From the NCBI GenBank assembly GCA_024401305.1, contig JAKSLI010000017.1, forward strand, positions 1 to 54,340: 54,340 bases of DNA, given 5' to 3'. Below, in pieces: positions 1 through 54,340 of this stretch (the stretch's first letter is position 1; every line of letters starts with the position of its first letter). Origin of the DNA: Bacteroidaceae bacterium. Its GTDB lineage: Bacteria; Bacteroidota; Bacteroidia; Bacteroidales; Bacteroidaceae. The notes under the pieces are model-generated. The model was given only the letters and a program-made list of their open reading frames with translations, did not search any database and had not been told where the DNA came from. Both the position numbers and the translations under genes were made by a program.

Positions 1-907
1 CCTGGAACTTAGTGCAACCGTCCTTGAAGAATGCGTTGATCTGCTTTGCAGCAGCGATACCAGCGTTGATGTTAGCCTCTGCTGTCTGAGCACCCATCTT
101 CTTAGGAGTTGAGAAGTAACGGCCTTCGAACTGCTTGAACTCTGCGTCAGCGTCTGGCATGATGTCTGTAACGAACTTGAGGTCAGTACGCTCAGCGAGG
201 AGCTTGATAAGACCTGCCTCGTCGATAACTTCCTTACGAGCAGTGTTCACGAGGATTCCACCCTTGTGCATCTTGCCTACGAGGTCGTAGTTGATAGACT
301 GCTTTGTCTCAGGAGTTGCAGGGATGTGGAGAGAAACAACATCACAAATCTCGAAGAGTTCTTCCTGATTCTTTGTAGCGTGAACACCAGCTGCTTCAAT
401 AACATCTGCTGGGCAGAATGCGTCGTAAGCATAAACGTCCATGCCGAAGCCCTTAGCGATACGAGCTACGTTGCGACCAACGTTACCGAATGCGAGGATA
501 CCGAGCTTCTTGCCCATGAGTTCTGTGCCTGCCTTGCCGTTGTAGAAGTTACGAACAGCAGAAACGAGCATACCGAAAACGAGCTCAGCAACAGCGTTTG
601 CGTTCTGACCAGGAGTATTCTCTGCAACAACACCGTGAGCAGTAGCTGCCTCAAGGTCGATGTTGTCATAACCAGCACCGGCACGAACAACAATCTTAAG
701 CTGCTTAGCAGCGTCGAGAACTTCAGCAGTTACCTTGTCTGAACGGATGATGAGAGCGTCAGCGTCAGCAACTGCGTCGAGAAGCTGCTGCTTCTCAGTA
801 TATTTTTCGAGGAGGGCGAGTTCGTTGCCTGCTCCTTCTACTTCAGCTTTGATGCCTTCAACAGCAGCTGCTGCGAATGGCTTTTCTGTAGCAACAAGTA
901 CTTTCAT
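1..907 (-). CDS. serA: D-3-phosphoglycerate dehydrogenase, 3' end cut by window edge
   Basis: First enzyme of phosphorylated serine synthesis: oxidises 3-phosphoglycerate to 3-phosphohydroxypyruvate with NAD. 302 codons are visible; the short form of this family is about 306 residues, so only the last few are missing. Starts at the ATG complementary to 905-907 (MKVLVATEKPF). The Rossmann motif reads LGILAFGNVGR at about residues 133-143, and the catalytic Arg lies in NTARKEV. Where most homologues have TPHxGAST, this one reads TPKKMGAQT, so the usual catalytic His is a Lys; this is a known feature of a Bacteroides/Entamoeba-type subfamily. No ACT regulatory domain is present. It lies downstream of serC on the same strand; a 311-bp spacer holds nested inverted repeats. 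Confidence 0.95.
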   Translation of the reverse strand, partial: MKVLVATEKPFAAAAVEGIKAEVEGAGNELALLEKYTEKQQLLDAVADADALIIRSDKVTAEVLDAAKQLKIVVRAGAGYDNIDLEAATAHGVVAENTPGQNANAVAELVFGMLVSAVRNFYNGKAGTELMGKKLGILAFGNVGRNVARIAKGFGMDVYAYDAFCPADVIEAAGVHATKNQEELFEICDVVSLHIPATPETKQSINYDLVGKMHKGGILVNTARKEVIDEAGLIKLLAERTDLKFVTDIMPDADAEFKQFEGRYFSTPKKMGAQTAEANINAGIAAAKQINAFFKDGCTKFQ

Positions 908-1030
908 TTTTGGTCTTTTTGTATTAATGACATAGGTTTGTTCGCCTTCTAATTGTTGATTTTCACCTTCGTAGTCAACTTTTGCAGAAGGTCGCTTGTT
1001 AAGAAAAACGAATTGTCCCATATAGCCTAA

Positions 1031-1056
1031 CCAAGCCTTCCCAAAGGGAAGGATGT
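1031..1056. repeat. Inverted repeat arm 1 (self-palindromic)
   Basis: Contains CCTTCCCAAAGGGAAGG, a 7-bp stem with a 3-nt loop. Its reverse complement matches arm 2 (1170-1196) over about 26 bp with two differences. The two differences lie opposite each other in the hairpin (T-A pair here, C-G pair in arm 2), so the stem is kept intact. Confidence 0.75.
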
Positions 1057-1169
1057 TTAATACCTTTCGCGAGTAATAATTATCTCGCTGGTATTATCCT
1101 TATTCTTTTAGAAGGCTTGGATATAATTGTTTATAATTTATTTTGTCCCGACCACTCAAAATCTATTGA

Positions 1170-1196
1170 ACATCCCTCCCTTTGGGAGGGCTTGGG
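1170..1196. repeat. Inverted repeat arm 2 (self-palindromic)
   Basis: Contains CCCTCCCTTTGGGAGGG, a 7-bp stem with a 3-nt loop, followed by CTTGGG. It is inverted relative to arm 1 at 1031-1056, with a compensatory base-pair change between the two arms. Confidence 0.75.
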
Positions 1197-1218
1197 TGGG
1201 CTTTTGGGTGGACTTTTT

Positions 1219-2286
1219 TTAATGCTGTGCCTCGAATTCCTTCATGCAAGCTGCGAGAGCTTCACAACCTTCGATAGACATTGCGTTGTAGCAAGATGCG
1301 CGGAAACCACCAACATCGCGGTGACCCTTAACACCAACCATGCCCTTAGAAGTAGCGAATGCCATGAACTCATCCTGAAGCTCCTGATACTCTGGCTTGA
1401 GAACGAATGTGATGTTCATGAGTGAGCGAGCATCTTCCTCAGCAGTACCTACGAAGAGCTTGTTGCGGTCGATTTCGCCGTAAACGATCTTTGCACGCTC
1501 CTGAGCAAGCTTGTCCATAGCTTCAACACCACCGTGAGCCTTGATGTAGCGGAGGTTCATGAGTGCAGAGTAGATTGGCACTACAGGAGGAGTATTGAAC
1601 ATAGAACCCTTCTTCACGTGAGTGCGGTAGTCGAGCATTGTAGGGATCTGACGAGAAACCTTGCCGAGAGCGTCTTCCTTAACGATTACGAAAGTAACAC
1701 CTGCCATAGAGAGGTTCTTCTGAGCACCACCATAGATCATAGCGTACTTAGAAACATCTACTGGACGAGAGAGAATGTCTGAAGACATGTCTGCGATCAA
1801 TGGGATAGGAGAGTCGATATCCTTACGGATTTCTGTACCGTAGATTGTGTTGTTTGATGTGATGTGGAAGTAATCAGCATCTGTTGGGATAACGAAATCC
1901 TTTGGAATATATGTGAAGTTCTTGTCCTTAGAGCTTGCAACTTCTACTACTTCACCGAAGAGCTTAGCTTCCTTCATTGCCTTTGTAGCCCAAACACCTG
2001 TGTTGAGGTAAGCAGCCTTCTTCTCGAGGAAGTTGAAAGGAATCATGCAGAACTCAAGCGATGCACCACCACCAAGGAACAATACTTTGTAACCCTCTGG
2101 AATGTCGAGGAGTTCCTTCATAAGAGCCTCAGCCTCGTCAACTACTGGCTGGAAGTTCTTTGCACGGTGTGAAATCTCCATGAGTGAAAGTCCTGAATTG
2201 TCGAAATCAAGACAAGCTGCAGCTGTCTGCTCGATTACCTCGCGTGGGAGGATAGATGGACCTGCATTAAAATTGTACTTCTTCAT
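1219..2286 (-). CDS. serC: Phosphoserine aminotransferase
   Basis: Transfers the amino group from glutamate to 3-phosphohydroxypyruvate, giving phosphoserine; also acts in pyridoxal phosphate synthesis in some bacteria. 355 residues, the family's normal length, beginning [14 protein letters not shown] with the typical N-terminal NFNAGP motif. The PLP-binding Lys is in [12 protein letters not shown] at about residue 190, and the C-terminal [16 protein letters not shown] motif is intact. First gene of a serC-serA unit. A Bacteroidetes promoter at 2463-2471 implies a leader of about 170 nt. Confidence 0.96.
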
Positions 2287-2462
2287 GATTGTTTGAATGT
2301 ATATTTTATTAGTTTTTGGTTTGATTCTTTTATTGGATTTGTCTTTTCGTATTAAAATAACTCCTTCTTACTATATTATATAATGTGTAATCAGAGCTTG
2401 CAGAACACGATTTCTGTAAGATAATAGTGCCTGTTTTTGGACATTTTGTTACGAAAAACACT

Positions 2463-2471
2463 GCAAAGTTA
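2463..2471 (-). promoter_or_regulatory. serC promoter -7 box
   Basis: Reads TAACTTTGC on the minus strand, matching the Bacteroidetes TAnnTTTG consensus. A TTG-containing -33 element lies about 20 bp upstream, within a perfect 14-bp palindrome TGTTTGCGCAAACA at 2484-2497 that could be an operator. Confidence 0.75.
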
Positions 2472-2483
2472 GTATTTTTGTAC

Positions 2484-2499
2484 TGTTTGCGCAAACAAT
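2484..2499. promoter_or_regulatory. Palindromic candidate operator
   Basis: TGTTTGCGCAAACAAT covers the -33 region of serC. A 15/16 match (TGTGTGCGCAAACAAT) sits at 21510-21525 upstream of another promoter. GCGCAAAC half-sites resemble LacI-type operators, but no bound regulator can be named from sequence. Confidence 0.4.
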
Positions 2500-2590
2500 C
2501 TTTACAAAATGTTATATCTTCTTGACTTTTTATAATAAAAGTGTAAGTTAAGGAAACTGTTGCAAATATGTTTTTTGCGTAGAGTGTTGA

Positions 2591-5191
2591 TTATAATTCA
2601 ACTACGGTTATTCCAGAACCACCGAACTGCACATGCTCGTCGTGGAAGTTTGTCACATTAGGAACCGTGGCAAGATATTGGCGTGTGAGTTGGCGAAGAG
2701 CACCTGTTCCTGTGCCATGGAGAATGCGAACTTGTGTAGCGCCGAGAAGTATGGCGTCGTCAATGTAGTTCGTGAGCTGGATGAGTGCTTCGTCAGCACG
2801 GAAACCGCGGAGGTCCAGCTGCTGGGTGAAGGCGTGGCTGCGGTTGTCCATGATGTCATATTGTCCGCCGCTCTTACTGCTGCTATGATTCTCGTTGAGC
2901 AGGTTGTAGCGGTTCTCTGTCTTCGTCGCCTCTGTATCTGCCTTAGGCATGCTTGCTAACTGCAAAGAGTCGAGTGGGGTAGTGGTCTTCATTCCATTGA
3001 AGTTCACGACAGCATTCTTTCCCTTGATGGAAAGTACTGTGCCAACAGAGGTGAGACCTTTTATCTTGACTGTGTCGCCAACAACAATTTCTCTTGGTTT
3101 TGAGGAATCTGGATTTTGGGAATTCGCACCATTGTTCAAGCCGCCATTAGCTTCGCGTTCTGCCTTCTGCTTTGCTTTGTCCTGCATTCGCTTGGCATGA
3201 CGCTCTCGGCGACCTTGAATCTGTGCAATCTTGCGAGCAATCTTCTCGTCTTCTTCCTGCTCCTGAATGCTTTGGACTTCCTTTCGGAAAGCATCAAGTT
3301 CCTGACGAAGTTTGCGAGTGTTCTCCTTTTCTGCCTGAGCTTCACGAATCTCGCGAATAGTATTCTCAATTCGCTTGTTTGCTTCCTTGAGAAGTTCTTC
3401 TGCCTCTTGCTTTGCTTGACGGATAATTGCCTTGCGTTCGCTCTGAACCTCCAGTGCTGAAGATTCAAGTGAGGTTATCGTCTTCTCGAGTTGCTTTTCC
3501 TGCTGATGGATATTCTGGCGCTTGTTTTCCCAATAGCGTTTGTCACGAACAATATCCTGAAGATACTTGTCGGAGTCAATGTGTTCAGAGCCAACAAGTT
3601 CCGTTGCTCGTGCGATAACATCTTCCGAAAGACCAATCTTGCGTGCAATCTCAACTGCGAAAGAACTGCCAGGACGACCGATTGCCAGTTGGAAAAGTGC
3701 TTCCATCTTGTGGCGGTCGTAAAGCATTGCGCCGTTTGCCACCATCTCGTGAGAGTCGGCAAAATGCTTCAGGTTCTGGTAGTGGGTAGTGATAACGCCG
3801 TATGCCTTGCGCTTGCAGAATTGCTCAAGGACAGCTTCTGCTATGGCACCACCAATCTGCGGTTCTGTTCCTGTGCCGAACTCGTCTATAAGAATCAATG
3901 TGCGAGCGTTAGCATGACGCATCATGTTCTTCATGTTCAGCAGATGTCCAGAGTAAGTGGAAAGGTCGTTCTCAATGCTCTGTTCGTCGCCGATGTCAAT
4001 GAAGATATTCTCGAAAAGACAAGTCTTGCTGTTCTCCGCAACAGGTATTGACAATCCCATCTGCAGCATGTACTGAAGCAAACCTACAGTTTTCAGACAA
4101 ACCGACTTTCCTCCGGCATTAGGACCAGAGATTATCAGTATGCGCTTTTTGTGGGTTAGCGTGATGTCGAGTGGAACTATCGTGCGATTTTCCTTCTTCA
4201 AGGACAATTGCAGGAGCGGATGGCGGGCTTGGATCCAGTCAACGACAGGTCGTGATTCAATAACCGGTTCTATCGCTCCAATCATCTCCGCAAACGAAGT
4301 CTTTGCCTGAACGAAATCCACTTTTGCAAGCATCTCGATGGCAAAGAGGAGTTCATCCACAAGAGGGCGAATCTCGTTCGTGATGTTCTTCAGGATGTTG
4401 AGAATCTCCTTGCGTTCGGCATTCTCAAGGTCGCGTATGCGGTTGTTTGCCTCCACGACTGCAGCCGGCTCGATGAACACAGTCTTTCCTGTTGCCGATT
4501 CGTCGTGAACAATGCCTTGCACCTTCTTCTTCATTGCTGGGTTTACAGGCAAAACGAGTCTGCCGTCGCGCATTGCTGGCGTAACATCCTTTTCTATCAA
4601 ACCGTCGCGCTGTGCTTCACGAAGAATGCGGTTGAGGATAGCAGACACAGTTCCTTCCATACGACGAAGGTCACGGCGAGTATTGAGCAAAATAATGGAA
4701 GCAGTATCCTTTATCTTGCCACGATTGTCGAGAATCTTGTCGATGCTCTGCTGAAGTTTTGGGAAAGTTTCCACATACTCCGTTAATTTGTGGAGATGAG
4801 GATATTTATAGCGTATCTGTTCTGCGTCGTAGAAATCTGACAAATCCTCCTCGTTCGAAGTGTTGAGGAGTTTTACGATAGCTGTTATAGTAAGCAGAAT
4901 GCGGCGAAGGTCGAAAAGCTCCTCCTCTTCCAGATGTGTGCCTTCGATGCGAGCGCGATGCAAATGTTCGCGTACATCAAAGAAATAATCTAGTGGAAGT
5001 TCTTCAACCTCTGCTTTCAATTGGCGAAACTCCTTGACGAGTGCAAGTTGCTCCCTGACGCTTTCCACATCGTTGCTAAATGCCATGCTGTCAACGAGTT
5101 CGCGTCCGAGATTGCTGTAGCATTTTTCGCTGAGAAGTTGCCTTATTTCAGTAAAACCTATCTTTCTTTCGTATGTATTTGGATAAACCAT
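2591..5191 (-). CDS. mutS2: MutS2-type ATPase with C-terminal Smr domain
   Basis: MutS2 proteins lack the mismatch-recognition domain of MutS. Work in other bacteria links them to suppression of recombination and to rescue of collided ribosomes. 866 residues, slightly longer than usual. Walker A is GPNAGGKSV at about residues 354-362; Walker B is ILIDEFGTGTEP; a long charged coiled coil occupies roughly 510-660; a KOW-like segment (GDTVKIKGLTSVGTVLSI) follows; and the Smr domain starts at LDLRGFRADEA (about 790) and holds HGTGTGALR. It starts 39 bp after the porQ stop, so it is probably cotranscribed with porQ. AAATTGTAAATC-type sequence stands directly before the ATG. Confidence 0.95.
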   Translation of the reverse strand: MVYPNTYERKIGFTEIRQLLSEKCYSNLGRELVDSMAFSNDVESVREQLALVKEFRQLKAEVEELPLDYFFDVREHLHRARIEGTHLEEEELFDLRRILLTITAIVKLLNTSNEEDLSDFYDAEQIRYKYPHLHKLTEYVETFPKLQQSIDKILDNRGKIKDTASIILLNTRRDLRRMEGTVSAILNRILREAQRDGLIEKDVTPAMRDGRLVLPVNPAMKKKVQGIVHDESATGKTVFIEPAAVVEANNRIRDLENAERKEILNILKNITNEIRPLVDELLFAIEMLAKVDFVQAKTSFAEMIGAIEPVIESRPVVDWIQARHPLLQLSLKKENRTIVPLDITLTHKKRILIISGPNAGGKSVCLKTVGLLQYMLQMGLSIPVAENSKTCLFENIFIDIGDEQSIENDLSTYSGHLLNMKNMMRHANARTLILIDEFGTGTEPQIGGAIAEAVLEQFCKRKAYGVITTHYQNLKHFADSHEMVANGAMLYDRHKMEALFQLAIGRPGSSFAVEIARKIGLSEDVIARATELVGSEHIDSDKYLQDIVRDKRYWENKRQNIHQQEKQLEKTITSLESSALEVQSERKAIIRQAKQEAEELLKEANKRIENTIREIREAQAEKENTRKLRQELDAFRKEVQSIQEQEEDEKIARKIAQIQGRRERHAKRMQDKAKQKAEREANGGLNNGANSQNPDSSKPREIVVGDTVKIKGLTSVGTVLSIKGKNAVVNFNGMKTTTPLDSLQLASMPKADTEATKTENRYNLLNENHSSSKSGGQYDIMDNRSHAFTQQLDLRGFRADEALIQLTNYIDDAILLGATQVRILHGTGTGALRQLTRQYLATVPNVTNFHDEHVQFGGSGITVVEL

Positions 5192-5230
5192 TTTTTGATT
5201 TACAATTTACTTATTTGCGATTTATGGTCC

Positions 5231-6187
5231 TTAAAGTGCAAATGCCATATTGAACACCAGTGAATTTGAACTTACATGATACTTCGCCCATCCTACATTC
5301 AACTTGAATCGCTCAAGCATCAAACCTGCGCCAAGGCTCAATCCTGCGCCATGACTGCTTGCCTTCTCTTCTTTCGTTGTACTGAATTTCATGTCGTATG
5401 CACGGCGACAGTTGTAGCCTCCGCTCACATAGAACTGGTCGCCGAGAAGCAAGTCAACGCCGAAGACACAGTGGTTTACAAACGAGTAGTCCCAGTGGTT
5501 CAGGTCAACGAGCGTCGCATTCAGTCGGAAAGGCATGTTCGGGAATTTCTTTGTCACACCGGCTTGCAGGTCCATTGGCATTTTGTCATAGACATCATCG
5601 TATGCTTTAAGCTGACCTCCAAGGTTCTTTGCAACGGCAGAAATACTCAATTCCTGGTCGGGATTGTAGTAGTTCAAGCCGAGGTCAACACCAACAGCCA
5701 TTGAATTGTAGTCTCCGATGAACGAGCCAATAGCTTTCGCTGTGATACCGCCCACGAGATTCTTTGCCAACTGGTATGAAAGCACGCCTTCTATGGCAAC
5801 ATCGTTAGCCGAAAACTCGCCGAGAATAGTGTTGTCGGCAGTCGTCTGCTTCATCTTTCCGTAGTTTACATATTGTGCCATGATGCCCCATGATGCCTTT
5901 TCGTTGACAGCTCTGGAATAAGACGCACCACCTATAACGGCACCTTGCATGTATGTCATGAAATTGATGCCAAGAGTCTTGTCGCTGACGGAAGCAAGGA
6001 GCGCAGGATTGTTGAACACGAGTGCCGGGTCGTCTTCTACTACGGATATGTTGTCGCCACCGAGGGCAGCAGCATGAGCAGACTGTGGCACACGAAGGAA
6101 ATCGTACGCGTTCTGGCTTTCCTGGGCGAGCAGCGCGGAAGGAAGCAACAGCAGCAAGAAGGCTATATGTAGGAATTTGCAAGTCAT
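5231..6187 (-). CDS. porQ: PorQ-like type IX secretion outer-membrane protein
   Basis: PorV/PorQ-family beta-barrel proteins act in type IX secretion and surface attachment of cargo. I chose the start MTCKFLHIAFLLLLLPSALL at 6187, which gives a proper signal peptide ending in ALLAQ; an ATG 25 codons upstream (6262) would put a non-hydrophobic stretch in front and lies upstream of the promoter at 6196-6204. The mature protein has the PorV/PorQ N-terminus (DFLRVPQSAHAAALGG, then NNPALL) and ends in an amphipathic strand with a terminal Leu, as expected for a barrel. The -7 box lies 8 nt from the ATG, so the message is nearly leaderless. Confidence 0.85.
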   Translation of the reverse strand: MTCKFLHIAFLLLLLPSALLAQESQNAYDFLRVPQSAHAAALGGDNISVVEDDPALVFNNPALLASVSDKTLGINFMTYMQGAVIGGASYSRAVNEKASWGIMAQYVNYGKMKQTTADNTILGEFSANDVAIEGVLSYQLAKNLVGGITAKAIGSFIGDYNSMAVGVDLGLNYYNPDQELSISAVAKNLGGQLKAYDDVYDKMPMDLQAGVTKKFPNMPFRLNATLVDLNHWDYSFVNHCVFGVDLLLGDQFYVSGGYNCRRAYDMKFSTTKEEKASSHGAGLSLGAGLMLERFKLNVGWAKYHVSSNSLVFNMAFAL

Positions 6188-6195
6188 TATAGGGT

Positions 6196-6204
6196 GCAAA
6201 ATTA
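6196..6204 (-). promoter_or_regulatory. porQ promoter -7 box
   Basis: TAATTTTGC on the minus strand, 8 nt before the chosen porQ ATG. It supports the downstream start and a leaderless or very short 5' UTR. Confidence 0.65.
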
Positions 6205-6288
6205 CACATTTATTATAATATCTACAAGCTATGGCATCAGTTTTTGCATTTTTTATATCCAATGTGAGAGAAACTCAATAGTTTTTCG

Positions 6289-6297
6289 TAACTTTGT
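6289..6297 (+). promoter_or_regulatory. luxS promoter -7 box
   Basis: TAACTTTGT, 27 bp before the luxS ATG; divergent from the porQ promoter about 85 bp away. Confidence 0.7.
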
Positions 6298-6324
6298 CGC
6301 CGTAAATTTCAATTATTAGAAGCA

Positions 6325-6837
6325 ATGGAAGTAATACCTTCATTTCAAGTTGACCATACAAACCTGAAGCCTGGCATCTATATTTCACGACAAGATGTTG
6401 ATGGCGATTCAAAGTTCACGACTTATGACATTCGTATGACTGCTCCAAACCAAGAGCCAGCCATAAATCCTGCTGCCATGCACACTATTGAGCACCTCGC
6501 TGCCACATACCTTCGCAACGATGAAGAGTGGAAAGAGCGCGTTATTTATTGGGGACCAATGGGCTGCATGACAGGTAGTTATCTCATCGTTAAAGGTTCT
6601 TACGATTGTGAGATTATCCGTGAACTGATGATTCGCACCATGGATTTCATTGCCAACTTCAACGACGAAGTGCCAGGAAACACTCCTGATGCTTGTGGCA
6701 ACTATCTCATGCATGATCTTCCTATGGCAAAGTGGGAGGCTAAGCGCTATGCAGAGCGCCTCAGAACTGCATTCTGTTGTGAATACGATATGCTTCAGCG
6801 TGCCGACATCAACGGCATGGCTTTTCACGATGCTTAG
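6325..6837 (+). CDS. luxS: S-ribosylhomocysteine lyase
   Basis: Cleaves S-ribosylhomocysteine to homocysteine and DPD, the precursor of autoinducer-2, in the activated methyl cycle. 170 residues. The metal site is intact: His53 and His57 in HTIEH, and Cys124 in DACGNY. The catalytic Cys81 is in GPMGCMTG. Own promoter at 6289-6297. The small gene that follows 59 bp later is on the same strand; a hairpin lies between them. Confidence 0.97.
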   Translation: MEVIPSFQVDHTNLKPGIYISRQDVDGDSKFTTYDIRMTAPNQEPAINPAAMHTIEHLAATYLRNDEEWKERVIYWGPMGCMTGSYLIVKGSYDCEIIRELMIRTMDFIANFNDEVPGNTPDACGNYLMHDLPMAKWEAKRYAERLRTAFCCEYDMLQRADINGMAFHDA

Positions 6838-6852
6838 AAAACAATAAATAAT

Positions 6853-6882
6853 AGCCACCGTTCCCTCGCATTCATGCGAGGT
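6853..6882 (+). repeat. Intergenic palindromic element with GCCACCGTTCCC head
   Basis: AGCCACCGTTCCC followed by the hairpin CCTCGCA-TTCA-TGCGAGG (6864-6881), 15 bp after the luxS stop. The head is the same sequence that precedes the palindromes lying inside the coding sequences at 7253-7310, 7563-7668 and 46288-46360. There is no T-tract, so it is a poor terminator. Confidence 0.6.
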
Positions 6883-6896
6883 TAAAAGAAACAATC

Positions 6897-7007
6897 ATGG
6901 CAGACAATTTCCTTGAAAACCATCACGCCGAGTACGAGCAAAAGAAGCAACGTTGGCTAAAGAAAAAAGCCTCTCATTTGCCAAAATCGTATAAAAAGCA
7001 GAAATGA
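6897..7007 (+). CDS. Small basic protein of unknown function (36 aa)
   Basis: Very lysine-rich and acidic-to-basic polar (MADNFLENHHAEYEQKKQ, then KKK and KSYKKQK); no membrane segment. Its TGA overlaps the ATG of the next gene (ATGA at 7004-7007), which argues for translational coupling and a real gene. I recall similar short ORFs before this gene in other Bacteroidales, but the function is unknown. Confidence 0.65.
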   Translation: MADNFLENHHAEYEQKKQRWLKKKASHLPKSYKKQK

Positions 7008-9223
7008 ACATATCTGAATTCTTCTATCAGCAACGCTCCGAATGGCCTTTAGCCAAGAAAAACTACGACGACCTCGCAAATGTGAAGGTCACACCTCTTG
7101 TACTCTCCAATGGCGTTACAATTCATAAGCAATGCAATCCTGCTCGTATTGTTTCTACAGGCGCCAAGATTGACAAGGCTACACTCGCAAAGCGTCCTTG
7201 CTTTCTCTGCGACAAGAACCGCCCTCCAGAGCAAGCTTCATTCCCTTTTGCAGCCACCGTTCCCGAAGCTTCTTCTTCTTCTTCGGTCTCAACCATAGTT
7301 CCCGAAACATCCGCTTCGGTCTCTCCATCAGGCTTCCATATCCTCATCAACCCTTTCCCAATTCTTTCTACCCATTTCACGATGCCTTCCAAGCGTCATG
7401 AACTGCAGCAGATAAAGCCTTACTTCCCGGTAATGCTTGATTTCGTGGATCAGAATCCGGAAAGTTTCATTTTCTACAATGGTCCTCGCAGCGGCGCTTC
7501 CGCTCCTGACCACATGCATTTCCAGGCAGGATTGGTGAAGGATGTCCCTTTCTACAACCAAGCAGCCACAGTTTCCGAAGTTTCTCTTTCTAGCTCTGCT
7601 ACCGTTCCCGAAGTTTTTCCTTCTGGCTCAACCACCGTTCGCGAAGCGTCCGCTTCGGGTTCTACCCTCTTCATCCGCAACAACTGGCCTGGCGCCTGCA
7701 TCTCCATTTCCCATACGGAAAAGCTAACTATCATTGCTGAATTCCATCGCATTTACGAGGCTCTTCCAATACCTACCGGCGAATACGAGCCGATGTTTAA
7801 TGTCTTCGCCCGCAAGATTGATGGCATATACGAAGTTACAATCTTTCTTCGTTCTCAGCATCGTCCTTCTTGCTATGGCATGGAAATGCATAACCGCCTA
7901 GTTTCTCCGGGAGCTCTTGACATGGCAGGCTTGCTCATCACCCCTCGCCTTGAAGACTACGAAGCAATAACAGCCGCAGAAGCTGAATCTATTTACAACG
8001 AGGTTTCTGCGCCAGAGCTCATAGACTATCTCAACTACAATCTTGACCATCAAGGTCGAAAACTTGCAGTTGGACTCATTGAGACAGAAGGTGAAATCAA
8101 GTATTCTTTCAATGGCGAATACAAGAAACTCCAACTTCTCAACGATACAATCTTCATTCCTGCAAACGACAATTGTACATTCACTATCGAAAACATCGTT
8201 ATCGGTGTGAATTTCCACTGGCAACAGGAACGCAAACTTACTTACTCAGGCATACTCAAACTCACGAAAACACCGGATGGTAAGAACTGCGCCATAAATA
8301 TTCTGCCGATAGAAGAATATCTGAAGAGCGTCATCTCAAGCGAGATGAGCGCCATGTCTGACAAGGAACTTCTTAAGGCTCACGCTATTCTTTCCCGCAG
8401 TTGGCTGATTGCTAACATTGAAGGAGTTCACAACAACAAAACCATTGTAACCAGTGAAACCGATGGAACTCCCGAAACCTTGGTATGGTACGATCGTTCT
8501 GCCCACACCATTTACGATGTTTGTGCCGACGATCACTGCCAACGCTACCAAGGCGTGACGATGCAGACATCTCCACTTGTGGAAGAAGCTGTTGATGAAA
8601 CACGTGGAAAGGTTCTAATGTACGATGGGAAAATCTGCGACGCGCGCTTCTCCAAATGCTGCGGTGGTAAGTCTGAAGAATATGAATACTGCTGGGACAA
8701 CTCGGCTCACCCTTATCTTGTCAGCGTAGATTGCCCGTTCTGCAACACCGCCGAGCAGTTCGATTCTCAGGAACAAGAGCAGAAAGTGTTGAGACAAGTG
8801 CTCAACGACTACGACCTTGAGACACGCCATTTCTACAACTGGACAGCCACATACGAGAACCCTGACATCAAGGAAATCGTACCTCTTGAGCGCGGAAAGA
8901 GTGGCAGATTATGGAAGATAAAGGTCATCTACAACGACGGTCGTGAGGAAATCGTAGGCAAGGAACTCGAGATTCGCCGCCGCCTCTCTAATACCCACCT
9001 TTACAGCAGTTGGTTTAACATTCATGAAGCGCCCGTTTCGGCAAAAGCAGGCACAGTTCCCGAAGCTTTTCCTTCGGGACAATCAGCCACCTTCCTCATT
9101 GAAGGTCGCGGCTGGGGTCATGGAGTTGGTTTATGCCAGATAGGAGCTGCCGTCATGGCCGCAAAGGGCTACAAGTACGACGAGATTCTGCTCCATTACT
9201 TTCCGAAATCACAGATTCTATAA
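7004..9223 (+). CDS. HIT-like (DUF4922) / SpoIID-LytB fusion protein with repeat-encoded inserts
   Basis: 739 residues. The N-terminal half resembles DUF4922 proteins: CFLCDKNRPPEQ at about 64-75, and DHMHFQAG at about 168, an H-x-H-x-Q motif of the HIT nucleotidyl-transferase/hydrolase type. The C-terminal half (about 395-739) resembles SpoIID/LytB: LPIEEYLKSVISSEM, KAHAILSRSW and GWGHGVGLCQIGAAVMA, linked elsewhere to peptidoglycan remodelling. No signal peptide is seen. Odd: three places hold low-complexity peptides of the type ATVPEASSS, ATVPEVFPSG and TTVREASASG (about residues 83-107, 187-222, 683-697), encoded by palindromic repeats and unlike the rest of the protein. Coupled to the small ORF upstream. 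The activity of this fusion is not known to me. Confidence 0.85.
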   Translation: MNISEFFYQQRSEWPLAKKNYDDLANVKVTPLVLSNGVTIHKQCNPARIVSTGAKIDKATLAKRPCFLCDKNRPPEQASFPFAATVPEASSSSSVSTIVPETSASVSPSGFHILINPFPILSTHFTMPSKRHELQQIKPYFPVMLDFVDQNPESFIFYNGPRSGASAPDHMHFQAGLVKDVPFYNQAATVSEVSLSSSATVPEVFPSGSTTVREASASGSTLFIRNNWPGACISISHTEKLTIIAEFHRIYEALPIPTGEYEPMFNVFARKIDGIYEVTIFLRSQHRPSCYGMEMHNRLVSPGALDMAGLLITPRLEDYEAITAAEAESIYNEVSAPELIDYLNYNLDHQGRKLAVGLIETEGEIKYSFNGEYKKLQLLNDTIFIPANDNCTFTIENIVIGVNFHWQQERKLTYSGILKLTKTPDGKNCAINILPIEEYLKSVISSEMSAMSDKELLKAHAILSRSWLIANIEGVHNNKTIVTSETDGTPETLVWYDRSAHTIYDVCADDHCQRYQGVTMQTSPLVEEAVDETRGKVLMYDGKICDARFSKCCGGKSEEYEYCWDNSAHPYLVSVDCPFCNTAEQFDSQEQEQKVLRQVLNDYDLETRHFYNWTATYENPDIKEIVPLERGKSGRLWKIKVIYNDGREEIVGKELEIRRRLSNTHLYSSWFNIHEAPVSAKAGTVPEAFPSGQSATFLIEGRGWGHGVGLCQIGAAVMAAKGYKYDEILLHYFPKSQIL
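7253..7310 (+). repeat. Coding palindromic repeat, two degenerate copies
   Basis: GCCACCGTTCCCGAAGC and AGTTCCCGAAACATCCGC, each followed by TTCGG. CCGAAG/CTTCGG arms lie at 7263-7268 and 7278-7283. Read in frame as ATVPEASS and STIVPETSAS. Confidence 0.65.
7563..7668 (+). repeat. Coding palindromic repeat, three tandem copies
   Basis: Three copies at about 34-bp spacing: GCCACAGTTTCCGAAG, GCTACCGTTCCCGAAG and ACCACCGTTCGCGAAGCG. The last holds a perfect palindrome CGAAGCGTCCGCTTCG at 7642-7657. All are in the frame giving TVxE(A/V)(S/F). Confidence 0.7.
9049..9090 (+). repeat. Coding palindromic repeat, single copy
   Basis: GGCACAGTTCCCGAAG with perfect 7-bp arms CCCGAAG (9059-9065) and CTTCGGG (9072-9078). 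Read in frame as GTVPEAFPSGQ, then SAT, close to the SpoIID catalytic-type motif near the C-terminus. Confidence 0.7.
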
Positions 9224-9249
9224 TTGTAAATTCTATCCTACTTAAAAAC

Positions 9250-9279
9250 AAAGGGAACTGCTTCTAACAGTTCCCTTTT
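9250..9279. terminator. Bidirectional terminator
   Basis: Stem AAAGGGAACTG / CAGTTCCCTTT with a 7-nt loop, between convergent genes. T-rich on the plus side, A-rich on the other. Confidence 0.8.
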
Positions 9280-9323
9280 ATTCTATTATCTTGCCAAGAC
9301 TTTTATCTTGCCAAAACATTCTT

Positions 9324-11063
9324 TTATCTCACCAAGACCTTCTTTCCGTTAATGATATACAAGCCACCGGCAGCCTTCTCTACGCGCTGTCCAGCCAAGT
9401 TGTATATTCCCGTTTTCTTGGTCTGCTCAGCCTTTGCGTTGCTTATGCCAGAGCTCTTATCCGTCATTGTTATCTTGTAGATGCGTACGCCTTTGCCATG
9501 TATTACAAGTCCCTTCTTTTTCAACTGGTCGTAAGTCGTAGCATTGAAGGTGAGTGATGTCTTATGGTTTGTGCCTATAGAAGTCTTGTAGTATGTTCCA
9601 GGATTGAAATCTCCAGAGTATTGTGTTTTGCCATCAACAGTGAAAGAAGGCTTTGATGCCCAGTCGCCATAGAACAACTGCAATGCGTTGTAGCTTTCTT
9701 CCTGCTTATACTCCAATACAACTTGTGCAGATGAGCTGAAACCAGCAAACATAGCGGCTGGGATTGTTATGCCATCGCCCCAGTTTAACACTTTGTCGCC
9801 CTCAAAACAGATATACTCTTCAGCAGTATCTACGACTGGATATTCGCCGGCAAAGTCGCTGCCATGATAAGCCTTGGTCACACATTCCGCAAGATCAGGT
9901 TGTATGAAAGCAGGAATACTGCGTAGCGGACCATCAGACATTCCCATCCAGAAGAATGTTCCCATTCCGGCAGCCTTTGTCTGCTTAACGAAATATTCAG
10001 CAAACTGAAGCATAAGCTCGCGGCGAACATCGTAGTCGGTCTTGCCTGTACCTTTATCTACATTGCTTGTGCCCCATTCTCCGAAGATTACAGGTCCACC
10101 TTTTGAAACGAGATTGTCCTTCAGCACCTTAATCATGCCGTCAACTTCACTCTTGATTTCATACAATGAGCGTGATACTTCTGTTGTACCGCTGGTCTTT
10201 GTGAGGGCTGGGTAGGTGTGAACCTCAAAGATGATATGCCCCTTGCCAGCTTCACCATCAGGCATCTGAAGCTTTGTCAGCGGATCCTTGAGGTGAGAGT
10301 TCCAAGTGCCATAGCCGTTTGCTGCTGCGTAAGTGTTTATCACGAGGTTGCGCGTAGCATTGTTTCCGCCAGATGCACGAACCACATTCACAAAGCTCTG
10401 TGCGTAGCCATTCAAACCTTTGTATGCAGAAGCAGCATCTGTAGCATTGTATTGGCCTGAAGCAGCGAAAGTGGCAAAACACCATGAGTTGTACTTGTCG
10501 AGCATCTCATTGTAACTTTCAAATATAAGCTCCTTGCCGTAGTCCTTGAACTCCTCTGCAATCTGCTTCCAAAGCCCTTCGAATCGGTCCTTGTTGAGGT
10601 TGTAAGAATCCTCGCCAGCCTTTATCCAAGAAATGTGATTATCGCCGTCAGCGCCGGTGTCATGATGCACATTGATAATGCAGTAAAGGTCATTGTCCAG
10701 CACATAGTCAACAACCTGATGCACACGCTTCATCCATGCAGCATCTACTTTTCCATTCTTGTCCATGTGGTTGTACCAAGTCACAGGAACGCGGATTGCA
10801 CCAAAGCCAGCTTTCTTCATCATGGCGAAGAGCTCAGGCTTTGTCACAGGTTGTCCCCAATAGGTTTCGGAATCCACGCCTTGTTGTCCCCAATAGGAAG
10901 CAATGCTAAAATCCTTACCGGAATTTTTATGAGCGTCAAGTGTGTTGCCGAGGTTCCAACCTACGCCCATGTTCTTTACGGCTTCAGTAGCAGTCTCTGT
11001 TATTTGCGCATTGATGCTGAGTGCTGATGCGGCTATCAGCGAAAGTATTATAACTCTTTTCAT
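9324..11063 (-). CDS. Secreted glycoside hydrolase family 5 (endoglucanase-like)
   Basis: 579 residues. Signal peptide MKRVIILSLIAASALSINAQ. The GH5 catalytic domain spans about 25-390: GWNLGNTLDAHKN near the start, acid/base Glu186 in ESYNEMLD, nucleophile Glu329 in VIFGEWGTSN. GH5 enzymes of this type hydrolyse beta-1,4-glucans or related hemicelluloses; the substrate is not decided here. Residues about 410-540 look like a beta-sandwich carbohydrate-binding or accessory domain. The end, GIYNLAGQRV then GGLYIINGKKVLVR, is a conserved tail shared with the BspA-like protein at 23941-27237 and resembles a type IX secretion sorting signal. Promoter at 11096-11104. Confidence 0.92.
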   Translation of the reverse strand: MKRVIILSLIAASALSINAQITETATEAVKNMGVGWNLGNTLDAHKNSGKDFSIASYWGQQGVDSETYWGQPVTKPELFAMMKKAGFGAIRVPVTWYNHMDKNGKVDAAWMKRVHQVVDYVLDNDLYCIINVHHDTGADGDNHISWIKAGEDSYNLNKDRFEGLWKQIAEEFKDYGKELIFESYNEMLDKYNSWCFATFAASGQYNATDAASAYKGLNGYAQSFVNVVRASGGNNATRNLVINTYAAANGYGTWNSHLKDPLTKLQMPDGEAGKGHIIFEVHTYPALTKTSGTTEVSRSLYEIKSEVDGMIKVLKDNLVSKGGPVIFGEWGTSNVDKGTGKTDYDVRRELMLQFAEYFVKQTKAAGMGTFFWMGMSDGPLRSIPAFIQPDLAECVTKAYHGSDFAGEYPVVDTAEEYICFEGDKVLNWGDGITIPAAMFAGFSSSAQVVLEYKQEESYNALQLFYGDWASKPSFTVDGKTQYSGDFNPGTYYKTSIGTNHKTSLTFNATTYDQLKKKGLVIHGKGVRIYKITMTDKSSGISNAKAEQTKKTGIYNLAGQRVEKAAGGLYIINGKKVLVR

Positions 11064-11095
11064 GATGATTTGTAATTCTTGTTAAAGTAGCGTGT

Positions 11096-11104
11096 GCAAA
11101 GTTA
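11096..11104 (-). promoter_or_regulatory. GH5 gene promoter -7 box
   Basis: TAACTTTGC on the minus strand, 32 bp upstream of the GH5 ATG. Confidence 0.65.
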
Positions 11105-11186
11105 ATACTTTTTTTGAAAACAAATGCATAAACTCACAAATCTTCATAAATTCAACTCTTTTCTTTGCATATTCGGAAGAAAATAT

Positions 11187-11195
11187 TAACTTTGC
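11187..11195 (+). promoter_or_regulatory. Transporter gene promoter -7 box
   Basis: TAACTTTGC with TTTG about 20 bp upstream (11164-11167). It lies downstream of an ATG at 11092 and so sets the real start at 11221. Confidence 0.75.
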
Positions 11196-11220
11196 AGACG
11201 TAAACTGCAAAACCCTAATT

Positions 11221-12495
11221 ATGAAAAATCCTTGGTCATGGGTGCCTTCGCTCTATTCCGCAGAAGGCTTGCCATATGTAATAGTAATGCAGGTCGCCGT
11301 GTTGATGTACAAGCAATTTGACTTGAGCAATACGGAGATTGCCCTCTATACCTCGATGTTCTATCTGCCGTGGACAATCAAGCCGCTGTGGAGTCCGTTC
11401 ATCGATATGTACAAGACAAAACGCTGGTGGATAATCACGATGCAAACTCTCATAGGAGCAGCTTTTGCCGGCATCGCATTCACCATCCCAACAGACTTCT
11501 GGCTGCAAGCTACGATAGCATTCTTTTGGCTTCTTGCCTTCTCCAGTGCTACTCACGATGTCGCGGCCGATGGTTTTTATATGCTTGGACTCAATGAGGG
11601 TGAGCAATCTATGTTCGTTGGCATTCGAAGCACATTCTATCGCCTTGCATCCCTTTTCGGTTCTGGTGTTCTTATAATGATTGCAGGCAACCTTCAGACA
11701 TTGATGAAGGGTAGCGTGAAGTATTCGTGGAGCCTTATTTTCTACGGACTTACAGGCATCTTCATAGCTCTTATGCTTTGGCATACTAGAGCACTTCCGA
11801 AGCCAAAGACCGACAAGGGACTGGAAGGAAACATTTCCTTCTCCGATGTTCTCGATGAACTTTGGGAAACCATTAAGTCGTTCTTTACAAAGATGCCTCT
11901 AAAGGAAGTCATTCTTGCCACCTGCTTCATGCTCCTTTACCGTATGCCGGAAGGTTTGCTCGTGAAGATTACTCCGCTCTTCCTCATCGAACCGCAGAGT
12001 GCCGGTGGTCTTGGTCTTTCGCCTCAGGAAATCGGTTTTGTTCAAGGAACAGTTGGCGTCATCGGACTCACATTAGGCGGTATTCTCGGCGGTGTGCTTG
12101 TCAGTCGCGACGGATTGAAGAAGTGGCTTTGGCCAATGGTCTTTGCCATCACAATCCCAGATGCAGTATATATCTATCTGAGTATGGCATTGCCTGATAA
12201 TTTCTTCCTCATAAACGCTTGCATCGCTCTCGAGCAGTTCGGCTACGGCTTCGGTTTCACTGCTTATATGATGTATCTCATATATTACAGTCGTGGCGAG
12301 CATAAGACATCCCACTACGCCCTCTGTACAGCCTTCATGGCACTCTCGATGATGATTCCAGGACTCTTCTCCGGATGGTTGCAAGAGACAGTTGGCTACC
12401 GCATGTTCTTCATCATCGTCATGGCACTCTGCGCCATTACCTTCATCGTCTCAGCCCTTGTGAAAATAGACCCTCATTTCGGAAAGAAAGAATAA
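11221..12495 (+). CDS. MFS transporter, AmpG-like
   Basis: 424 residues with about 12 hydrophobic segments. Begins MKNPWSWVPSLYSAEGLPYV, the usual N-terminus of AmpG/PAT-like permeases, which import muropeptides in proteobacteria. The frame is open up to an ATG at 11092, but the promoter at 11187-11195 and family alignment support 11221. The conserved loop after TM2 is present (YLPWTIKPLWSPFID). The substrate in this organism is unproven; muropeptide recycling or sugar import are both possible. Divergent from the GH5 gene and ends before a shared terminator with rpsA. Confidence 0.9.
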   Translation: MKNPWSWVPSLYSAEGLPYVIVMQVAVLMYKQFDLSNTEIALYTSMFYLPWTIKPLWSPFIDMYKTKRWWIITMQTLIGAAFAGIAFTIPTDFWLQATIAFFWLLAFSSATHDVAADGFYMLGLNEGEQSMFVGIRSTFYRLASLFGSGVLIMIAGNLQTLMKGSVKYSWSLIFYGLTGIFIALMLWHTRALPKPKTDKGLEGNISFSDVLDELWETIKSFFTKMPLKEVILATCFMLLYRMPEGLLVKITPLFLIEPQSAGGLGLSPQEIGFVQGTVGVIGLTLGGILGGVLVSRDGLKKWLWPMVFAITIPDAVYIYLSMALPDNFFLINACIALEQFGYGFGFTAYMMYLIYYSRGEHKTSHYALCTAFMALSMMIPGLFSGWLQETVGYRMFFIIVMALCAITFIVSALVKIDPHFGKKE

Positions 12496-12623
12496 GTCAA
12501 CAAGTAATCAGCCTTCCTCTCAAAGTTTAATAAACCGTTCTACATAATTATTTGAGTACGAAAAGAGTGCTAAAATGAATAAACATACTCTCGTTTACTA
12601 GCTCTTCTCAAAATACTACTATT

Positions 12624-12657
12624 AAAAAAGCTCTCGCAGATCTGCGAGAGCTTTTTT
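12624..12657. terminator. Perfectly palindromic bidirectional terminator
   Basis: A perfect 34-bp palindrome: A6, GCTCTCGCAGA, TCTGCGAGAGC, T6. It serves both the transporter gene (plus) and rpsA (minus). Confidence 0.95.
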
Positions 12658-12679
12658 ATAGCGATTATGGTAAGTTTGA

Positions 12680-14446
12680 TTACTTGCCTTCCATCTGAGC
12701 CTTGAGAGCTGCGAGAGCGTCGAGGTCGCCGAGGCTTGTACCACCTGATACGTTCTGGATAGCAGGAGCTGCTTCCTTCTGAGCGCGTGGCTTGCGTGCT
12801 GGCTTCTCAGCTTCCTTCTCTGGTTCGAATGTACGAGAGTGAGAGAGGATGATACGCTTTGTTTCCTTAACGAATTCGATTACCTTGAACTCGAGTTCTT
12901 CGCCCTTCTGAGCCTGTGAACCGTCAGCCTTAACGAGGTGCTTTGGAGTTGCGAAACCTTCACCACCTTCGTTGAGAGTAACTACTGCACCGCGCTCCAT
13001 TACGTCAGCGATAACGCCTGTGTGTACAGAACCTGGAGTGTAGATTGTCTCGTAAGTGTCCCAAGGGTTGTCCTCAAGCTGCTTGTGGCCGAGAGAGAGA
13101 CGACGGTTTTCCTTGTCGATTTCGAGTACCATTACGTCGATAGGCTCGCCTACCTTTGTGAACTCTGATGGGTGCTTTACCTTCTTTGTCCAAGAGAGGT
13201 CAGAGATGTGGATGAGACCATCAACACCTTCCTCGAGCTCTACGAAGATACCGAAGTTAGTGAAGTTGCGTACCTTAGCTGTGTGCTTGCTGCCTACAGG
13301 GTACTTAACCTCGATTGCCTCCCATGGATCTTCCTTAAGCTGCTTGATGCCGAGAGACATCTTGCGCTCCTCGCGGTCGAGTGTGAGGACAACAGCCTCT
13401 ACTTCGTCGCCTACCTTGAGGAAGTCCTGTGCTGAACGGAGGTGCTGGCTCCAAGACATTTCAGAAACGTGGATGAGACCTTCAACGCCTGGTGCTACCT
13501 CAACGAATGCACCGTAATCAGCGATAACAACAACCTTACCTGTGAGCTTGTCGCCCTTCTGGAGGTTAGCATCGAGTGCATCCCATGGGTGTGGAGTAAG
13601 CTGCTTGAGACCGAGAGCGATACGCTTCTTCTCGTTGTCGAAGTCGATGATAACAACGTTGATCTTCTGGTCGAGAGCAACAACTTCCTTTGGATCGCTT
13701 ACGCGGCCCCAAGAGAGGTCTGTGATATGGATGAGTCCGTCAACTCCGCCGAGGTCAACGAATACACCGTAAGAAGTGATGTTCTTAACAGTACCTTCGA
13801 GGATCTGACCCTTTTCGAGCTTAGAGATGATTTCCTTCTTCTGCTGTTCGAGCTCAGCCTCAATGAGAGACTTGTGAGAAACAACAACATTCTTGAACTC
13901 CTGGTTGATCTTGACAACCTTGAATTCCATTGTCTTGCCTACGTACTGGTCGTAGTCGCGGATTGGATGAACGTCGATCTGTGAACCTGGCAAGAATGCT
14001 TCGATTCCGAATACGTCAACGATCATACCACCCTTAGTGCGGCACTTGATGTAGCCGTTGATAACCTGATCCTCATCGAGAGCCTGGTTAACGAGATCCC
14101 AAGACTTAGAGAGACGAGCCTTCTTGTGAGAGAGCTGGAGCTGACCCTTCTTGTCTTCTGGGTTTTCTACCAAAACTTCAACCTTGTCGCCAACCTTGAG
14201 TTCTGGATTGTAGCGGAATTCAGACGCTGGGATAATACCGTCTGACTTGTAACCGATGTTGACAACAACTTCCTTCTTGTCAACGTGGATTACTGTACCA
14301 TCAACCACCTGGTTTTCAGATACCTTGTTAAGTGTTTCAGCGTAAGCCTTTTCGAGTTCCTCGTGGCTTGCACCAAGAGTTGAGCCATTTTCAAATTCTT
14401 CCCAATTGAAGTCTTCCAATGGCTGGATGTTTTTGAGGTTTGACAT
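12680..14446 (-). CDS. rpsA: 30S ribosomal protein S1
   Basis: Binds mRNA at the ribosome; especially important where Shine-Dalgarno sequences are rare, as here. 588 residues with six S1 RNA-binding repeats, e.g. GQILEGTVKNITSYGVFVDL and VDGLIHITDLSWGR at about 215-250, recurring to about 530. The Lys/Ala-rich tail (EKPARKPRAQKE) is typical of Bacteroidetes. Leader of about 100 nt from the promoter at 14547-14555. Confidence 0.97.
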   Translation of the reverse strand: MSNLKNIQPLEDFNWEEFENGSTLGASHEELEKAYAETLNKVSENQVVDGTVIHVDKKEVVVNIGYKSDGIIPASEFRYNPELKVGDKVEVLVENPEDKKGQLQLSHKKARLSKSWDLVNQALDEDQVINGYIKCRTKGGMIVDVFGIEAFLPGSQIDVHPIRDYDQYVGKTMEFKVVKINQEFKNVVVSHKSLIEAELEQQKKEIISKLEKGQILEGTVKNITSYGVFVDLGGVDGLIHITDLSWGRVSDPKEVVALDQKINVVIIDFDNEKKRIALGLKQLTPHPWDALDANLQKGDKLTGKVVVIADYGAFVEVAPGVEGLIHVSEMSWSQHLRSAQDFLKVGDEVEAVVLTLDREERKMSLGIKQLKEDPWEAIEVKYPVGSKHTAKVRNFTNFGIFVELEEGVDGLIHISDLSWTKKVKHPSEFTKVGEPIDVMVLEIDKENRRLSLGHKQLEDNPWDTYETIYTPGSVHTGVIADVMERGAVVTLNEGGEGFATPKHLVKADGSQAQKGEELEFKVIEFVKETKRIILSHSRTFEPEKEAEKPARKPRAQKEAAPAIQNVSGGTSLGDLDALAALKAQMEGK

Positions 14447-14546
14447 AGAGTTAATTAAAAAATCCTGAGGACTCCGGCTTCTGCATTTCTGCTTTCTGCC
14501 TTTACCTCTTTAGAGAGTTAATAAATATTGTTAATAAAAATCGGGC

Positions 14547-14555
14547 GCAAAATTA
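14547..14555 (-). promoter_or_regulatory. rpsA promoter -7 box
   Basis: TAATTTTGC on the minus strand, 100 bp upstream of rpsA; it lies just before the end of the upstream glycosyltransferase gene. Confidence 0.7.
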
Positions 14556-14570
14556 CACATTTTCAGCTAG

Positions 14571-15590
14571 TTACGCAAATATTTCGTAGAATTTCTTCTT
14601 CTGCTTGCCAAAATACTGCCAAAGAATTGATTTGTTCGTAAGGTCTTGGCTTTCATTTAGTTTGCGATTTGCCTGAATGTGTACTCTATCTTTCGCGAAA
14701 TCGGACTTCCAATTGGCGAAATCCTTCCTTGCTTTCATTATTGCCTTCACGTCTGCAATGTTGCCTTTCGCAAGGCTTTGAAGCATGGCAACACGGTCAA
14801 GCCAATAGCGAGCACGCATCACTTTCTTCAGGTCTTTCTGAGGAAGGTTCTTGTATAGCATCGTGAGGTTGTTGCGGAAGTTGAGGTGCGTCTTTCGCGG
14901 ATTTCCCTGCGGAAGAGTGCCACCGCCAACATGGTAAACCTTGCTGCCTGTGACGCAGTAGATCTTCTTGCCGAAGATTCTCAATCGCCAGCAAAGGTCT
15001 ATCTCCTCATTGTGGGCAAAGAACCTGCCGTCGAGACCACCGTAGTCAAGATAGTCTTTTGTGCGAACCATCATACAAGCACCTGTAGCCCAATGGATTG
15101 CAAGCGGAGAGTCGTATTGTCCTTCGTCTTTTTCTACGGTGGAGAATATTCTGCCGCGACAATAAGGATAGCCGAACTTGTCGATGAAACCGCCGGCAGC
15201 ACCTGCGTATTCAAACATCTGCTTGTCGTGGTAGGCAAGGAGCTTTGGCTGACACGCTGCGCAGTCTGGATTCTCGTCCATGAAAGAGAGTAGGGGAGTG
15301 AGCCAATCTTTCGTTACTTCGACATCAGAATTCAACAGAACCACATACTCATACTTGCCTTCCACTTGCTTTATGGCACGATTATAACCTTCGGCAAAAC
15401 CATAGTTCTTGTCGAGAACGATAGTCTTTACCGTCGGAAATTCACGCTCAAGCATGGAAAGTGAATCGTCGGTAGAGCCATTGTCTGCAACGATAACATC
15501 TGCTTCCTGAGAGTGTTCAACGACAGAGGGCAGAAACTTTTTAATCATTTCTGCCCCGTTCCAGTTGAGTATTATTACTGCAGTGCGCAT
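14571..15590 (-). CDS. Family 2 glycosyltransferase
   Basis: 339 residues. GT-A fold: N-terminal VIILNWNG, VIVADNGSTDDS, and the metal-binding NSD at residues 87-89 in VVLLNSDVEV. The later FFAHNEEIDLCWRL and WATGACMMVR motifs are typical of rhamnosyltransferase-like GT2 enzymes building surface polysaccharide. No membrane segment is obvious. Its ATG overlaps the gpmI stop by 1 bp, so it is translationally coupled to gpmI. The acceptor and sugar cannot be told from sequence. Confidence 0.92.
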   Translation of the reverse strand: MRTAVIILNWNGAEMIKKFLPSVVEHSQEADVIVADNGSTDDSLSMLEREFPTVKTIVLDKNYGFAEGYNRAIKQVEGKYEYVVLLNSDVEVTKDWLTPLLSFMDENPDCAACQPKLLAYHDKQMFEYAGAAGGFIDKFGYPYCRGRIFSTVEKDEGQYDSPLAIHWATGACMMVRTKDYLDYGGLDGRFFAHNEEIDLCWRLRIFGKKIYCVTGSKVYHVGGGTLPQGNPRKTHLNFRNNLTMLYKNLPQKDLKKVMRARYWLDRVAMLQSLAKGNIADVKAIMKARKDFANWKSDFAKDRVHIQANRKLNESQDLTNKSILWQYFGKQKKKFYEIFA

Positions 15591-17107
15591 TAATCTACAA
15601 TGAGGTTCTCACCTGTCATCTCTGCTGGCTGCTCGAGTCCAAGGATGTGGAGGATAGATGGAGCAACGTCAGCGAGGCGACCGTCCTTCACTGTTGCAGA
15701 ATTGTTGTCTGTAACATAGATGAATGGAACTGGGTTGAGTGAGTGAGCTGTGTTTGGAGTGCCGTCTGGGTTGATAGCGTTGTCAGCATTACCGTGGTCA
15801 GCAATGATGATTGCCTCGTAACCAGCAGCCTTGGCAGTCTCGATAACGTCACGAACGCAGTTGTCAACAGCAGTAACTGCCTTTGCGATAGCGTTGTAGA
15901 TACCAGTGTGACCTACCATGTCACCGTTAGCGAAGTTCACAACAACAAACTGATACTGCTCTGTCTTGAGTGCAGCGCAAAGCTTATCCTTAACCTCGTA
16001 AGCAGACATCTCTGGCTTAAGGTCGTAAGTAGCAACCTTTGGAGAAGCCACGAGGATGCGGTCCTCACCTTCGTATGGAGTCTCGCGACCACCGTTGAAG
16101 AAGAATGTTACGTGAGCGTACTTCTCTGTCTCAGCAGTGTGAAGCTGCTTGATGCCATTCTTTGAGAGATACTCGCCGAGAGTGTTCTCTACGTTCTCTT
16201 TAGGGAAGAGGATGTGAACGCCAGTGAAAGAAGCATCGTATGGAGTCATGCAGTAGTACTGGATGTTAGGGATAGTCTTCATGCCCTGCTCTTCCATGTC
16301 TGTCTGTGAGAGAACCTGAGTGAGCTCCTTGGCACGGTCGTTGCGATAGTTGAAGAAGATAACAACATCACCTTCCTCAATCTTACCGTTTACAGTAGAG
16401 TTTACGATAGGCTTGATGAACTCGTCTGTAACATCATTAGCGTAAGAATCCTTTACTGCCTGAACCATGTCAGAAGCCTCAGCACCCTTGCCACATACGA
16501 TGAGGTCGTAAGCTTCCTTAACGCGCTCCCAACGCTTGTCGCGGTCCATTGCATAGAAACGACCTACGATAGAAGCGATGTTTGCATCGTTTGCAGCACA
16601 AACGTCTGTGATTTCCTGAATGAAGCCAGCACCTGACTTAGGGTCTGTGTCACGACCGTCCATGAAGCAGTGTACGAAAGTCTGCTGTGAAAGACCGTAT
16701 TCCTTACCAATCTCGATGAGCTTCTTGAGGTGGTCGAGTGAAGAGTGGACACCGCCGTTAGAAGTCAAGCCCATGAGGTGGAGCTTCTTGCCGTTTTCCT
16801 TAGCGTAAGAGTAAGCGCTCTTTACCTCTGGGTTTTCAAGGATGGAACCGTCCTTGCAAGCGCGGTTAATCTTTACGAGATCCTGATAAACAATTCGACC
16901 GGCACCAATGTTAAGGTGACCTACCTCTGAGTTACCCATCTGACCGTCAGGAAGACCAACATCTTCGCCTGAAGCCTGAAGCTGAGAAACTGAACTTACT
17001 GCCTGAAGGTAGTCGAGATAAGGGGTTGGTGTGTTGAAGATAACATCACCATTGTTGTGCTTTCCGATGCCCCAACCATCGAGAATCATCAATAATGCTT
17101 TAGCCAT
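15590..17107 (-). CDS. gpmI: 2,3-bisphosphoglycerate-independent phosphoglycerate mutase
   Basis: Interconverts 3- and 2-phosphoglycerate in glycolysis with two Mn ions. 505 residues, full length. [10 protein letters not shown] at the start holds a metal ligand; the phosphorylated Ser60 is in [17 protein letters not shown]; the DHGNAD metal site is near the C-terminus. Preceded by the TetR gene and followed by the glycosyltransferase with 1-bp overlap. Confidence 0.97.
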
Positions 17108-17142
17108 TTTGATTTAATGAATAATGTATGTTTTTATTATGT

Positions 17143-17757
17143 TTATTTTAAATTGCTTACAATGTATTTCTCAAATTCCACTTGACCCTTCTCGGTGAGA
17201 ATGCCGCGAAGGAACACCATCATGAACGTGCGGAAAATGTCGGAAAGAGGATACTGCTCGTAAACCTTGTCACGAATGAGATTGTCGATGGCAGCCTTGT
17301 TTATTCGCGAGAGAAGCTTGAAGTTTATGTTGTCCACGACGAGTCCTTCCTCAATGCCTCTTTTGATGAAATTCTCCTGCTCCTTGACCCTGCTCTTGCT
17401 GATGTCCTCAAGATAATCACGGACAGGCTTGTACTTTATCACTTCCATGAAGAATAGTGAGTTGTAACGGCTGAATTCCTCTAGGCGGTACTTGATGAAG
17501 AAGCAGAGAATCTCCATGAGATTATCTGTTTTTGACATGAAATCCTCATAGATTTTCTTGCTGTTATCGGAATTCAGCATAACGCACTCCAATAGCAGTT
17601 GCTCTTTATCGACAAACTGCTCATACAATGTGCGCTTTGAAATTTTCAATTCCTTGGCAACATCATCCATGCGCACGGCTTTTATGCCATGCGTCTTGAA
17701 CATATTCAGCGCTTGTTCCGTAATGGTTTGGCGCAATGCGGATTTCTGTTTACTCAT
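17143..17757 (-). CDS. TetR/AcrR family transcriptional regulator
   Basis: 204 residues. N-terminal helix-turn-helix at about residues 25-50 (VRMDDVAKELKISKRTLYEQF), followed by a divergent ligand-binding helical domain. It starts 7 bp after the gldH stop and ends 35 bp before gpmI, so it may be the last gene of the pyrH-holB-ricT-gldH run. The ligand and targets are unknown; no palindromic operator next to it was evident. Confidence 0.9.
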   Translation of the reverse strand: MSKQKSALRQTITEQALNMFKTHGIKAVRMDDVAKELKISKRTLYEQFVDKEQLLLECVMLNSDNSKKIYEDFMSKTDNLMEILCFFIKYRLEEFSRYNSLFFMEVIKYKPVRDYLEDISKSRVKEQENFIKRGIEEGLVVDNINFKLLSRINKAAIDNLIRDKVYEQYPLSDIFRTFMMVFLRGILTEKGQVEFEKYIVSNLK

Positions 17758-17764
17758 AATATTG

Positions 17765-18232
17765 CTATTTCTTTTCCATCAAGATTCCAACATCCACGAT
17801 GCCGGGAAGTGTCTGGCGCGTCATCTGGTGGTAGATTTCGATGACAACAGAGTCGCCACGCAGCATGTAAAAATCCTTTAGCTTCTGCTCGTGATTCTTC
17901 GAAGCAATGCCTTCGCCTAGCATACCTCCACTGGAGTTGATGACGGGGCATTTCACTTTTTCCAACTTATGCAGAACGAGCAAAGAGTCGCGATAGACTT
18001 TTCTGTCCACCAGCATTACGAGTTCGCGGTAAGGGAAATTGCGCCTTGTGCGTACTCCGCAAGTGAATTGATAGCGCCCCGTTTCCCAAAGCGTGTCGGT
18101 GGTGAACAGGAGTGTGTCTGACAAGTCCCAACCATTGCTGCTGATGTGACGGTAATTGCTGTATTTCACATTCAGCGAGCAACTGCATAGGCACACAACA
18201 AAGCAAAACGCATATATTAGATTTCTCGTCAT
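17765..18232 (-). CDS. gldH: GldH-type lipoprotein
   Basis: 155 residues; signal peptide with lipobox-like CLCSC at about 15-19, so probably a lipoprotein. Matches the GldH pattern (YSNYRHISSNGW near the start, YHQMTRQTLPGIVDVGI at the end). GldH is needed for gliding in Flavobacterium, but the gene is kept in non-gliding Bacteroidales next to ricT and holB, as here. It overlaps ricT by 1 bp. Confidence 0.85.
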   Translation of the reverse strand: MTRNLIYAFCFVVCLCSCSLNVKYSNYRHISSNGWDLSDTLLFTTDTLWETGRYQFTCGVRTRRNFPYRELVMLVDRKVYRDSLLVLHKLEKVKCPVINSSGGMLGEGIASKNHEQKLKDFYMLRGDSVVIEIYHQMTRQTLPGIVDVGILMEKK

Positions 18233-19500
18233 TATGGCTGTTTAGGCTGCTGATTTTGTTGCGCTTTCTTTTGATGGTGCTTGTTATGATGTGGCGCCTT
18301 GACATCTTCAGCCTTTTTACCGGATTCTGCCTTCTTGTCGGTTTCAACCTTCTTGTCGGCTTCCGCTACTTTTGCGGTTTCTTCAGGTTTTGGCTGGCGG
18401 TCTTTCTGCTTGTTCTTCTTCTTGTTCTTCTTAGGCTTGTCGAAGCGGGTAACATCGCCAGCGAAGATGTCGGCAGGTCTTGTGTCTTTTGCTCCGTTGT
18501 TGTCTTCCAATAAGTCCTCAGGTTTTTCACCACGCTTGTTCATGGCGATGATCTCAAGAGCACGAGCTGCTGTTATTTCCTGGAGATTGGCAGCCATGCG
18601 CTTGTCTGTGCTGTAGATTACCTTTCCTGCAAGTATGTCTTGCTTGAAGAGGAAATAGTCGGCCTCAAGCGTCTGAAGAACAGCCTCTCTTGGTGGCATC
18701 TTCTTGCCAGCTTCCATATAGTTGTCAACCTCATAGTTAAGGCAACACTTCAGCTTCGCGCACATTCCGGCAAGTTTCTGCGGATTCATGGAGAGATCCT
18801 GGAAACGAGCTGATATTGTGCTGACAGAAGAGAAACTCTTCATCCATGTAGCACAGCAAAGTTCGCGTCCGCAAGGTCCTGTACCGCCGATGCGTCCAGC
18901 TTCCTGGCGAGCACCAATCTGCTTCATCTCAATTCGCACATGGAAGGTATCGGCAAGCACTTTGATGAGCTGTCGGAAGTCCACGCGTTCGTCTGCTATG
19001 TAGTAGAAAATTGCCTTGTTTCCGTCGCCTTGGTATTCCACATCGCCAATCTTCATCTTGAGGTCAAGGTCTTTTGCGATCTGGCGACTTTGAATCATCG
19101 TGCCATGCTCGCGGCTCTTTGCCTCTTCCCATTTGTCGATGTCGCCTTGAGTGGCGTGACGATAGATGCGCTTGATGTCGTCTGGCGACTTGAAATGCAC
19201 CTTTGCAACCTGCAGTTCCACGAGTTTACCTGTCAGCGTTACGACGCCGATGTCATGACCCGGGCTGGCTTCCACGGCAACGATGTCGCCTTTCTGCAAG
19301 TCGAGATTGTTTATGTTGTGGAAATATCCCTTGCGAGTGTTCTTGAACTGCACCTCGACAAGGTCTGTCAGGGTGTTGTTGCCAGGAATGTCGGCAAGGT
19401 AGTCAAATGTATTAAGTTGGTGGTTTGAGCGTCCAACGCCTCTTCTGCAGAGAGGAAGTTCGCAGCCGTCGCCAACTTTGTATTTCAAATTCTGATCCAT
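18232..19500 (-). CDS. ricT: PSP1-domain protein (RicT/YaaT-like)
   Basis: 422 residues. Conserved PSP1 domain with the GGTGPCGRELCC Cys motif at about 208-220 and further Cys in KLKCCLNYE; RicT homologues in Bacillus form an Fe-S-containing complex affecting RNase Y. The C-terminal roughly 90 residues are Lys/Glu/Gln-rich low complexity (KPKKNKKKNK...), probably disordered. It starts 4 bp after holB. The name is by homology; the role in Bacteroidales is not established to my knowledge. Confidence 0.85.
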   Translation of the reverse strand: MDQNLKYKVGDGCELPLCRRGVGRSNHQLNTFDYLADIPGNNTLTDLVEVQFKNTRKGYFHNINNLDLQKGDIVAVEASPGHDIGVVTLTGKLVELQVAKVHFKSPDDIKRIYRHATQGDIDKWEEAKSREHGTMIQSRQIAKDLDLKMKIGDVEYQGDGNKAIFYYIADERVDFRQLIKVLADTFHVRIEMKQIGARQEAGRIGGTGPCGRELCCATWMKSFSSVSTISARFQDLSMNPQKLAGMCAKLKCCLNYEVDNYMEAGKKMPPREAVLQTLEADYFLFKQDILAGKVIYSTDKRMAANLQEITAARALEIIAMNKRGEKPEDLLEDNNGAKDTRPADIFAGDVTRFDKPKKNKKKNKQKDRQPKPEETAKVAEADKKVETDKKAESGKKAEDVKAPHHNKHHQKKAQQNQQPKQP

Positions 19501-19504
19501 ATTA

Positions 19505-20659
19505 TCATCTCCTTTGCAGGAGTATTATCACTTTCAGAGCCATGTCGTAAAACACGATGTTCGCGTTGGCATTGCGCGAGATGTCTCTGATGGCAGTGTT
19601 GTATATTGTGTTGAAGTCTAAGATGTTCTGCTCGTTTATGAATGGCGAGAACTTCGTGGCAAATTCTTCTTCATTTGGCGTCATGTAGCAAAGCTCTGGC
19701 GTGTGGAAATTGTACATGAAGTTCTCTCTGGTTATCATCAGACAGTAATCGAGGAATCTTTTCTGCTTCTCTCGTCCCCACGATGTTATGCTTGAACTCC
19801 ATTGCTTCAGTTCGAGCACTTTCTTCTGGTAACCGTGGCGCATGAGCATCTGGAAAACAGAAAGGAACTCTTGCCTTTCGCCTTCGCCGCTGATGATGTT
19901 CAGTGCTTGCAACCAGCTGCCGCTTGATGCCCTTGCCACCTTCATTGCCATCTCGCTGTCAACATGGCGTTTCTCTACGAGCGACTGTGCGATTTCTTCT
20001 GCCGAGAGCGACTTGAAATCTATCACTTGTGTTCTTGAGCGAATCGTTTCAAGTATCAATTCCGGATGCTCTGTCGTGAGTATGAAGATGGTTTGCGTAG
20101 GCGGTTCCTCGATTATCTTGAGCAGCTTGTTGGCACATTCCGTGTTCATCTTCTCTGCTTGCCAGATAATGCATATCTTGTAACCGCCCTGACTGGATTT
20201 GAGCGAGAGTTTCTTGATGAGCGAATTGCTTTCGGCAACATTTGTGATGGCTTGCTTGTTGTCGGCAGAAAGTCGGCGCAGCCAGTCGTCGTTGCTGAAA
20301 TAATGACTGTCCTGAAGCATCTCTATCCATTCCGTCTTGAAATCGTCGCAGATGATCTCGCCATTGCTTCCCGTAGGCTTTACAAAAGGGAACGAGTAGA
20401 TTAGGTCGGGATGTGAGCCGCGCTCAACCATTGCTTCCGCATTGCCATTAGGGTCGTATTTCTTCAGCATGTGCTTGGCAAACTCTATGGCCACCGCCAT
20501 CTTGCCGACTCCCTGGGCGCCGACGAAAAGCATGGCATGTGGCACGCGTTCCTCCTTGTCGAGAAGGAACAGGCGGTTTAGCACATCCTGCTGACCGATG
20601 ATATGTGAGATGCTTGGTTCCAAATTAATTGTGTACGAGTGTTCCGATAGGTTCGCCAT
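19505..20659 (-). CDS. holB: DNA polymerase III delta' subunit-like ATPase
   Basis: 384 residues. AAA+ clamp-loader fold: Walker A-like GAQGVGKMAVA at about 44-54, IIWQAEKMN (Walker B position), then LLKIIEEPPTQTIFILTT with the sensor region. The usual zinc-binding Cys cluster is absent, as in several Bacteroidetes delta' proteins. The ATG at 20659 overlaps pyrH by 35 bp; a TTG complementary to 20621-20623 would give an almost abutting start, so the start is uncertain. Confidence 0.88.
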   Translation of the reverse strand: MANLSEHSYTINLEPSISHIIGQQDVLNRLFLLDKEERVPHAMLFVGAQGVGKMAVAIEFAKHMLKKYDPNGNAEAMVERGSHPDLIYSFPFVKPTGSNGEIICDDFKTEWIEMLQDSHYFSNDDWLRRLSADNKQAITNVAESNSLIKKLSLKSSQGGYKICIIWQAEKMNTECANKLLKIIEEPPTQTIFILTTEHPELILETIRSRTQVIDFKSLSAEEIAQSLVEKRHVDSEMAMKVARASSGSWLQALNIISGEGERQEFLSVFQMLMRHGYQKKVLELKQWSSSITSWGREKQKRFLDYCLMITRENFMYNFHTPELCYMTPNEEEFATKFSPFINEQNILDFNTIYNTAIRDISRNANANIVFYDMALKVIILLQRR

Positions 20660-21329
20660 CCATAACCTTCTTGAGGTTGCCTACGATGTCCATGTTGAAC
20701 ACATAGATAGGGAGGTTGTTCTGCATGCACATGGCAGTAGCAGTGATGTCCATAACCTTGAGGTTCTTTGCAATGACATCCTGGTAAGTGATGTCGTCGA
20801 ACTTTGTTGCTGTAGGGTCTTTCTCTGGGTCGGCTGTGTAGATACCGTCAACGCGAGTGCCCTTGAGCATTACGTCGGCTTCGATTTCAATGCCACGGAG
20901 CGATGAGCCTGTGTCTGTTGTGAAGTAAGGAGAACCAGTACCAGCAGAGAAGATGCAGACCTTGCCTTCTTCCATTGCTTCGATAGCCTTCCATTTTGTG
21001 TAGAACTCGCCGATAGGTTCCATGCGTATGGCAGTGAGCACCTTGTTCTTCACGCCAACAGAGTCAAGCGCTGAACTGAGGGCTAGCGAGTTGATTACAG
21101 TAGCGCACATTCCCATTTGGTCGCCCTTTACGCGGTCGAAACCCTTGCCGGCACCAGTAAGTCCGCGGAAGATGTTGCCGCCACCGATTACGATTCCTAT
21201 CTGCACGCCCATCTCGTGAACTTCCTTTATCTGGCGAGCATAGTCGTTCAGACGCTCAATGTCAATGCCGTAATTCTGCTTGCCCATGAGGCTTTCGCCA
21301 GAGAGCTTGAGGAGTATTCTCTTGTACAT
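20625..21329 (-). CDS. pyrH: UMP kinase
   Basis: Phosphorylates UMP to UDP; hexameric amino-acid-kinase fold. 234 residues. KLSGESLMG at the N-terminus, GGGNIFRG, and TADPEKDPTA near the nucleotide site. First gene of the pyrH-holB-ricT-gldH run; promoter at 21424-21432. Confidence 0.97.
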   Translation of the reverse strand: MYKRILLKLSGESLMGKQNYGIDIERLNDYARQIKEVHEMGVQIGIVIGGGNIFRGLTGAGKGFDRVKGDQMGMCATVINSLALSSALDSVGVKNKVLTAIRMEPIGEFYTKWKAIEAMEEGKVCIFSAGTGSPYFTTDTGSSLRGIEIEADVMLKGTRVDGIYTADPEKDPTATKFDDITYQDVIAKNLKVMDITATAMCMQNNLPIYVFNMDIVGNLKKVMDGEPIGTLVHN

Positions 21330-21423
21330 ATAATTCGATTTGTTTTTGTTTTTAGTTTTCGATTTTTACTTATTGCTTGATGATTATATTATGCGTTGTA
21401 AATAGCATTATATATAAATCGCC

Positions 21424-21432
21424 GCAAAATTA
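21424..21432 (-). promoter_or_regulatory. pyrH promoter -7 box
   Basis: TAATTTTGC on the minus strand, 94 bp upstream of pyrH. Confidence 0.7.
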
Positions 21433-21509
21433 CGAAAACTTTTTCATATTACTATCATTTGACGCCAAGAATGTTGCATAATTCTTTGATAACAGTCAAA
21501 AATAACGGC

Positions 21510-21525
21510 TGTGTGCGCAAACAAT
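21510..21525. promoter_or_regulatory. Candidate operator, near copy of the serC site
   Basis: TGTGTGCGCAAACAAT, 15/16 identical to 2484-2499. It lies 34 bp upstream of the -7 box at 21560. Confidence 0.35.
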
Positions 21526-21559
21526 TGGGATTTTCCTTTGCTAAATTGCAATAAGGACA

Positions 21560-21568
21560 TACCTTTGC
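21560..21568 (+). promoter_or_regulatory. Promoter -7 box of small secreted protein gene
   Basis: TACCTTTGC with a TTTG -33 element at 21537-21540, about 19 bp upstream. Confidence 0.7.
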
Positions 21569-21691
21569 ACCGTCAAAACAACACAAAATCTACAAAATAA
21601 ATCTTCAATAAACACATTTTCAACTAGATTCAGGAGCGGCGTCATCTCGTGAGAGATTGCAATGCTTAAGACTTAAAAATTTTAATTAATT

Positions 21692-22048
21692 ATGAAAAGA
21701 TTGTTTTTAATGGTTCTAGTCGTGCTCAGCATGTCTATGACAGTGAATGCAGAAAACGAAAGTAACAACAGCACTGATGTTTACACAATAAACACAAACA
21801 TCAGAAGTCTCGCAAAGTATCTTGATCTCGACGATCAGCAGATGCTTGATGTGAAAGATGTTCACGCTTCATTCTGCAATGACCTCAAGGAAGCTGCTAC
21901 AGCAGATGCTGAGGAGAAGGACATGATTGTTAAACTCGCGCTGAAGAAGAACTGCATGTACATGCACATGATTCTCGACTCTAAGCAGTACGCAAAGTAC
22001 CTCAGAGTGCTCAACGCAACAGTCAACAACAGAGGTCTTAACAAGTAA
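21692..22048 (+). CDS. Small secreted protein of unknown function
   Basis: 118 residues. Signal peptide MKRLFLMVLVVLSMSMTVNA, then a mainly helical mature domain: NIRSLAKYLDLDDQQ, DVHASFCNDLKEA, MHMILDSKQYAKYLRVLN. Families with this outline (a repeated helix pair, ending in LNxTxxNRGL) occur in Bacteroidales; the function is unknown to me. Own promoter and own terminator (22092-22121), so a stand-alone unit. Confidence 0.85.
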   Translation: MKRLFLMVLVVLSMSMTVNAENESNNSTDVYTINTNIRSLAKYLDLDDQQMLDVKDVHASFCNDLKEAATADAEEKDMIVKLALKKNCMYMHMILDSKQYAKYLRVLNATVNNRGLNK

Positions 22049-22091
22049 TGATCTTTGAATCCCATTAGATTGGGTAAAACATTACAAAACG

Positions 22092-22121
22092 AAAGCTGGG
22101 TCATAGCGACCCAGCTTTTTT
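22092..22121 (+). terminator. Rho-independent terminator
   Basis: AGCTGGGTC-ATAGC-GACCCAGCT stem followed by T6, 43 bp after the small secreted protein gene. Confidence 0.93.
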
Positions 22122-22269
22122 CGTATAGTTATTCTTCATTAGGATTTTTTCTAAAGTCATAATAAAACAAACAAAATCGTCCCGAAAAGGTATAATTGAA
22201 CCAAATAATTATGTTTTTTTACAATACCTTATACCCAAGGGGTGTAATTTTCTATACGACAGGTTAAGA

Positions 22270-22484
22270 TTAGCACTTGCCTCCTGTCGTTTTATGATTG
22301 CGTTTATTCAAACATTGCTTCATTATAACCTTCTTGCCATTCTTGATGTAGATGCCGGCAGGGTGTTAGTTTGCAATTACCATTTCAGAAGGAAATGGAA
22401 CAATCCCATAAAGGTTATGCCATTCTCGTCTGTATAAGGTACAATATCATCCTCACTATAAATTTCTCTTTTTATATATCTCAT
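22270..22484 (-). pseudogene. Remnant of a secreted-protein gene (C-terminal part)
   Basis: Reading the minus strand, ITFYGIVPFPSEMVIAN, a stop, then HPAGIYIKNGKKVIMK in the same frame. The end matches the NLPAGIYIKNGKKVFVK tail of the BspA-like protein. A 35-residue ORF starting at 22484 overlaps in another frame, so a frameshift is also implied. A hairpin ACGACAGG/CCTGTCGT (22256-22290) spans the end. Confidence 0.6.
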
Positions 22485-22557
22485 AGCAAGGGGGCAAATA
22501 ATAAGTAATCTGCGCTGTAAAGTTACATCTTTATTTTGGAAAGCAGCTGTTTTTATC

Positions 22558-22646
22558 CGATATTTTGCGTAAATTTACGTATTTTAGCGGATAGGACACG
22601 GTTCCTACTCGATATTTTACGTAAATTTACGCGTTTTAGCGGATAG
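22558..22646. repeat. Two 37-bp direct repeats with palindromic core
   Basis: Copies at 22558-22594 and 22610-22646 (period 52) differ at three positions. Each is built round the perfect palindrome CGTAAATTTACG; with the flanking TATCCG/CGGATA the first copy is an imperfect palindrome of about 40 bp. Confidence 0.8.
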
Positions 22647-22734
22647 AATAGGGCCAGAAGCAAATCTGGCGCAAACCCAATAAAGAAAGGATTTGCACCA
22701 GATTCGATACTTATTGTTGCGTATTATTCAGACA

Positions 22735-22767
22735 TCACTTCACCAAAACCTTCTTGCCATTCTTGAT
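22735..22767 (-). pseudogene. Tail remnant of a secreted-protein gene
   Basis: Minus strand reads IKNGKKVLVK-stop with no coding sequence before it; the same C-terminal module as in the GH5 and BspA-like genes. Confidence 0.5.
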
Positions 22768-22821
22768 GATTCAAAATCTTTTGACTCACCGAACTAACAA
22801 TCAAAGACATGAGCAGTAAAG

Positions 22822-23262
22822 TTATTTCTTGAATCTTTCCAAGAACATTTTGGGAGTAACGGCCAAGATCTCGGATTTTTTGTAATCCTTGACATTGAAT
22901 GTTACTATAACATCACATCTGCTACCCATAGCACATCGGTACTGCAAACTATCTTCGAAATCAGAGAACGCCAGATCGTTTATTCCTTGCAAAGCTTCGC
23001 GATGCGTGATATCTATTACTTCTGCTATCTGAAGTATACTGTTAAGAATGCTACGCGTTTTCTCTGTTTTCTCTGGTTTATGTATTCCCAATTCCTTGAG
23101 TGACAGTTCTACATAATAAGCTATCGTGCACAGTGAAGAAGTAGAGATAAAAGCCTGATGTTCATTGTCTTCTATTTCATCAAGCAAAGCTCTGACCTCC
23201 AAAGCCCTATTGCGTCCTTGAAGATACTCCAAGAATATGTTTGTATCGATGAAGATTCTCAT
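22822..23262 (-). CDS. PIN-domain toxin-like ribonuclease
   Basis: 146 residues. PIN fold: first acidic residue in MRIFIDTNIFLEYL (Asp6), further acidic residues around NDLAFSDFEDSLQYR and the C-terminal VTFNVKDY. Such proteins are usually VapC-like toxins that cut RNA. Overlaps the upstream gene by 4 bp (ATGA type), the usual antitoxin-toxin coupling. Confidence 0.88.
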   Translation of the reverse strand: MRIFIDTNIFLEYLQGRNRALEVRALLDEIEDNEHQAFISTSSLCTIAYYVELSLKELGIHKPEKTEKTRSILNSILQIAEVIDITHREALQGINDLAFSDFEDSLQYRCAMGSRCDVIVTFNVKDYKKSEILAVTPKMFLERFKK

Positions 23263-23516
23263 ACTCCATATTTCTCGCTGAGATGCATACGCTTATAGTC
23301 TTTCTGTGGTGCTTTTGAGAGTATTCCCATAAGGTCATCATGACTATGCTTTACACGTGGTGCATCATTATTAGCCATTGCTTTTCTTTCAAGAAGGAGA
23401 TTCAATGCAATCTCTAACTGCTTCTGCATCCAGTCCTTCAATGCATTGTCATCTATGAAAGCAGAGCGTGCCTGCTGCGCAAGCATATCGTTTATGGAAA
23501 TATTATAAGTGCACAT
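23259..23516 (-). CDS. Putative antitoxin partner of PIN toxin
   Basis: 85 residues from the ATG at 23516 (MCTYNISINDMLAQQAR). An upstream in-frame ATG at 23570 is rejected because the promoter at 23540-23548 lies inside that stretch. The N-terminal NISINDMLAQQAR...DDNALKDWMQKQLE segment is typical of small antitoxins in Bacteroidetes; the C-terminal SHDDLMGILSKAP tail would bind the toxin. The assignment rests mainly on context. Confidence 0.75.
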   Translation of the reverse strand: MCTYNISINDMLAQQARSAFIDDNALKDWMQKQLEIALNLLLERKAMANNDAPRVKHSHDDLMGILSKAPQKDYKRMHLSEKYGV

Positions 23517-23539
23517 ATTTTTGTTATTTACATTCTGCT

Positions 23540-23548
23540 GCAAAAGTA
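23540..23548 (-). promoter_or_regulatory. Toxin-antitoxin promoter -7 box
   Basis: TACTTTTGC on the minus strand, 24 bp before the antitoxin ATG. Confidence 0.7.
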
Positions 23549-23650
23549 CGACTTTTATCTGATACGACAAAGGATTTCTGCTTTTTTTGCTATCAAACCA
23601 CCAAAATTATATTTTCTTTCAAAACTAACAGGAGGAACCTACAAACATTT

Positions 23651-23733
23651 GCGCCATCTGCATCATCTGTGAGAAAAACAAATCCTTTCATTGTGATTGG
23701 GTTATTTGTCTCGCAGATGACGCAGATGGCGCA
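23651..23733. repeat. Inverted repeat (CAGATG-type), 24-bp arms
   Basis: Arms TGCGCCATCTGCATCATCTG(TGAG) at 23651-23674 and its near reverse complement at 23710-23733, two mismatches, 35-nt spacer. It stands between the toxin-antitoxin promoter and the small ORF that ends at 23755, and may act as a terminator or be a dispersed repeat. Confidence 0.75.
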
Positions 23734-23754
23734 GATGGATGTTACGATAATTTG

Positions 23755-23928
23755 TTATTCTACATCGAAATCATCAGAATCATCAAAGATTAACTGATGG
23801 AAGCGTTTTGCACCAGCTTCGTCACCACTTCCACCGCCGATAACGATGCTTTCTTGTGAAGTTGCAAGTAATGTCGTTGTATATACAGCAATAACAGAGA
23901 ATTTGGGAGTTTTATATTTCTTTTTCAT
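23755..23928 (-). CDS. Small acidic-tailed peptide downstream of BspA-like gene (57 aa)
   Basis: Starts MKKKYKTPKFSVIAVYTTTL, then ESIVIGGGSGDEAGAKRF and an acidic end FDDSDDFDVE. It begins 12 bp after the BspA-like gene stops, on the same strand, so it is probably cotranscribed. I recall many short Prevotella/Bacteroides ORFs with this layout (KKKYxTPxxxV start, Gly-rich middle, AKR, FDD end), usually unannotated; no function is known to me. The Gly-Gly site and modular layout would fit a processed or secreted peptide, which is speculation. Confidence 0.7.
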   Translation of the reverse strand: MKKKYKTPKFSVIAVYTTTLLATSQESIVIGGGSGDEAGAKRFHQLIFDDSDDFDVE

Positions 23929-23940
23929 TTTCTTTTCAGT

Positions 23941-26900
23941 TTATTTTACGAATACTTTCTTACCATTCTTTATATAGATGCCGGCAGGGAGGTTCTTGCT
24001 GTCCATCTTTACTCCGTTAAGATTATAGATGTTGCCATCATTACGCACTGCATCAACATGCTCAATGGCTGTTGTGCCTTCGTCCTCACCTATCACGCTG
24101 AGAGATATAGCCTTAGCATTTGCAGATGAAGAAGAACCGTTTCTTGATTTCACAGTCATTATCCAGCGGTTAGGCTTAACTGTGATTGTTTTTGTAGGAC
24201 TAAAGTCAAGCACGCCGTTGATAGTCATGTAATACTTATCATTGCCCATCACCCCCTGGCTTGCATACAATCCCGTGAAAGTATATTCGTCAGTCATTGT
24301 AGAGCAAGAGTATGATTTCTCTTCTGCAGGATAAAGTACATTGTCGGCAGATGCAAAGGTGTAAGTGCCAGCATTCTTTGGGCGAATGAGGTAAGGCTTG
24401 TTAGGATTGGTAGTACCTGTTTTCAGCTTGTTTACGATAAGCTTGTTGGCATCTCTTCCGTCAATCTCACCATCGCCATTGGTGTCTTCGGTTGGGCTGA
24501 TATTAAAAATCTCGGCAAAGTCAAAATCGTCAAGATAGTCTTCTATGTTAATGCTCATTGGCACATACAATGCATTCCACTTATTTACTACAGATGAAGA
24601 GAAAGTCTTTGTGAATGTAAGCTCATCGTATGTCTTTTCTTCTGCGTTAGTATATGCTTCACCATCTATCAGTTCTAATGATTCCTTGATGCCTTCTATT
24701 GACTTCCAACTCTTCCACTGACTTGCAGCCTTATAAGCTTCAACTGATCCTTGTGGCACATAGAGGACTCCGCTAGTAATATATTTTGTTCCACTAAACA
24801 CACTTGATCCCAAAGTTGGAACCTCTGATGCCAAACATGTTAATTCTTGAAGATTACTACAATATGAGAACGCAGAGTTACCAATGCTCGTCACGGAATT
24901 CGGGATAGTCACGGAGGTGAGGCCGGAACAGCCATAGAACGCATAGTCACCAATGCTCGTGACGGAATTCGGGATAGTCACCGAGGTGAGGCCGGAACAA
25001 TAAAAGAACGCATAGTTGCCAATACTTGTCACGGAATTCGGGATAGTCACGGATGTGAGACCAGAACAAGAAGAGAACGCAAGGTTGCCAATACTTGTCA
25101 CGGAATTCGGGATAGTCACGGATGTGAGACCAGAACAAGAAGAGAACGCATAGTTGCCAATATTTGTCACGGAATTCGGAATAATGTATGTTCCTTGTTT
25201 ACCACCAGCACAACATATTAACTCCGTTTTATCTATATTGAATAACACATTATCTTCAGATGTATATTTAGAATTGCTACTGTCAACTTTCAAAGATGTA
25301 AGACGGCCACAACCAGAGAATGCACCTGCCCCGATACTTACCACGGAATTCTGAACTGTAATAGATAGCAGATAGGAACAACCATAGAACGCAAGGTTGT
25401 CAATACTCGTCACGGAATTCGGGATAGTCACGGAATTTATTGATGTCAAACCAGTACGTAGGACCGTTTTGGTGCCTTCTGCATAGATAAGTTCCTTTAC
25501 ATTAGTACAATCAGTGAACGCATCAGCTCCAATACTCGTTACGGAATTTCCTATAGTAACAGATGTGAGACCAGAACAATGTTCGAATGCCCAGTAGCCA
25601 ATACTTGTAACGGAGTTCGGAATAGTCACTGAGGTAAGGCCGGAACAATAAGAGAACGCCCTTGTTCCAATACTCGTCACGGAATTCGGGATGGTGACAG
25701 ATGTGAGTTTAGAACAGCCATCGAACGCAGAGTTACCAATGCTCGTCACCTTATATTCCACACTGCCAAACACAAACGTCTCTGGAATAACAACTGCTCC
25801 CTTTAAAGGGGAATTATAATTAATAGGGTAATAATCACCATCTTCATCCCATCGATTATCACTGAAATATGTTACAGTAGCCTCTTGTGTGGTTTCATTT
25901 ATGTTATAGTAAAGATCATCTATACACACATCAAAATCACTATCAATATAACAATTAAAAACTTTGCGACCTGTCACACCACTTCCATCTGTAGCAGATG
26001 CTGTTATTGTGACAGAGCCATTCTTCAGTGCCTGTGCCACGCCAGTTTCTTCATCTATACATAATATGTTTGAATCAGATGAGGACCATTTTACTGCTTT
26101 TGCAGCATCTTCTGGCAATACATTAGCAGTAAAAGTAACTTTTTCACCTCGGTATGCAAATGATTTATTCGATGATACACTAATGCTTGAGACTTTATTG
26201 CCTACAGCAGTGATCTCACAACTCCCAGAAACGCCACTTCCGTCAACTGCAGTGGCTGTGATTGTGGATTTTCCCAAGCCCGTAGCCGTGATTTCGCCAG
26301 TGTTAGCATTTACACTTATCACATTAGGATTTGAAGATGACCAGGTTACGGTCTTGTCTTTTGCATTTTCCGGTAATACTGTAGCTGTGAGAGTCTCTGT
26401 TTCACCAACTATTATTGTACTACTGCTTGCATTAATGCTGATGCTTGAAACAAGTGCTGGAAGAGGCTGAATATACATGAAACGTGACCATGGATATTTT
26501 GTTTTGTATGCATCTAAGGAACTTGCTGGAACGTAAAGCGTTGCACGATACAGTGGGCAATTTTCAAATTGCTCAAAATCTTCATATCTTGTTGACGGAA
26601 TTTCTGTAGCATAGCAATATACAGATGTGAGTTTCTCACAATTTCCAAATGCAGCTTCACCAATACTTGTCACAGAGTTCGGAATGGAAACGGAGGCGAG
26701 ATTGTAACAATACCTGAATGCATATTGCCCAATGCTTGTTACGGAGTTCGGGATAGTAATGGAAGTGAGAGCTGCGCAATGATAAAAAGCTTCAGGAGAA
26801 ATACTCAATACGGAGTTTGGTATATTCACAGAATTAAGGCTAGTACAATTGTAGAACGCATCCCAGCCGATACTTGCCACAGAATTCGGGATTGCTATGG

Positions 26901-27237
26901 AGGTGAGGCTTGAACATAAAGAGAACGCCGAACTACCAATACTTGTTACGGAATTCGGTATTTCTATTGAAGTGAGACCTGTACATTTATAGAAAGCGTA
27001 GTTACCAATGCTCGTTACACCATCTTTTATCTGTACCTTGATAATTTTATCTCGGTTACTGATCCAAGGAGATGAATCAGAATAAAAGTTAGACATACTT
27101 CCACTACCGGAAATAGCCAGAGTACCGTCATCATTGAGGACAAATGTGACATTTGCGCCACATGTTCCAGATTGAATAACAGCATTTGCGGTAATAGCCA
27201 AGGCTACAAACGCCAACAAAGTTAGAAATCTTTTCAT
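23941..27237 (-). CDS. BspA-like leucine-rich repeat / Ig-like surface protein
   Basis: 1098 residues from the ATG at 27237 (signal peptide MKRFLTLLAFVALAITANA); an in-frame ATG at 27267 would add ten residues before the signal peptide. BspA-type LRRs (AFxxCxxLTSVTIPNSVTSIG, 23 residues) occupy about 60-230 and 490-800. Two group 2 bacterial Ig-like domains (SSISINASSSTIIVGE...; VSSISVSSNKSFAYRGE...) lie between, at about 265-430. A beta-rich region and the tail YNLNGVKMDSKNLPAGIYIK(NGKKVFVK) end the protein and suggest type IX secretion. Such proteins bind host or bacterial surfaces. It sits directly behind a structured RNA with its own terminator, so readthrough may control it. Confidence 0.93.
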   Translation of the reverse strand: MKRFLTLLAFVALAITANAVIQSGTCGANVTFVLNDDGTLAISGSGSMSNFYSDSSPWISNRDKIIKVQIKDGVTSIGNYAFYKCTGLTSIEIPNSVTSIGSSAFSLCSSLTSIAIPNSVASIGWDAFYNCTSLNSVNIPNSVLSISPEAFYHCAALTSITIPNSVTSIGQYAFRYCYNLASVSIPNSVTSIGEAAFGNCEKLTSVYCYATEIPSTRYEDFEQFENCPLYRATLYVPASSLDAYKTKYPWSRFMYIQPLPALVSSISINASSSTIIVGETETLTATVLPENAKDKTVTWSSSNPNVISVNANTGEITATGLGKSTITATAVDGSGVSGSCEITAVGNKVSSISVSSNKSFAYRGEKVTFTANVLPEDAAKAVKWSSSDSNILCIDEETGVAQALKNGSVTITASATDGSGVTGRKVFNCYIDSDFDVCIDDLYYNINETTQEATVTYFSDNRWDEDGDYYPINYNSPLKGAVVIPETFVFGSVEYKVTSIGNSAFDGCSKLTSVTIPNSVTSIGTRAFSYCSGLTSVTIPNSVTSIGYWAFEHCSGLTSVTIGNSVTSIGADAFTDCTNVKELIYAEGTKTVLRTGLTSINSVTIPNSVTSIDNLAFYGCSYLLSITVQNSVVSIGAGAFSGCGRLTSLKVDSSNSKYTSEDNVLFNIDKTELICCAGGKQGTYIIPNSVTNIGNYAFSSCSGLTSVTIPNSVTSIGNLAFSSCSGLTSVTIPNSVTSIGNYAFFYCSGLTSVTIPNSVTSIGDYAFYGCSGLTSVTIPNSVTSIGNSAFSYCSNLQELTCLASEVPTLGSSVFSGTKYITSGVLYVPQGSVEAYKAASQWKSWKSIEGIKESLELIDGEAYTNAEEKTYDELTFTKTFSSSVVNKWNALYVPMSINIEDYLDDFDFAEIFNISPTEDTNGDGEIDGRDANKLIVNKLKTGTTNPNKPYLIRPKNAGTYTFASADNVLYPAEEKSYSCSTMTDEYTFTGLYASQGVMGNDKYYMTINGVLDFSPTKTITVKPNRWIMTVKSRNGSSSSANAKAISLSVIGEDEGTTAIEHVDAVRNDGNIYNLNGVKMDSKNLPAGIYIKNGKKVFVK
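24850..25190 (-). repeat. 69-bp tandem repeats coding LRR units
   Basis: ACGGAATTC recurs at exactly 69-bp steps (24893, 24962, 25031, 25100, 25169). Units starting at 25031 and 25100 differ at about three positions, so copy-number change by recombination is likely. Confidence 0.9.
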
Positions 27238-27282
27238 CTTTTTTATAGTTTTTATGAAATTAAACAATCGTAACTATCATAA

Positions 27283-27682
27283 AAACAAAAAAGTGGAACC
27301 CGTCTGCCCGTTCCACTGTTTGGAGGTCTTCGCATTACCCTTCGTAGTCGAACGAGCAATGCCGAAGCCCCACTGATATGATTATACAAACAATGTCTTT
27401 GACCTGGACCATAACTTTTGACCAATGTGTACAATAGGTCAAAGCTTATAGTCAACAGCCAAAGAATAGTTCGGATATAATCAACCCGAAAGGACGTCAC
27501 CATTGCATTGTTCTCGACTACGAAATTTGAAAGTTTGCGAAGTTTCCAAACAGTCAAGCACAAGCGTAGTTACGCTCTTTTGTCATTATGTCTTGTTCCC
27601 ATAAACTCCCGAAAGAGTTCTGGAACACCCTCCCACCTGAGGTGCCTCGGCATTGCCGTTAACATCCCTAACGTGGTAAAGG
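27283..27682 (-). ncRNA. Structured RNA upstream of BspA-like gene (possibly Bacteroidales-1/6S-like)
   Basis: Minus-strand transcript of about 390 nt between promoter 27688-27696 and terminator 27286-27317. The 5' part has hairpins CGTTA/TAACG, AACTC-TTTCGG-GAGTT closed by GTTCC/GGGAAC, and AGCGTA-ACT-TACGCT. The 3' part is a long rod: the segment at 27501-27554 pairs with 27315-27361 (ACTGTTTGGA with TCCAAACAGT, CTTCGC with GCGAAG, TTCGTAGTCGA with TCGACTACGAA, CAATG with CATTG). Inside it, CTTTGACC (complement of 27437-27444) can pair with either of two downstream copies of GGTCAAA. The promoter-to-terminator layout matches what I recall of the Bacteroidales-1 RNA; 6S-like function is a further possibility. 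The family is not proven. Confidence 0.6.
27286..27317 (-). terminator. Rho-independent terminator of the structured RNA
   Basis: Minus strand AGTGGAAC-10 nt-GTTCCACT followed by a T6-7 run. It lies only about 50 bp before the BspA-like start codon. Confidence 0.85.
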
Positions 27683-27687
27683 ACGCT

Positions 27688-27696
27688 GCAAAAGTA
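27688..27696 (-). promoter_or_regulatory. Promoter -7 box of the structured RNA
   Basis: TACTTTTGC on the minus strand, with a TTTGG -33 element about 20 bp upstream (27716-27720). Confidence 0.75.
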
Positions 27697-27791
27697 ATCA
27701 ATAATTTTCAATCTGCCAAATAAATCGGCAAGAAAAACGAAACGGGGTGGGAGTTTTGCCAAGAGAATTGCAGATATATGAGGTTGTATTT

Positions 27792-27862
27792 TTTGTTCGT
27801 TCGTTTGTTCGTTCGTTCGTTTTTGGGGGGCATTTTCCCGAACGAACAAACGAACGAACAAA
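27792..27862. repeat. Perfect 24-bp inverted tetranucleotide repeat
   Basis: Arm 27792-27815 (TTTGTTCGTTCGTTTGTTCG and four more bases) is the exact reverse complement of 27839-27862. The 23-nt loop holds TTTTGGGGGGCATTTT. Confidence 0.93.
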
Positions 27863-27958
27863 TATTTTGAATATATGTTTTCCTCGCGTACATATATATA
27901 TTTTATTTTTAATTAAGGAATAGTTTATTAATAGGAATAGGATATGTTCTCATTTTTT
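27863..27958. repeat. AT-rich core with TCGCGTACATATAT motif (copy 1)
   Basis: ATATATGTTTTCC, TCGCGTACATATATATA, then TTTTAATTAAGGAATA. It aligns over about 70-80 bp with 39471-39545, where the flanking inverted repeats have a different sequence. Confidence 0.7.
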
Positions 27959-28461
27959 TTGTTCGTTCGGTTGTTCGTTCGTTTTTGTTACAGATTGTAA
28001 GTTGGCGAGTCCGCAAGATTTTAACTCAGAAAAGTTCTCCGAGGATGTGGAATTGCCGATAATTTGTCTGAAAATACCAAAAATGCTGCTCTTTCTGAAA
28101 AAGTCATAGGAATTCGAGGTAAGTTACCGTGAGTTTTTAGTAGAGTTCCGCAGGAATAATATGCGAAAGTGACACGAAAATTATGGCTTTTCGGCATGTT
28201 TTCGAGGATAAATAGCTGACCTTTCTATTCGCTTGTGATATAACCTATTGATGCTCAAGTGTTTATGTTTACTCCTTAATGCTTCGAAAACAAGCGTTTT
28301 TCCCGGCCAAATATGTTTTCATGGATTTTACTTCATTCTAGCGGACGAATCAAAAAGCGGATTGTAAGCAAATACGGGATTTTGCTTACAATTCGGAACT
28401 TGGCGATAACAGATTTACAAATCAATAAAACGAACGAACGAACAAACGAACGAACAAAAAT
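27959..28461. repeat. Second inverted pair of GTTC/GAAC repeats
   Basis: Arm GTTCGTTCGGTTGTTCGTTC at about 27961-27980 is inverted relative to ACGAACGAACGAACAAACGA and following bases at 28430-28460, about 450 bp apart. Same repeat unit as 27792-27862. Confidence 0.85.
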
Positions 28462-28499
28462 TATGAACAGGTTATAGAACTGGCGAAAGTTGAAGGCTT

Positions 28500-28904
28500 T
28501 TACATGATCTCGGAAAGTGGAATCATGACGAAGTCGCGCTCGTGCATCTTGGGGTGGGGGATTGTAAGCTCCGGAGTATTCATAGAGATGTCGTCGTAGA
28601 GAAGGATGTCGATGTCGATGATGCGGTCGAAATGGATGCCACCAGCAGACTTGCGTGTTCTGCCCATCTCGCGTTCTATCTGTTGGGTGATATGGAGACA
28701 TTCCAACGGAGTGAGTTCCGTTTCCACAAGGATTGCTGCATTGAGGAAGTCGTGCTCGGAAACGAAGTCAACCGGTGCGGTACAAATAAAAGCCGATTGG
28801 CGCAAAACTGTGCCAACCGACTTTTCTATTCTCTTTATGGCTTCAAGGAGATTCTTCTGCTTGTTGCCAAGGTTTGTTCCTAATGAAAGGTAGAGGTGAT
28901 GCAT
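28500..28904 (-). CDS. folK: Hydroxymethyldihydropterin pyrophosphokinase
   Basis: Transfers pyrophosphate from ATP to 6-hydroxymethyl-7,8-dihydropterin in folate synthesis. 134 residues, somewhat short (usual about 155-160) but with all core motifs: LYLSLGTNLGN, the Mg ligands Asp97 and Asp99 in DIDILLYDD, and PHPKMHERDFVMIPL. Last gene of the ftsX-folK run; its start is 1 bp after the queA stop. Confidence 0.94.
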   Translation of the reverse strand: MHHLYLSLGTNLGNKQKNLLEAIKRIEKSVGTVLRQSAFICTAPVDFVSEHDFLNAAILVETELTPLECLHITQQIEREMGRTRKSAGGIHFDRIIDIDILLYDDISMNTPELTIPHPKMHERDFVMIPLSEIM

Positions 28905-28905
28905 A

Positions 28906-30027
28906 TTAGTCGTTCAAAACAAGCATACAATCGCCGTAAACGCCGAACTTATAGTCGTTCTTGAGAGCGAGATTGTAAGCGTCCATGATGAGGTCGAAAC
29001 CTACGAATGCTGCCTCTGCCATGAGAAGTGTTGTCTCAGGATAGTAGAAGTTGCACACCATGCAGTTTGCAATGCCTGACTCGTAAGGAGGATACATGAA
29101 GCGGTTTGTCCAACCAGAGAATTCCTTGAGCGTATTGCTTGTGCTCTTGGCAGTTTCGATAGCCTTGAATGTGCTAGGACCTACGCAGAGAATCTTTCTC
29201 TCTGGATGCTTCTTTGTCTCGTTTACAATCTGGCATGCTTCGGCAGTAACCTCCATCTTCTCAGAGTCCATCTTGAACTTTGAGAGGTCTTCAACCTCGA
29301 TAGTGTGGAAACATCCGAGTGAAGAGTGAACTGTTACGTATGCGAAGTTTACACCCTTGATTTCCAAGCGCTTAAGGAGTTCGCGGGAGAAATGCAAACC
29401 TGATGCTGGCACAACGACAGCACCCTCGTTCTTGGCATAGATGTTCTGGTAGCGAAGCTCGTCGTCTTCTTCCACAGGACGCTGGTCGAGGATGTAGTGA
29501 GGTATAGGAGTGTCGCCGAGAGAGTAAAGTTCGCGCTTGAAATCCTCGTCGGTAGAGTCGTAGAGGAAACGGAGAGTACGGCCGCGTGAAGTAGTGTTGT
29601 CAACAACTTCTGCTACCATGTTGCCTGATTCGTTGAAGAACAGCTTGTTGCCGATTCTTATCTTTCTTGCTGGTTCAACGAGTACATCCCAAAGGCGCAT
29701 GTCGGCGTTCAACTCACGGAGAAGGAGAACTTCAATCTGGGCGTCAGTCTTTTCCTTTGTGCCATAAAGGCGTGAAGGGAAAATCTTTGAGTCGTTGAAG
29801 ATAATTGTATCGTCTTCGTCGAAGTAGTTGATGAGGTTCTTGAACTGGATATAGACAGGCTTTCCGTCCTCGTCGAGGAGAGTTTCGCCATTCTCGTCAG
29901 TTTCGAACATCTCTATTCTCTCGCTCTTCTTGTGAATGATCATCATCTTTGACTCATCGCGATTATACGCAGGATGGAGTGCAAGTTTTTCTTGAGGAAG
30001 TTTGAATTTGAATCTTGACAGTTTCAT
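28906..30027 (-). CDS. queA: S-adenosylmethionine:tRNA ribosyltransferase-isomerase
   Basis: Moves the ribosyl group of SAM to 7-deazaguanine in tRNA, forming epoxyqueuosine. 373 residues, slightly longer than E. coli QueA. Typical motifs: FKLPQEKLALHPAYNRDESKMM, DDTIIFNDSKIFPSRLYG, VVPASGLHFSRELL, FMYPPYE. Confidence 0.97.
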   Translation of the reverse strand: MKLSRFKFKLPQEKLALHPAYNRDESKMMIIHKKSERIEMFETDENGETLLDEDGKPVYIQFKNLINYFDEDDTIIFNDSKIFPSRLYGTKEKTDAQIEVLLLRELNADMRLWDVLVEPARKIRIGNKLFFNESGNMVAEVVDNTTSRGRTLRFLYDSTDEDFKRELYSLGDTPIPHYILDQRPVEEDDELRYQNIYAKNEGAVVVPASGLHFSRELLKRLEIKGVNFAYVTVHSSLGCFHTIEVEDLSKFKMDSEKMEVTAEACQIVNETKKHPERKILCVGPSTFKAIETAKSTSNTLKEFSGWTNRFMYPPYESGIANCMVCNFYYPETTLLMAEAAFVGFDLIMDAYNLALKNDYKFGVYGDCMLVLND

Positions 30028-30101
30028 ATTATCATTGGTGATTTAGCGATTTGACGATTTTATATTTTTTTCGATTTTCGATTTTCGATTATTCGAGATA
30101 A

Positions 30102-30148
30102 CCTTTAGCCTTTAGCTTTTAGCCTTTACCCTCGCTTGCAGAGCGAAC
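30102..30148 (-). repeat. Hairpin plus CTAAAGG repeats at the truB 3' end
   Basis: Minus strand: GTTCGCTCTGCAAGCGAG (5-bp stem) then GGTAAAGGCTAAAAGCTAAAG, GCTAAAGG. The truB stop codon and last residues (RSASEGKG) lie in it. Same layout as 36951-36990 and 50289-50342. Confidence 0.65.
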
Positions 30149-30835
30149 ATTTTCTTCCACCCACTCTGGGAAGGTGTCGAAGTTTATGCAGTCTTCCACG
30201 TGGACATTACCCACGCGTGTTCGACGGAGTGCTGTAAGGAAAGCGCCGCTGCCGAGAGCTTGTCCGATGTCGCGAGCAAGGGCGCGGATGTATGTGCCTT
30301 TGCTACAGACAACCCTTATGCTGAGAAGCATCTTTTCCTGGTCGAAAGCCGTAGCTTCTATCTCATCGATTTTCAGCGTCTTTGCCTTGAGTTCCACTTT
30401 CTCGCCAGCTCTAACAAGTTGATATGCACGGTCGCCGTTTATCTTGCAGGCAGAATATTCCGGTGGTATCTGCTGAATCTCGCCGACAAACTTCTGTAGG
30501 GTTGTCTCGATGAGTTCGCGGTTGATGTGCTTCGTTGGGTAAGTGTGGTCAACGGTGTGTTCGCGGTCAAAACTTGCCGTTGTGGCTCCGAGCTGGAGTG
30601 TGGCTGTATATTCCTTGATGTCACGCTGTAGTGAATCAATCTTTTTCGTAGCCTTTCCAGTGCATAATGTGAGCACTCCTGTGGCAAGCGGATCAAGTGT
30701 TCCTGCGTGACCAGTCTTTAAACGCTTTATGCCCAGCTTCCGTGATAGCAGATAGCGACATCTTGCCAAGGCACCGAAGCTGGACATTCCGTAGGGTTTG
30801 TCTATGTGAATTATTTCTCCTTCGAAAAAATCCAT
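30119..30835 (-). CDS. truB: tRNA pseudouridine(55) synthase
   Basis: Makes pseudouridine 55 in the T-loop of tRNAs. 238 residues; catalytic Asp48 in TGHAGTLDPLATGVL; GEIIHIDKPYGMSSF at the start. The last eight or so residues (RSASEGKG) and the stop codon are encoded by the hairpin/CTAAAGG repeat element, so the original end was probably elsewhere. The upstream leader has AATCCGTAAATTGTAAAT. Confidence 0.95.
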   Translation of the reverse strand: MDFFEGEIIHIDKPYGMSSFGALARCRYLLSRKLGIKRLKTGHAGTLDPLATGVLTLCTGKATKKIDSLQRDIKEYTATLQLGATTASFDREHTVDHTYPTKHINRELIETTLQKFVGEIQQIPPEYSACKINGDRAYQLVRAGEKVELKAKTLKIDEIEATAFDQEKMLLSIRVVCSKGTYIRALARDIGQALGSGAFLTALRRTRVGNVHVEDCINFDTFPEWVEENVRSASEGKG

Positions 30836-30888
30836 CTATGTTATTTACAATTTACGGATTTACAATTTACAATTCTTGTAATTAATGT

Positions 30889-31743
30889 TTACGCGAAAAT
30901 AAGCAAACCAGCACCTACGAGTGCGCAGTAGATGGCGAAATAGATGAGTTTGCCTTTCTTGACGATGTCTATCATCCACTTGCAAGCGAGGCAACCGCTG
31001 ATGAATGCTGCCACGAAGCCTACAATCATAGGAAGCGTGTCCATTTGTCCTGCTGCAACCTCTGCTGCGTGCTCAGCGTCAGGAGAGATGATGTGACGGA
31101 AATCGAGCAACGCTTCTCCAAGGATAGGTGGGATTACCATGAGGAATGAGAACTGCGCGAGCTTTTCCTTCTTGTTGCCGAGGAGCAAACCAGTTGCTAT
31201 TGTCGAACCTGAACGAGAAAGGCCTGGAAGTACGGCGCATGCCTGGGCAAGACCTATGATGAATGCATGAAGTGGGGAAATCTTCTCTTTTGGACGCGGT
31301 TTTGCGAAATAGCTGAAAGTAAGCAATGCTGCGGTGATAAGCAAGCATACGCCGACAACTATTACCTTAAGATGCTCGTCGCCTTCGTAAAGTCCTTCGA
31401 TAACATCCTTGAAGCAAAGTCCAACAACGCCAACAGGTATCATTGAGATGATGATGTTGAGCGCGTAGCGCTGCTCCTCAGAGAGGCGTGACAAGAATGA
31501 CTCGCCAGGAGTTGCCGACTTAAGCGGAACAAAAAGTCCCTTGAGAATCCAAGCTACCTCTTTCCAAAGAATTACGAGCGTGCTGAGAACTGTTGCGACA
31601 TGCACGAGGATGTCAAACTGCAAGCCTGCCTCTCCAGCTCCTAAAACAACTTTTCCGAGTTCGAGGTGACCGCTACTACTGATAGGAAGATATTCTGTAA
31701 GTCCCTGGACAAGTCCAAGGATAAGAGCATGTAACCAATCCAC
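30889..31743 (-). CDS. uppP: Undecaprenyl-diphosphate phosphatase
   Basis: Recycles undecaprenyl diphosphate for cell-wall precursor transport. 284 residues, about eight membrane segments. The two signature loops are intact: [17 protein letters not shown] (Glu17, Ser22-His26) and [15 protein letters not shown] at about 168-182. Preceded by the DUF3098 gene. Confidence 0.97.
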
Positions 31744-31773
31744 TGATGAAAATTATTAGTTTTAAATTATTAA

Positions 31774-32004
31774 TTATTTATCCTCATCCTTAGGTTTGCG
31801 GATGATGGCGTAAACAATTGAGCAGAAACCGATTAGGCTGACAATAGGAGCCACAACAATGCGTCGTGTGCTGAAGATGTCAGGATTGTATTGGGTCTCT
31901 GTGGAACCACTGCCGCTCATAAGGATAAAGCCGATGATGACGATGATCATTCCTATGGCAAGCAGGATAAAGTTTATTTTATCAAAAGCAAAATCACGCT
32001 TCAT
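31774..32004 (-). CDS. DUF3098 small membrane protein
   Basis: 76 residues with two hydrophobic segments (INFILLAIGMIIVIIGFILM; RRIVVAPIVSLIGFCSIVYA) and a charged C-terminus KPKDEDK. Always found between ftsX and uppP in Bacteroidales as far as I recall; function unknown. Confidence 0.88.
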   Translation of the reverse strand: MKRDFAFDKINFILLAIGMIIVIIGFILMSGSGSTETQYNPDIFSTRRIVVAPIVSLIGFCSIVYAIIRKPKDEDK

Positions 32005-32020
32005 ATTAATTGTGTGAAAT

Positions 32021-32902
32021 TTAAATCTTGTAAAGGTCGCCTGCCTTCATGTTGAGGAACTTGTTGACCGAGAAATAAGAGCAGAGGAATGTGATGAGCA
32101 TACCGAAGAGGAAAATCACGGCTGCTGTTATGAAGAACACCTCGTTAGTGAGCACTGTGAGCACATCTGGTTCGCTCGTTGTGAGCATGTAAAGGGCTGA
32201 ACCGAGAACAACGCATGCAACGATTGACGAAATGAAACCAATGACCAAAGCGTTCTTGAGGAATGGCCAACGGATGAAACTCCATGACGCACCAACCAAC
32301 TTCATCGTTCTGATGGCGAATCTGCGTGCATAAACGCCAAGGCGAACAGTGTTGTTGATGAGTGAGAAAGATATTACCGTAAGGATGGCAGCAAGAATGA
32401 GCAAACCGATGTTGAGCTTGTTCACTGTCTTGTTGACCTGCTCGATGAGGTTCTCTTGGTAATCTACTTCCTGAACGCGTTCGTCCTTCTTCAACTGCTC
32501 CTGAATCCAAGAGATGGAGTCGTTGTTTGCATAGTCGGCAGAGAGGTGGATGTCAATCTCAGAAGAGAATGGATTGGCACCTACGAAATCTGTTGGGTCA
32601 GCGCCAAGTTCCTCAGTCTGCTCCTTGCTGATCTCTTCTTTGCTGACGAAAGAAACATCAGCGACATAAGTCTTCTTCCTGATGTCGTTGGCGAAAGATT
32701 TGCCTTGCGAGTCAGTAAGGTCCTTGTTGAGATACAGAGTGATGGAAATGTTCTCTTTCACATAGTTGGAAAGATTCTTGGCAGTAAGCACTGACAATAC
32801 AACCAAACCAATGAGAATCAGCACCAAAGAAGTACTGAAACAAAGTGTGATAGTTTGGAAGCTACGCGAATTATTTGTGTTTTTTTGTCTCTTTTTTTTC
32901 AT
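32021..32902 (-). CDS. ftsX: Cell division protein FtsX
   Basis: Membrane partner of the FtsE ATPase; transmits signals to wall hydrolases at division. 293 residues: one N-terminal membrane segment (about 20-40), an extracellular loop, and three C-terminal segments ending VNKFLNMKAGDLYKI. ftsE is not adjacent. First gene of a six-gene run down to folK. The -7 box 32909-32917 is 6 nt from the ATG, so the mRNA is probably leaderless. Confidence 0.94.
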   Translation of the reverse strand: MKKKRQKNTNNSRSFQTITLCFSTSLVLILIGLVVLSVLTAKNLSNYVKENISITLYLNKDLTDSQGKSFANDIRKKTYVADVSFVSKEEISKEQTEELGADPTDFVGANPFSSEIDIHLSADYANNDSISWIQEQLKKDERVQEVDYQENLIEQVNKTVNKLNIGLLILAAILTVISFSLINNTVRLGVYARRFAIRTMKLVGASWSFIRWPFLKNALVIGFISSIVACVVLGSALYMLTTSEPDVLTVLTNEVFFITAAVIFLFGMLITFLCSYFSVNKFLNMKAGDLYKI

Positions 32903-32908
32903 TTGGGT

Positions 32909-32917
32909 GCAAAATTA
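32909..32917 (-). promoter_or_regulatory. ftsX promoter -7 box
   Basis: TAATTTTGC on the minus strand, followed by ACCCAA and the ATG. Confidence 0.7.
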
Positions 32918-32929
32918 CATTTTTTTTGG

Positions 32930-32938
32930 TAACTTTGC
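32930..32938 (+). promoter_or_regulatory. Radical SAM gene promoter -7 box
   Basis: TAACTTTGC, 72 bp before the ATG at 33011; divergent from and within 30 bp of the ftsX promoter. Confidence 0.7.
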
Positions 32939-33010
32939 AACGATTTTCGGCAAAATTGTATCGGCAAATACTTTTTTATCAATTATTAACACTAGTAAAA
33001 TCGGCAAGTT

Positions 33011-33790
33011 ATGGCAACTATTATCTATAAATCTCCTATTTTCGGTCCTGTGAAAAGTCGCCGTTTCGGCATTTCGCTTGGCGTTAACTTGATGCCTGGC
33101 GACGGAAAGATTTGCACTTTCGACTGTGTTTATTGTGAGTGTGGCTTCAATGCAGACTTCAAGCCAAAGCAGAAAAGACCTTCAAGAGACGAGGTGAAAA
33201 GCGCTCTTGAAAGCAAGTTGATTGAGATGAAAAGCGAGAACCAGTTGCCTGATGTAATCACATTTGCCGGCAATGGAGAACCAACTGCTCACCCTATGTT
33301 TGCGGGCATCATAGACGACACCGTGGCACTTCGTGACACTTATTGCCCTCAGTGCAAGATTACGGTGCTGTCGAATGCCACAATGTTACATAAGGAAGAT
33401 GTGGTAAAGGCTCTCTTGAAGGTTGACAACAACTGCCAGAAACTTGACACTGTTGACACTGATTACATATTCCGCTTGGATCGTCCGCAGTCGCCTTCAT
33501 ACAAAGCGGAGACAGTAGTAAACCAACTTTGCTCGTTCGGGGGTAGGGTAGTGGTGCAGACAATGTTCCTTACCGGCACCTTGGATGGCGAGGATATCAG
33601 CAATACGGCAAATCGGTATGTTGAACCTTGGCTTGATGCACTTGAGAAGATTGCACCGCAAAAGGTGATGATCTATACAATAGATCGTGAAACGCCTTCG
33701 CACGAACTCCAGAAAGCCGACAAGGAAACGCTCGATGCCATTGCAGAAAGGGTTAGAGAGCGTGGTTTTGAGTGCTCGGTTTCGTATTAG
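33011..33790 (+). CDS. Radical SAM protein
   Basis: 259 residues. The [4Fe-4S] motif CTFDCVYCECG (Cys-x3-Cys-x2-Cys) is at about residues 36-46, followed by FAGNGEPTAHP and VLSNATML, typical of a small cytosolic subgroup of radical SAM enzymes. No C-terminal twitch or SPASM cluster is seen. The reaction is unknown. Its stop abuts the stop of the convergent acetyltransferase gene with no spacer. Confidence 0.9.
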   Translation: MATIIYKSPIFGPVKSRRFGISLGVNLMPGDGKICTFDCVYCECGFNADFKPKQKRPSRDEVKSALESKLIEMKSENQLPDVITFAGNGEPTAHPMFAGIIDDTVALRDTYCPQCKITVLSNATMLHKEDVVKALLKVDNNCQKLDTVDTDYIFRLDRPQSPSYKAETVVNQLCSFGGRVVVQTMFLTGTLDGEDISNTANRYVEPWLDALEKIAPQKVMIYTIDRETPSHELQKADKETLDAIAERVRERGFECSVSY

Positions 33791-34345
33791 TTACTCCACC
33801 TTCTTTATGAATTTTGCTGGGTTTCCTGCCCAGATTTCGTTGTCAGGAATATCCTTTGTCACAACAGAACCAGCGCCTATTGTAACATTGTTGCCTACAG
33901 TTACGCCTGGAAGTATCGTGACGCTGCCACCAATCCAGACATTATTGCCGATTGCTACCGGCTTTGCCCATTCGTCACGGGTGTTGCGCTTCTCTGGATT
34001 TGTGCTGTGGCACGCTGTGTAGATGCTTACATTCGGACCTATGAAGCAGTCGTCCCCGATTGTCACATAAGCTTCGTCGAGCACTGTGAAGCAGAAGTTT
34101 GCAAAGAATCTCTTGCCTACGCGGATATGCTTTCCGTAGTCGCAATAGAACGGCTGGTTGATGAACACATTCTCGTCGGATGCGCCAAGTATTTCGCGAA
34201 TGACTTTCTTGCGCTCCTCAAGGTTTGTAGGTTGTATCTGATTGTATCGCCAAATCTTGTCCTTGCAGAGGTTCAGTTCTTCTATGAGTTCAGGATTGCA
34301 AGCGTAATACACCTGTCCTGACAACATTTTCTCCTTTTCTGTCAT
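33791..34345 (-). CDS. Sugar O-acetyltransferase (maa/lacA type)
   Basis: 184 residues, left-handed beta-helix fold. N-terminal MTEKEKMLSGQVYYACNPEL is the maltose-acetyltransferase cap; catalytic His is in YTACHSTNPEKR; hexapeptide repeats follow (IGNNVWIGGSVTILPGVTVG) and end GAGSVVTKDIPDNEIWAGNPAKFIK. The acceptor sugar is unknown. The stop abuts the stop of the convergent radical SAM gene. Confidence 0.94.
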   Translation of the reverse strand: MTEKEKMLSGQVYYACNPELIEELNLCKDKIWRYNQIQPTNLEERKKVIREILGASDENVFINQPFYCDYGKHIRVGKRFFANFCFTVLDEAYVTIGDDCFIGPNVSIYTACHSTNPEKRNTRDEWAKPVAIGNNVWIGGSVTILPGVTVGNNVTIGAGSVVTKDIPDNEIWAGNPAKFIKKVE

Positions 34346-34379
34346 AATGTGTGGTTAAAACCCAAATAATCCATTGGGG

Positions 34380-34907
34380 TTAAATCATACTGATGAGTTC
34401 TTCGAAAGTTGATGCGCATTTGATGCAATCGCTCCATTCTCCACGCACCATATTGCGACTTGCCATGTCATCAAGAAGGGCGATGAGAGAGTCGTAGAAA
34501 TGGTCGATGTTGTAGAGAATGACTTTCTTCTGATGATAACCGATGGTGTGAGATGCTGCCACGGTGAAGATTTCGTCGAGCGTGCCGATGCCTCCAGGCA
34601 ATGCTATGATAACATCGCTGTGGATGAGCAACTGATCCTTGCGGTCGGAGAGGTTGTCTGTTGATATCTCGACATCTAGGATTTCACTGCGCTTGCCGTT
34701 CTTCTCAACGAGTGTTGGTACAACTCCAATTATCTGACCGCCAGCTTGTTTCGCTGCTTGTGCAATGCAATCCATCAAGCCTACATTGCAACCTCCATAG
34801 ACAACGGAGTGACCGTTTTCGCCAATCCATTTGCCTAATTCTGCAGTCTTCTCGAAATAAAGTTCTGCGATGTTATTGTTGGCAGAACAAAAAACGCCTA
34901 TTTTCAT
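34380..34907 (-). CDS. LOG-family nucleotide phosphoribohydrolase
   Basis: 175 residues. Signature motifs YGGCNVGLMD (about 37-46) and PGGIGTLDE (104-112). Family members release bases from nucleoside 5'-monophosphates, as in cytokinin activation; the physiological substrate in this bacterium is unknown. Confidence 0.93.
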   Translation of the reverse strand: MKIGVFCSANNNIAELYFEKTAELGKWIGENGHSVVYGGCNVGLMDCIAQAAKQAGGQIIGVVPTLVEKNGKRSEILDVEISTDNLSDRKDQLLIHSDVIIALPGGIGTLDEIFTVAASHTIGYHQKKVILYNIDHFYDSLIALLDDMASRNMVRGEWSDCIKCASTFEELISMI

Positions 34908-34946
34908 ATTCTATGTTTTATCTTTTATCGTTTGTTTGTTTTTTGT

Positions 34947-35660
34947 TTAATTGTACTTCAAGTCACCTGTTATGGCAAGCGAAAGCACGCTGAAACGCAC
35001 ATTGTCCGTCTTCTCCAGAATGCTGTCAGCAAGCGACAAAAGCGTGGCTCCTGTTGTTATCACATCATCGACGAGAAGGATGTGCTTTCCTGAAAGTTGC
35101 TCGGGATGAATGCAATCAAAGGCATCCTGCACATTCTTGGTTCGTTCTTCCCTTGACAATGTCGTTTGTGAAGCCTTGAAAATCCTTCTAATGACAGATG
35201 TTGTATCAATCTGCTTGTCAACGACTTGCACAATGCCTCTTGCCAGTTCTTCCGCTTGATTGTAACCACGCTCAGTATTTCGCTTTTTCGTTAATGGCGC
35301 AGGGATTATGACATCGATATCAGCGAAGAAATCGGAGTTGGGTTGTGAGAATTCCTCAGCCATCATCCTTCCCATCATTCTTGCCAAACCGTAGTTGTGA
35401 GAATACTTCATGTTCTTTATTATGGAAGCACTCCTCTCGTTAGGAAGGTAACGCATGAACGAACCAGCTCTTTCTATGGGAATCTTCAGTTCGAAGAGGT
35501 TCTTCACTTCGTTTCTCTTCGTGTTCCTGCTGTATGCAGTTCGTGGCAAATCAAGCAGGCAACTTAGGCAAATATGTTCTTCCGTCAAAGACAATCTTCC
35601 CCCGCATATAGGGCATATACGGGGGAAGAGGAAATCTGTTATTCGCCTAATTATTAACAT
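34947..35660 (-). CDS. comF: ComF-family phosphoribosyltransferase-like protein
   Basis: 237 residues. N-terminal zinc-finger Cys residues (CPICGGRLSLTEEHICLSC) and C-terminal PRTase motif HILLVDDVITTGATL. Linked to DNA uptake or transformation in other bacteria. Follows the sigma-factor gene on the same strand. Confidence 0.93.
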   Translation of the reverse strand: MLIIRRITDFLFPRICPICGGRLSLTEEHICLSCLLDLPRTAYSRNTKRNEVKNLFELKIPIERAGSFMRYLPNERSASIIKNMKYSHNYGLARMMGRMMAEEFSQPNSDFFADIDVIIPAPLTKKRNTERGYNQAEELARGIVQVVDKQIDTTSVIRRIFKASQTTLSREERTKNVQDAFDCIHPEQLSGKHILLVDDVITTGATLLSLADSILEKTDNVRFSVLSLAITGDLKYN

Positions 35661-35696
35661 CTTAATGTCTGTTGGCTTCGCTGTTGAAGCTAGCCA

Positions 35697-36290
35697 TTAC
35701 ATGTCGAGAGAAACATTGTGCTGCTTGGCCATCTTGCGCATGTTGATTATTCCGTAGCGCATTCTGCCGAGAGCTGTGTTGATGCTTACGCCTGTAATCT
35801 CTGCAATCTCCTTGAAAGAGATGTCCTGGAAACAGCGCATGTAAACCACTTCGCGCTGAGGTTCAGGCAATTGCATCATGAGATTCTTAGCGTCCTTCAA
35901 CACCTGCTTGCTGATGATGAACTGCTCCTTTGAGTTGTCGAACACCGACTGGCTGAACCTTGTCATGTCGTCGCCATAGTTAGGGTCGAAGATGTTCTGG
36001 CTCTTCTGCTTGCGGAAAACATCAAGGATTGCGTTATGAGCAATGCGTATTGCCCACGAAACAAACTTGCCATTATCGGTGTACCTGCCTTCCTGGAGGT
36101 TCATTATTATTTTGATGAAGGTGTCTTGGAAGATATCTTCAGCGAGTTCCTTGCTATGAACGACAACAAGAATATAAGAGAAAACATCGCCTTTCACTCT
36201 GTCAAGAAGCAGGTCGAAAGCGGCGTTATCTCCTTTCGTATAAGAAACTGCCAACTCTTCGTTGGTCATCATTTCTAATGATTTCGTCAT
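35697..36290 (-). CDS. RNA polymerase sigma-70 family factor
   Basis: 197 residues: region 2 (AEDIFQDTFIKIIMNLQ, then FVSWAIRIAHNAILDVFRKQ) and region 4 (LPEPQREVVYMRCFQDISFK, EIAEITGVSINTALGRMRYG). ECF-like in size, but with no anti-sigma gene next to it. Promoter at 36378-36386. Confidence 0.93.
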   Translation of the reverse strand: MTKSLEMMTNEELAVSYTKGDNAAFDLLLDRVKGDVFSYILVVVHSKELAEDIFQDTFIKIIMNLQEGRYTDNGKFVSWAIRIAHNAILDVFRKQKSQNIFDPNYGDDMTRFSQSVFDNSKEQFIISKQVLKDAKNLMMQLPEPQREVVYMRCFQDISFKEIAEITGVSINTALGRMRYGIINMRKMAKQHNVSLDM

Positions 36291-36377
36291 TTATTTACTT
36301 AATTTGGTCAAGTAAATTTGTTCCGATAGGCAGTTGTTTTTTAGTCGTTTTTAATAAAATGTTGAAGTTATCTGCGT

Positions 36378-36386
36378 GCAAAAGTA
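36378..36386 (-). promoter_or_regulatory. Sigma-factor gene promoter -7 box
   Basis: TACTTTTGC on the minus strand, 87 bp before the ATG. Confidence 0.65.
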
Positions 36387-36392
36387 CACATT

Positions 36393-36950
36393 TTAATCCA
36401 AACTTGCAAGAAAATTGTCAATTAATTGCCTTGCGATGGAGTCTTTTGATGGTATATTTGGCATATTTTCCCTTGAAAACCATCCTCCGTCGGCAATTTC
36501 TTCTTCCTGAAGCTTGATTTCTCCGCTCTCATATTCAGCAGTGAAACCAATCATGAGATTTGTAGGAAAAGGCCATGATTGCGAACCGAAGTACTTGATG
36601 TTCTTGACCTTAATGCCAGTTTCCTCCATGAGTTCTCGTTGTACCGCTTCTTCGAGGTTTTCGGAAACTTCCACGAATCCTGCTACAAGTCCGTAGATGC
36701 CTGAGCGCAGAGTGTGGGCGTGAACCAGAAGGAACTCTTCGCCTTTGCTAACCAATGTGATTATAGCTGGCTGGATACGAGGCCAAATCTGCTTTCCGCA
36801 CTTTGTGCAGATGCGTGAGTTGCCTTCTGTCTCTACCATAGTGGCACCACAAAAGCCACAGAATTGGTGTGACTCCTCAAAGTACTCCAGTTCTGCGGCT
36901 CTGCGTATTTCCTTGTTAGCCAACAGTGTTGGTCTATCGTATTTCTGCAT
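36393..36950 (-). CDS. NUDIX hydrolase, NudC-like NADH pyrophosphatase
   Basis: 185 residues, without the N-terminal NudC domain. Zinc ribbon CGFCGATMVETEGNSRICTK (Cys x4) at about 32-54, complete NUDIX box GFVEVSENLEEAVQREL then MEETGI at about 95-117, and the NudC marker SQSWPFPTNLM. Expected to cleave NAD(H) or decap NAD-RNA. The ATG follows a hairpin/CTAAAGG repeat element by a few bases. Confidence 0.93.
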   Translation of the reverse strand: MQKYDRPTLLANKEIRRAAELEYFEESHQFCGFCGATMVETEGNSRICTKCGKQIWPRIQPAIITLVSKGEEFLLVHAHTLRSGIYGLVAGFVEVSENLEEAVQRELMEETGIKVKNIKYFGSQSWPFPTNLMIGFTAEYESGEIKLQEEEIADGGWFSRENMPNIPSKDSIARQLIDNFLASLD

Positions 36951-36990
36951 GTTGCCTTTAGCCTTTAGCCTCGCGACAAGTCGCGAACTA
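36951..36990 (-). repeat. Hairpin plus CTAAAGG repeats between DUF1573 and NUDIX genes
   Basis: Minus strand: stop TAG, then GTTCGCGACTTGTCGCGAGG (stem TCGCGAC/GTCGCGA, 36971-36986), then GCTAAAGGCTAAAGGCAAC before the NUDIX ATG. Confidence 0.75.
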
Positions 36991-37371
36991 TTTGCCTTCC
37001 TCCATGTCGCCTTCGATGTAAAGACGAGTCATCTCAACCTTGCCGTTAGCACGAACGGTGATTGTCTTCTTGAAGTGACCAGGGAACTTGCCCTTACCAT
37101 TGTAAGTGACCTTTATTGTTCCGCTTTCACCAGCCTTGATAGGAGCCTTTGTGTATTCAGGAACAGTACAGCCGCAGCTTGCTACAGCCTGGTTGATGAT
37201 CAAAGGCTGGTCGCCTACATTCTTGAAGACGAAGACTGCTGTCTGGACAGGGTCTGATTCTGGGAATGTACCTACATTCTGAACAAGCTTCTCAAACTTG
37301 ATTTCTGCCTGTGCAGCAGCGAAGTTTACTGCTGTGAAGAGCAATGCGAGTGCTATAAGAGCCTTTTTCAT
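36988..37371 (-). CDS. DUF1573 secreted protein
   Basis: 127 residues. Signal peptide MKKALIALALLFTAVNFAAA; one Ig-like (ASPM-SPD-2-Hydin type) domain with the usual CGCTVPEYTKAPIKAG motif and NPxVTYNGKGK-like end. Role unknown; abundant in Bacteroidetes. Confidence 0.92.
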   Translation of the reverse strand: MKKALIALALLFTAVNFAAAQAEIKFEKLVQNVGTFPESDPVQTAVFVFKNVGDQPLIINQAVASCGCTVPEYTKAPIKAGESGTIKVTYNGKGKFPGHFKKTITVRANGKVEMTRLYIEGDMEEGK

Positions 37372-37432
37372 ACTTACGAATTTTCGGATTTACAATTTAC
37401 GATTTTCTGAGCCTTGATGCTCTTTTACTACT

Positions 37433-37441
37433 GCAAAAGTA
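37433..37441 (-). promoter_or_regulatory. DUF1573 gene promoter -7 box
   Basis: TACTTTTGC on the minus strand, 61 bp before the ATG; divergent from the aspS promoter. Confidence 0.7.
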
Positions 37442-37514
37442 CACATATATTATATATAGTCAAAGGAAATTAAACAATTTTTGCAATTTCTTTTGATATT
37501 TATTGATTTTTAAG

Positions 37515-37523
37515 TAATTTTGC
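37515..37523 (+). promoter_or_regulatory. aspS promoter -7 box
   Basis: TAATTTTGC, 50 bp before the aspS ATG; leader holds AATCCGTAAATTTGTAAATC. Confidence 0.7.
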
Positions 37524-37573
37524 AGCCATTATTAATGGAAATCCATAAATCCGTAAATTTGTAAATCAATAAG

Positions 37574-39337
37574 ATGTACAGAAGCAATACCTGCGGTGAA
37601 CTCCGCATTGAGAACGCCGGTCAGCAAGTGACTCTTGCCGGCTGGGTACAGAAAAGCCGCAAGATGGGCGGTATGACTTTCGTTGACATCCGTGACCGTT
37701 ATGGCATCACACAGCTCGTGTTCAACGAGGCAGACGACGCTGATCTCTGCGCAAAGGCTAACAAACTTGGTCGTGAATACTGCATCCAGATTAAGGGTGT
37801 AGTAGCTGAGCGCGAAAGCAAGAATGCAAACATGCCTACTGGTGACATTGAAATTCTCGTAAAGGAACTCAATATCCTCAGCGAAAGTGTCACTCCTCCT
37901 TTCACCATTGAGGACAATACTGACGGCGGCGATGACCTCCGCATGAAGTATCGTTATCTCGACCTTCGCCGTACTCCAGTGCGCAAGAATCTCGAGCTTC
38001 GCCATAAGATGACAATCCTCATTCGTAACTTCCTCGACAACCTGAAGTTCATTGAGGTAGAGACACCAATCCTCATCGGTTCTACTCCAGAAGGTGCTCG
38101 CGACTTCGTAGTTCCTTCACGCATGAACCCAGGCCAGTTCTACGCTCTTCCACAGTCTCCACAGACATTGAAGCAGCTTCTTATGGTGTCTGGTTTCGAC
38201 CGTTATTTCCAGATCGCAAAGTGCTTCCGCGACGAAGACCTCCGCGCTGACCGTCAGCCTGAGTTCACTCAGATCGACTGCGAAATGTCTTTCGTTGACC
38301 AGGAAGATGTTATTCAGATATTTGAGGACCTCGCTCGCCATCTCTTCAAGGAGATTCGTGGTGTGGAACTTCCTGCAAAGCTCCAGCAGATGACATGGCA
38401 TGAAGCTATGCGTCGCTTCGGTTCTGATAAGCCAGACCTCCGTTTCGGCATGGAGTTCGTTGAGCTTAAGGAATTCTTCGACGGCACTGGCGTTGATTTC
38501 GCTGTGTTCAACCAGGCAAACTACATCGGCGGTATCTGCGTAAAGGGTTGCGCAAACTACACTCGCAAACAACTTGACCAGCTTACTGATTTCGTTAAGA
38601 GTCAGCAGGTTGGCGCTAAGGGACTCGTATATGTGAAGGTAAACGAGGACGGCTCTATCAAGAGTTCTGTTGATAAGTTCTACTCTCAGGAAATCCTCCA
38701 GCAGCTTGCTCAGAAGATGGAAGCTGAGAAGGGCGATCTCATCCTCATCCTTTCTGGCGAGTTCGTGAAGAAGACTCAGGTTCAGCTCTGCGCTCTTCGT
38801 CTTGAAATGGCAGAGCGTCTCGGATTGAAGGACAAGAACAAGTTCGAGTGTCTTTGGATTGTTGACTTCCCTCTCTTCGAGTGGAGTGACGAAGAGCAGC
38901 GCCTTATGGCTACTCACCACCCATTCACAATGCCTAACCCTGATGACATCCCACTTCTCGACGAGCATCCAGAGCAGGTTCGTGCAAAGGCTTACGACTT
39001 CGTTTGCAACGGCGTGGAAGTTGGTGGTGGTTCTCTCCGTATCCACGATGGCGAACTCCAGGCAAAGATGTTCGAGATTCTCGGCTTCACACCAGAACAG
39101 GCTATGGCACAGTTCGGCTTCCTCATCAACGCATTCAAGTACGGCGCACCACCTCACGCTGGTCTCGCTTTCGGTCTTGATCGCTTCGTGAGCCTCATGG
39201 CTGGTCTTGATTCAATCCGTGACTGCATCGCATTCCCTAAGAACAACTCTGGTCGCGACGTTATGCTCGATGCTCCTGGCGCTATCGCAGAGAAGCAGCT
39301 TGAGGAACTCCAGATTAAACTTGACTTGAAGGATTAA
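37574..39337 (+). CDS. aspS: Aspartate-tRNA ligase
   Basis: 587 residues, bacterial type with GAD insertion. N-terminal OB-fold anticodon domain ([20 protein letters not shown]), class II motif 2 ([19 protein letters not shown] at about 216-234), GAD region near 300-400, and motif 3 ([15 protein letters not shown]) near the C-terminus. Confidence 0.98.
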
Positions 39338-39360
39338 CATTCTCTCAAACTCCAAAATAA

Positions 39361-39399
39361 AACGCACTTCCTGAAGGTTCAGGAGGTGCGTTGTTTTGT
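39361..39399 (+). terminator. aspS terminator
   Basis: AACGCACTTCCTG-AAGGTT-CAGGAGGTGCGTT stem (one G-T pair), then GTTTTG. Confidence 0.85.
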
Positions 39400-39432
39400 T
39401 TGTTGTTATTTGCCGTAATCGTAATCACATCT

Positions 39433-39597
39433 GTAACCGTAACCGTGACCGTAACCGTAAAGTGCATTAGGTATATATGGTTTGTTTCGCGTACATATAT
39501 TATATATTAATTTAATTAATGTAATGAATTAATAATATGTAATGGACGAAAACGGAATGCATACGTATTTCGCGGTTACGGTTGCGGTTACGGTTAC
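39433..39597. repeat. Inverted GTAACC repeats, 25-bp arms
   Basis: Arms 39433-39457 (GTAACCGTAACCGTGACCGT...) and 39573-39597 (CGGTTACGGTTGCGGTTACG...) are complementary except at two positions, both of which are G-T pairs in the folded plus strand. The arms flank the AT-rich core. Confidence 0.9.
39471..39545. repeat. AT-rich core with TCGCGTACATATAT motif (copy 2)
   Basis: ATATATGGTTTGTT, TCGCGTACATATATTATATA, then AATTTAATTAATG. Similar to 27863-27958. Confidence 0.7.
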
Positions 39598-39651
39598 GCC
39601 TAGTTTTCCTGCAGGTTTTGGGTCATAACCCATAGAGATAATTTTATTTCC

Positions 39652-39691
39652 CGCTGAGTTTTGCCTCAAGTTACGCTGAGTTTTGCCTCAA
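39652..39691. repeat. Two perfect 18-bp direct repeats
   Basis: CGCTGAGTTTTGCCTCAA at 39652-39669 and 39674-39691, 4 bp apart, just after the fhs stop (minus strand). Confidence 0.9.
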
Positions 39692-39702
39692 AAAATGCAT
39701 TT

Positions 39703-41361
39703 TTATGAGAGACCGACAATTTCGCCGTCAATAAGGTCGATGTGGTTTGCCTGAGGATCCTTAGGAAGTCCTGGCATACGGATGATGTCTCCAGCGAGAG
39801 CAACAATCATTTCTGCGCCTGCGTTGATAACGACATCCTTGATGTTGAAATCGAAGCCACTGACTGCTCCATATTTCTTTTGGTCGGCAGAGAAAGAGAA
39901 CTGTGTCTTTGCAATGCACACAGGGAAATGGCCAAAGCCGAGGCTTTCAGCCAGTTTTATGCGCTTGAGTGCTGCTGGTGAGAATGTTACGTTGCCTGCG
40001 CCGTAGATGTTCTTTGCTACGGCTTCAATCTTCTGGCAAAGAGGCTCATCGTCTTTATACATGAACTTGAGAGGCTCTGATGGCTTCTCCTCGATAGTCT
40101 TTACAACGAGCTCTGCCATCTCCTTTGCGCCTTCACCACCAAGAGCGTAAGCGTTGTTGATGACGAAAGGAACGCGTAGGGTGTTCTCGCAATGGTTCTT
40201 TATGAAATCCATTTCCTCGTCGGTATCTGTTGCGAAGCGGTTGAATACAACTACTACTGTCTGTCCGAACTTTGTGAGATTGCCAACATGGCGATCAAGG
40301 TTGGCAAGACCAGTGCAAATTCCGTTCAAGTTAGGTTCCTTGATCTTGTCGAGAGCAACACCACCATGCATCTTCAAGCCTTGTGCTGTGGCTACGATGA
40401 CTGTACATGCAGGTTGCAAGCCAGCCTTGCGACACTTGATGTCGTAGAACTTCTCTGCGCCAAGGTCTGCGCCGAAACCAGCCTCTGTGACTGTGTATTC
40501 GCTATGTGAGAGAGCCATCTTTGTCGCGATGATGGAATTGCAGCCGTGAGCAATATTAGCGAAAGGACCGCCATGCACAATGGCAGGAGTCTGCTCTGTG
40601 GTCTGAACGAGGTTTGGCTGGATTGCGTCCTTGAGAAGAACCACAATTGAGCCTGCGATGCCTAAGTCCTTGACTGTGAAAGGCTTGCCTTCGTAAGTGT
40701 AACCGAGAAGAATCTGCTCTATGCGACGGCGAAGGTCAGCCTCGTCCTTTGAAAGACAAAGGATTGCCATGAGTTCCGAAGCTGGGGTGATGTCAAAACC
40801 ACCTTGTTGCTCAAGACCATTTGTGGATGGGCCAAGTCCGGTAACAATCTGACGGAGACTGCGATCGTTTACATCCAATACGCGACGCCAGAGTATCTCC
40901 TTTAGTCCAAAGCCTTCAGCGCGATGCTGGTAGAGATAGTTGTCGAGAAGCGCACTTATCATGTTGTGCGCAGAAGTTATGGCATGGAAATCGCCTGTGA
41001 AATGGAGGTTTATCTTCTCCATAGGAAGCACCTGAGCGTAACCGCCGCCGGCAGCTCCACCTTTCATTCCGAAACAAGGTCCGAGCGATGGTTCGCGGAG
41101 AGCGACAACAGCCTTCTTTCCGATGGCGTTGAGACCCAATGCGAGGCCGATGCTGACCGTTGTCTTGCCAATACCAGCCTTAGTGGCTGTGATGGCTGTA
41201 ACAAGTATAAGTTTTCCTTTCTGTTCGCCTATGAGCGAAAGGGGAAGTTTTGCGATGTGCTTGCCGTACTGTTCTATACTGTCGGCAGGAATGTCGATTT
41301 TTGCTGCTACTTCAGAGATAGGAGCGAGCTCACATGAGTGAGCAATTTCAATGTCTGTCAT
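39703..41361 (-). CDS. fhs: Formate-tetrahydrofolate ligase
   Basis: Makes 10-formyl-THF from formate, THF and ATP. 552 residues. P-loop-like [20 protein letters not shown] at about 56-75; [20 protein letters not shown]; near the end [11 protein letters not shown]. Promoter at 41513-41521. Confidence 0.97.
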
Positions 41362-41512
41362 TTGTGTTATTAAGATTTAGATTGTTCGAGTTTTGGGGGG
41401 ACATTTGTTCCTTGTTCAGAAGCAAATGTTGAATGTTGTTCTTAATCCAGTAGCAGTTTTGTGTTGTTCAATAGTCGTGTCGAAAAGCGCCTTACCATAG
41501 TAAGAAGCGAGG

Positions 41513-41521
41513 GCAAAGTTA
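41513..41521 (-). promoter_or_regulatory. fhs promoter -7 box
   Basis: TAACTTTGC on the minus strand, 151 bp before the ATG, so a long leader is implied. Confidence 0.65.
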
Positions 41522-41593
41522 CGAATTAGTTGCGTAAGTACAAAATTTTCAAAAATAAAAAGACAATAATAATCTGTTTTCGGTTAATATTTG

Positions 41594-41602
41594 TAACTTT
41601 GC
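41594..41602 (+). promoter_or_regulatory. TRIC-like gene promoter -7 box
   Basis: TAACTTTGC, 18 bp before the TTG start at 41621. Confidence 0.7.
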
Positions 41603-41620
41603 GGCCTAAAACCATATACT

Positions 41621-42247
41621 TTGACAATAACTTTTCCCATAGAAATAATCGGAACGATAGCTTTTGCCATCTCCGGAGTGCGACTTGCAGGAAGGCGTGA
41701 CTACGACCTTTTCGGCGGTTTTGTGCTTGCGTGGGTGACGGCTGTCGGTGGCGGAACCTTGCGCGATGTGATGCTAGGACAGGTGCCGTTCTGGATGACG
41801 AGCCCTCTTTATATTATATGTACATTCGGAGCTCTCATTTTGGTGCAGATATTCTCCAGATTGATGGACAAGATGAACAAGGCTTGGGTGTTTTTCGACA
41901 CGCTTGGACTTGCCCTTTTTACCATTGCCGGCATGCAGAAAACACTCGATTGCGGACAACCGATGTGGGTTGCCATAATGATGGGTTGCATAACTGGTGT
42001 GGCAGGTGGTGTCATACGCGATGTCTTAGCAAGTATTCCGCCAGTTATCTGCCAGAAAGATATCTACGCAATGTCTTCAATATTAGGAGGTTGCGTGTAT
42101 GCCTTGCTACTTCAGTTCGACCTTGATTCGCTGCTTATTTCCGTCATTACTTTCTTCTTTATAACAATAGTCAGATTGCTTGGTCTTCGCTACAACATAG
42201 AGTTGCCGAAAATTAGGATGTCTGAGGATAAGAAACACAAGGTTTAA
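41621..42247 (+). CDS. TRIC-type (YicG-like) membrane protein, TTG start
   Basis: 208 residues, about seven hydrophobic segments with the repeated glycine-rich motifs of the prokaryotic trimeric intracellular cation channel family (AFAISGVRLAGRRDYDLFGG; GCITGVAGGVIRDVLA). The family N-terminus aligns right from the TTG; no ATG in frame is available between the promoter and this point. A short leader of roughly 12 nt results. Confidence 0.9.
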   Translation: MTITFPIEIIGTIAFAISGVRLAGRRDYDLFGGFVLAWVTAVGGGTLRDVMLGQVPFWMTSPLYIICTFGALILVQIFSRLMDKMNKAWVFFDTLGLALFTIAGMQKTLDCGQPMWVAIMMGCITGVAGGVIRDVLASIPPVICQKDIYAMSSILGGCVYALLLQFDLDSLLISVITFFFITIVRLLGLRYNIELPKIRMSEDKKHKV

Positions 42248-42354
42248 GGCGAAAAATGCGCCTTTTTATGCCGTGTTCTGTGCAAAAAAATCAAAAAAAG
42301 AAAAGTTTTCTGACATTATTTACCGTGAAAAACCTTGTTTACACATTATTTGTG

Positions 42355-42363
42355 TAAATTTGC
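42355..42363 (+). promoter_or_regulatory. tonB-like gene promoter -7 box
   Basis: TAAATTTGC with TTG about 18 bp upstream; only 9 bp before the ATG at 42373. Confidence 0.7.
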
Positions 42364-42372
42364 GCACGAATT

Positions 42373-43116
42373 ATGGAGTTAAAAAAATCACGAAAATACG
42401 ACCTTGAACGCTCACGACCATTGCGACTTGCTTTGTCGTTCATATCCGTGATAGCCATGGTTGTATTTTTGGGTAGTACTCCGATGATTATTTCTTCCCT
42501 AATGAACCTCAGCAACGATTATGGCGATGAGTCGATAGAAGACCTCAACATCGATTTCAATGAGGAGGACGATATGATTCAAGCCATACAGACTGAAGTG
42601 CAGGATGAGGTGACAGAGATAATCAAGCCCGTTGAAACCGTGACGGAAGCCGTTGAACCGGAAGAACCGGCAGAAGTCGAAACTACGAAGGAACAAATAG
42701 TAGAAACTGATTTCAATCCGGAAGATCTTCTCAAAGAGGAGGAAGATACTCCAATGCAAGAGGAGAAGGATGCCAAGCCGATTGCAAATCCTGAGCAGGA
42801 AGATATCCTTATCTCGCAACAGCTCCCTGAATACCCAGGCGGAATGTCGGAGCTTGTGAAATGGCTCAACAAGAACATCAAGTATCCGCAGGCTGCCATC
42901 AATCGCAAATTAAAAGGAGAAGTGCAGGTGGCATTCTTCATAGAAAAAGACGGAAAATGTACCGATTTCAAGGTCATCAAGTCGGCTCATCTTCTTCTCG
43001 ACCAGGAAGCTCTCCGTGTATGCAGAATGATGCCTACATGGAAACCGGGTAAGATAAAAGGAAAAGTGTGCAGGACATACTTCGTAATCCCAATAAATTT
43101 TGACCAGACAAACTAA
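42373..43116 (+). CDS. TonB-family energy transducer
   Basis: 247 residues. One N-terminal membrane segment (LALSFISVIAMVVFLGSTPM, about 17-36), a Glu/Pro/Thr-rich periplasmic spacer (about 55-150), and a C-terminal TonB domain (about 157-247: PEYPGGMSELVKWLNKNIKY; GEVQVAFFIEKDGK). Couples inner-membrane proton force to SusC-like receptors; no exbBD here. Leader is very short. The next gene follows 15 bp later. Confidence 0.92.
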   Translation: MELKKSRKYDLERSRPLRLALSFISVIAMVVFLGSTPMIISSLMNLSNDYGDESIEDLNIDFNEEDDMIQAIQTEVQDEVTEIIKPVETVTEAVEPEEPAEVETTKEQIVETDFNPEDLLKEEEDTPMQEEKDAKPIANPEQEDILISQQLPEYPGGMSELVKWLNKNIKYPQAAINRKLKGEVQVAFFIEKDGKCTDFKVIKSAHLLLDQEALRVCRMMPTWKPGKIKGKVCRTYFVIPINFDQTN

Positions 43117-43131
43117 AACAACTTTACCATC

Positions 43132-44100
43132 ATGCCAAATTGTGCAGAAATAGACTCAAAGAAACTACTCTCAATGTTTGAAGATTACCTTGCTGCTTCT
43201 GAAATCCACAAGGAGCCACAAGGCATCTACGATCCGATAAACTATGTGCTCTCAATGGGTGGCAAGCGCATTCGCCCTGTGCTTATGCTTCTTGCATACT
43301 CGCTCTACAAGGACAATGCCCAGGATATTCTTCCTGCTGCACTTGCCATTGAGACTTATCACAACTACACTCTGCTTCATGATGATGTGATGGATAATGC
43401 TGATGTGCGTCGTGGAATGCCTACAGTTCACAAGAAATGGAACGAGAACGCGGCTATCCTTTCCGGTGATTCTATGCTCGTCCTTGCTTACCAACGCATG
43501 CTTGAGGTAAAGAACGATAGAATAAAGGAGGTGCTCGACCTCTTCACTACGACTGCTCTTGAGATTGGTGAAGGCCAGCAGTATGACCTTGAGTTTGAAA
43601 CACGCATGGATGTGAAGGAGGAGGAATACATCGAGATGATCCGCCTGAAGACTTCCGTTCTCCTTGCCTGCGCCTTGAAGATCGGTGCTTTGCTTGCGAA
43701 TGCTCCTCAGGATGACTGCGACAAACTCTATGATTTCGGCATAAACATGGGTTTGGCATTCCAGCTTCAGGACGATTACCTTGATGTCTATGGCGATTTC
43801 AAGACATTCGGCAAGGCTATTGGCGGCGACATCCTTTGCGACAAGAAGACATTCATGCTCATCAACGCCATCAACAAGGCTGAAGACTTTGATTTCGGCA
43901 AGCAATATAAGACTCCACAAGAGAAGATCTCTGCCGTCACTAACCTCTACAACGAACTTGGTATTGACAAGCTTGCACAGGAGAAAATTGAATGCTACTT
44001 CAATCTTGCACGCAAGAATCTCAACGAGGTTTCTCTTCCTCTGGAAATCAAGCAGCCTTTGTATGATTACCTTGATGACATGTTGAAACGCGAGAAATAA
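43132..44100 (+). CDS. Polyprenyl diphosphate synthase
   Basis: 322 residues. First Asp-rich motif DDVMD at 84-88, second DDYLD at 214-218; GGKRIRPVLMLLAY and GEGQQYDLEFE support the trans-prenyltransferase family. Product chain length is not decided by sequence alone. Followed closely by xseB. Confidence 0.94.
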   Translation: MPNCAEIDSKKLLSMFEDYLAASEIHKEPQGIYDPINYVLSMGGKRIRPVLMLLAYSLYKDNAQDILPAALAIETYHNYTLLHDDVMDNADVRRGMPTVHKKWNENAAILSGDSMLVLAYQRMLEVKNDRIKEVLDLFTTTALEIGEGQQYDLEFETRMDVKEEEYIEMIRLKTSVLLACALKIGALLANAPQDDCDKLYDFGINMGLAFQLQDDYLDVYGDFKTFGKAIGGDILCDKKTFMLINAINKAEDFDFGKQYKTPQEKISAVTNLYNELGIDKLAQEKIECYFNLARKNLNEVSLPLEIKQPLYDYLDDMLKREK

Positions 44101-44125
44101 GTTAAAGTTAAGTCAAAGTCAATAC

Positions 44126-44305
44126 ATGAACTACAACGACGCTCTTCAAGAACTCCAAGGCATAGTCATGGAACTTGAAAACAATCCAACTGATATCGAG
44201 TCGCTTGCCAAGAAACTTAAGCGAGCACAAACGCTGATAAAGGCTTGCAAGGACAAACTCACCAAGACTGACGAGGAAATCCAAAAGCTCCTTAAAGCAG
44301 AATAA
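44126..44305 (+). CDS. xseB: Exodeoxyribonuclease VII small subunit
   Basis: 59 residues: MNYNDALQELQGIVMELENN, then a helical hairpin ending KLLKAE. Matches the XseB pattern (YxxAxxxLexIvxxLE). Partner xseA is not in the window. 25 bp after the polyprenyl synthase gene. Confidence 0.85.
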   Translation: MNYNDALQELQGIVMELENNPTDIESLAKKLKRAQTLIKACKDKLTKTDEEIQKLLKAE

Positions 44306-44341
44306 AGCCCGAAAGGCTAAATAAAAAAAGCTCCTATAGTG

Positions 44342-44372
44342 AGCCCCCGTGCCCAGCGGTTTTCCGCTGGGT
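44342..44372 (+). repeat. Intergenic palindrome with AGCCCCCGTGCCC head
   Basis: Hairpin CCCAGCGG-TTTT-CCGCTGGG at 44352-44371 after a head that matches the GCCACCGTTCCC head at 6853 in 11 of 13 positions. It follows xseB and precedes ilvE. Confidence 0.6.
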
Positions 44373-44418
44373 CTTAATAACGAAAACTATAAACACAAAA
44401 AGCATACAAACTACGATT

Positions 44419-45435
44419 ATGAAAGAATTAGATTGGGCCAATCTCGGCTTCGGTTATCGCAAAACCGACTACAATGTACGCTGCTACTATCGCAACGGTG
44501 AATGGGGCGAAATAGAAGTATGTTCAGAGGAAACTATTCCTCTCCACATGGCTGCCACTTGCCTCCACTATGGACAAGAGTGTTTCGAAGGACTCAAGGC
44601 TTACCGCTGTCCTGATGGCAAGGTGCGCGTATTCCGCAGCGAGGAGAATGCTGCTCGTATGCAGTCAACATGCCGTGGTACACTCATGCCAGAGCTTCCT
44701 ACAGAGAAATTCAACGAAATGGTTGACAAGGTTGTCCGTCTCAACGAGCGTTTCATCCCACCATACGAGAGCGGTGCTACTCTCTATATCCGCCCACTCC
44801 TTATCGGTACTGGCGCTCAGGTAGGTGTTCATCCAGCAAATGAGTACATATTCCTTATCTTCGTTACTCCAGTAGGTCCTTATTTCAAGGGTGGTTTCTT
44901 CGCAAACCCATACGTTATCATCCGCGAGTTCGACCGTTCAGCTCCTCTCGGAACAGGTATCTACAAGGTTGGTGGTAACTACGCTGCTTCTCTCCAGGCA
45001 AACAAGAAGGCTCACGACATGGGCTATGCTTGCGAGTTCTATCTCGACGCAAAGGAGAAGAAGTACATCGACGAGGCTGGTGCAGCTAACTTCTTTGGTA
45101 TCAAGAACAATACATACGTTACTCCAAAATCAACTTCTATCCTTCCTTCCATCACAAACAAGTCGCTCATGCAGCTTGCTGAGGACCTCGGCATGAAGGT
45201 TGAGCGTCGTGCTATTCCTGTAGAGGAACTTGAGGAATTCGAAGAGGCAGGCGCATGTGGTACAGCAGCCGTTATCTCTCCAATCTCCAAGATTGACGAC
45301 CCTGAGGTTGGCAAGTCATATGTCTTCGGCGACAAACCAGGACCATGGTCAGAGAAACTCTTCAAGAAGCTCGTTAATATCCAGTACGGTATCGACGAGG
45401 ATGTTCACGGATGGACTCGTGTGGTAATCGGCTAA
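44419..45435 (+). CDS. ilvE: Branched-chain amino acid aminotransferase
   Basis: PLP enzyme for the last step of Val, Leu and Ile synthesis. 338 residues, class IV fold: LHYGQECFEGLKAYRC, PLP-Lys region YAASLQANKKAHDMGY, and FEEAGACGTAAVISPI near the C-terminus. Confidence 0.97.
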   Translation: MKELDWANLGFGYRKTDYNVRCYYRNGEWGEIEVCSEETIPLHMAATCLHYGQECFEGLKAYRCPDGKVRVFRSEENAARMQSTCRGTLMPELPTEKFNEMVDKVVRLNERFIPPYESGATLYIRPLLIGTGAQVGVHPANEYIFLIFVTPVGPYFKGGFFANPYVIIREFDRSAPLGTGIYKVGGNYAASLQANKKAHDMGYACEFYLDAKEKKYIDEAGAANFFGIKNNTYVTPKSTSILPSITNKSLMQLAEDLGMKVERRAIPVEELEEFEEAGACGTAAVISPISKIDDPEVGKSYVFGDKPGPWSEKLFKKLVNIQYGIDEDVHGWTRVVIG

Positions 45436-45448
45436 TTGATAGAATGAT

Positions 45449-45643
45449 ATGAAGAAGAAAGTCCTTATTTATGTGATTATGGTATTGATCCTAACAGTTA
45501 TTGGTTTCGTAATCAGATTACTTTTGAATTTAATAGTTGGCAATACATCTGATAGTTACACCGAACAATTAATAGAATCATTGGGCTTTTCTATCGTTTT
45601 TATTCCAATTTATAACTGGTCACAAAAGAAACTTAAGAGTTAA
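45449..45643 (+). CDS. Small membrane protein of unknown function
   Basis: 64 residues with two hydrophobic segments ([33 protein letters not shown]) and a Lys-rich end. 13 bp after ilvE. Not recognised. Confidence 0.65.
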
Positions 45644-45676
45644 TTTGCACAAAAGGGTCAGACCCCTTTGTGCAAA
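45644..45676. repeat. 33-bp palindrome (16-1-16), copy 1
   Basis: TTTGCACAAAAGGGTC-A-GACCCCTTTGTGCAAA, one mismatch. It starts on the base after a stop codon. Same plan as 54010-54042. Confidence 0.9.
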
Positions 45677-45696
45677 AATCTCTCAAACGACCTAAT

Positions 45697-46554
45697 ATGG
45701 GCAAAGGAAAACTTGCGAAATTCGCTGATATGGCATCATACGAGAATGTGTTTGAACACCCATTCTCTGTGATGCAGGATGTTCCTTTTGATATGAAGGG
45801 ACATTGGCATGAGCAATACTTTAAGAACAACAACCCTATTGTGCTCGAACTCGGGTGCGGTAAGGGTGAATATACTGTGGGCTTGGCTAAGAAGTTCCCT
45901 GACATGAACTTCATCGGTATAGACATCAAGGGTGCGCGAATGTGGACAGGTGCCACGCAAGCCATCCAAGAGAAACTTCCGAATGTTGCCTTCATTCGCA
46001 CGAATATCGAACTCATAGAACGCTTCTTTACTCAAGGCGAAGTAAGCGAGATATGGGTAACTTTCGCCGACCCTCAGATGAAGAAGGTGAACAAGCGCCT
46101 CACTTGCACCATGTTCCTTGAGCGTTACCGCAAGATTCTGAAGGATAACGGACTCGTTCATCTCAAGACAGACTCCAACTTCCTCTTCACTTATACCGAG
46201 TATATGGCTGAGCATAACCATCTCAAAGTGCTCACCAGTACCCGCAACCTATACGAAGACTGCAAGAAGGAAACTATTGAAGCCTCAGCCCCTGTTCCTG
46301 AAGCGTCCGTCACCGTTTCTGAAGCGTCAGCCACCGTTCCTGAAGCGTCCGCTTCAGGTCGTATACTTTCCCTCGCTGCTTCCATCCAGACTTACTACGA
46401 GTCCATGTGGATAGACCGTGGTCTTGACATCAAGTATATGGTGTTTGAACTCCCACAGGAAGGCACTCTGACTGAGAGTGAACGCGAGATTCCGCTCGAC
46501 GAGTACCGCTCTTACCAACGCGACAAACGCTCGCCAAAGGACACGGCTGTATAA
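45697..46554 (+). CDS. trmB: tRNA (guanine(46)-N7)-methyltransferase with repeat-encoded insert
   Basis: 285 residues from the ATG at 45697 ([20 protein letters not shown]), the family's start; an in-frame ATG at 45670 lies in the palindrome just upstream. SAM motif [10 protein letters not shown] at 51-60; [11 protein letters not shown] for catalysis and tRNA binding. Residues about 197-221 are [20 protein letters not shown] and following EASASG, encoded by three palindromic repeats and absent from homologues I recall. They sit between the conserved [10 protein letters not shown] and the C-terminal [11 protein letters not shown] helix region. Confidence 0.93.
46288..46360 (+). repeat. Coding palindromic repeat inside trmB, three tandem copies
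   Basis: CCTGTTCCTGAAGCGTCCG, ACCGTTTCTGAAGCGTCAG and ACCGTTCCTGAAGCGTCCG. The last holds the perfect palindrome CCTGAAGCGTCCGCTTCAGG at 46339-46358. Same frame and peptide as in the SpoIID fusion gene. Confidence 0.85.
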
Positions 46555-46555
46555 T

Positions 46556-46627
46556 AGCCCTTCCCAGCAAGCTCCTCCTTGCAATAGAGCCCTTTTCTTA
46601 TGCACCTCCCTGCCGTTCTCGGCAGGG
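46556..46627 (+). repeat. Two intergenic palindromes after trmB
   Basis: AGCCCTTCCC with hairpin GCAAG/CTTGC (46567-46582), and CCCTGCCG-TTCT-CGGCAGGG (46608-46627), between trmB and mazG. Confidence 0.65.
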
Positions 46628-46644
46628 CTTAACCCCGAAATCAA

Positions 46645-47469
46645 ATGTTGAACAACCGTAAAGAACAACTCGCTGCCCTTGAGCGTCTGCTCGATGTGCT
46701 TGACCGCCTTCGTGCCGAATGCCCTTGGGACAAGAAGCAAACATACCAGTCGCTGCGTCCGAACACCATAGAAGAAACCTTCGAACTCTGTGACGCCCTC
46801 ATGAAGGAAGACAAGAAGAACATCTGCAAAGAGCTTGGTGATGTTCTCATGCATGTCATGTTCTACTCAAAGATTGGCTCTGAGACAGAGGACTTCGACA
46901 TTGCAGACGTGGCAAACCAACAGGCAGACAAACTCATCTTCCGCCATCCTCACATCTATGGCGAGGTAAAGGCTGATACGGCTGATGATGTTCTCAAGAC
47001 ATGGGAGAAGATAAAGCTTAAGGAGAAGGATGGCAACAAGACTGTTCTTGCTGGCGTTCCTGCCTCTCTTCCTTCGCTCATCAAGGCTTATCGCATTCAG
47101 GACAAGACGCGTAATGTAGGTTTTGATTGGGAAGACCGCAAGGATGTGTGGAAGAAGGTTCATGAAGAAATCGACGAGCTCCAAGCAGAACTTGAGCGCA
47201 TAGATGCAGCAGCTGTCAACGGAAATGCTGATGAAAAGAAGGCAGCAAAGGCTGATGCCGAGAAAGAATTTGGCGATGTGCTGTTCTCAATGATCAACGC
47301 GGCGCGTCTTTACAAGCTTAATCCTGACAACGCCCTTGAATCCACAAACCAAAAGTTCATAAAGCGTTTCAACTATATTGAACAGAAAGCTACGGAACAG
47401 GGCAAGTCGGTTGCAGATATGACTTTGGCTGAAATGGACAAGTACTGGGAGGAAGCTAAGAAACTTTAG
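46645..47469 (+). CDS. mazG: Nucleoside triphosphate pyrophosphohydrolase
   Basis: 274 residues, two MazG domains. Acidic EExxE helices in PNTIEETFELCDAL and, in the second domain, EKEFGDVLFSMINAAR. Hydrolyses noncanonical NTPs to NMPs. Confidence 0.95.
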   Translation: MLNNRKEQLAALERLLDVLDRLRAECPWDKKQTYQSLRPNTIEETFELCDALMKEDKKNICKELGDVLMHVMFYSKIGSETEDFDIADVANQQADKLIFRHPHIYGEVKADTADDVLKTWEKIKLKEKDGNKTVLAGVPASLPSLIKAYRIQDKTRNVGFDWEDRKDVWKKVHEEIDELQAELERIDAAAVNGNADEKKAAKADAEKEFGDVLFSMINAARLYKLNPDNALESTNQKFIKRFNYIEQKATEQGKSVADMTLAEMDKYWEEAKKL

Positions 47470-47591
47470 GTATTGCGTATAGTTTTCTATTTGGCGTTCG
47501 AACCTTGACTTATCTTGGCTCATTGCTGATATGCATTGCTAATATTTGTTAAAAGTACGGACTGCATTCGTAATATTCTCAAAAAATAGCG

Positions 47592-47600
47592 TAAATTTGC
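47592..47600 (+). promoter_or_regulatory. Efflux operon promoter -7 box
   Basis: TAAATTTGC, about 130 bp before the tolC-like ATG; drives the four-gene efflux run. Confidence 0.7.
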
Positions 47601-47731
47601 AGCCTGAAAACTTTTCTTGCCAAAGATAGTTTTCTCTAGGCCCACTTTATAGCCCTTAAGTCATTCAAGTTTACACATTAATATAATATAAGGTAAAAGT
47701 TGTTTCATACAACGTTTAAAAAAGACAGGAT

Positions 47732-49087
47732 ATGACATTGAAGACAAATGTAATCAAAACTCTCCTGATGACATTACTACTTTCATCAGGGTTGTTTGCA
47801 AATGCACAGACATCAACAGTCTCTTCCGCACCAAAATTGGACATTAATCTCGCCAAGGCAATTGAGATTGCTTTGGCAGATAACCCAACGATGAAGGTGG
47901 CTGAGAAGAGCATTGAACTTAAGAAGGTGGCAAACAAGGAAGCTTGGATGAACCTTCTTCCAACCCTTGACGCTCAGCTTGCGCTTTCTCATGCCATTAC
48001 AGTAGCTGAAATTCGTACAAGTATGGGTACTTTCAAGATGGGTATGGACGGTACAACTACTGCCCAGGGCGGTTTGACCCTCTCGCTTCCGATTTTTGCG
48101 CCTGCTATCTACAAGAACATCAGCATGACTAAGGACGACATTCTTCTCGCGCAGGAATCTGCTCGTGGCAGTCAGCTCGACCTTATCAAGCAGGTTACTA
48201 AGGCATACTACAGCGCACTTCTCGCAAAGAACAGCGTGGATGTCGTGCAGAAGGCATACGATGTGGCAGCTGAGAAATTCCGTGTCATCGACACTCGCTA
48301 CCAGCTTGGTAAATCGAGTGAATACGACCAACTCTCAGCTTCAGTACAGATGCGTTCTATGCAGTCATCTCTCGTAAGCACAAAGTCTGGTCTTAACCTC
48401 GCTCTCCTTCAGTTGAAGGTGCTCATGGGCATCACGGAGAATGTTGATCTCAACATCACAGACGACCTCAACAATTACGCTAAGAACCCAAAGGTGGAGG
48501 ATCAGTTCGAACTCAACATGGAACTCGACAATAACTCTGGTCTTCGTCAGATCAACTACAACGAGAAACTCCTCAACCATGTTTCTGATGTGTTGAAGGC
48601 AAGTTTCATGCCTACTATCGCTCTCCAGCTTACAGGTCAGTATCAGTCTATGTCAAACCAGGATTGGAACCTCTTCAAATACCACTACTCTCCAAGTAGC
48701 ACACTTTCGCTTGCTATTTCAATTCCAATCTTCCACGCTACCAATTTTACAAAGCTTAAGAGCAACAAGCTTCAGATAGCACAGCTTCAGGACACTCGTC
48801 AGAACACGCTCAACCAGCTCCGTATGGCTGTGGCAAGCTACCGCAATAACATGTATTCTTCAATTGACCAGATGGAGACCAACAAGCAGGCAGTGGCTCA
48901 GGCACAGAAGGCTGTTGACATCTCGGCTATGCGCTATGAGGTGGGCAACGGAACCGTGCTTGAACTCAACCAGAGTCAGACAGCTCTCACACAAGCTGAA
49001 CTCACTTATAGCCAGAGCGTTTACGATTTCCTTACAAACAAGGCTGACCTTGACTACACTCTAGGTCGCGAGACTTATTTGAAATAG
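47732..49087 (+). CDS. TolC-family outer-membrane efflux protein
   Basis: 451 residues. Signal peptide MTLKTNVIKTLLMTLLLSSG...ANAQ, then two OEP repeats with long coiled coils (e.g. VAEKSIELKKVANKEAWMNL; GNGTVLELNQSQTALTQAEL). Outer-membrane channel of the following RND pump. Confidence 0.94.
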   Translation: MTLKTNVIKTLLMTLLLSSGLFANAQTSTVSSAPKLDINLAKAIEIALADNPTMKVAEKSIELKKVANKEAWMNLLPTLDAQLALSHAITVAEIRTSMGTFKMGMDGTTTAQGGLTLSLPIFAPAIYKNISMTKDDILLAQESARGSQLDLIKQVTKAYYSALLAKNSVDVVQKAYDVAAEKFRVIDTRYQLGKSSEYDQLSASVQMRSMQSSLVSTKSGLNLALLQLKVLMGITENVDLNITDDLNNYAKNPKVEDQFELNMELDNNSGLRQINYNEKLLNHVSDVLKASFMPTIALQLTGQYQSMSNQDWNLFKYHYSPSSTLSLAISIPIFHATNFTKLKSNKLQIAQLQDTRQNTLNQLRMAVASYRNNMYSSIDQMETNKQAVAQAQKAVDISAMRYEVGNGTVLELNQSQTALTQAELTYSQSVYDFLTNKADLDYTLGRETYLK

Positions 49088-49106
49088 AATAAAAAGAAAA
49101 ACAGAT

Positions 49107-50288
49107 ATGAAATTCAAGTTATTATCAATTGCAGCTCTTGGACTTTGCGTAGCATGCACATCTTGCAAGAAAGAGAATGATGGTGCTATGAAGCAGGAGC
49201 TTACACAAGTAAAGGTTACTACAGTCAAGAGTGAAAAGATCGGACAGATTGAAACTTATACTGCTACTGTAGAGAGCGATGTGAAGAACAACATCTCGCC
49301 AAACGCACCAATGCGTATCCGACAGATTTTCGTTGAGGTGGGCGACTATGTTTCAAAGGGACAGATCGTGGCGCTTCTTGACCAGGCTACTGAGAACCAG
49401 TTGGCTATGTCTATCCAGAGCCAGCAGTCTGCCATTGCAGGACAAGAGGCTAACTATCAGGCACTTGTTGCTAATGTTCATAGCTATGAGGCACAGGTTC
49501 AGCAGACTAAGCGTGAGGCTGATCGTATGGATGCTCTCTACAAGGCTGGTGGCATCTCAAAGTCTGATAACGAGGCTGTTCAGCTTCAACTCCAGACTCA
49601 GCAGCGTGCTCTCGAGGCTCAGCGCGAACAGCTTAAGGCACAGCGTGCTGCCATTGCTGCTCAGCAGGCACAGCTCAAGGGTCTCAATACTCAGAGTGCT
49701 TCCGTTGCTGAGAACAACAAGCTTCGCAGCCCTATCAGCGGTTATGTTACAGCTCGCAACTACGATGCTGGCGACATGACAGGCGGTCTTCCTGTACTCA
49801 CTATCGAGCAGACAAACCCAGTGAAGCTTCTCCTCAATGTTTCTGAGGTTTATTACCACAAGGTAAAGAAGGGTACACCAGTAGAAATCAAGCTCGACGC
49901 ATACGAAGAGAGAGGTTTCGGCGGTAATGTTACCATCGTTTACCCAACAGTTGACCAAGTTACACACACATTCCCTGTAGAGGTTACAATCAACAACTCT
50001 GACCAGGTTGTTCGTCCAGGTATGTTCGCTCGTGCCACAATCACTTTCGAATATAAGGATCACGTAGTAATTCCTGACGAGGCTCTCGTAAAGCAGATGG
50101 GTGCTGGCGACCGTTTCGTCTATGTCTATGACCCTTCTTCTCAGACAGTTCGCTACCAGAAGGTTGAACTTGGACGTCACATGGGCGACAAGTACGAAAT
50201 CAAGAGTGGTGTGAAGCCTAACGAGAAGGTTGTTGTTGCTGGCCAAAGCCGCCTCAACAACGGTAAGAAGGTTCAGGTTGTGAAGTAA
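49107..50288 (+). CDS. RND efflux periplasmic adaptor
   Basis: 393 residues, lipoprotein-like N-terminus with Cys in LCVACTSCK. Hairpin coiled coil with Gln/Ala-rich helices at about 95-205; lipoyl half-motifs flank it (EVGDYVSKGQIVALLDQA; LRSPISGYVTARNYDAGD). 19 bp after the tolC-like gene. Confidence 0.95.
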   Translation: MKFKLLSIAALGLCVACTSCKKENDGAMKQELTQVKVTTVKSEKIGQIETYTATVESDVKNNISPNAPMRIRQIFVEVGDYVSKGQIVALLDQATENQLAMSIQSQQSAIAGQEANYQALVANVHSYEAQVQQTKREADRMDALYKAGGISKSDNEAVQLQLQTQQRALEAQREQLKAQRAAIAAQQAQLKGLNTQSASVAENNKLRSPISGYVTARNYDAGDMTGGLPVLTIEQTNPVKLLLNVSEVYYHKVKKGTPVEIKLDAYEERGFGGNVTIVYPTVDQVTHTFPVEVTINNSDQVVRPGMFARATITFEYKDHVVIPDEALVKQMGAGDRFVYVYDPSSQTVRYQKVELGRHMGDKYEIKSGVKPNEKVVVAGQSRLNNGKKVQVVK

Positions 50289-50450
50289 AGTTTCGTAAGC
50301 TTCGCTACGAAGGCTTAAGGGTAAAAGCTAAAGGGTAAAGGCTTTTTCCCTACAAGATAATAATTAATTGAAGCTATGGTTAAAACTATTGCGCAGCAGC
50401 CTTTAGCCTTTACCCTTTAGCCAATAGCCTCAACTTGAAAAGTTGAATAA
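50289..50450 (+). repeat. Hairpin and inverted CTAAAGG repeats between pump genes
   Basis: Hairpin TTCGTA-8 nt-TACGAA (50292-50311), then a perfect 16-bp inverted pair GCTAAAGGGTAAAGGC (50327-50342) and GCCTTTACCCTTTAGC (50406-50421). 162 bp between the adaptor and the permease; could set the adaptor:permease ratio. Confidence 0.75.
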
Positions 50451-53400
50451 ATGACTTTATACGAAGGTGCGGTCAAACGACCGATTATGACAAGCCTCTG
50501 CTTCGTGGCTATCATCGTGTTCGGTGTGTTCTCGTTCGTCAAGTTGCCTATCGACTTGATGCCGGATATCGAGACAAACACCATCATGGTGATGACATAC
50601 TACAACGGAGCTTCGGCTAACGATATTGAGAATAATGTGACGCGTCCGCTTGAGAACTCGCTCAATGCTGTTGAGCACCTCAAGCACATCACATCTAATT
50701 CTCGTGAGAATGTCAGCGTTATCACGCTCCAGTTTGAGTACGGTTACGACATCGACGACCTCACGAACAATGTCCGCGACAAGCTAGACATGGTGAGCAA
50801 CATGCTCCCGAAGGACGCAAACCAACCAGTGCTCTTCAAGTTCTCTGCCGACATGATTCCTATCCTCCTGCTTTCTGTTCAGGCAGAAGAATCGCAGAAA
50901 GCGCTCTACAAGATACTTGACGAGACCGTTGCCAACCCTCTGGCACGTGTGAATGGTGTAGGTACGGTAAGTATCTCCGGTGCTCCTGAGCGTGAAATCA
51001 ACATCTACATGGATCCTCGCAAGATGGAGGCTTACCATGTTTCTCCTGCTCAGATAAGTGCTGCTATTGCCGCAGAGAACATGAACCTTACAAACGGTAC
51101 CGTGGATGTTGGTAATCAGACGCTTACGGTTCGTACTGAAGGTGAGTTCAAGGACCCTAAGGAAATGGAGAACGTTATCGTTTCCTCACAGGGTGACAAG
51201 ATAGTTTATCTGAAGGATGTGGCACGCATCGAGGATAACCTTGAGGAGCGTGCGCAGCGAGCATTTACCAATGGTAAGCAGGGTGCGATGATTGTCGTTC
51301 AGAAACAGTCGGGAGCCAACTCAGTGGAAATCTCTGACAAGGTTATCTCAATGCTTCCTGAACTTCAGGAGAACCTCCCTTCTGACGTTAAGCTCGGCGT
51401 TATCGTAAACACGTCTGACAACATCAAGAATACCGTAAGTTCTCTTGAGGAAACCATCATGTATGCGATGCTCTTCGTGGCTCTCGTCGTGTTTGTCTTC
51501 CTCGGTCGTTGGCGTGCCACGGTCGTTATCGTCATCACCATCCCGATGTCGCTCATTGCGTCGTTCATTTACCTCTTTGGTACGGGCTCTTCGCTCAACA
51601 TGATCTCGCTTGCGTGTCTTTCCATTGCCATCGGTAACGTTGTGGACGACGCCATAGTGGTGCTTGAGAATGTCACGACCCATATTGAGCGTGGCTCCGA
51701 CCCTAAACAAGCGGCTATGCATGGTACTCAGGAAGTTGCCATCTCCGTTATTGCCTCTACGCTTACCATGATTGCCGTGTTCTTCCCATTGACCATGGTA
51801 ACAGGTATGGCAGGTGTGCTCTTCAAGGAGTTGGGTTGGATGATGTGTATCATCATGACAGTTTCTACAGTATCAGCCCTCACCTTTACGCCAATGCTTT
51901 GCTCTCTCACGCTTAAGCTCAAGAAGAAGCAGAGCGGATTCTTCAAGAAATTCTATACTCCTATCAGCCAGAAGCTCGACCAGCTCGAGGATTGGTATGA
52001 GAAGCGAATTGATTGGGCTGTGCGTCATCGCAAGACAGTGCTTGCTGGTTGTGGTGCGTTCATCGTATTCACCATCGTTGTCGTAAGTCTCTTTGGCATC
52101 AAGTCAGACTTCTTCCCTGCCAATGACTCTGGTCGTGTGGGCGTTTCGCTTCAGTTGCCTATTGGTACACGCGTTGAGAAATCGGAGGCTTTGGCTAAGG
52201 ATCTCACCAAGCTTTGGAGAGAACGCTATGGAAAAGACCTTGAGAACACCAACTTTACCGTAGGTCAGGCAGGCGACAACAACACCTTTGCTTCGCTTCA
52301 GGACAACGGTTCTCACATCATATCGTTCAACATGCAGTTCGTCAAGAGTAACGAGCGTGACAAGGGTCTTGCTGAGATTTGTGACGAGATGCGTCGTGAC
52401 CTAAAGAACATCCCTGAACTCGCCAAGTATCAGGTTAAGCTTGGTGGTGGTAACGGCGGTATGGGTGGCCAGTCAACTGCTACATTCGAAATCTACGGCT
52501 ATGACATGGATGTCACTCGCGACCTCGCAGAGGAACTTGCTGGCAAGCTTCGTGACTGTAAGGAAATTTCAGAAGTTGTAATCTCACGTTCTGATTATCA
52601 GCCAGAAATCGTTGTTGATTTCGACCGTGAGAAGCTTTCTGCCCAAGGACTTAACCTCAGTACAGCATCAGGTTATGTGCGCAACAGTATCAACGGTTCG
52701 CAGATGACTTACTTCCGTGAGGACGGTGACGAGTATAACGTAAAGGTGCGTTATGAACCAGACGCTCGTATCTCTATCGAGGACATCGAGAACATGACCA
52801 TCCCTAACGGTCGCGGGCAGCTTATCCGCATTCGTGAGGTAGGTAATGTCATCGAGAGCTCAATCCCTCCTACAATCGAGCGTAAGGACCGTCAGCGTTA
52901 TGTTACTGTAAGTGGTGTGCTTGCCGACGGCTATGCTCTCTCTGATGGTGTTGAGGCTGGTCGTGCCATCTATCAGAAGATGGACGTGCCACAAGGTGTA
53001 ACAATCCAGGTGGCTGGTACATACGAAGACCAGCAGGAGTCAAACCGTGATCTCGGTACTCTTGGTCTTATCATCATCATCCTCGTGTTCATCGTGATGG
53101 CAGCGCAGTTCGAGTCGCTTTCATATCCGTTCATCATCATCATCTCAGTGCCATTCTCATTCTGTGGTATCGCTATCTCACTCGCGCTCACAGGCACCGA
53201 CCTCAACATCATGTCAATGCTCGGTGGTATCATGCTTATTGGTATTGTGGTAAAGAACGGTATCGTGCTCATCGACTACACACAGCTCCTTCGCGAACGT
53301 GGCTATGGACTTCTCCGTGCCGCTACAGCCGCTGCAAAGAGCCGTTTGCGCCCAATCCTCATGACTACCCTTACCACTATCCTCGGTATGCTCCCAATGG

Positions 53401-53621
53401 CGTTGAGTCAGGGTGTAGGTGCTGAGATGTGGCGACCAATGGGTATCAGTATCATCGGTGGTCTTCTCGTTTCTACATGTATGACGCTCATCTACGTACC
53501 TTCAATGTTCTGCATCTTCGGAGGCGTAGGCGTGAAGAACAAGCGTAAGAAACTCAAGGAGAAGCTTGCACTCGACGCTTACTGGAAGGAACATAAGAGC
53601 GAAGAGCAGTTTAATTCGTAA
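50451..53621 (+). CDS. RND efflux permease (AcrB/HAE type)
   Basis: 1056 residues, twelve membrane segments with two large periplasmic loops. Typical motifs: MTSLCFVAIIVFGVFSFVKL at the first segment, GNVVDDAIVVLENVTTHIER in TM4 with the proton-relay Asp pair, and IVVKNGIVLIDYTQLLRERG in TM10. Substrate range unknown. Confidence 0.97.
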   Translation: MTLYEGAVKRPIMTSLCFVAIIVFGVFSFVKLPIDLMPDIETNTIMVMTYYNGASANDIENNVTRPLENSLNAVEHLKHITSNSRENVSVITLQFEYGYDIDDLTNNVRDKLDMVSNMLPKDANQPVLFKFSADMIPILLLSVQAEESQKALYKILDETVANPLARVNGVGTVSISGAPEREINIYMDPRKMEAYHVSPAQISAAIAAENMNLTNGTVDVGNQTLTVRTEGEFKDPKEMENVIVSSQGDKIVYLKDVARIEDNLEERAQRAFTNGKQGAMIVVQKQSGANSVEISDKVISMLPELQENLPSDVKLGVIVNTSDNIKNTVSSLEETIMYAMLFVALVVFVFLGRWRATVVIVITIPMSLIASFIYLFGTGSSLNMISLACLSIAIGNVVDDAIVVLENVTTHIERGSDPKQAAMHGTQEVAISVIASTLTMIAVFFPLTMVTGMAGVLFKELGWMMCIIMTVSTVSALTFTPMLCSLTLKLKKKQSGFFKKFYTPISQKLDQLEDWYEKRIDWAVRHRKTVLAGCGAFIVFTIVVVSLFGIKSDFFPANDSGRVGVSLQLPIGTRVEKSEALAKDLTKLWRERYGKDLENTNFTVGQAGDNNTFASLQDNGSHIISFNMQFVKSNERDKGLAEICDEMRRDLKNIPELAKYQVKLGGGNGGMGGQSTATFEIYGYDMDVTRDLAEELAGKLRDCKEISEVVISRSDYQPEIVVDFDREKLSAQGLNLSTASGYVRNSINGSQMTYFREDGDEYNVKVRYEPDARISIEDIENMTIPNGRGQLIRIREVGNVIESSIPPTIERKDRQRYVTVSGVLADGYALSDGVEAGRAIYQKMDVPQGVTIQVAGTYEDQQESNRDLGTLGLIIIILVFIVMAAQFESLSYPFIIIISVPFSFCGIAISLALTGTDLNIMSMLGGIMLIGIVVKNGIVLIDYTQLLRERGYGLLRAATAAAKSRLRPILMTTLTTILGMLPMALSQGVGAEMWRPMGISIIGGLLVSTCMTLIYVPSMFCIFGGVGVKNKRKKLKEKLALDAYWKEHKSEEQFNS

Positions 53622-53709
53622 TTCGTAATGCGTAATCGTAATGAAGCCCTTGTGTTTCAAAGCGTCAGCCTCGAAAATAAATTGTAAATCCGTAAATTGT
53701 AAATAATAA

Positions 53710-54003
53710 ATGAAGTCAGTATTTATAGCATACGACCAGGCACTCAGCGAATTGGTTGTCGATGCATTGAGCCGTTCGCTTTGCAAGGGCTACACAATGT
53801 TTCCACAGGCAGCCGGTCGCGGTAGTGTCACTGGCGATCCACACCTTGGCTCCCACGCATGGCCATCAACAAACTCAGCCATCCTTACGGTTTGTCCTGA
53901 CGAGCGTGTGCAGCCACTCCTCGACCGCTTGCACAAGATAGACGAAGAGAACCCACTCCTCGGTCTCCGTGCATTCGTTTGGACAGTAGAACAAAGCATC
54001 TAG
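53710..54003 (+). CDS. PG0541-type transporter-associated small protein
   Basis: 97 residues, cytosolic, PII-like in size. Begins MKSVFIAYDQALSELVVDAL and holds GRGSVTGDPHLGSHAWPSTN. Found behind RND pumps in Bacteroidales; the role is unknown. Leader GTAAATCCGTAAATTGTAAA directly before the ATG. Confidence 0.85.
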   Translation: MKSVFIAYDQALSELVVDALSRSLCKGYTMFPQAAGRGSVTGDPHLGSHAWPSTNSAILTVCPDERVQPLLDRLHKIDEENPLLGLRAFVWTVEQSI

Positions 54004-54009
54004 GCTATT

Positions 54010-54042
54010 TTTGCACAAAGGAATCTGATCCGTTTGTGCAAA
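54010..54042. repeat. 33-bp palindrome (16-1-16), copy 2
   Basis: TTTGCACAAAGGAATC-T-GATCCGTTTGTGCAAA, two mismatches, 7 bp after a stop codon. Outer ten bases of each arm identical to copy 1 at 45644-45676. Confidence 0.9.
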
Positions 54043-54059
54043 TTCTACACTAATAGAAT

Positions 54060-54138
54060 AGGGCGAAGATTTCTGAACCGCCATTCCATTGGAATCATTC
54101 CTCAGGCAACGGCTCGGATATCCTCGCCCTTCTTTTTT
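54060..54138 (+). terminator. Long multi-part hairpin with T-tract
   Basis: AGGGCGA/TCGCCCT outer stem, GAT/ATC, GA/TC and CCG/CGG inner pairs, TTCC/GGAA tip, followed by TCTTTTTT. Terminator of the efflux operon; long enough (about 70 nt) to be a released 3' RNA as well. Confidence 0.75.
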
Positions 54139-54233
54139 GCCCTATAGTCAAATTCTATTGGCAAAATGAGAGTTCCATATTAAACTCATATCCTCTGCCG
54201 CCATAGTTGTGATGTGAGGCATGCTCTAAAAAC

Positions 54234-54275
54234 AATAGCCGCGACTCTCTCATTTGAGAATCGCGGCTATTTATT
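54234..54275. terminator. Bidirectional terminator
   Basis: AATAGCCGCGA-C-TCTC / GAGA-A-TCGCGGCTATT with flanking T and A runs. Probably serves a minus-strand gene entering from the right. Confidence 0.85.
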
Positions 54276-54300
54276 TATCTTTATGAATCACTACTGTCCA

Positions 54301-54340
54301 CTAAAAATCGCTAATTGTTCTTTGAAATAATTGAAATATA
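54301..54340 (-). CDS. Possible 3' end of a gene entering from the right
   Basis: Minus strand reads IFQLFQRTISDF-stop before a terminator in the right orientation. Too short to identify. Confidence 0.25.
   Translation of the reverse strand, partial: IFQLFQRTISDF

Follow-up and report, generated by a model that had tools for sequence, protein, structure and literature searches.

Dozens of genes in Prevotella-like gut bacteria carry a self-complementary repeat that looks like kin of REP elements and is almost always in a single frame and direction

How does a palindromic repeat come to lie, in the same reading frame, inside two genes that are unrelated to one another? The question is raised by a stretch of 54,340 nt (contig JAKSLI010000017.1 of assembly GCA_024401305.1, positions 1-54,340, forward strand; hereafter the window), in which an earlier note had described such a repeat in a SpoIID fusion gene and in trmB. 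By what route protein-coding palindromes come to occupy essential genes, and spread from one to the next, is to our knowledge unsettled. REP sequences, which are short hairpin repeats, are thought to be moved by a transposase-like enzyme. The sequence comparisons reported here suggest that gut Prevotella-like bacteria have dozens of working genes into which a short self-complementary element, one that looks like a relative of REPs, has made its way, almost without exception in a single frame and direction.

The window contains eight recognisable units plus three that are truncated or decayed (Table 1). All units in the SpoIID gene and in trmB are on the plus strand and in one shared frame, as claimed, and three of the four insertion sites are indeed tandem (2, 3, 1 and 3 units, with decayed and half units included). 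The proposed unit of 30 bp holds as an approximate length, but not as a fixed period: spacings of 21 bp (trmB), 33 and 39 bp (SpoIID gene) and 15 bp (a copy on contig 39) also occur. Likewise, the palindrome is perfect in the copy at 46330 but not in every copy, those at 7598 and 7631 carrying one mismatch each. Overlooked were two intergenic copies, in which the same head is followed by unrelated stems that pair perfectly. Chance and low complexity are excluded by shuffling of the window: GCCACCGTTCCTGAAGCGTC, at up to three mismatches, is found in 5 places (0.00 expected from 100 shuffles) and the stem pattern has 4 matches (0.01 expected), while the reversed pattern, searched genome-wide as a control, gave none. 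At Rfam gathering scores the window has no match to a known RNA family.

Table 1. Repeat units and their host genes in the window
Feature	Position	Strand	Evidence
Intergenic unit, GTT head, stem CCTCGCA/TGCGAGG, loop TTCA; directly 3' of an ORF ending at 6837	6854..6881	+	Head and stem perfect; weak covariance-model score, E 0.11
Host gene, DUF4922-SpoIID fusion, 739 aa, three insertion sites	7004..9223	+	ORF; Pfam DUF4922 and SpoIID; fewer units in sister gene
Unit, SpoIID gene site 1	7253..7289	+	Covariance model E 5e-6
Unit, SpoIID gene site 1	7292..7322	+	Covariance model E 1.7e-6
Decayed unit, SpoIID gene site 2	7565..7597	+	Repeat family D7; sister gene without this unit
Unit, SpoIID gene site 2	7598..7628	+	Covariance model E 2.1e-6; one mismatch
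Unit, SpoIID gene site 2	7631..7661	+	Covariance model E 4.5e-9; one mismatch
Unit, SpoIID gene site 3	9050..9080	+	Covariance model E 2e-6; alignment, sister gene also with one here
Intergenic unit, GTG head, stem CCCAGCGG/CCGCTGGG, loop TTTT	44343..44371	+	Head and stem perfect; covariance model E 0.03
Host gene trmB, 294 aa	45670..46554	+	ORF; NCBIfam TrmB
Stretch of trmB with all three units; faces 7 bp in sister genome	46271..46364	+	BLAST block ends; alignment
Half unit in trmB, head and 5' arm	46288..46308	+	37-bp model match 46288-46324, E only 0.15
Half unit in trmB, head and 5' arm	46309..46329	+	Pattern search of window
Complete unit in trmB, perfect 8-bp stem	46330..46360	+	Covariance model E 1e-9

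Each unit of about 30 bp begins with a head, (A)GCC[A/C]CNGT[T/G], and continues as a covarying stem of 7-8 bp closed by a loop of 4-6 nt. It is the head that is conserved, while the letters of the stem vary: G7 and T8 of the head are invariant (59/59 and 39/39 units), the next base after GT being T or G, and the one after that C in most units, whereas both sides have changed in 7 of the 8 stem pairs (18 cells, against 1.2 in shuffles). A palindromic hairpin of 20-40 bp present in many dispersed copies is what is expected of a REP; the GTAG or GTGG foot of REPs is not found here, a GTAG head being present in just 1 of 2740 hairpins in the G000 stretches. Where units adjoin, those that entered the counts share a strand and run head-to-tail.

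The search for further copies that the earlier note had called for returned 40 places in the genome at up to three mismatches. The covariance model puts this genome at 107 copies or more, the sister genome at 84 or more and a red-deer Prevotella at 80 or more; these counts are lower bounds, only the best 150 candidates of each genome having been scored. On the same footing (best 150 candidates), no model match was obtained in 13 of 16 comparison genomes. Of the matches from three scans, 62 of 73, 41 of 53 and 29 of 37 were counted; the remainder scored lower, were incomplete, or read a palindrome a second time from its other strand.

Stretches sampled from two genomes place the units in 42 host genes, of which the SpoIID fusion and trmB are two and others encode ArgRS, DXS, PriA, MetH and QueA; the 42 include some orthologues shared between the genomes, and units in tandem do not count as independent. 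Genic units make up 62 of the 103 sampled, a share that – like the density of units – is no genome average, stretches having been picked around listed high-scoring copies; REPs, by comparison, are mainly extragenic and often arranged as inverted pairs. Reading of the frame bears out the earlier note well beyond its two genes: 54 of the 62 genic units are in sense, phase 0, and 7 are in antisense, phase 1. Counted by gene, 37 of 42 hosts use the former exclusively and 5 the latter. Antisense phase 1 yields PEADASGTV, the antisense image of the sense peptide, so that genic units are nearly all in a register that codes for one or other small acidic peptide.

Direction extends beyond coding sequence. 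Of the 41 intergenic units, 38 lie in sense between genes that point the same way, and the orientation of units flips with gene direction within single stretches (L240, L244 and L260), which disfavours the replication strand as its cause. Such agreement with transcription, in genes and between them, would also follow if units were inserted by way of RNA – the transcript hairpin being copied back to DNA or guiding insertion, and orientation thereby becoming fixed to transcription – but selection, or the single-stranded DNA of the transcription bubble, can produce the same sense bias, and we regard the RNA route as improbable. We give similarly little credence to a functional signal under selection (a transcript-stabilising mRNA hairpin, a protein-binding site or a DNA uptake sequence) as that which sets frame and orientation: the strength of the bias, and the closeness of 10 of the 42 intergenic units to a preceding stop codon (3 nt or less), speak for it; the genic majority of sampled units, the antisense minority among them, the freedom with which the stem varies and the coming and going of copies between sisters speak against it.

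That coming and going is most evident in trmB, where an insert of 94 bp faces 7 bp in the sister genome (alignment and BLAST). The earlier note had asked whether homologues carry the peptide: an alignment with 37 other TrmB proteins shows it in none of them, the 37 being the 98-99% identical protein of the sister genome and 36 further homologues. An in-frame palindrome in conserved genes whose homologues are without it is what characterizes Rickettsia palindromic elements. Among 49 unit clusters, 20 could be compared with G436 by eye: 8 are the same, 7 differ in unit number and 5 are absent from G436. Comparison thus shows that sites filled here are empty in a close relative, that the number of neighbouring units changes, that gained neighbours often differ in stem behind the same head, and that pairing is kept as letters change; on these sequence comparisons mobility of the units is well supported. 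No clear target site duplication was seen by eye, and empty sites differ at their junctions. Against solved structures, the alignment of TrmB stops short of the insert, and that of ArgRS runs across it with no clear gap.

Two loops are reverse complements of each other between the sister genomes (clusters 39 and 40). These loops, together with tandem units of varying period, show that local slippage or template switching at short palindromes does occur; as the origin of the units in place it is nonetheless hard to credit, since a head and stem that recur in dozens of unconnected places need a moving source, and different stems are common in neighbouring units.

On balance we favour the view that the units are non-autonomous mobile hairpins of the REP kind, living mostly in genes, and behaving like Rickettsia palindromic elements, with RAYT (Y1/HUH) proteins as their probable movers in trans. 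A RAYT-type protein encoded elsewhere in the genome would recognise head and hairpin in single-stranded DNA and insert copies in trans; insertions would survive in loops and linkers where the frame is tolerable, or between the genes of operons, and sense orientation would reflect either a receiving strand opened by transcription or selection on the transcript. The narrower form – a REP/RAYT-type system with genes as its main habitat, whose protein places hairpins into a coding strand that transcription has opened – we consider possible but less likely than not.

Candidate enzymes are present. Protein P0003 (RAYT-1) carries the HUH motif MPDHLH and the Y..NP motif YLDDNP, in agreement with the motif table for RAYTs (Y1/HUH class 2) in PMC6006769; it exceeds the PF01797 cut-off in one Pfam scan, while another found no Pfam family at 1e-6. 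A hairpin with a GTT-type head lies 3' of RAYT-1 in G406, with related hairpins in G436 and, decayed, in G000. RAYT-2, in this genome, has one hairpin 20 nt upstream and another inside, both with the head GCCCCTGTG and the loop GTCA of the GTG subfamily. Of the 7 RAYT loci of this genome, those of RAYT-1 and RAYT-2 have hairpins with matching heads and the other 5 show no such hairpin. The stems next to RAYT genes are unlike the one that prevails in the genome, and closeness alone is weak evidence because element-rich stretches contain one such hairpin per 7.7 kb. A match of head type predicted between G442 and its RAYT-internal hairpins failed (one ACT head). Nor does Y1_Tnp serve as a marker of carriers, matching in 11 of 12 genomes including 3 of 4 non-carriers.

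These data leave some room for a Rickettsia-like protein-coding palindrome spread by another, or now lost, enzyme, with RAYT genes and their adjoining hairpins as bystanders, which we consider possible but rather unlikely. G406, a congener, encodes a RAYT-1 that is 87% identical and has kept its hairpin, yet gave no model match among its best 150 candidates and no head-plus-stem match in 320 kb, leaving RAYT-1 unsupported as a sufficient cause; conversely, the carriers G438 and G439 have no RAYT-1 match. Seven of 9 carrier genomes have relatives of RAYT-1, as do 8 of the 16 comparison genomes. CGTC-tagged repeats, RPE-4 and RPE-6 are, moreover, reported without a linked transposase in the available text of PMC3733652. 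Against the bystander role, the RAYT-2 hairpins match the family in head and loop, a head-type hairpin is kept at RAYT-1 in a species with no other detected copies, and the metagenome-assembled genomes may be incomplete. The link between the hairpins and RAYT proteins, as judged from sequence, is only moderately supported.

With filled and empty sites in close relatives, and candidate enzymes in the same genome, the question of spread becomes testable in gut bacteria. Should the transcription-exposed strand prove to be the target, the sense orientation of units would be accounted for both within genes and along operons, and there would be a first enzyme handle on the spread of palindromes of the Rickettsia kind, for which the available parts of PMC3733652 and PMC2229807 name no mover. 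Across dozens of enzymes the inserts map places where proteins appear to tolerate insertion; they are also a warning, for inserted peptides can affect annotation and trees of host genes.

A literature search, at the level of listings, returned no published account that we recognised as this hairpin family; three known groups come near it. CGTC-tagged repeats, which include RPE-4 and RPE-6 and are reported in Bacteroidetes, share a stem of 8-9 bp, a loop of 4-5 nt and intragenic copies; in the available description (PMC3733652) they have terminal CGTC, A-T first stem pairs and a CCA-like tail, none of which is present in our consensus, where CGTC spans the loop, and identity is rejected on that structural ground. 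Rickettsia palindromic elements, to which the earlier note had likened the repeat, resemble it in behaviour: the available text of PMC2229807 and PMC3767692 describes in-frame palindromes in unrelated, often essential genes, using one or few frames, and lying also between genes, as do the copies the earlier note had overlooked. The likeness does not extend to length, on which – as described, rather than by comparison with the elements' own sequences – the far shorter unit of about 30 bp stands apart from 105-146 bp (PMC2229807), nor to the variable stem behind a fixed head, head-to-tail multiplication and the presence of RAYT candidates. With REP/RAYT systems, as far as the available text of PMC6006769 and PMC3733652 describes them, the family shares a short hairpin with a conserved 5' foot, many dispersed copies, paired stem changes, and RAYT genes that have hairpins within or next to them; for RAYT genes of subclass 2.4, in-frame insertions of REPs have even been reported. 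It differs in its foot (GTT or GTG, against the canonical GT[A/G]G), in being mostly genic among sampled units, in its head-to-tail rather than inverted arrangement, and in an orientation that follows transcription. The anatomy of the unit – a hairpin whose foot is formed by a head with GT at its end, in a genome with RAYT genes – nevertheless points to the REP/RAYT kind.

The earlier note placed a palindromic repeat of about 30 bp in two genes of the window, a SpoIID fusion and trmB. The repeat does lie there, at a frequency far above chance; the fusion joins DUF4922 to SpoIID. With 68 units drawn from the window, its own genome and relatives as input, a covariance model recovers complete units in each of the two genes. 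The genic sites listed for the window stand; the list had missed two intergenic copies.

Positions of individual features (in the window unless another stretch is named)
Feature	Position	Character	Search
Intergenic copy	6854-6881	Same head as the genic or GTG/GTT units, stem quite different	Direct head-plus-hairpin search
Intergenic copy	44343-44371	Same head as the genic or GTG/GTT units, stem quite different	Direct head-plus-hairpin search
Direct repeats	22549-22652	Two adjoining, 52 bp, 81% alike, each with TTTACGTAAA-like core	
Tandem repeats	24775-27039	69 bp, within 1108-aa ORF, minus strand	
Unit adjoining TAG triplet	L070, 7377-7398	On one IMG/VR contig of 48.6 kb	

Conservation starts roughly one base ahead of GCC and ends near base 30: a head, (A)GCC[A/C]C[C/T/A]GT[T/G], is followed by a stem of 7-8 bp. 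The commonest arrangement of stem, loop and stem is CCCGAAGC GTCM GCTTCGGG; other stems carry loops of 4-6 nt. G7 and T8 are invariant (59/59 and 39/39 units), in units found by a model that expects both bases. Seven of the eight stem pairs vary on both sides, with 18 cells of paired change vs. 1.2 in shuffles. Within element-rich stretches, heads are followed by a perfect stem of 7 bp or more in 43 of 2604 cases in the window's own genome (G000) and 31 of 2033 in its sister genome (G436), compared to 2/2727 and 3/2117 for one scrambled head and 12/2547 and 9/1990 for a second, less clean control. Under a stricter search the GTT and GTG head types number 26 and 8 in G000, and 19 and 8 in G436.

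The expectation of further copies in the genome was justified: 40 places in G000 match with up to three mismatches and none matches the reversed pattern. A family-wide pattern search (up to two mismatches) was positive in two of 399 genomes, G000 being one. Among 84,980 species genomes – a collection from which the window's own genome may be absent – the exact pattern occurs in 27 stretches. Judging by their titles, these belong to eight Bacteroidales MAGs, and horse, sheep or red deer appear in several of the names. One contig in a viral collection also matches, making this IMG/VR contig a possible vehicle. The covariance model gives at least 107 matches in G000, 84 in G436 (Horse_feces96) and 80 in a red-deer Prevotella (G437, Red_deer_2_mag_11), and at least 6-21 in each of six further genomes. 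With the best 150 candidates per genome scored, 13 of 16 comparison genomes gave none; G412, G418 and G404 gave at least one, three and five.

Read directly, the unit consensus contains a stop codon in no frame. Nevertheless, 37 of 42 host genes carry units in sense phase 0 only, and the remaining five in antisense phase 1 only (peptide PEADASGTV). A second gene caller, applied to 62 genic units, placed 54 in sense phase 0, as the earlier note's single frame would have it, seven in antisense phase 1 and one in antisense phase 2; the laxest caller added a few units in other frames. The 22 genic units of G437 divide into 14 sense phase 0, four antisense phase 1, three sense phase 1 and one antisense phase 0. 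Both main frames take the palindrome in one shared register, from opposite strands, which makes selection on the peptide the simplest explanation of the bias. Hosts include ArgRS, PriA, MetH, an RNA pseudouridine synthase, DsbD and cobalamin enzymes in G000, and PriA, QueA, RlmN and DXS in G436. The DXS insert falls at a 12-residue gap of a solved homologue, that of MetH between the homocysteine and folate domains, and those of QueA and PriA between aligned blocks. For ArgRS the alignment to a solved structure runs through the insert with no clear gap, and for TrmB it stops short of the insert.

Frame selection cannot account for the orientation of the intergenic units, of which 38 of 41 lie in sense between co-directional genes: with 368 of 481 gaps in the same stretches co-directional, about 38% would be expected to do so. 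The same holds for six of seven in G437. With a different gene caller, 10 of 42 intergenic units lie no more than 3 nt from an upstream stop codon. Within three stretches unit orientation flips when gene direction flips, and orientation therefore tracks transcription, not replication. The intergenic bias can be accounted for by insertion that is strand-specific or by selection acting on the transcript.

TrmB of G436 aligns with that of the window in two blocks (99% and 98% identical) and lacks the intervening stretch: the insert region is 94 bp in the window vs. 7 bp in G436. As anticipated for an insertion, VPEASASG is missing from all 37 other TrmB proteins aligned, G436 included; those of G437 and G442 carry other repetitive inserts at the same loop. 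The three SpoIID sites hold two, three and one units in G000 vs. one each in G436. The G000 stretches contain 49 unit clusters, 20 of them with a comparable segment in G436. Of these 20, read by eye, eight are the same (18, 25, 28, 32, 35, 39, 40, 48), seven differ in unit number (9, 10, 19, 23, 24, 27, 31) and five are without a unit in G436 (11, 17, 26, 29, 47), where at several a different repeat family occupies the spot. The stem of a gained neighboring unit often differs (clusters 9, 10, 31). At clusters 39 and 40 (L241 vs. L123/L063) the loops of the sisters are reverse complements between flanks 97-100% identical, suggesting that in the cell the hairpin is formed or copied across. We regard the comparison as showing that the element is mobile.

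Two other families were seen. GCAGAAT/ATTCTGC heptamers, a second repeat family in genes, form direct and inverted arrays in G436 (L047, L269) at gene sites where G000 (L244, L231) has the element; metH and one other gene carry them in frame. The third is a GC-rich palindrome (AGCCCTCCCC...GGGGAGGG type). G436 alone has it inserted in the SpoIID gene (L146), and it is also found between genes (L251, near cluster 11).

The candidate enzyme is a RAYT, a Y1/HUH transposase-like protein linked to REP elements. RAYT-1 (P0003; motifs DHLH and YLDDNP) has relatives on seven contigs of G000. A hairpin lies past its 3' end, best preserved in the congener G406 as ACCACCGTT[CCAAGCGG]TTTTG[CCGCTTGG], with no other head-plus-stem match in 320 kb of that genome. 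RAYT-2 (L317) has one hairpin 20 nt upstream and one internal, which share the head GCCCCTGTG and the loop GTCA; in the RAYT genes of G441 and G442 such hairpins are internal. REP insertions that keep the frame are reported for subclass 2.4 RAYT genes (PMC6006769). Several observations count against the link: the covariance model does not detect the family in G406 despite its RAYT-1 orthologue; RAYT-1 relatives occur in seven of nine carriers, yet also in eight of 16 comparison genomes, and in neither of the carriers G438 and G439; five of the seven RAYT loci of G000 are without such a hairpin; and the background density of such hairpins is not negligible. On balance, the evidence tips somewhat towards a RAYT mechanism behind the element's mobility.

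G437 also holds a canonical-looking REP family alongside the element: GTAG-foot hairpins (stem GGACGCGA) adjoin a RAYT-like gene on contig 112 (L329), and L339-L358 contain 24 GTAG-head hairpins in the 400 kb examined.

A literature search that took in few subscription papers turned up no description that we recognised as this family. The element looks like REP elements, and behaves like the Rickettsia palindromic elements as PMC2229807 describes them. It departs from REPs in having no GT[A/G]G foot and in not being mainly extragenic or arranged as inverted pairs, and from the Rickettsia elements in length; we therefore place it as a variant alongside REPs and coding palindromes, belonging to neither.
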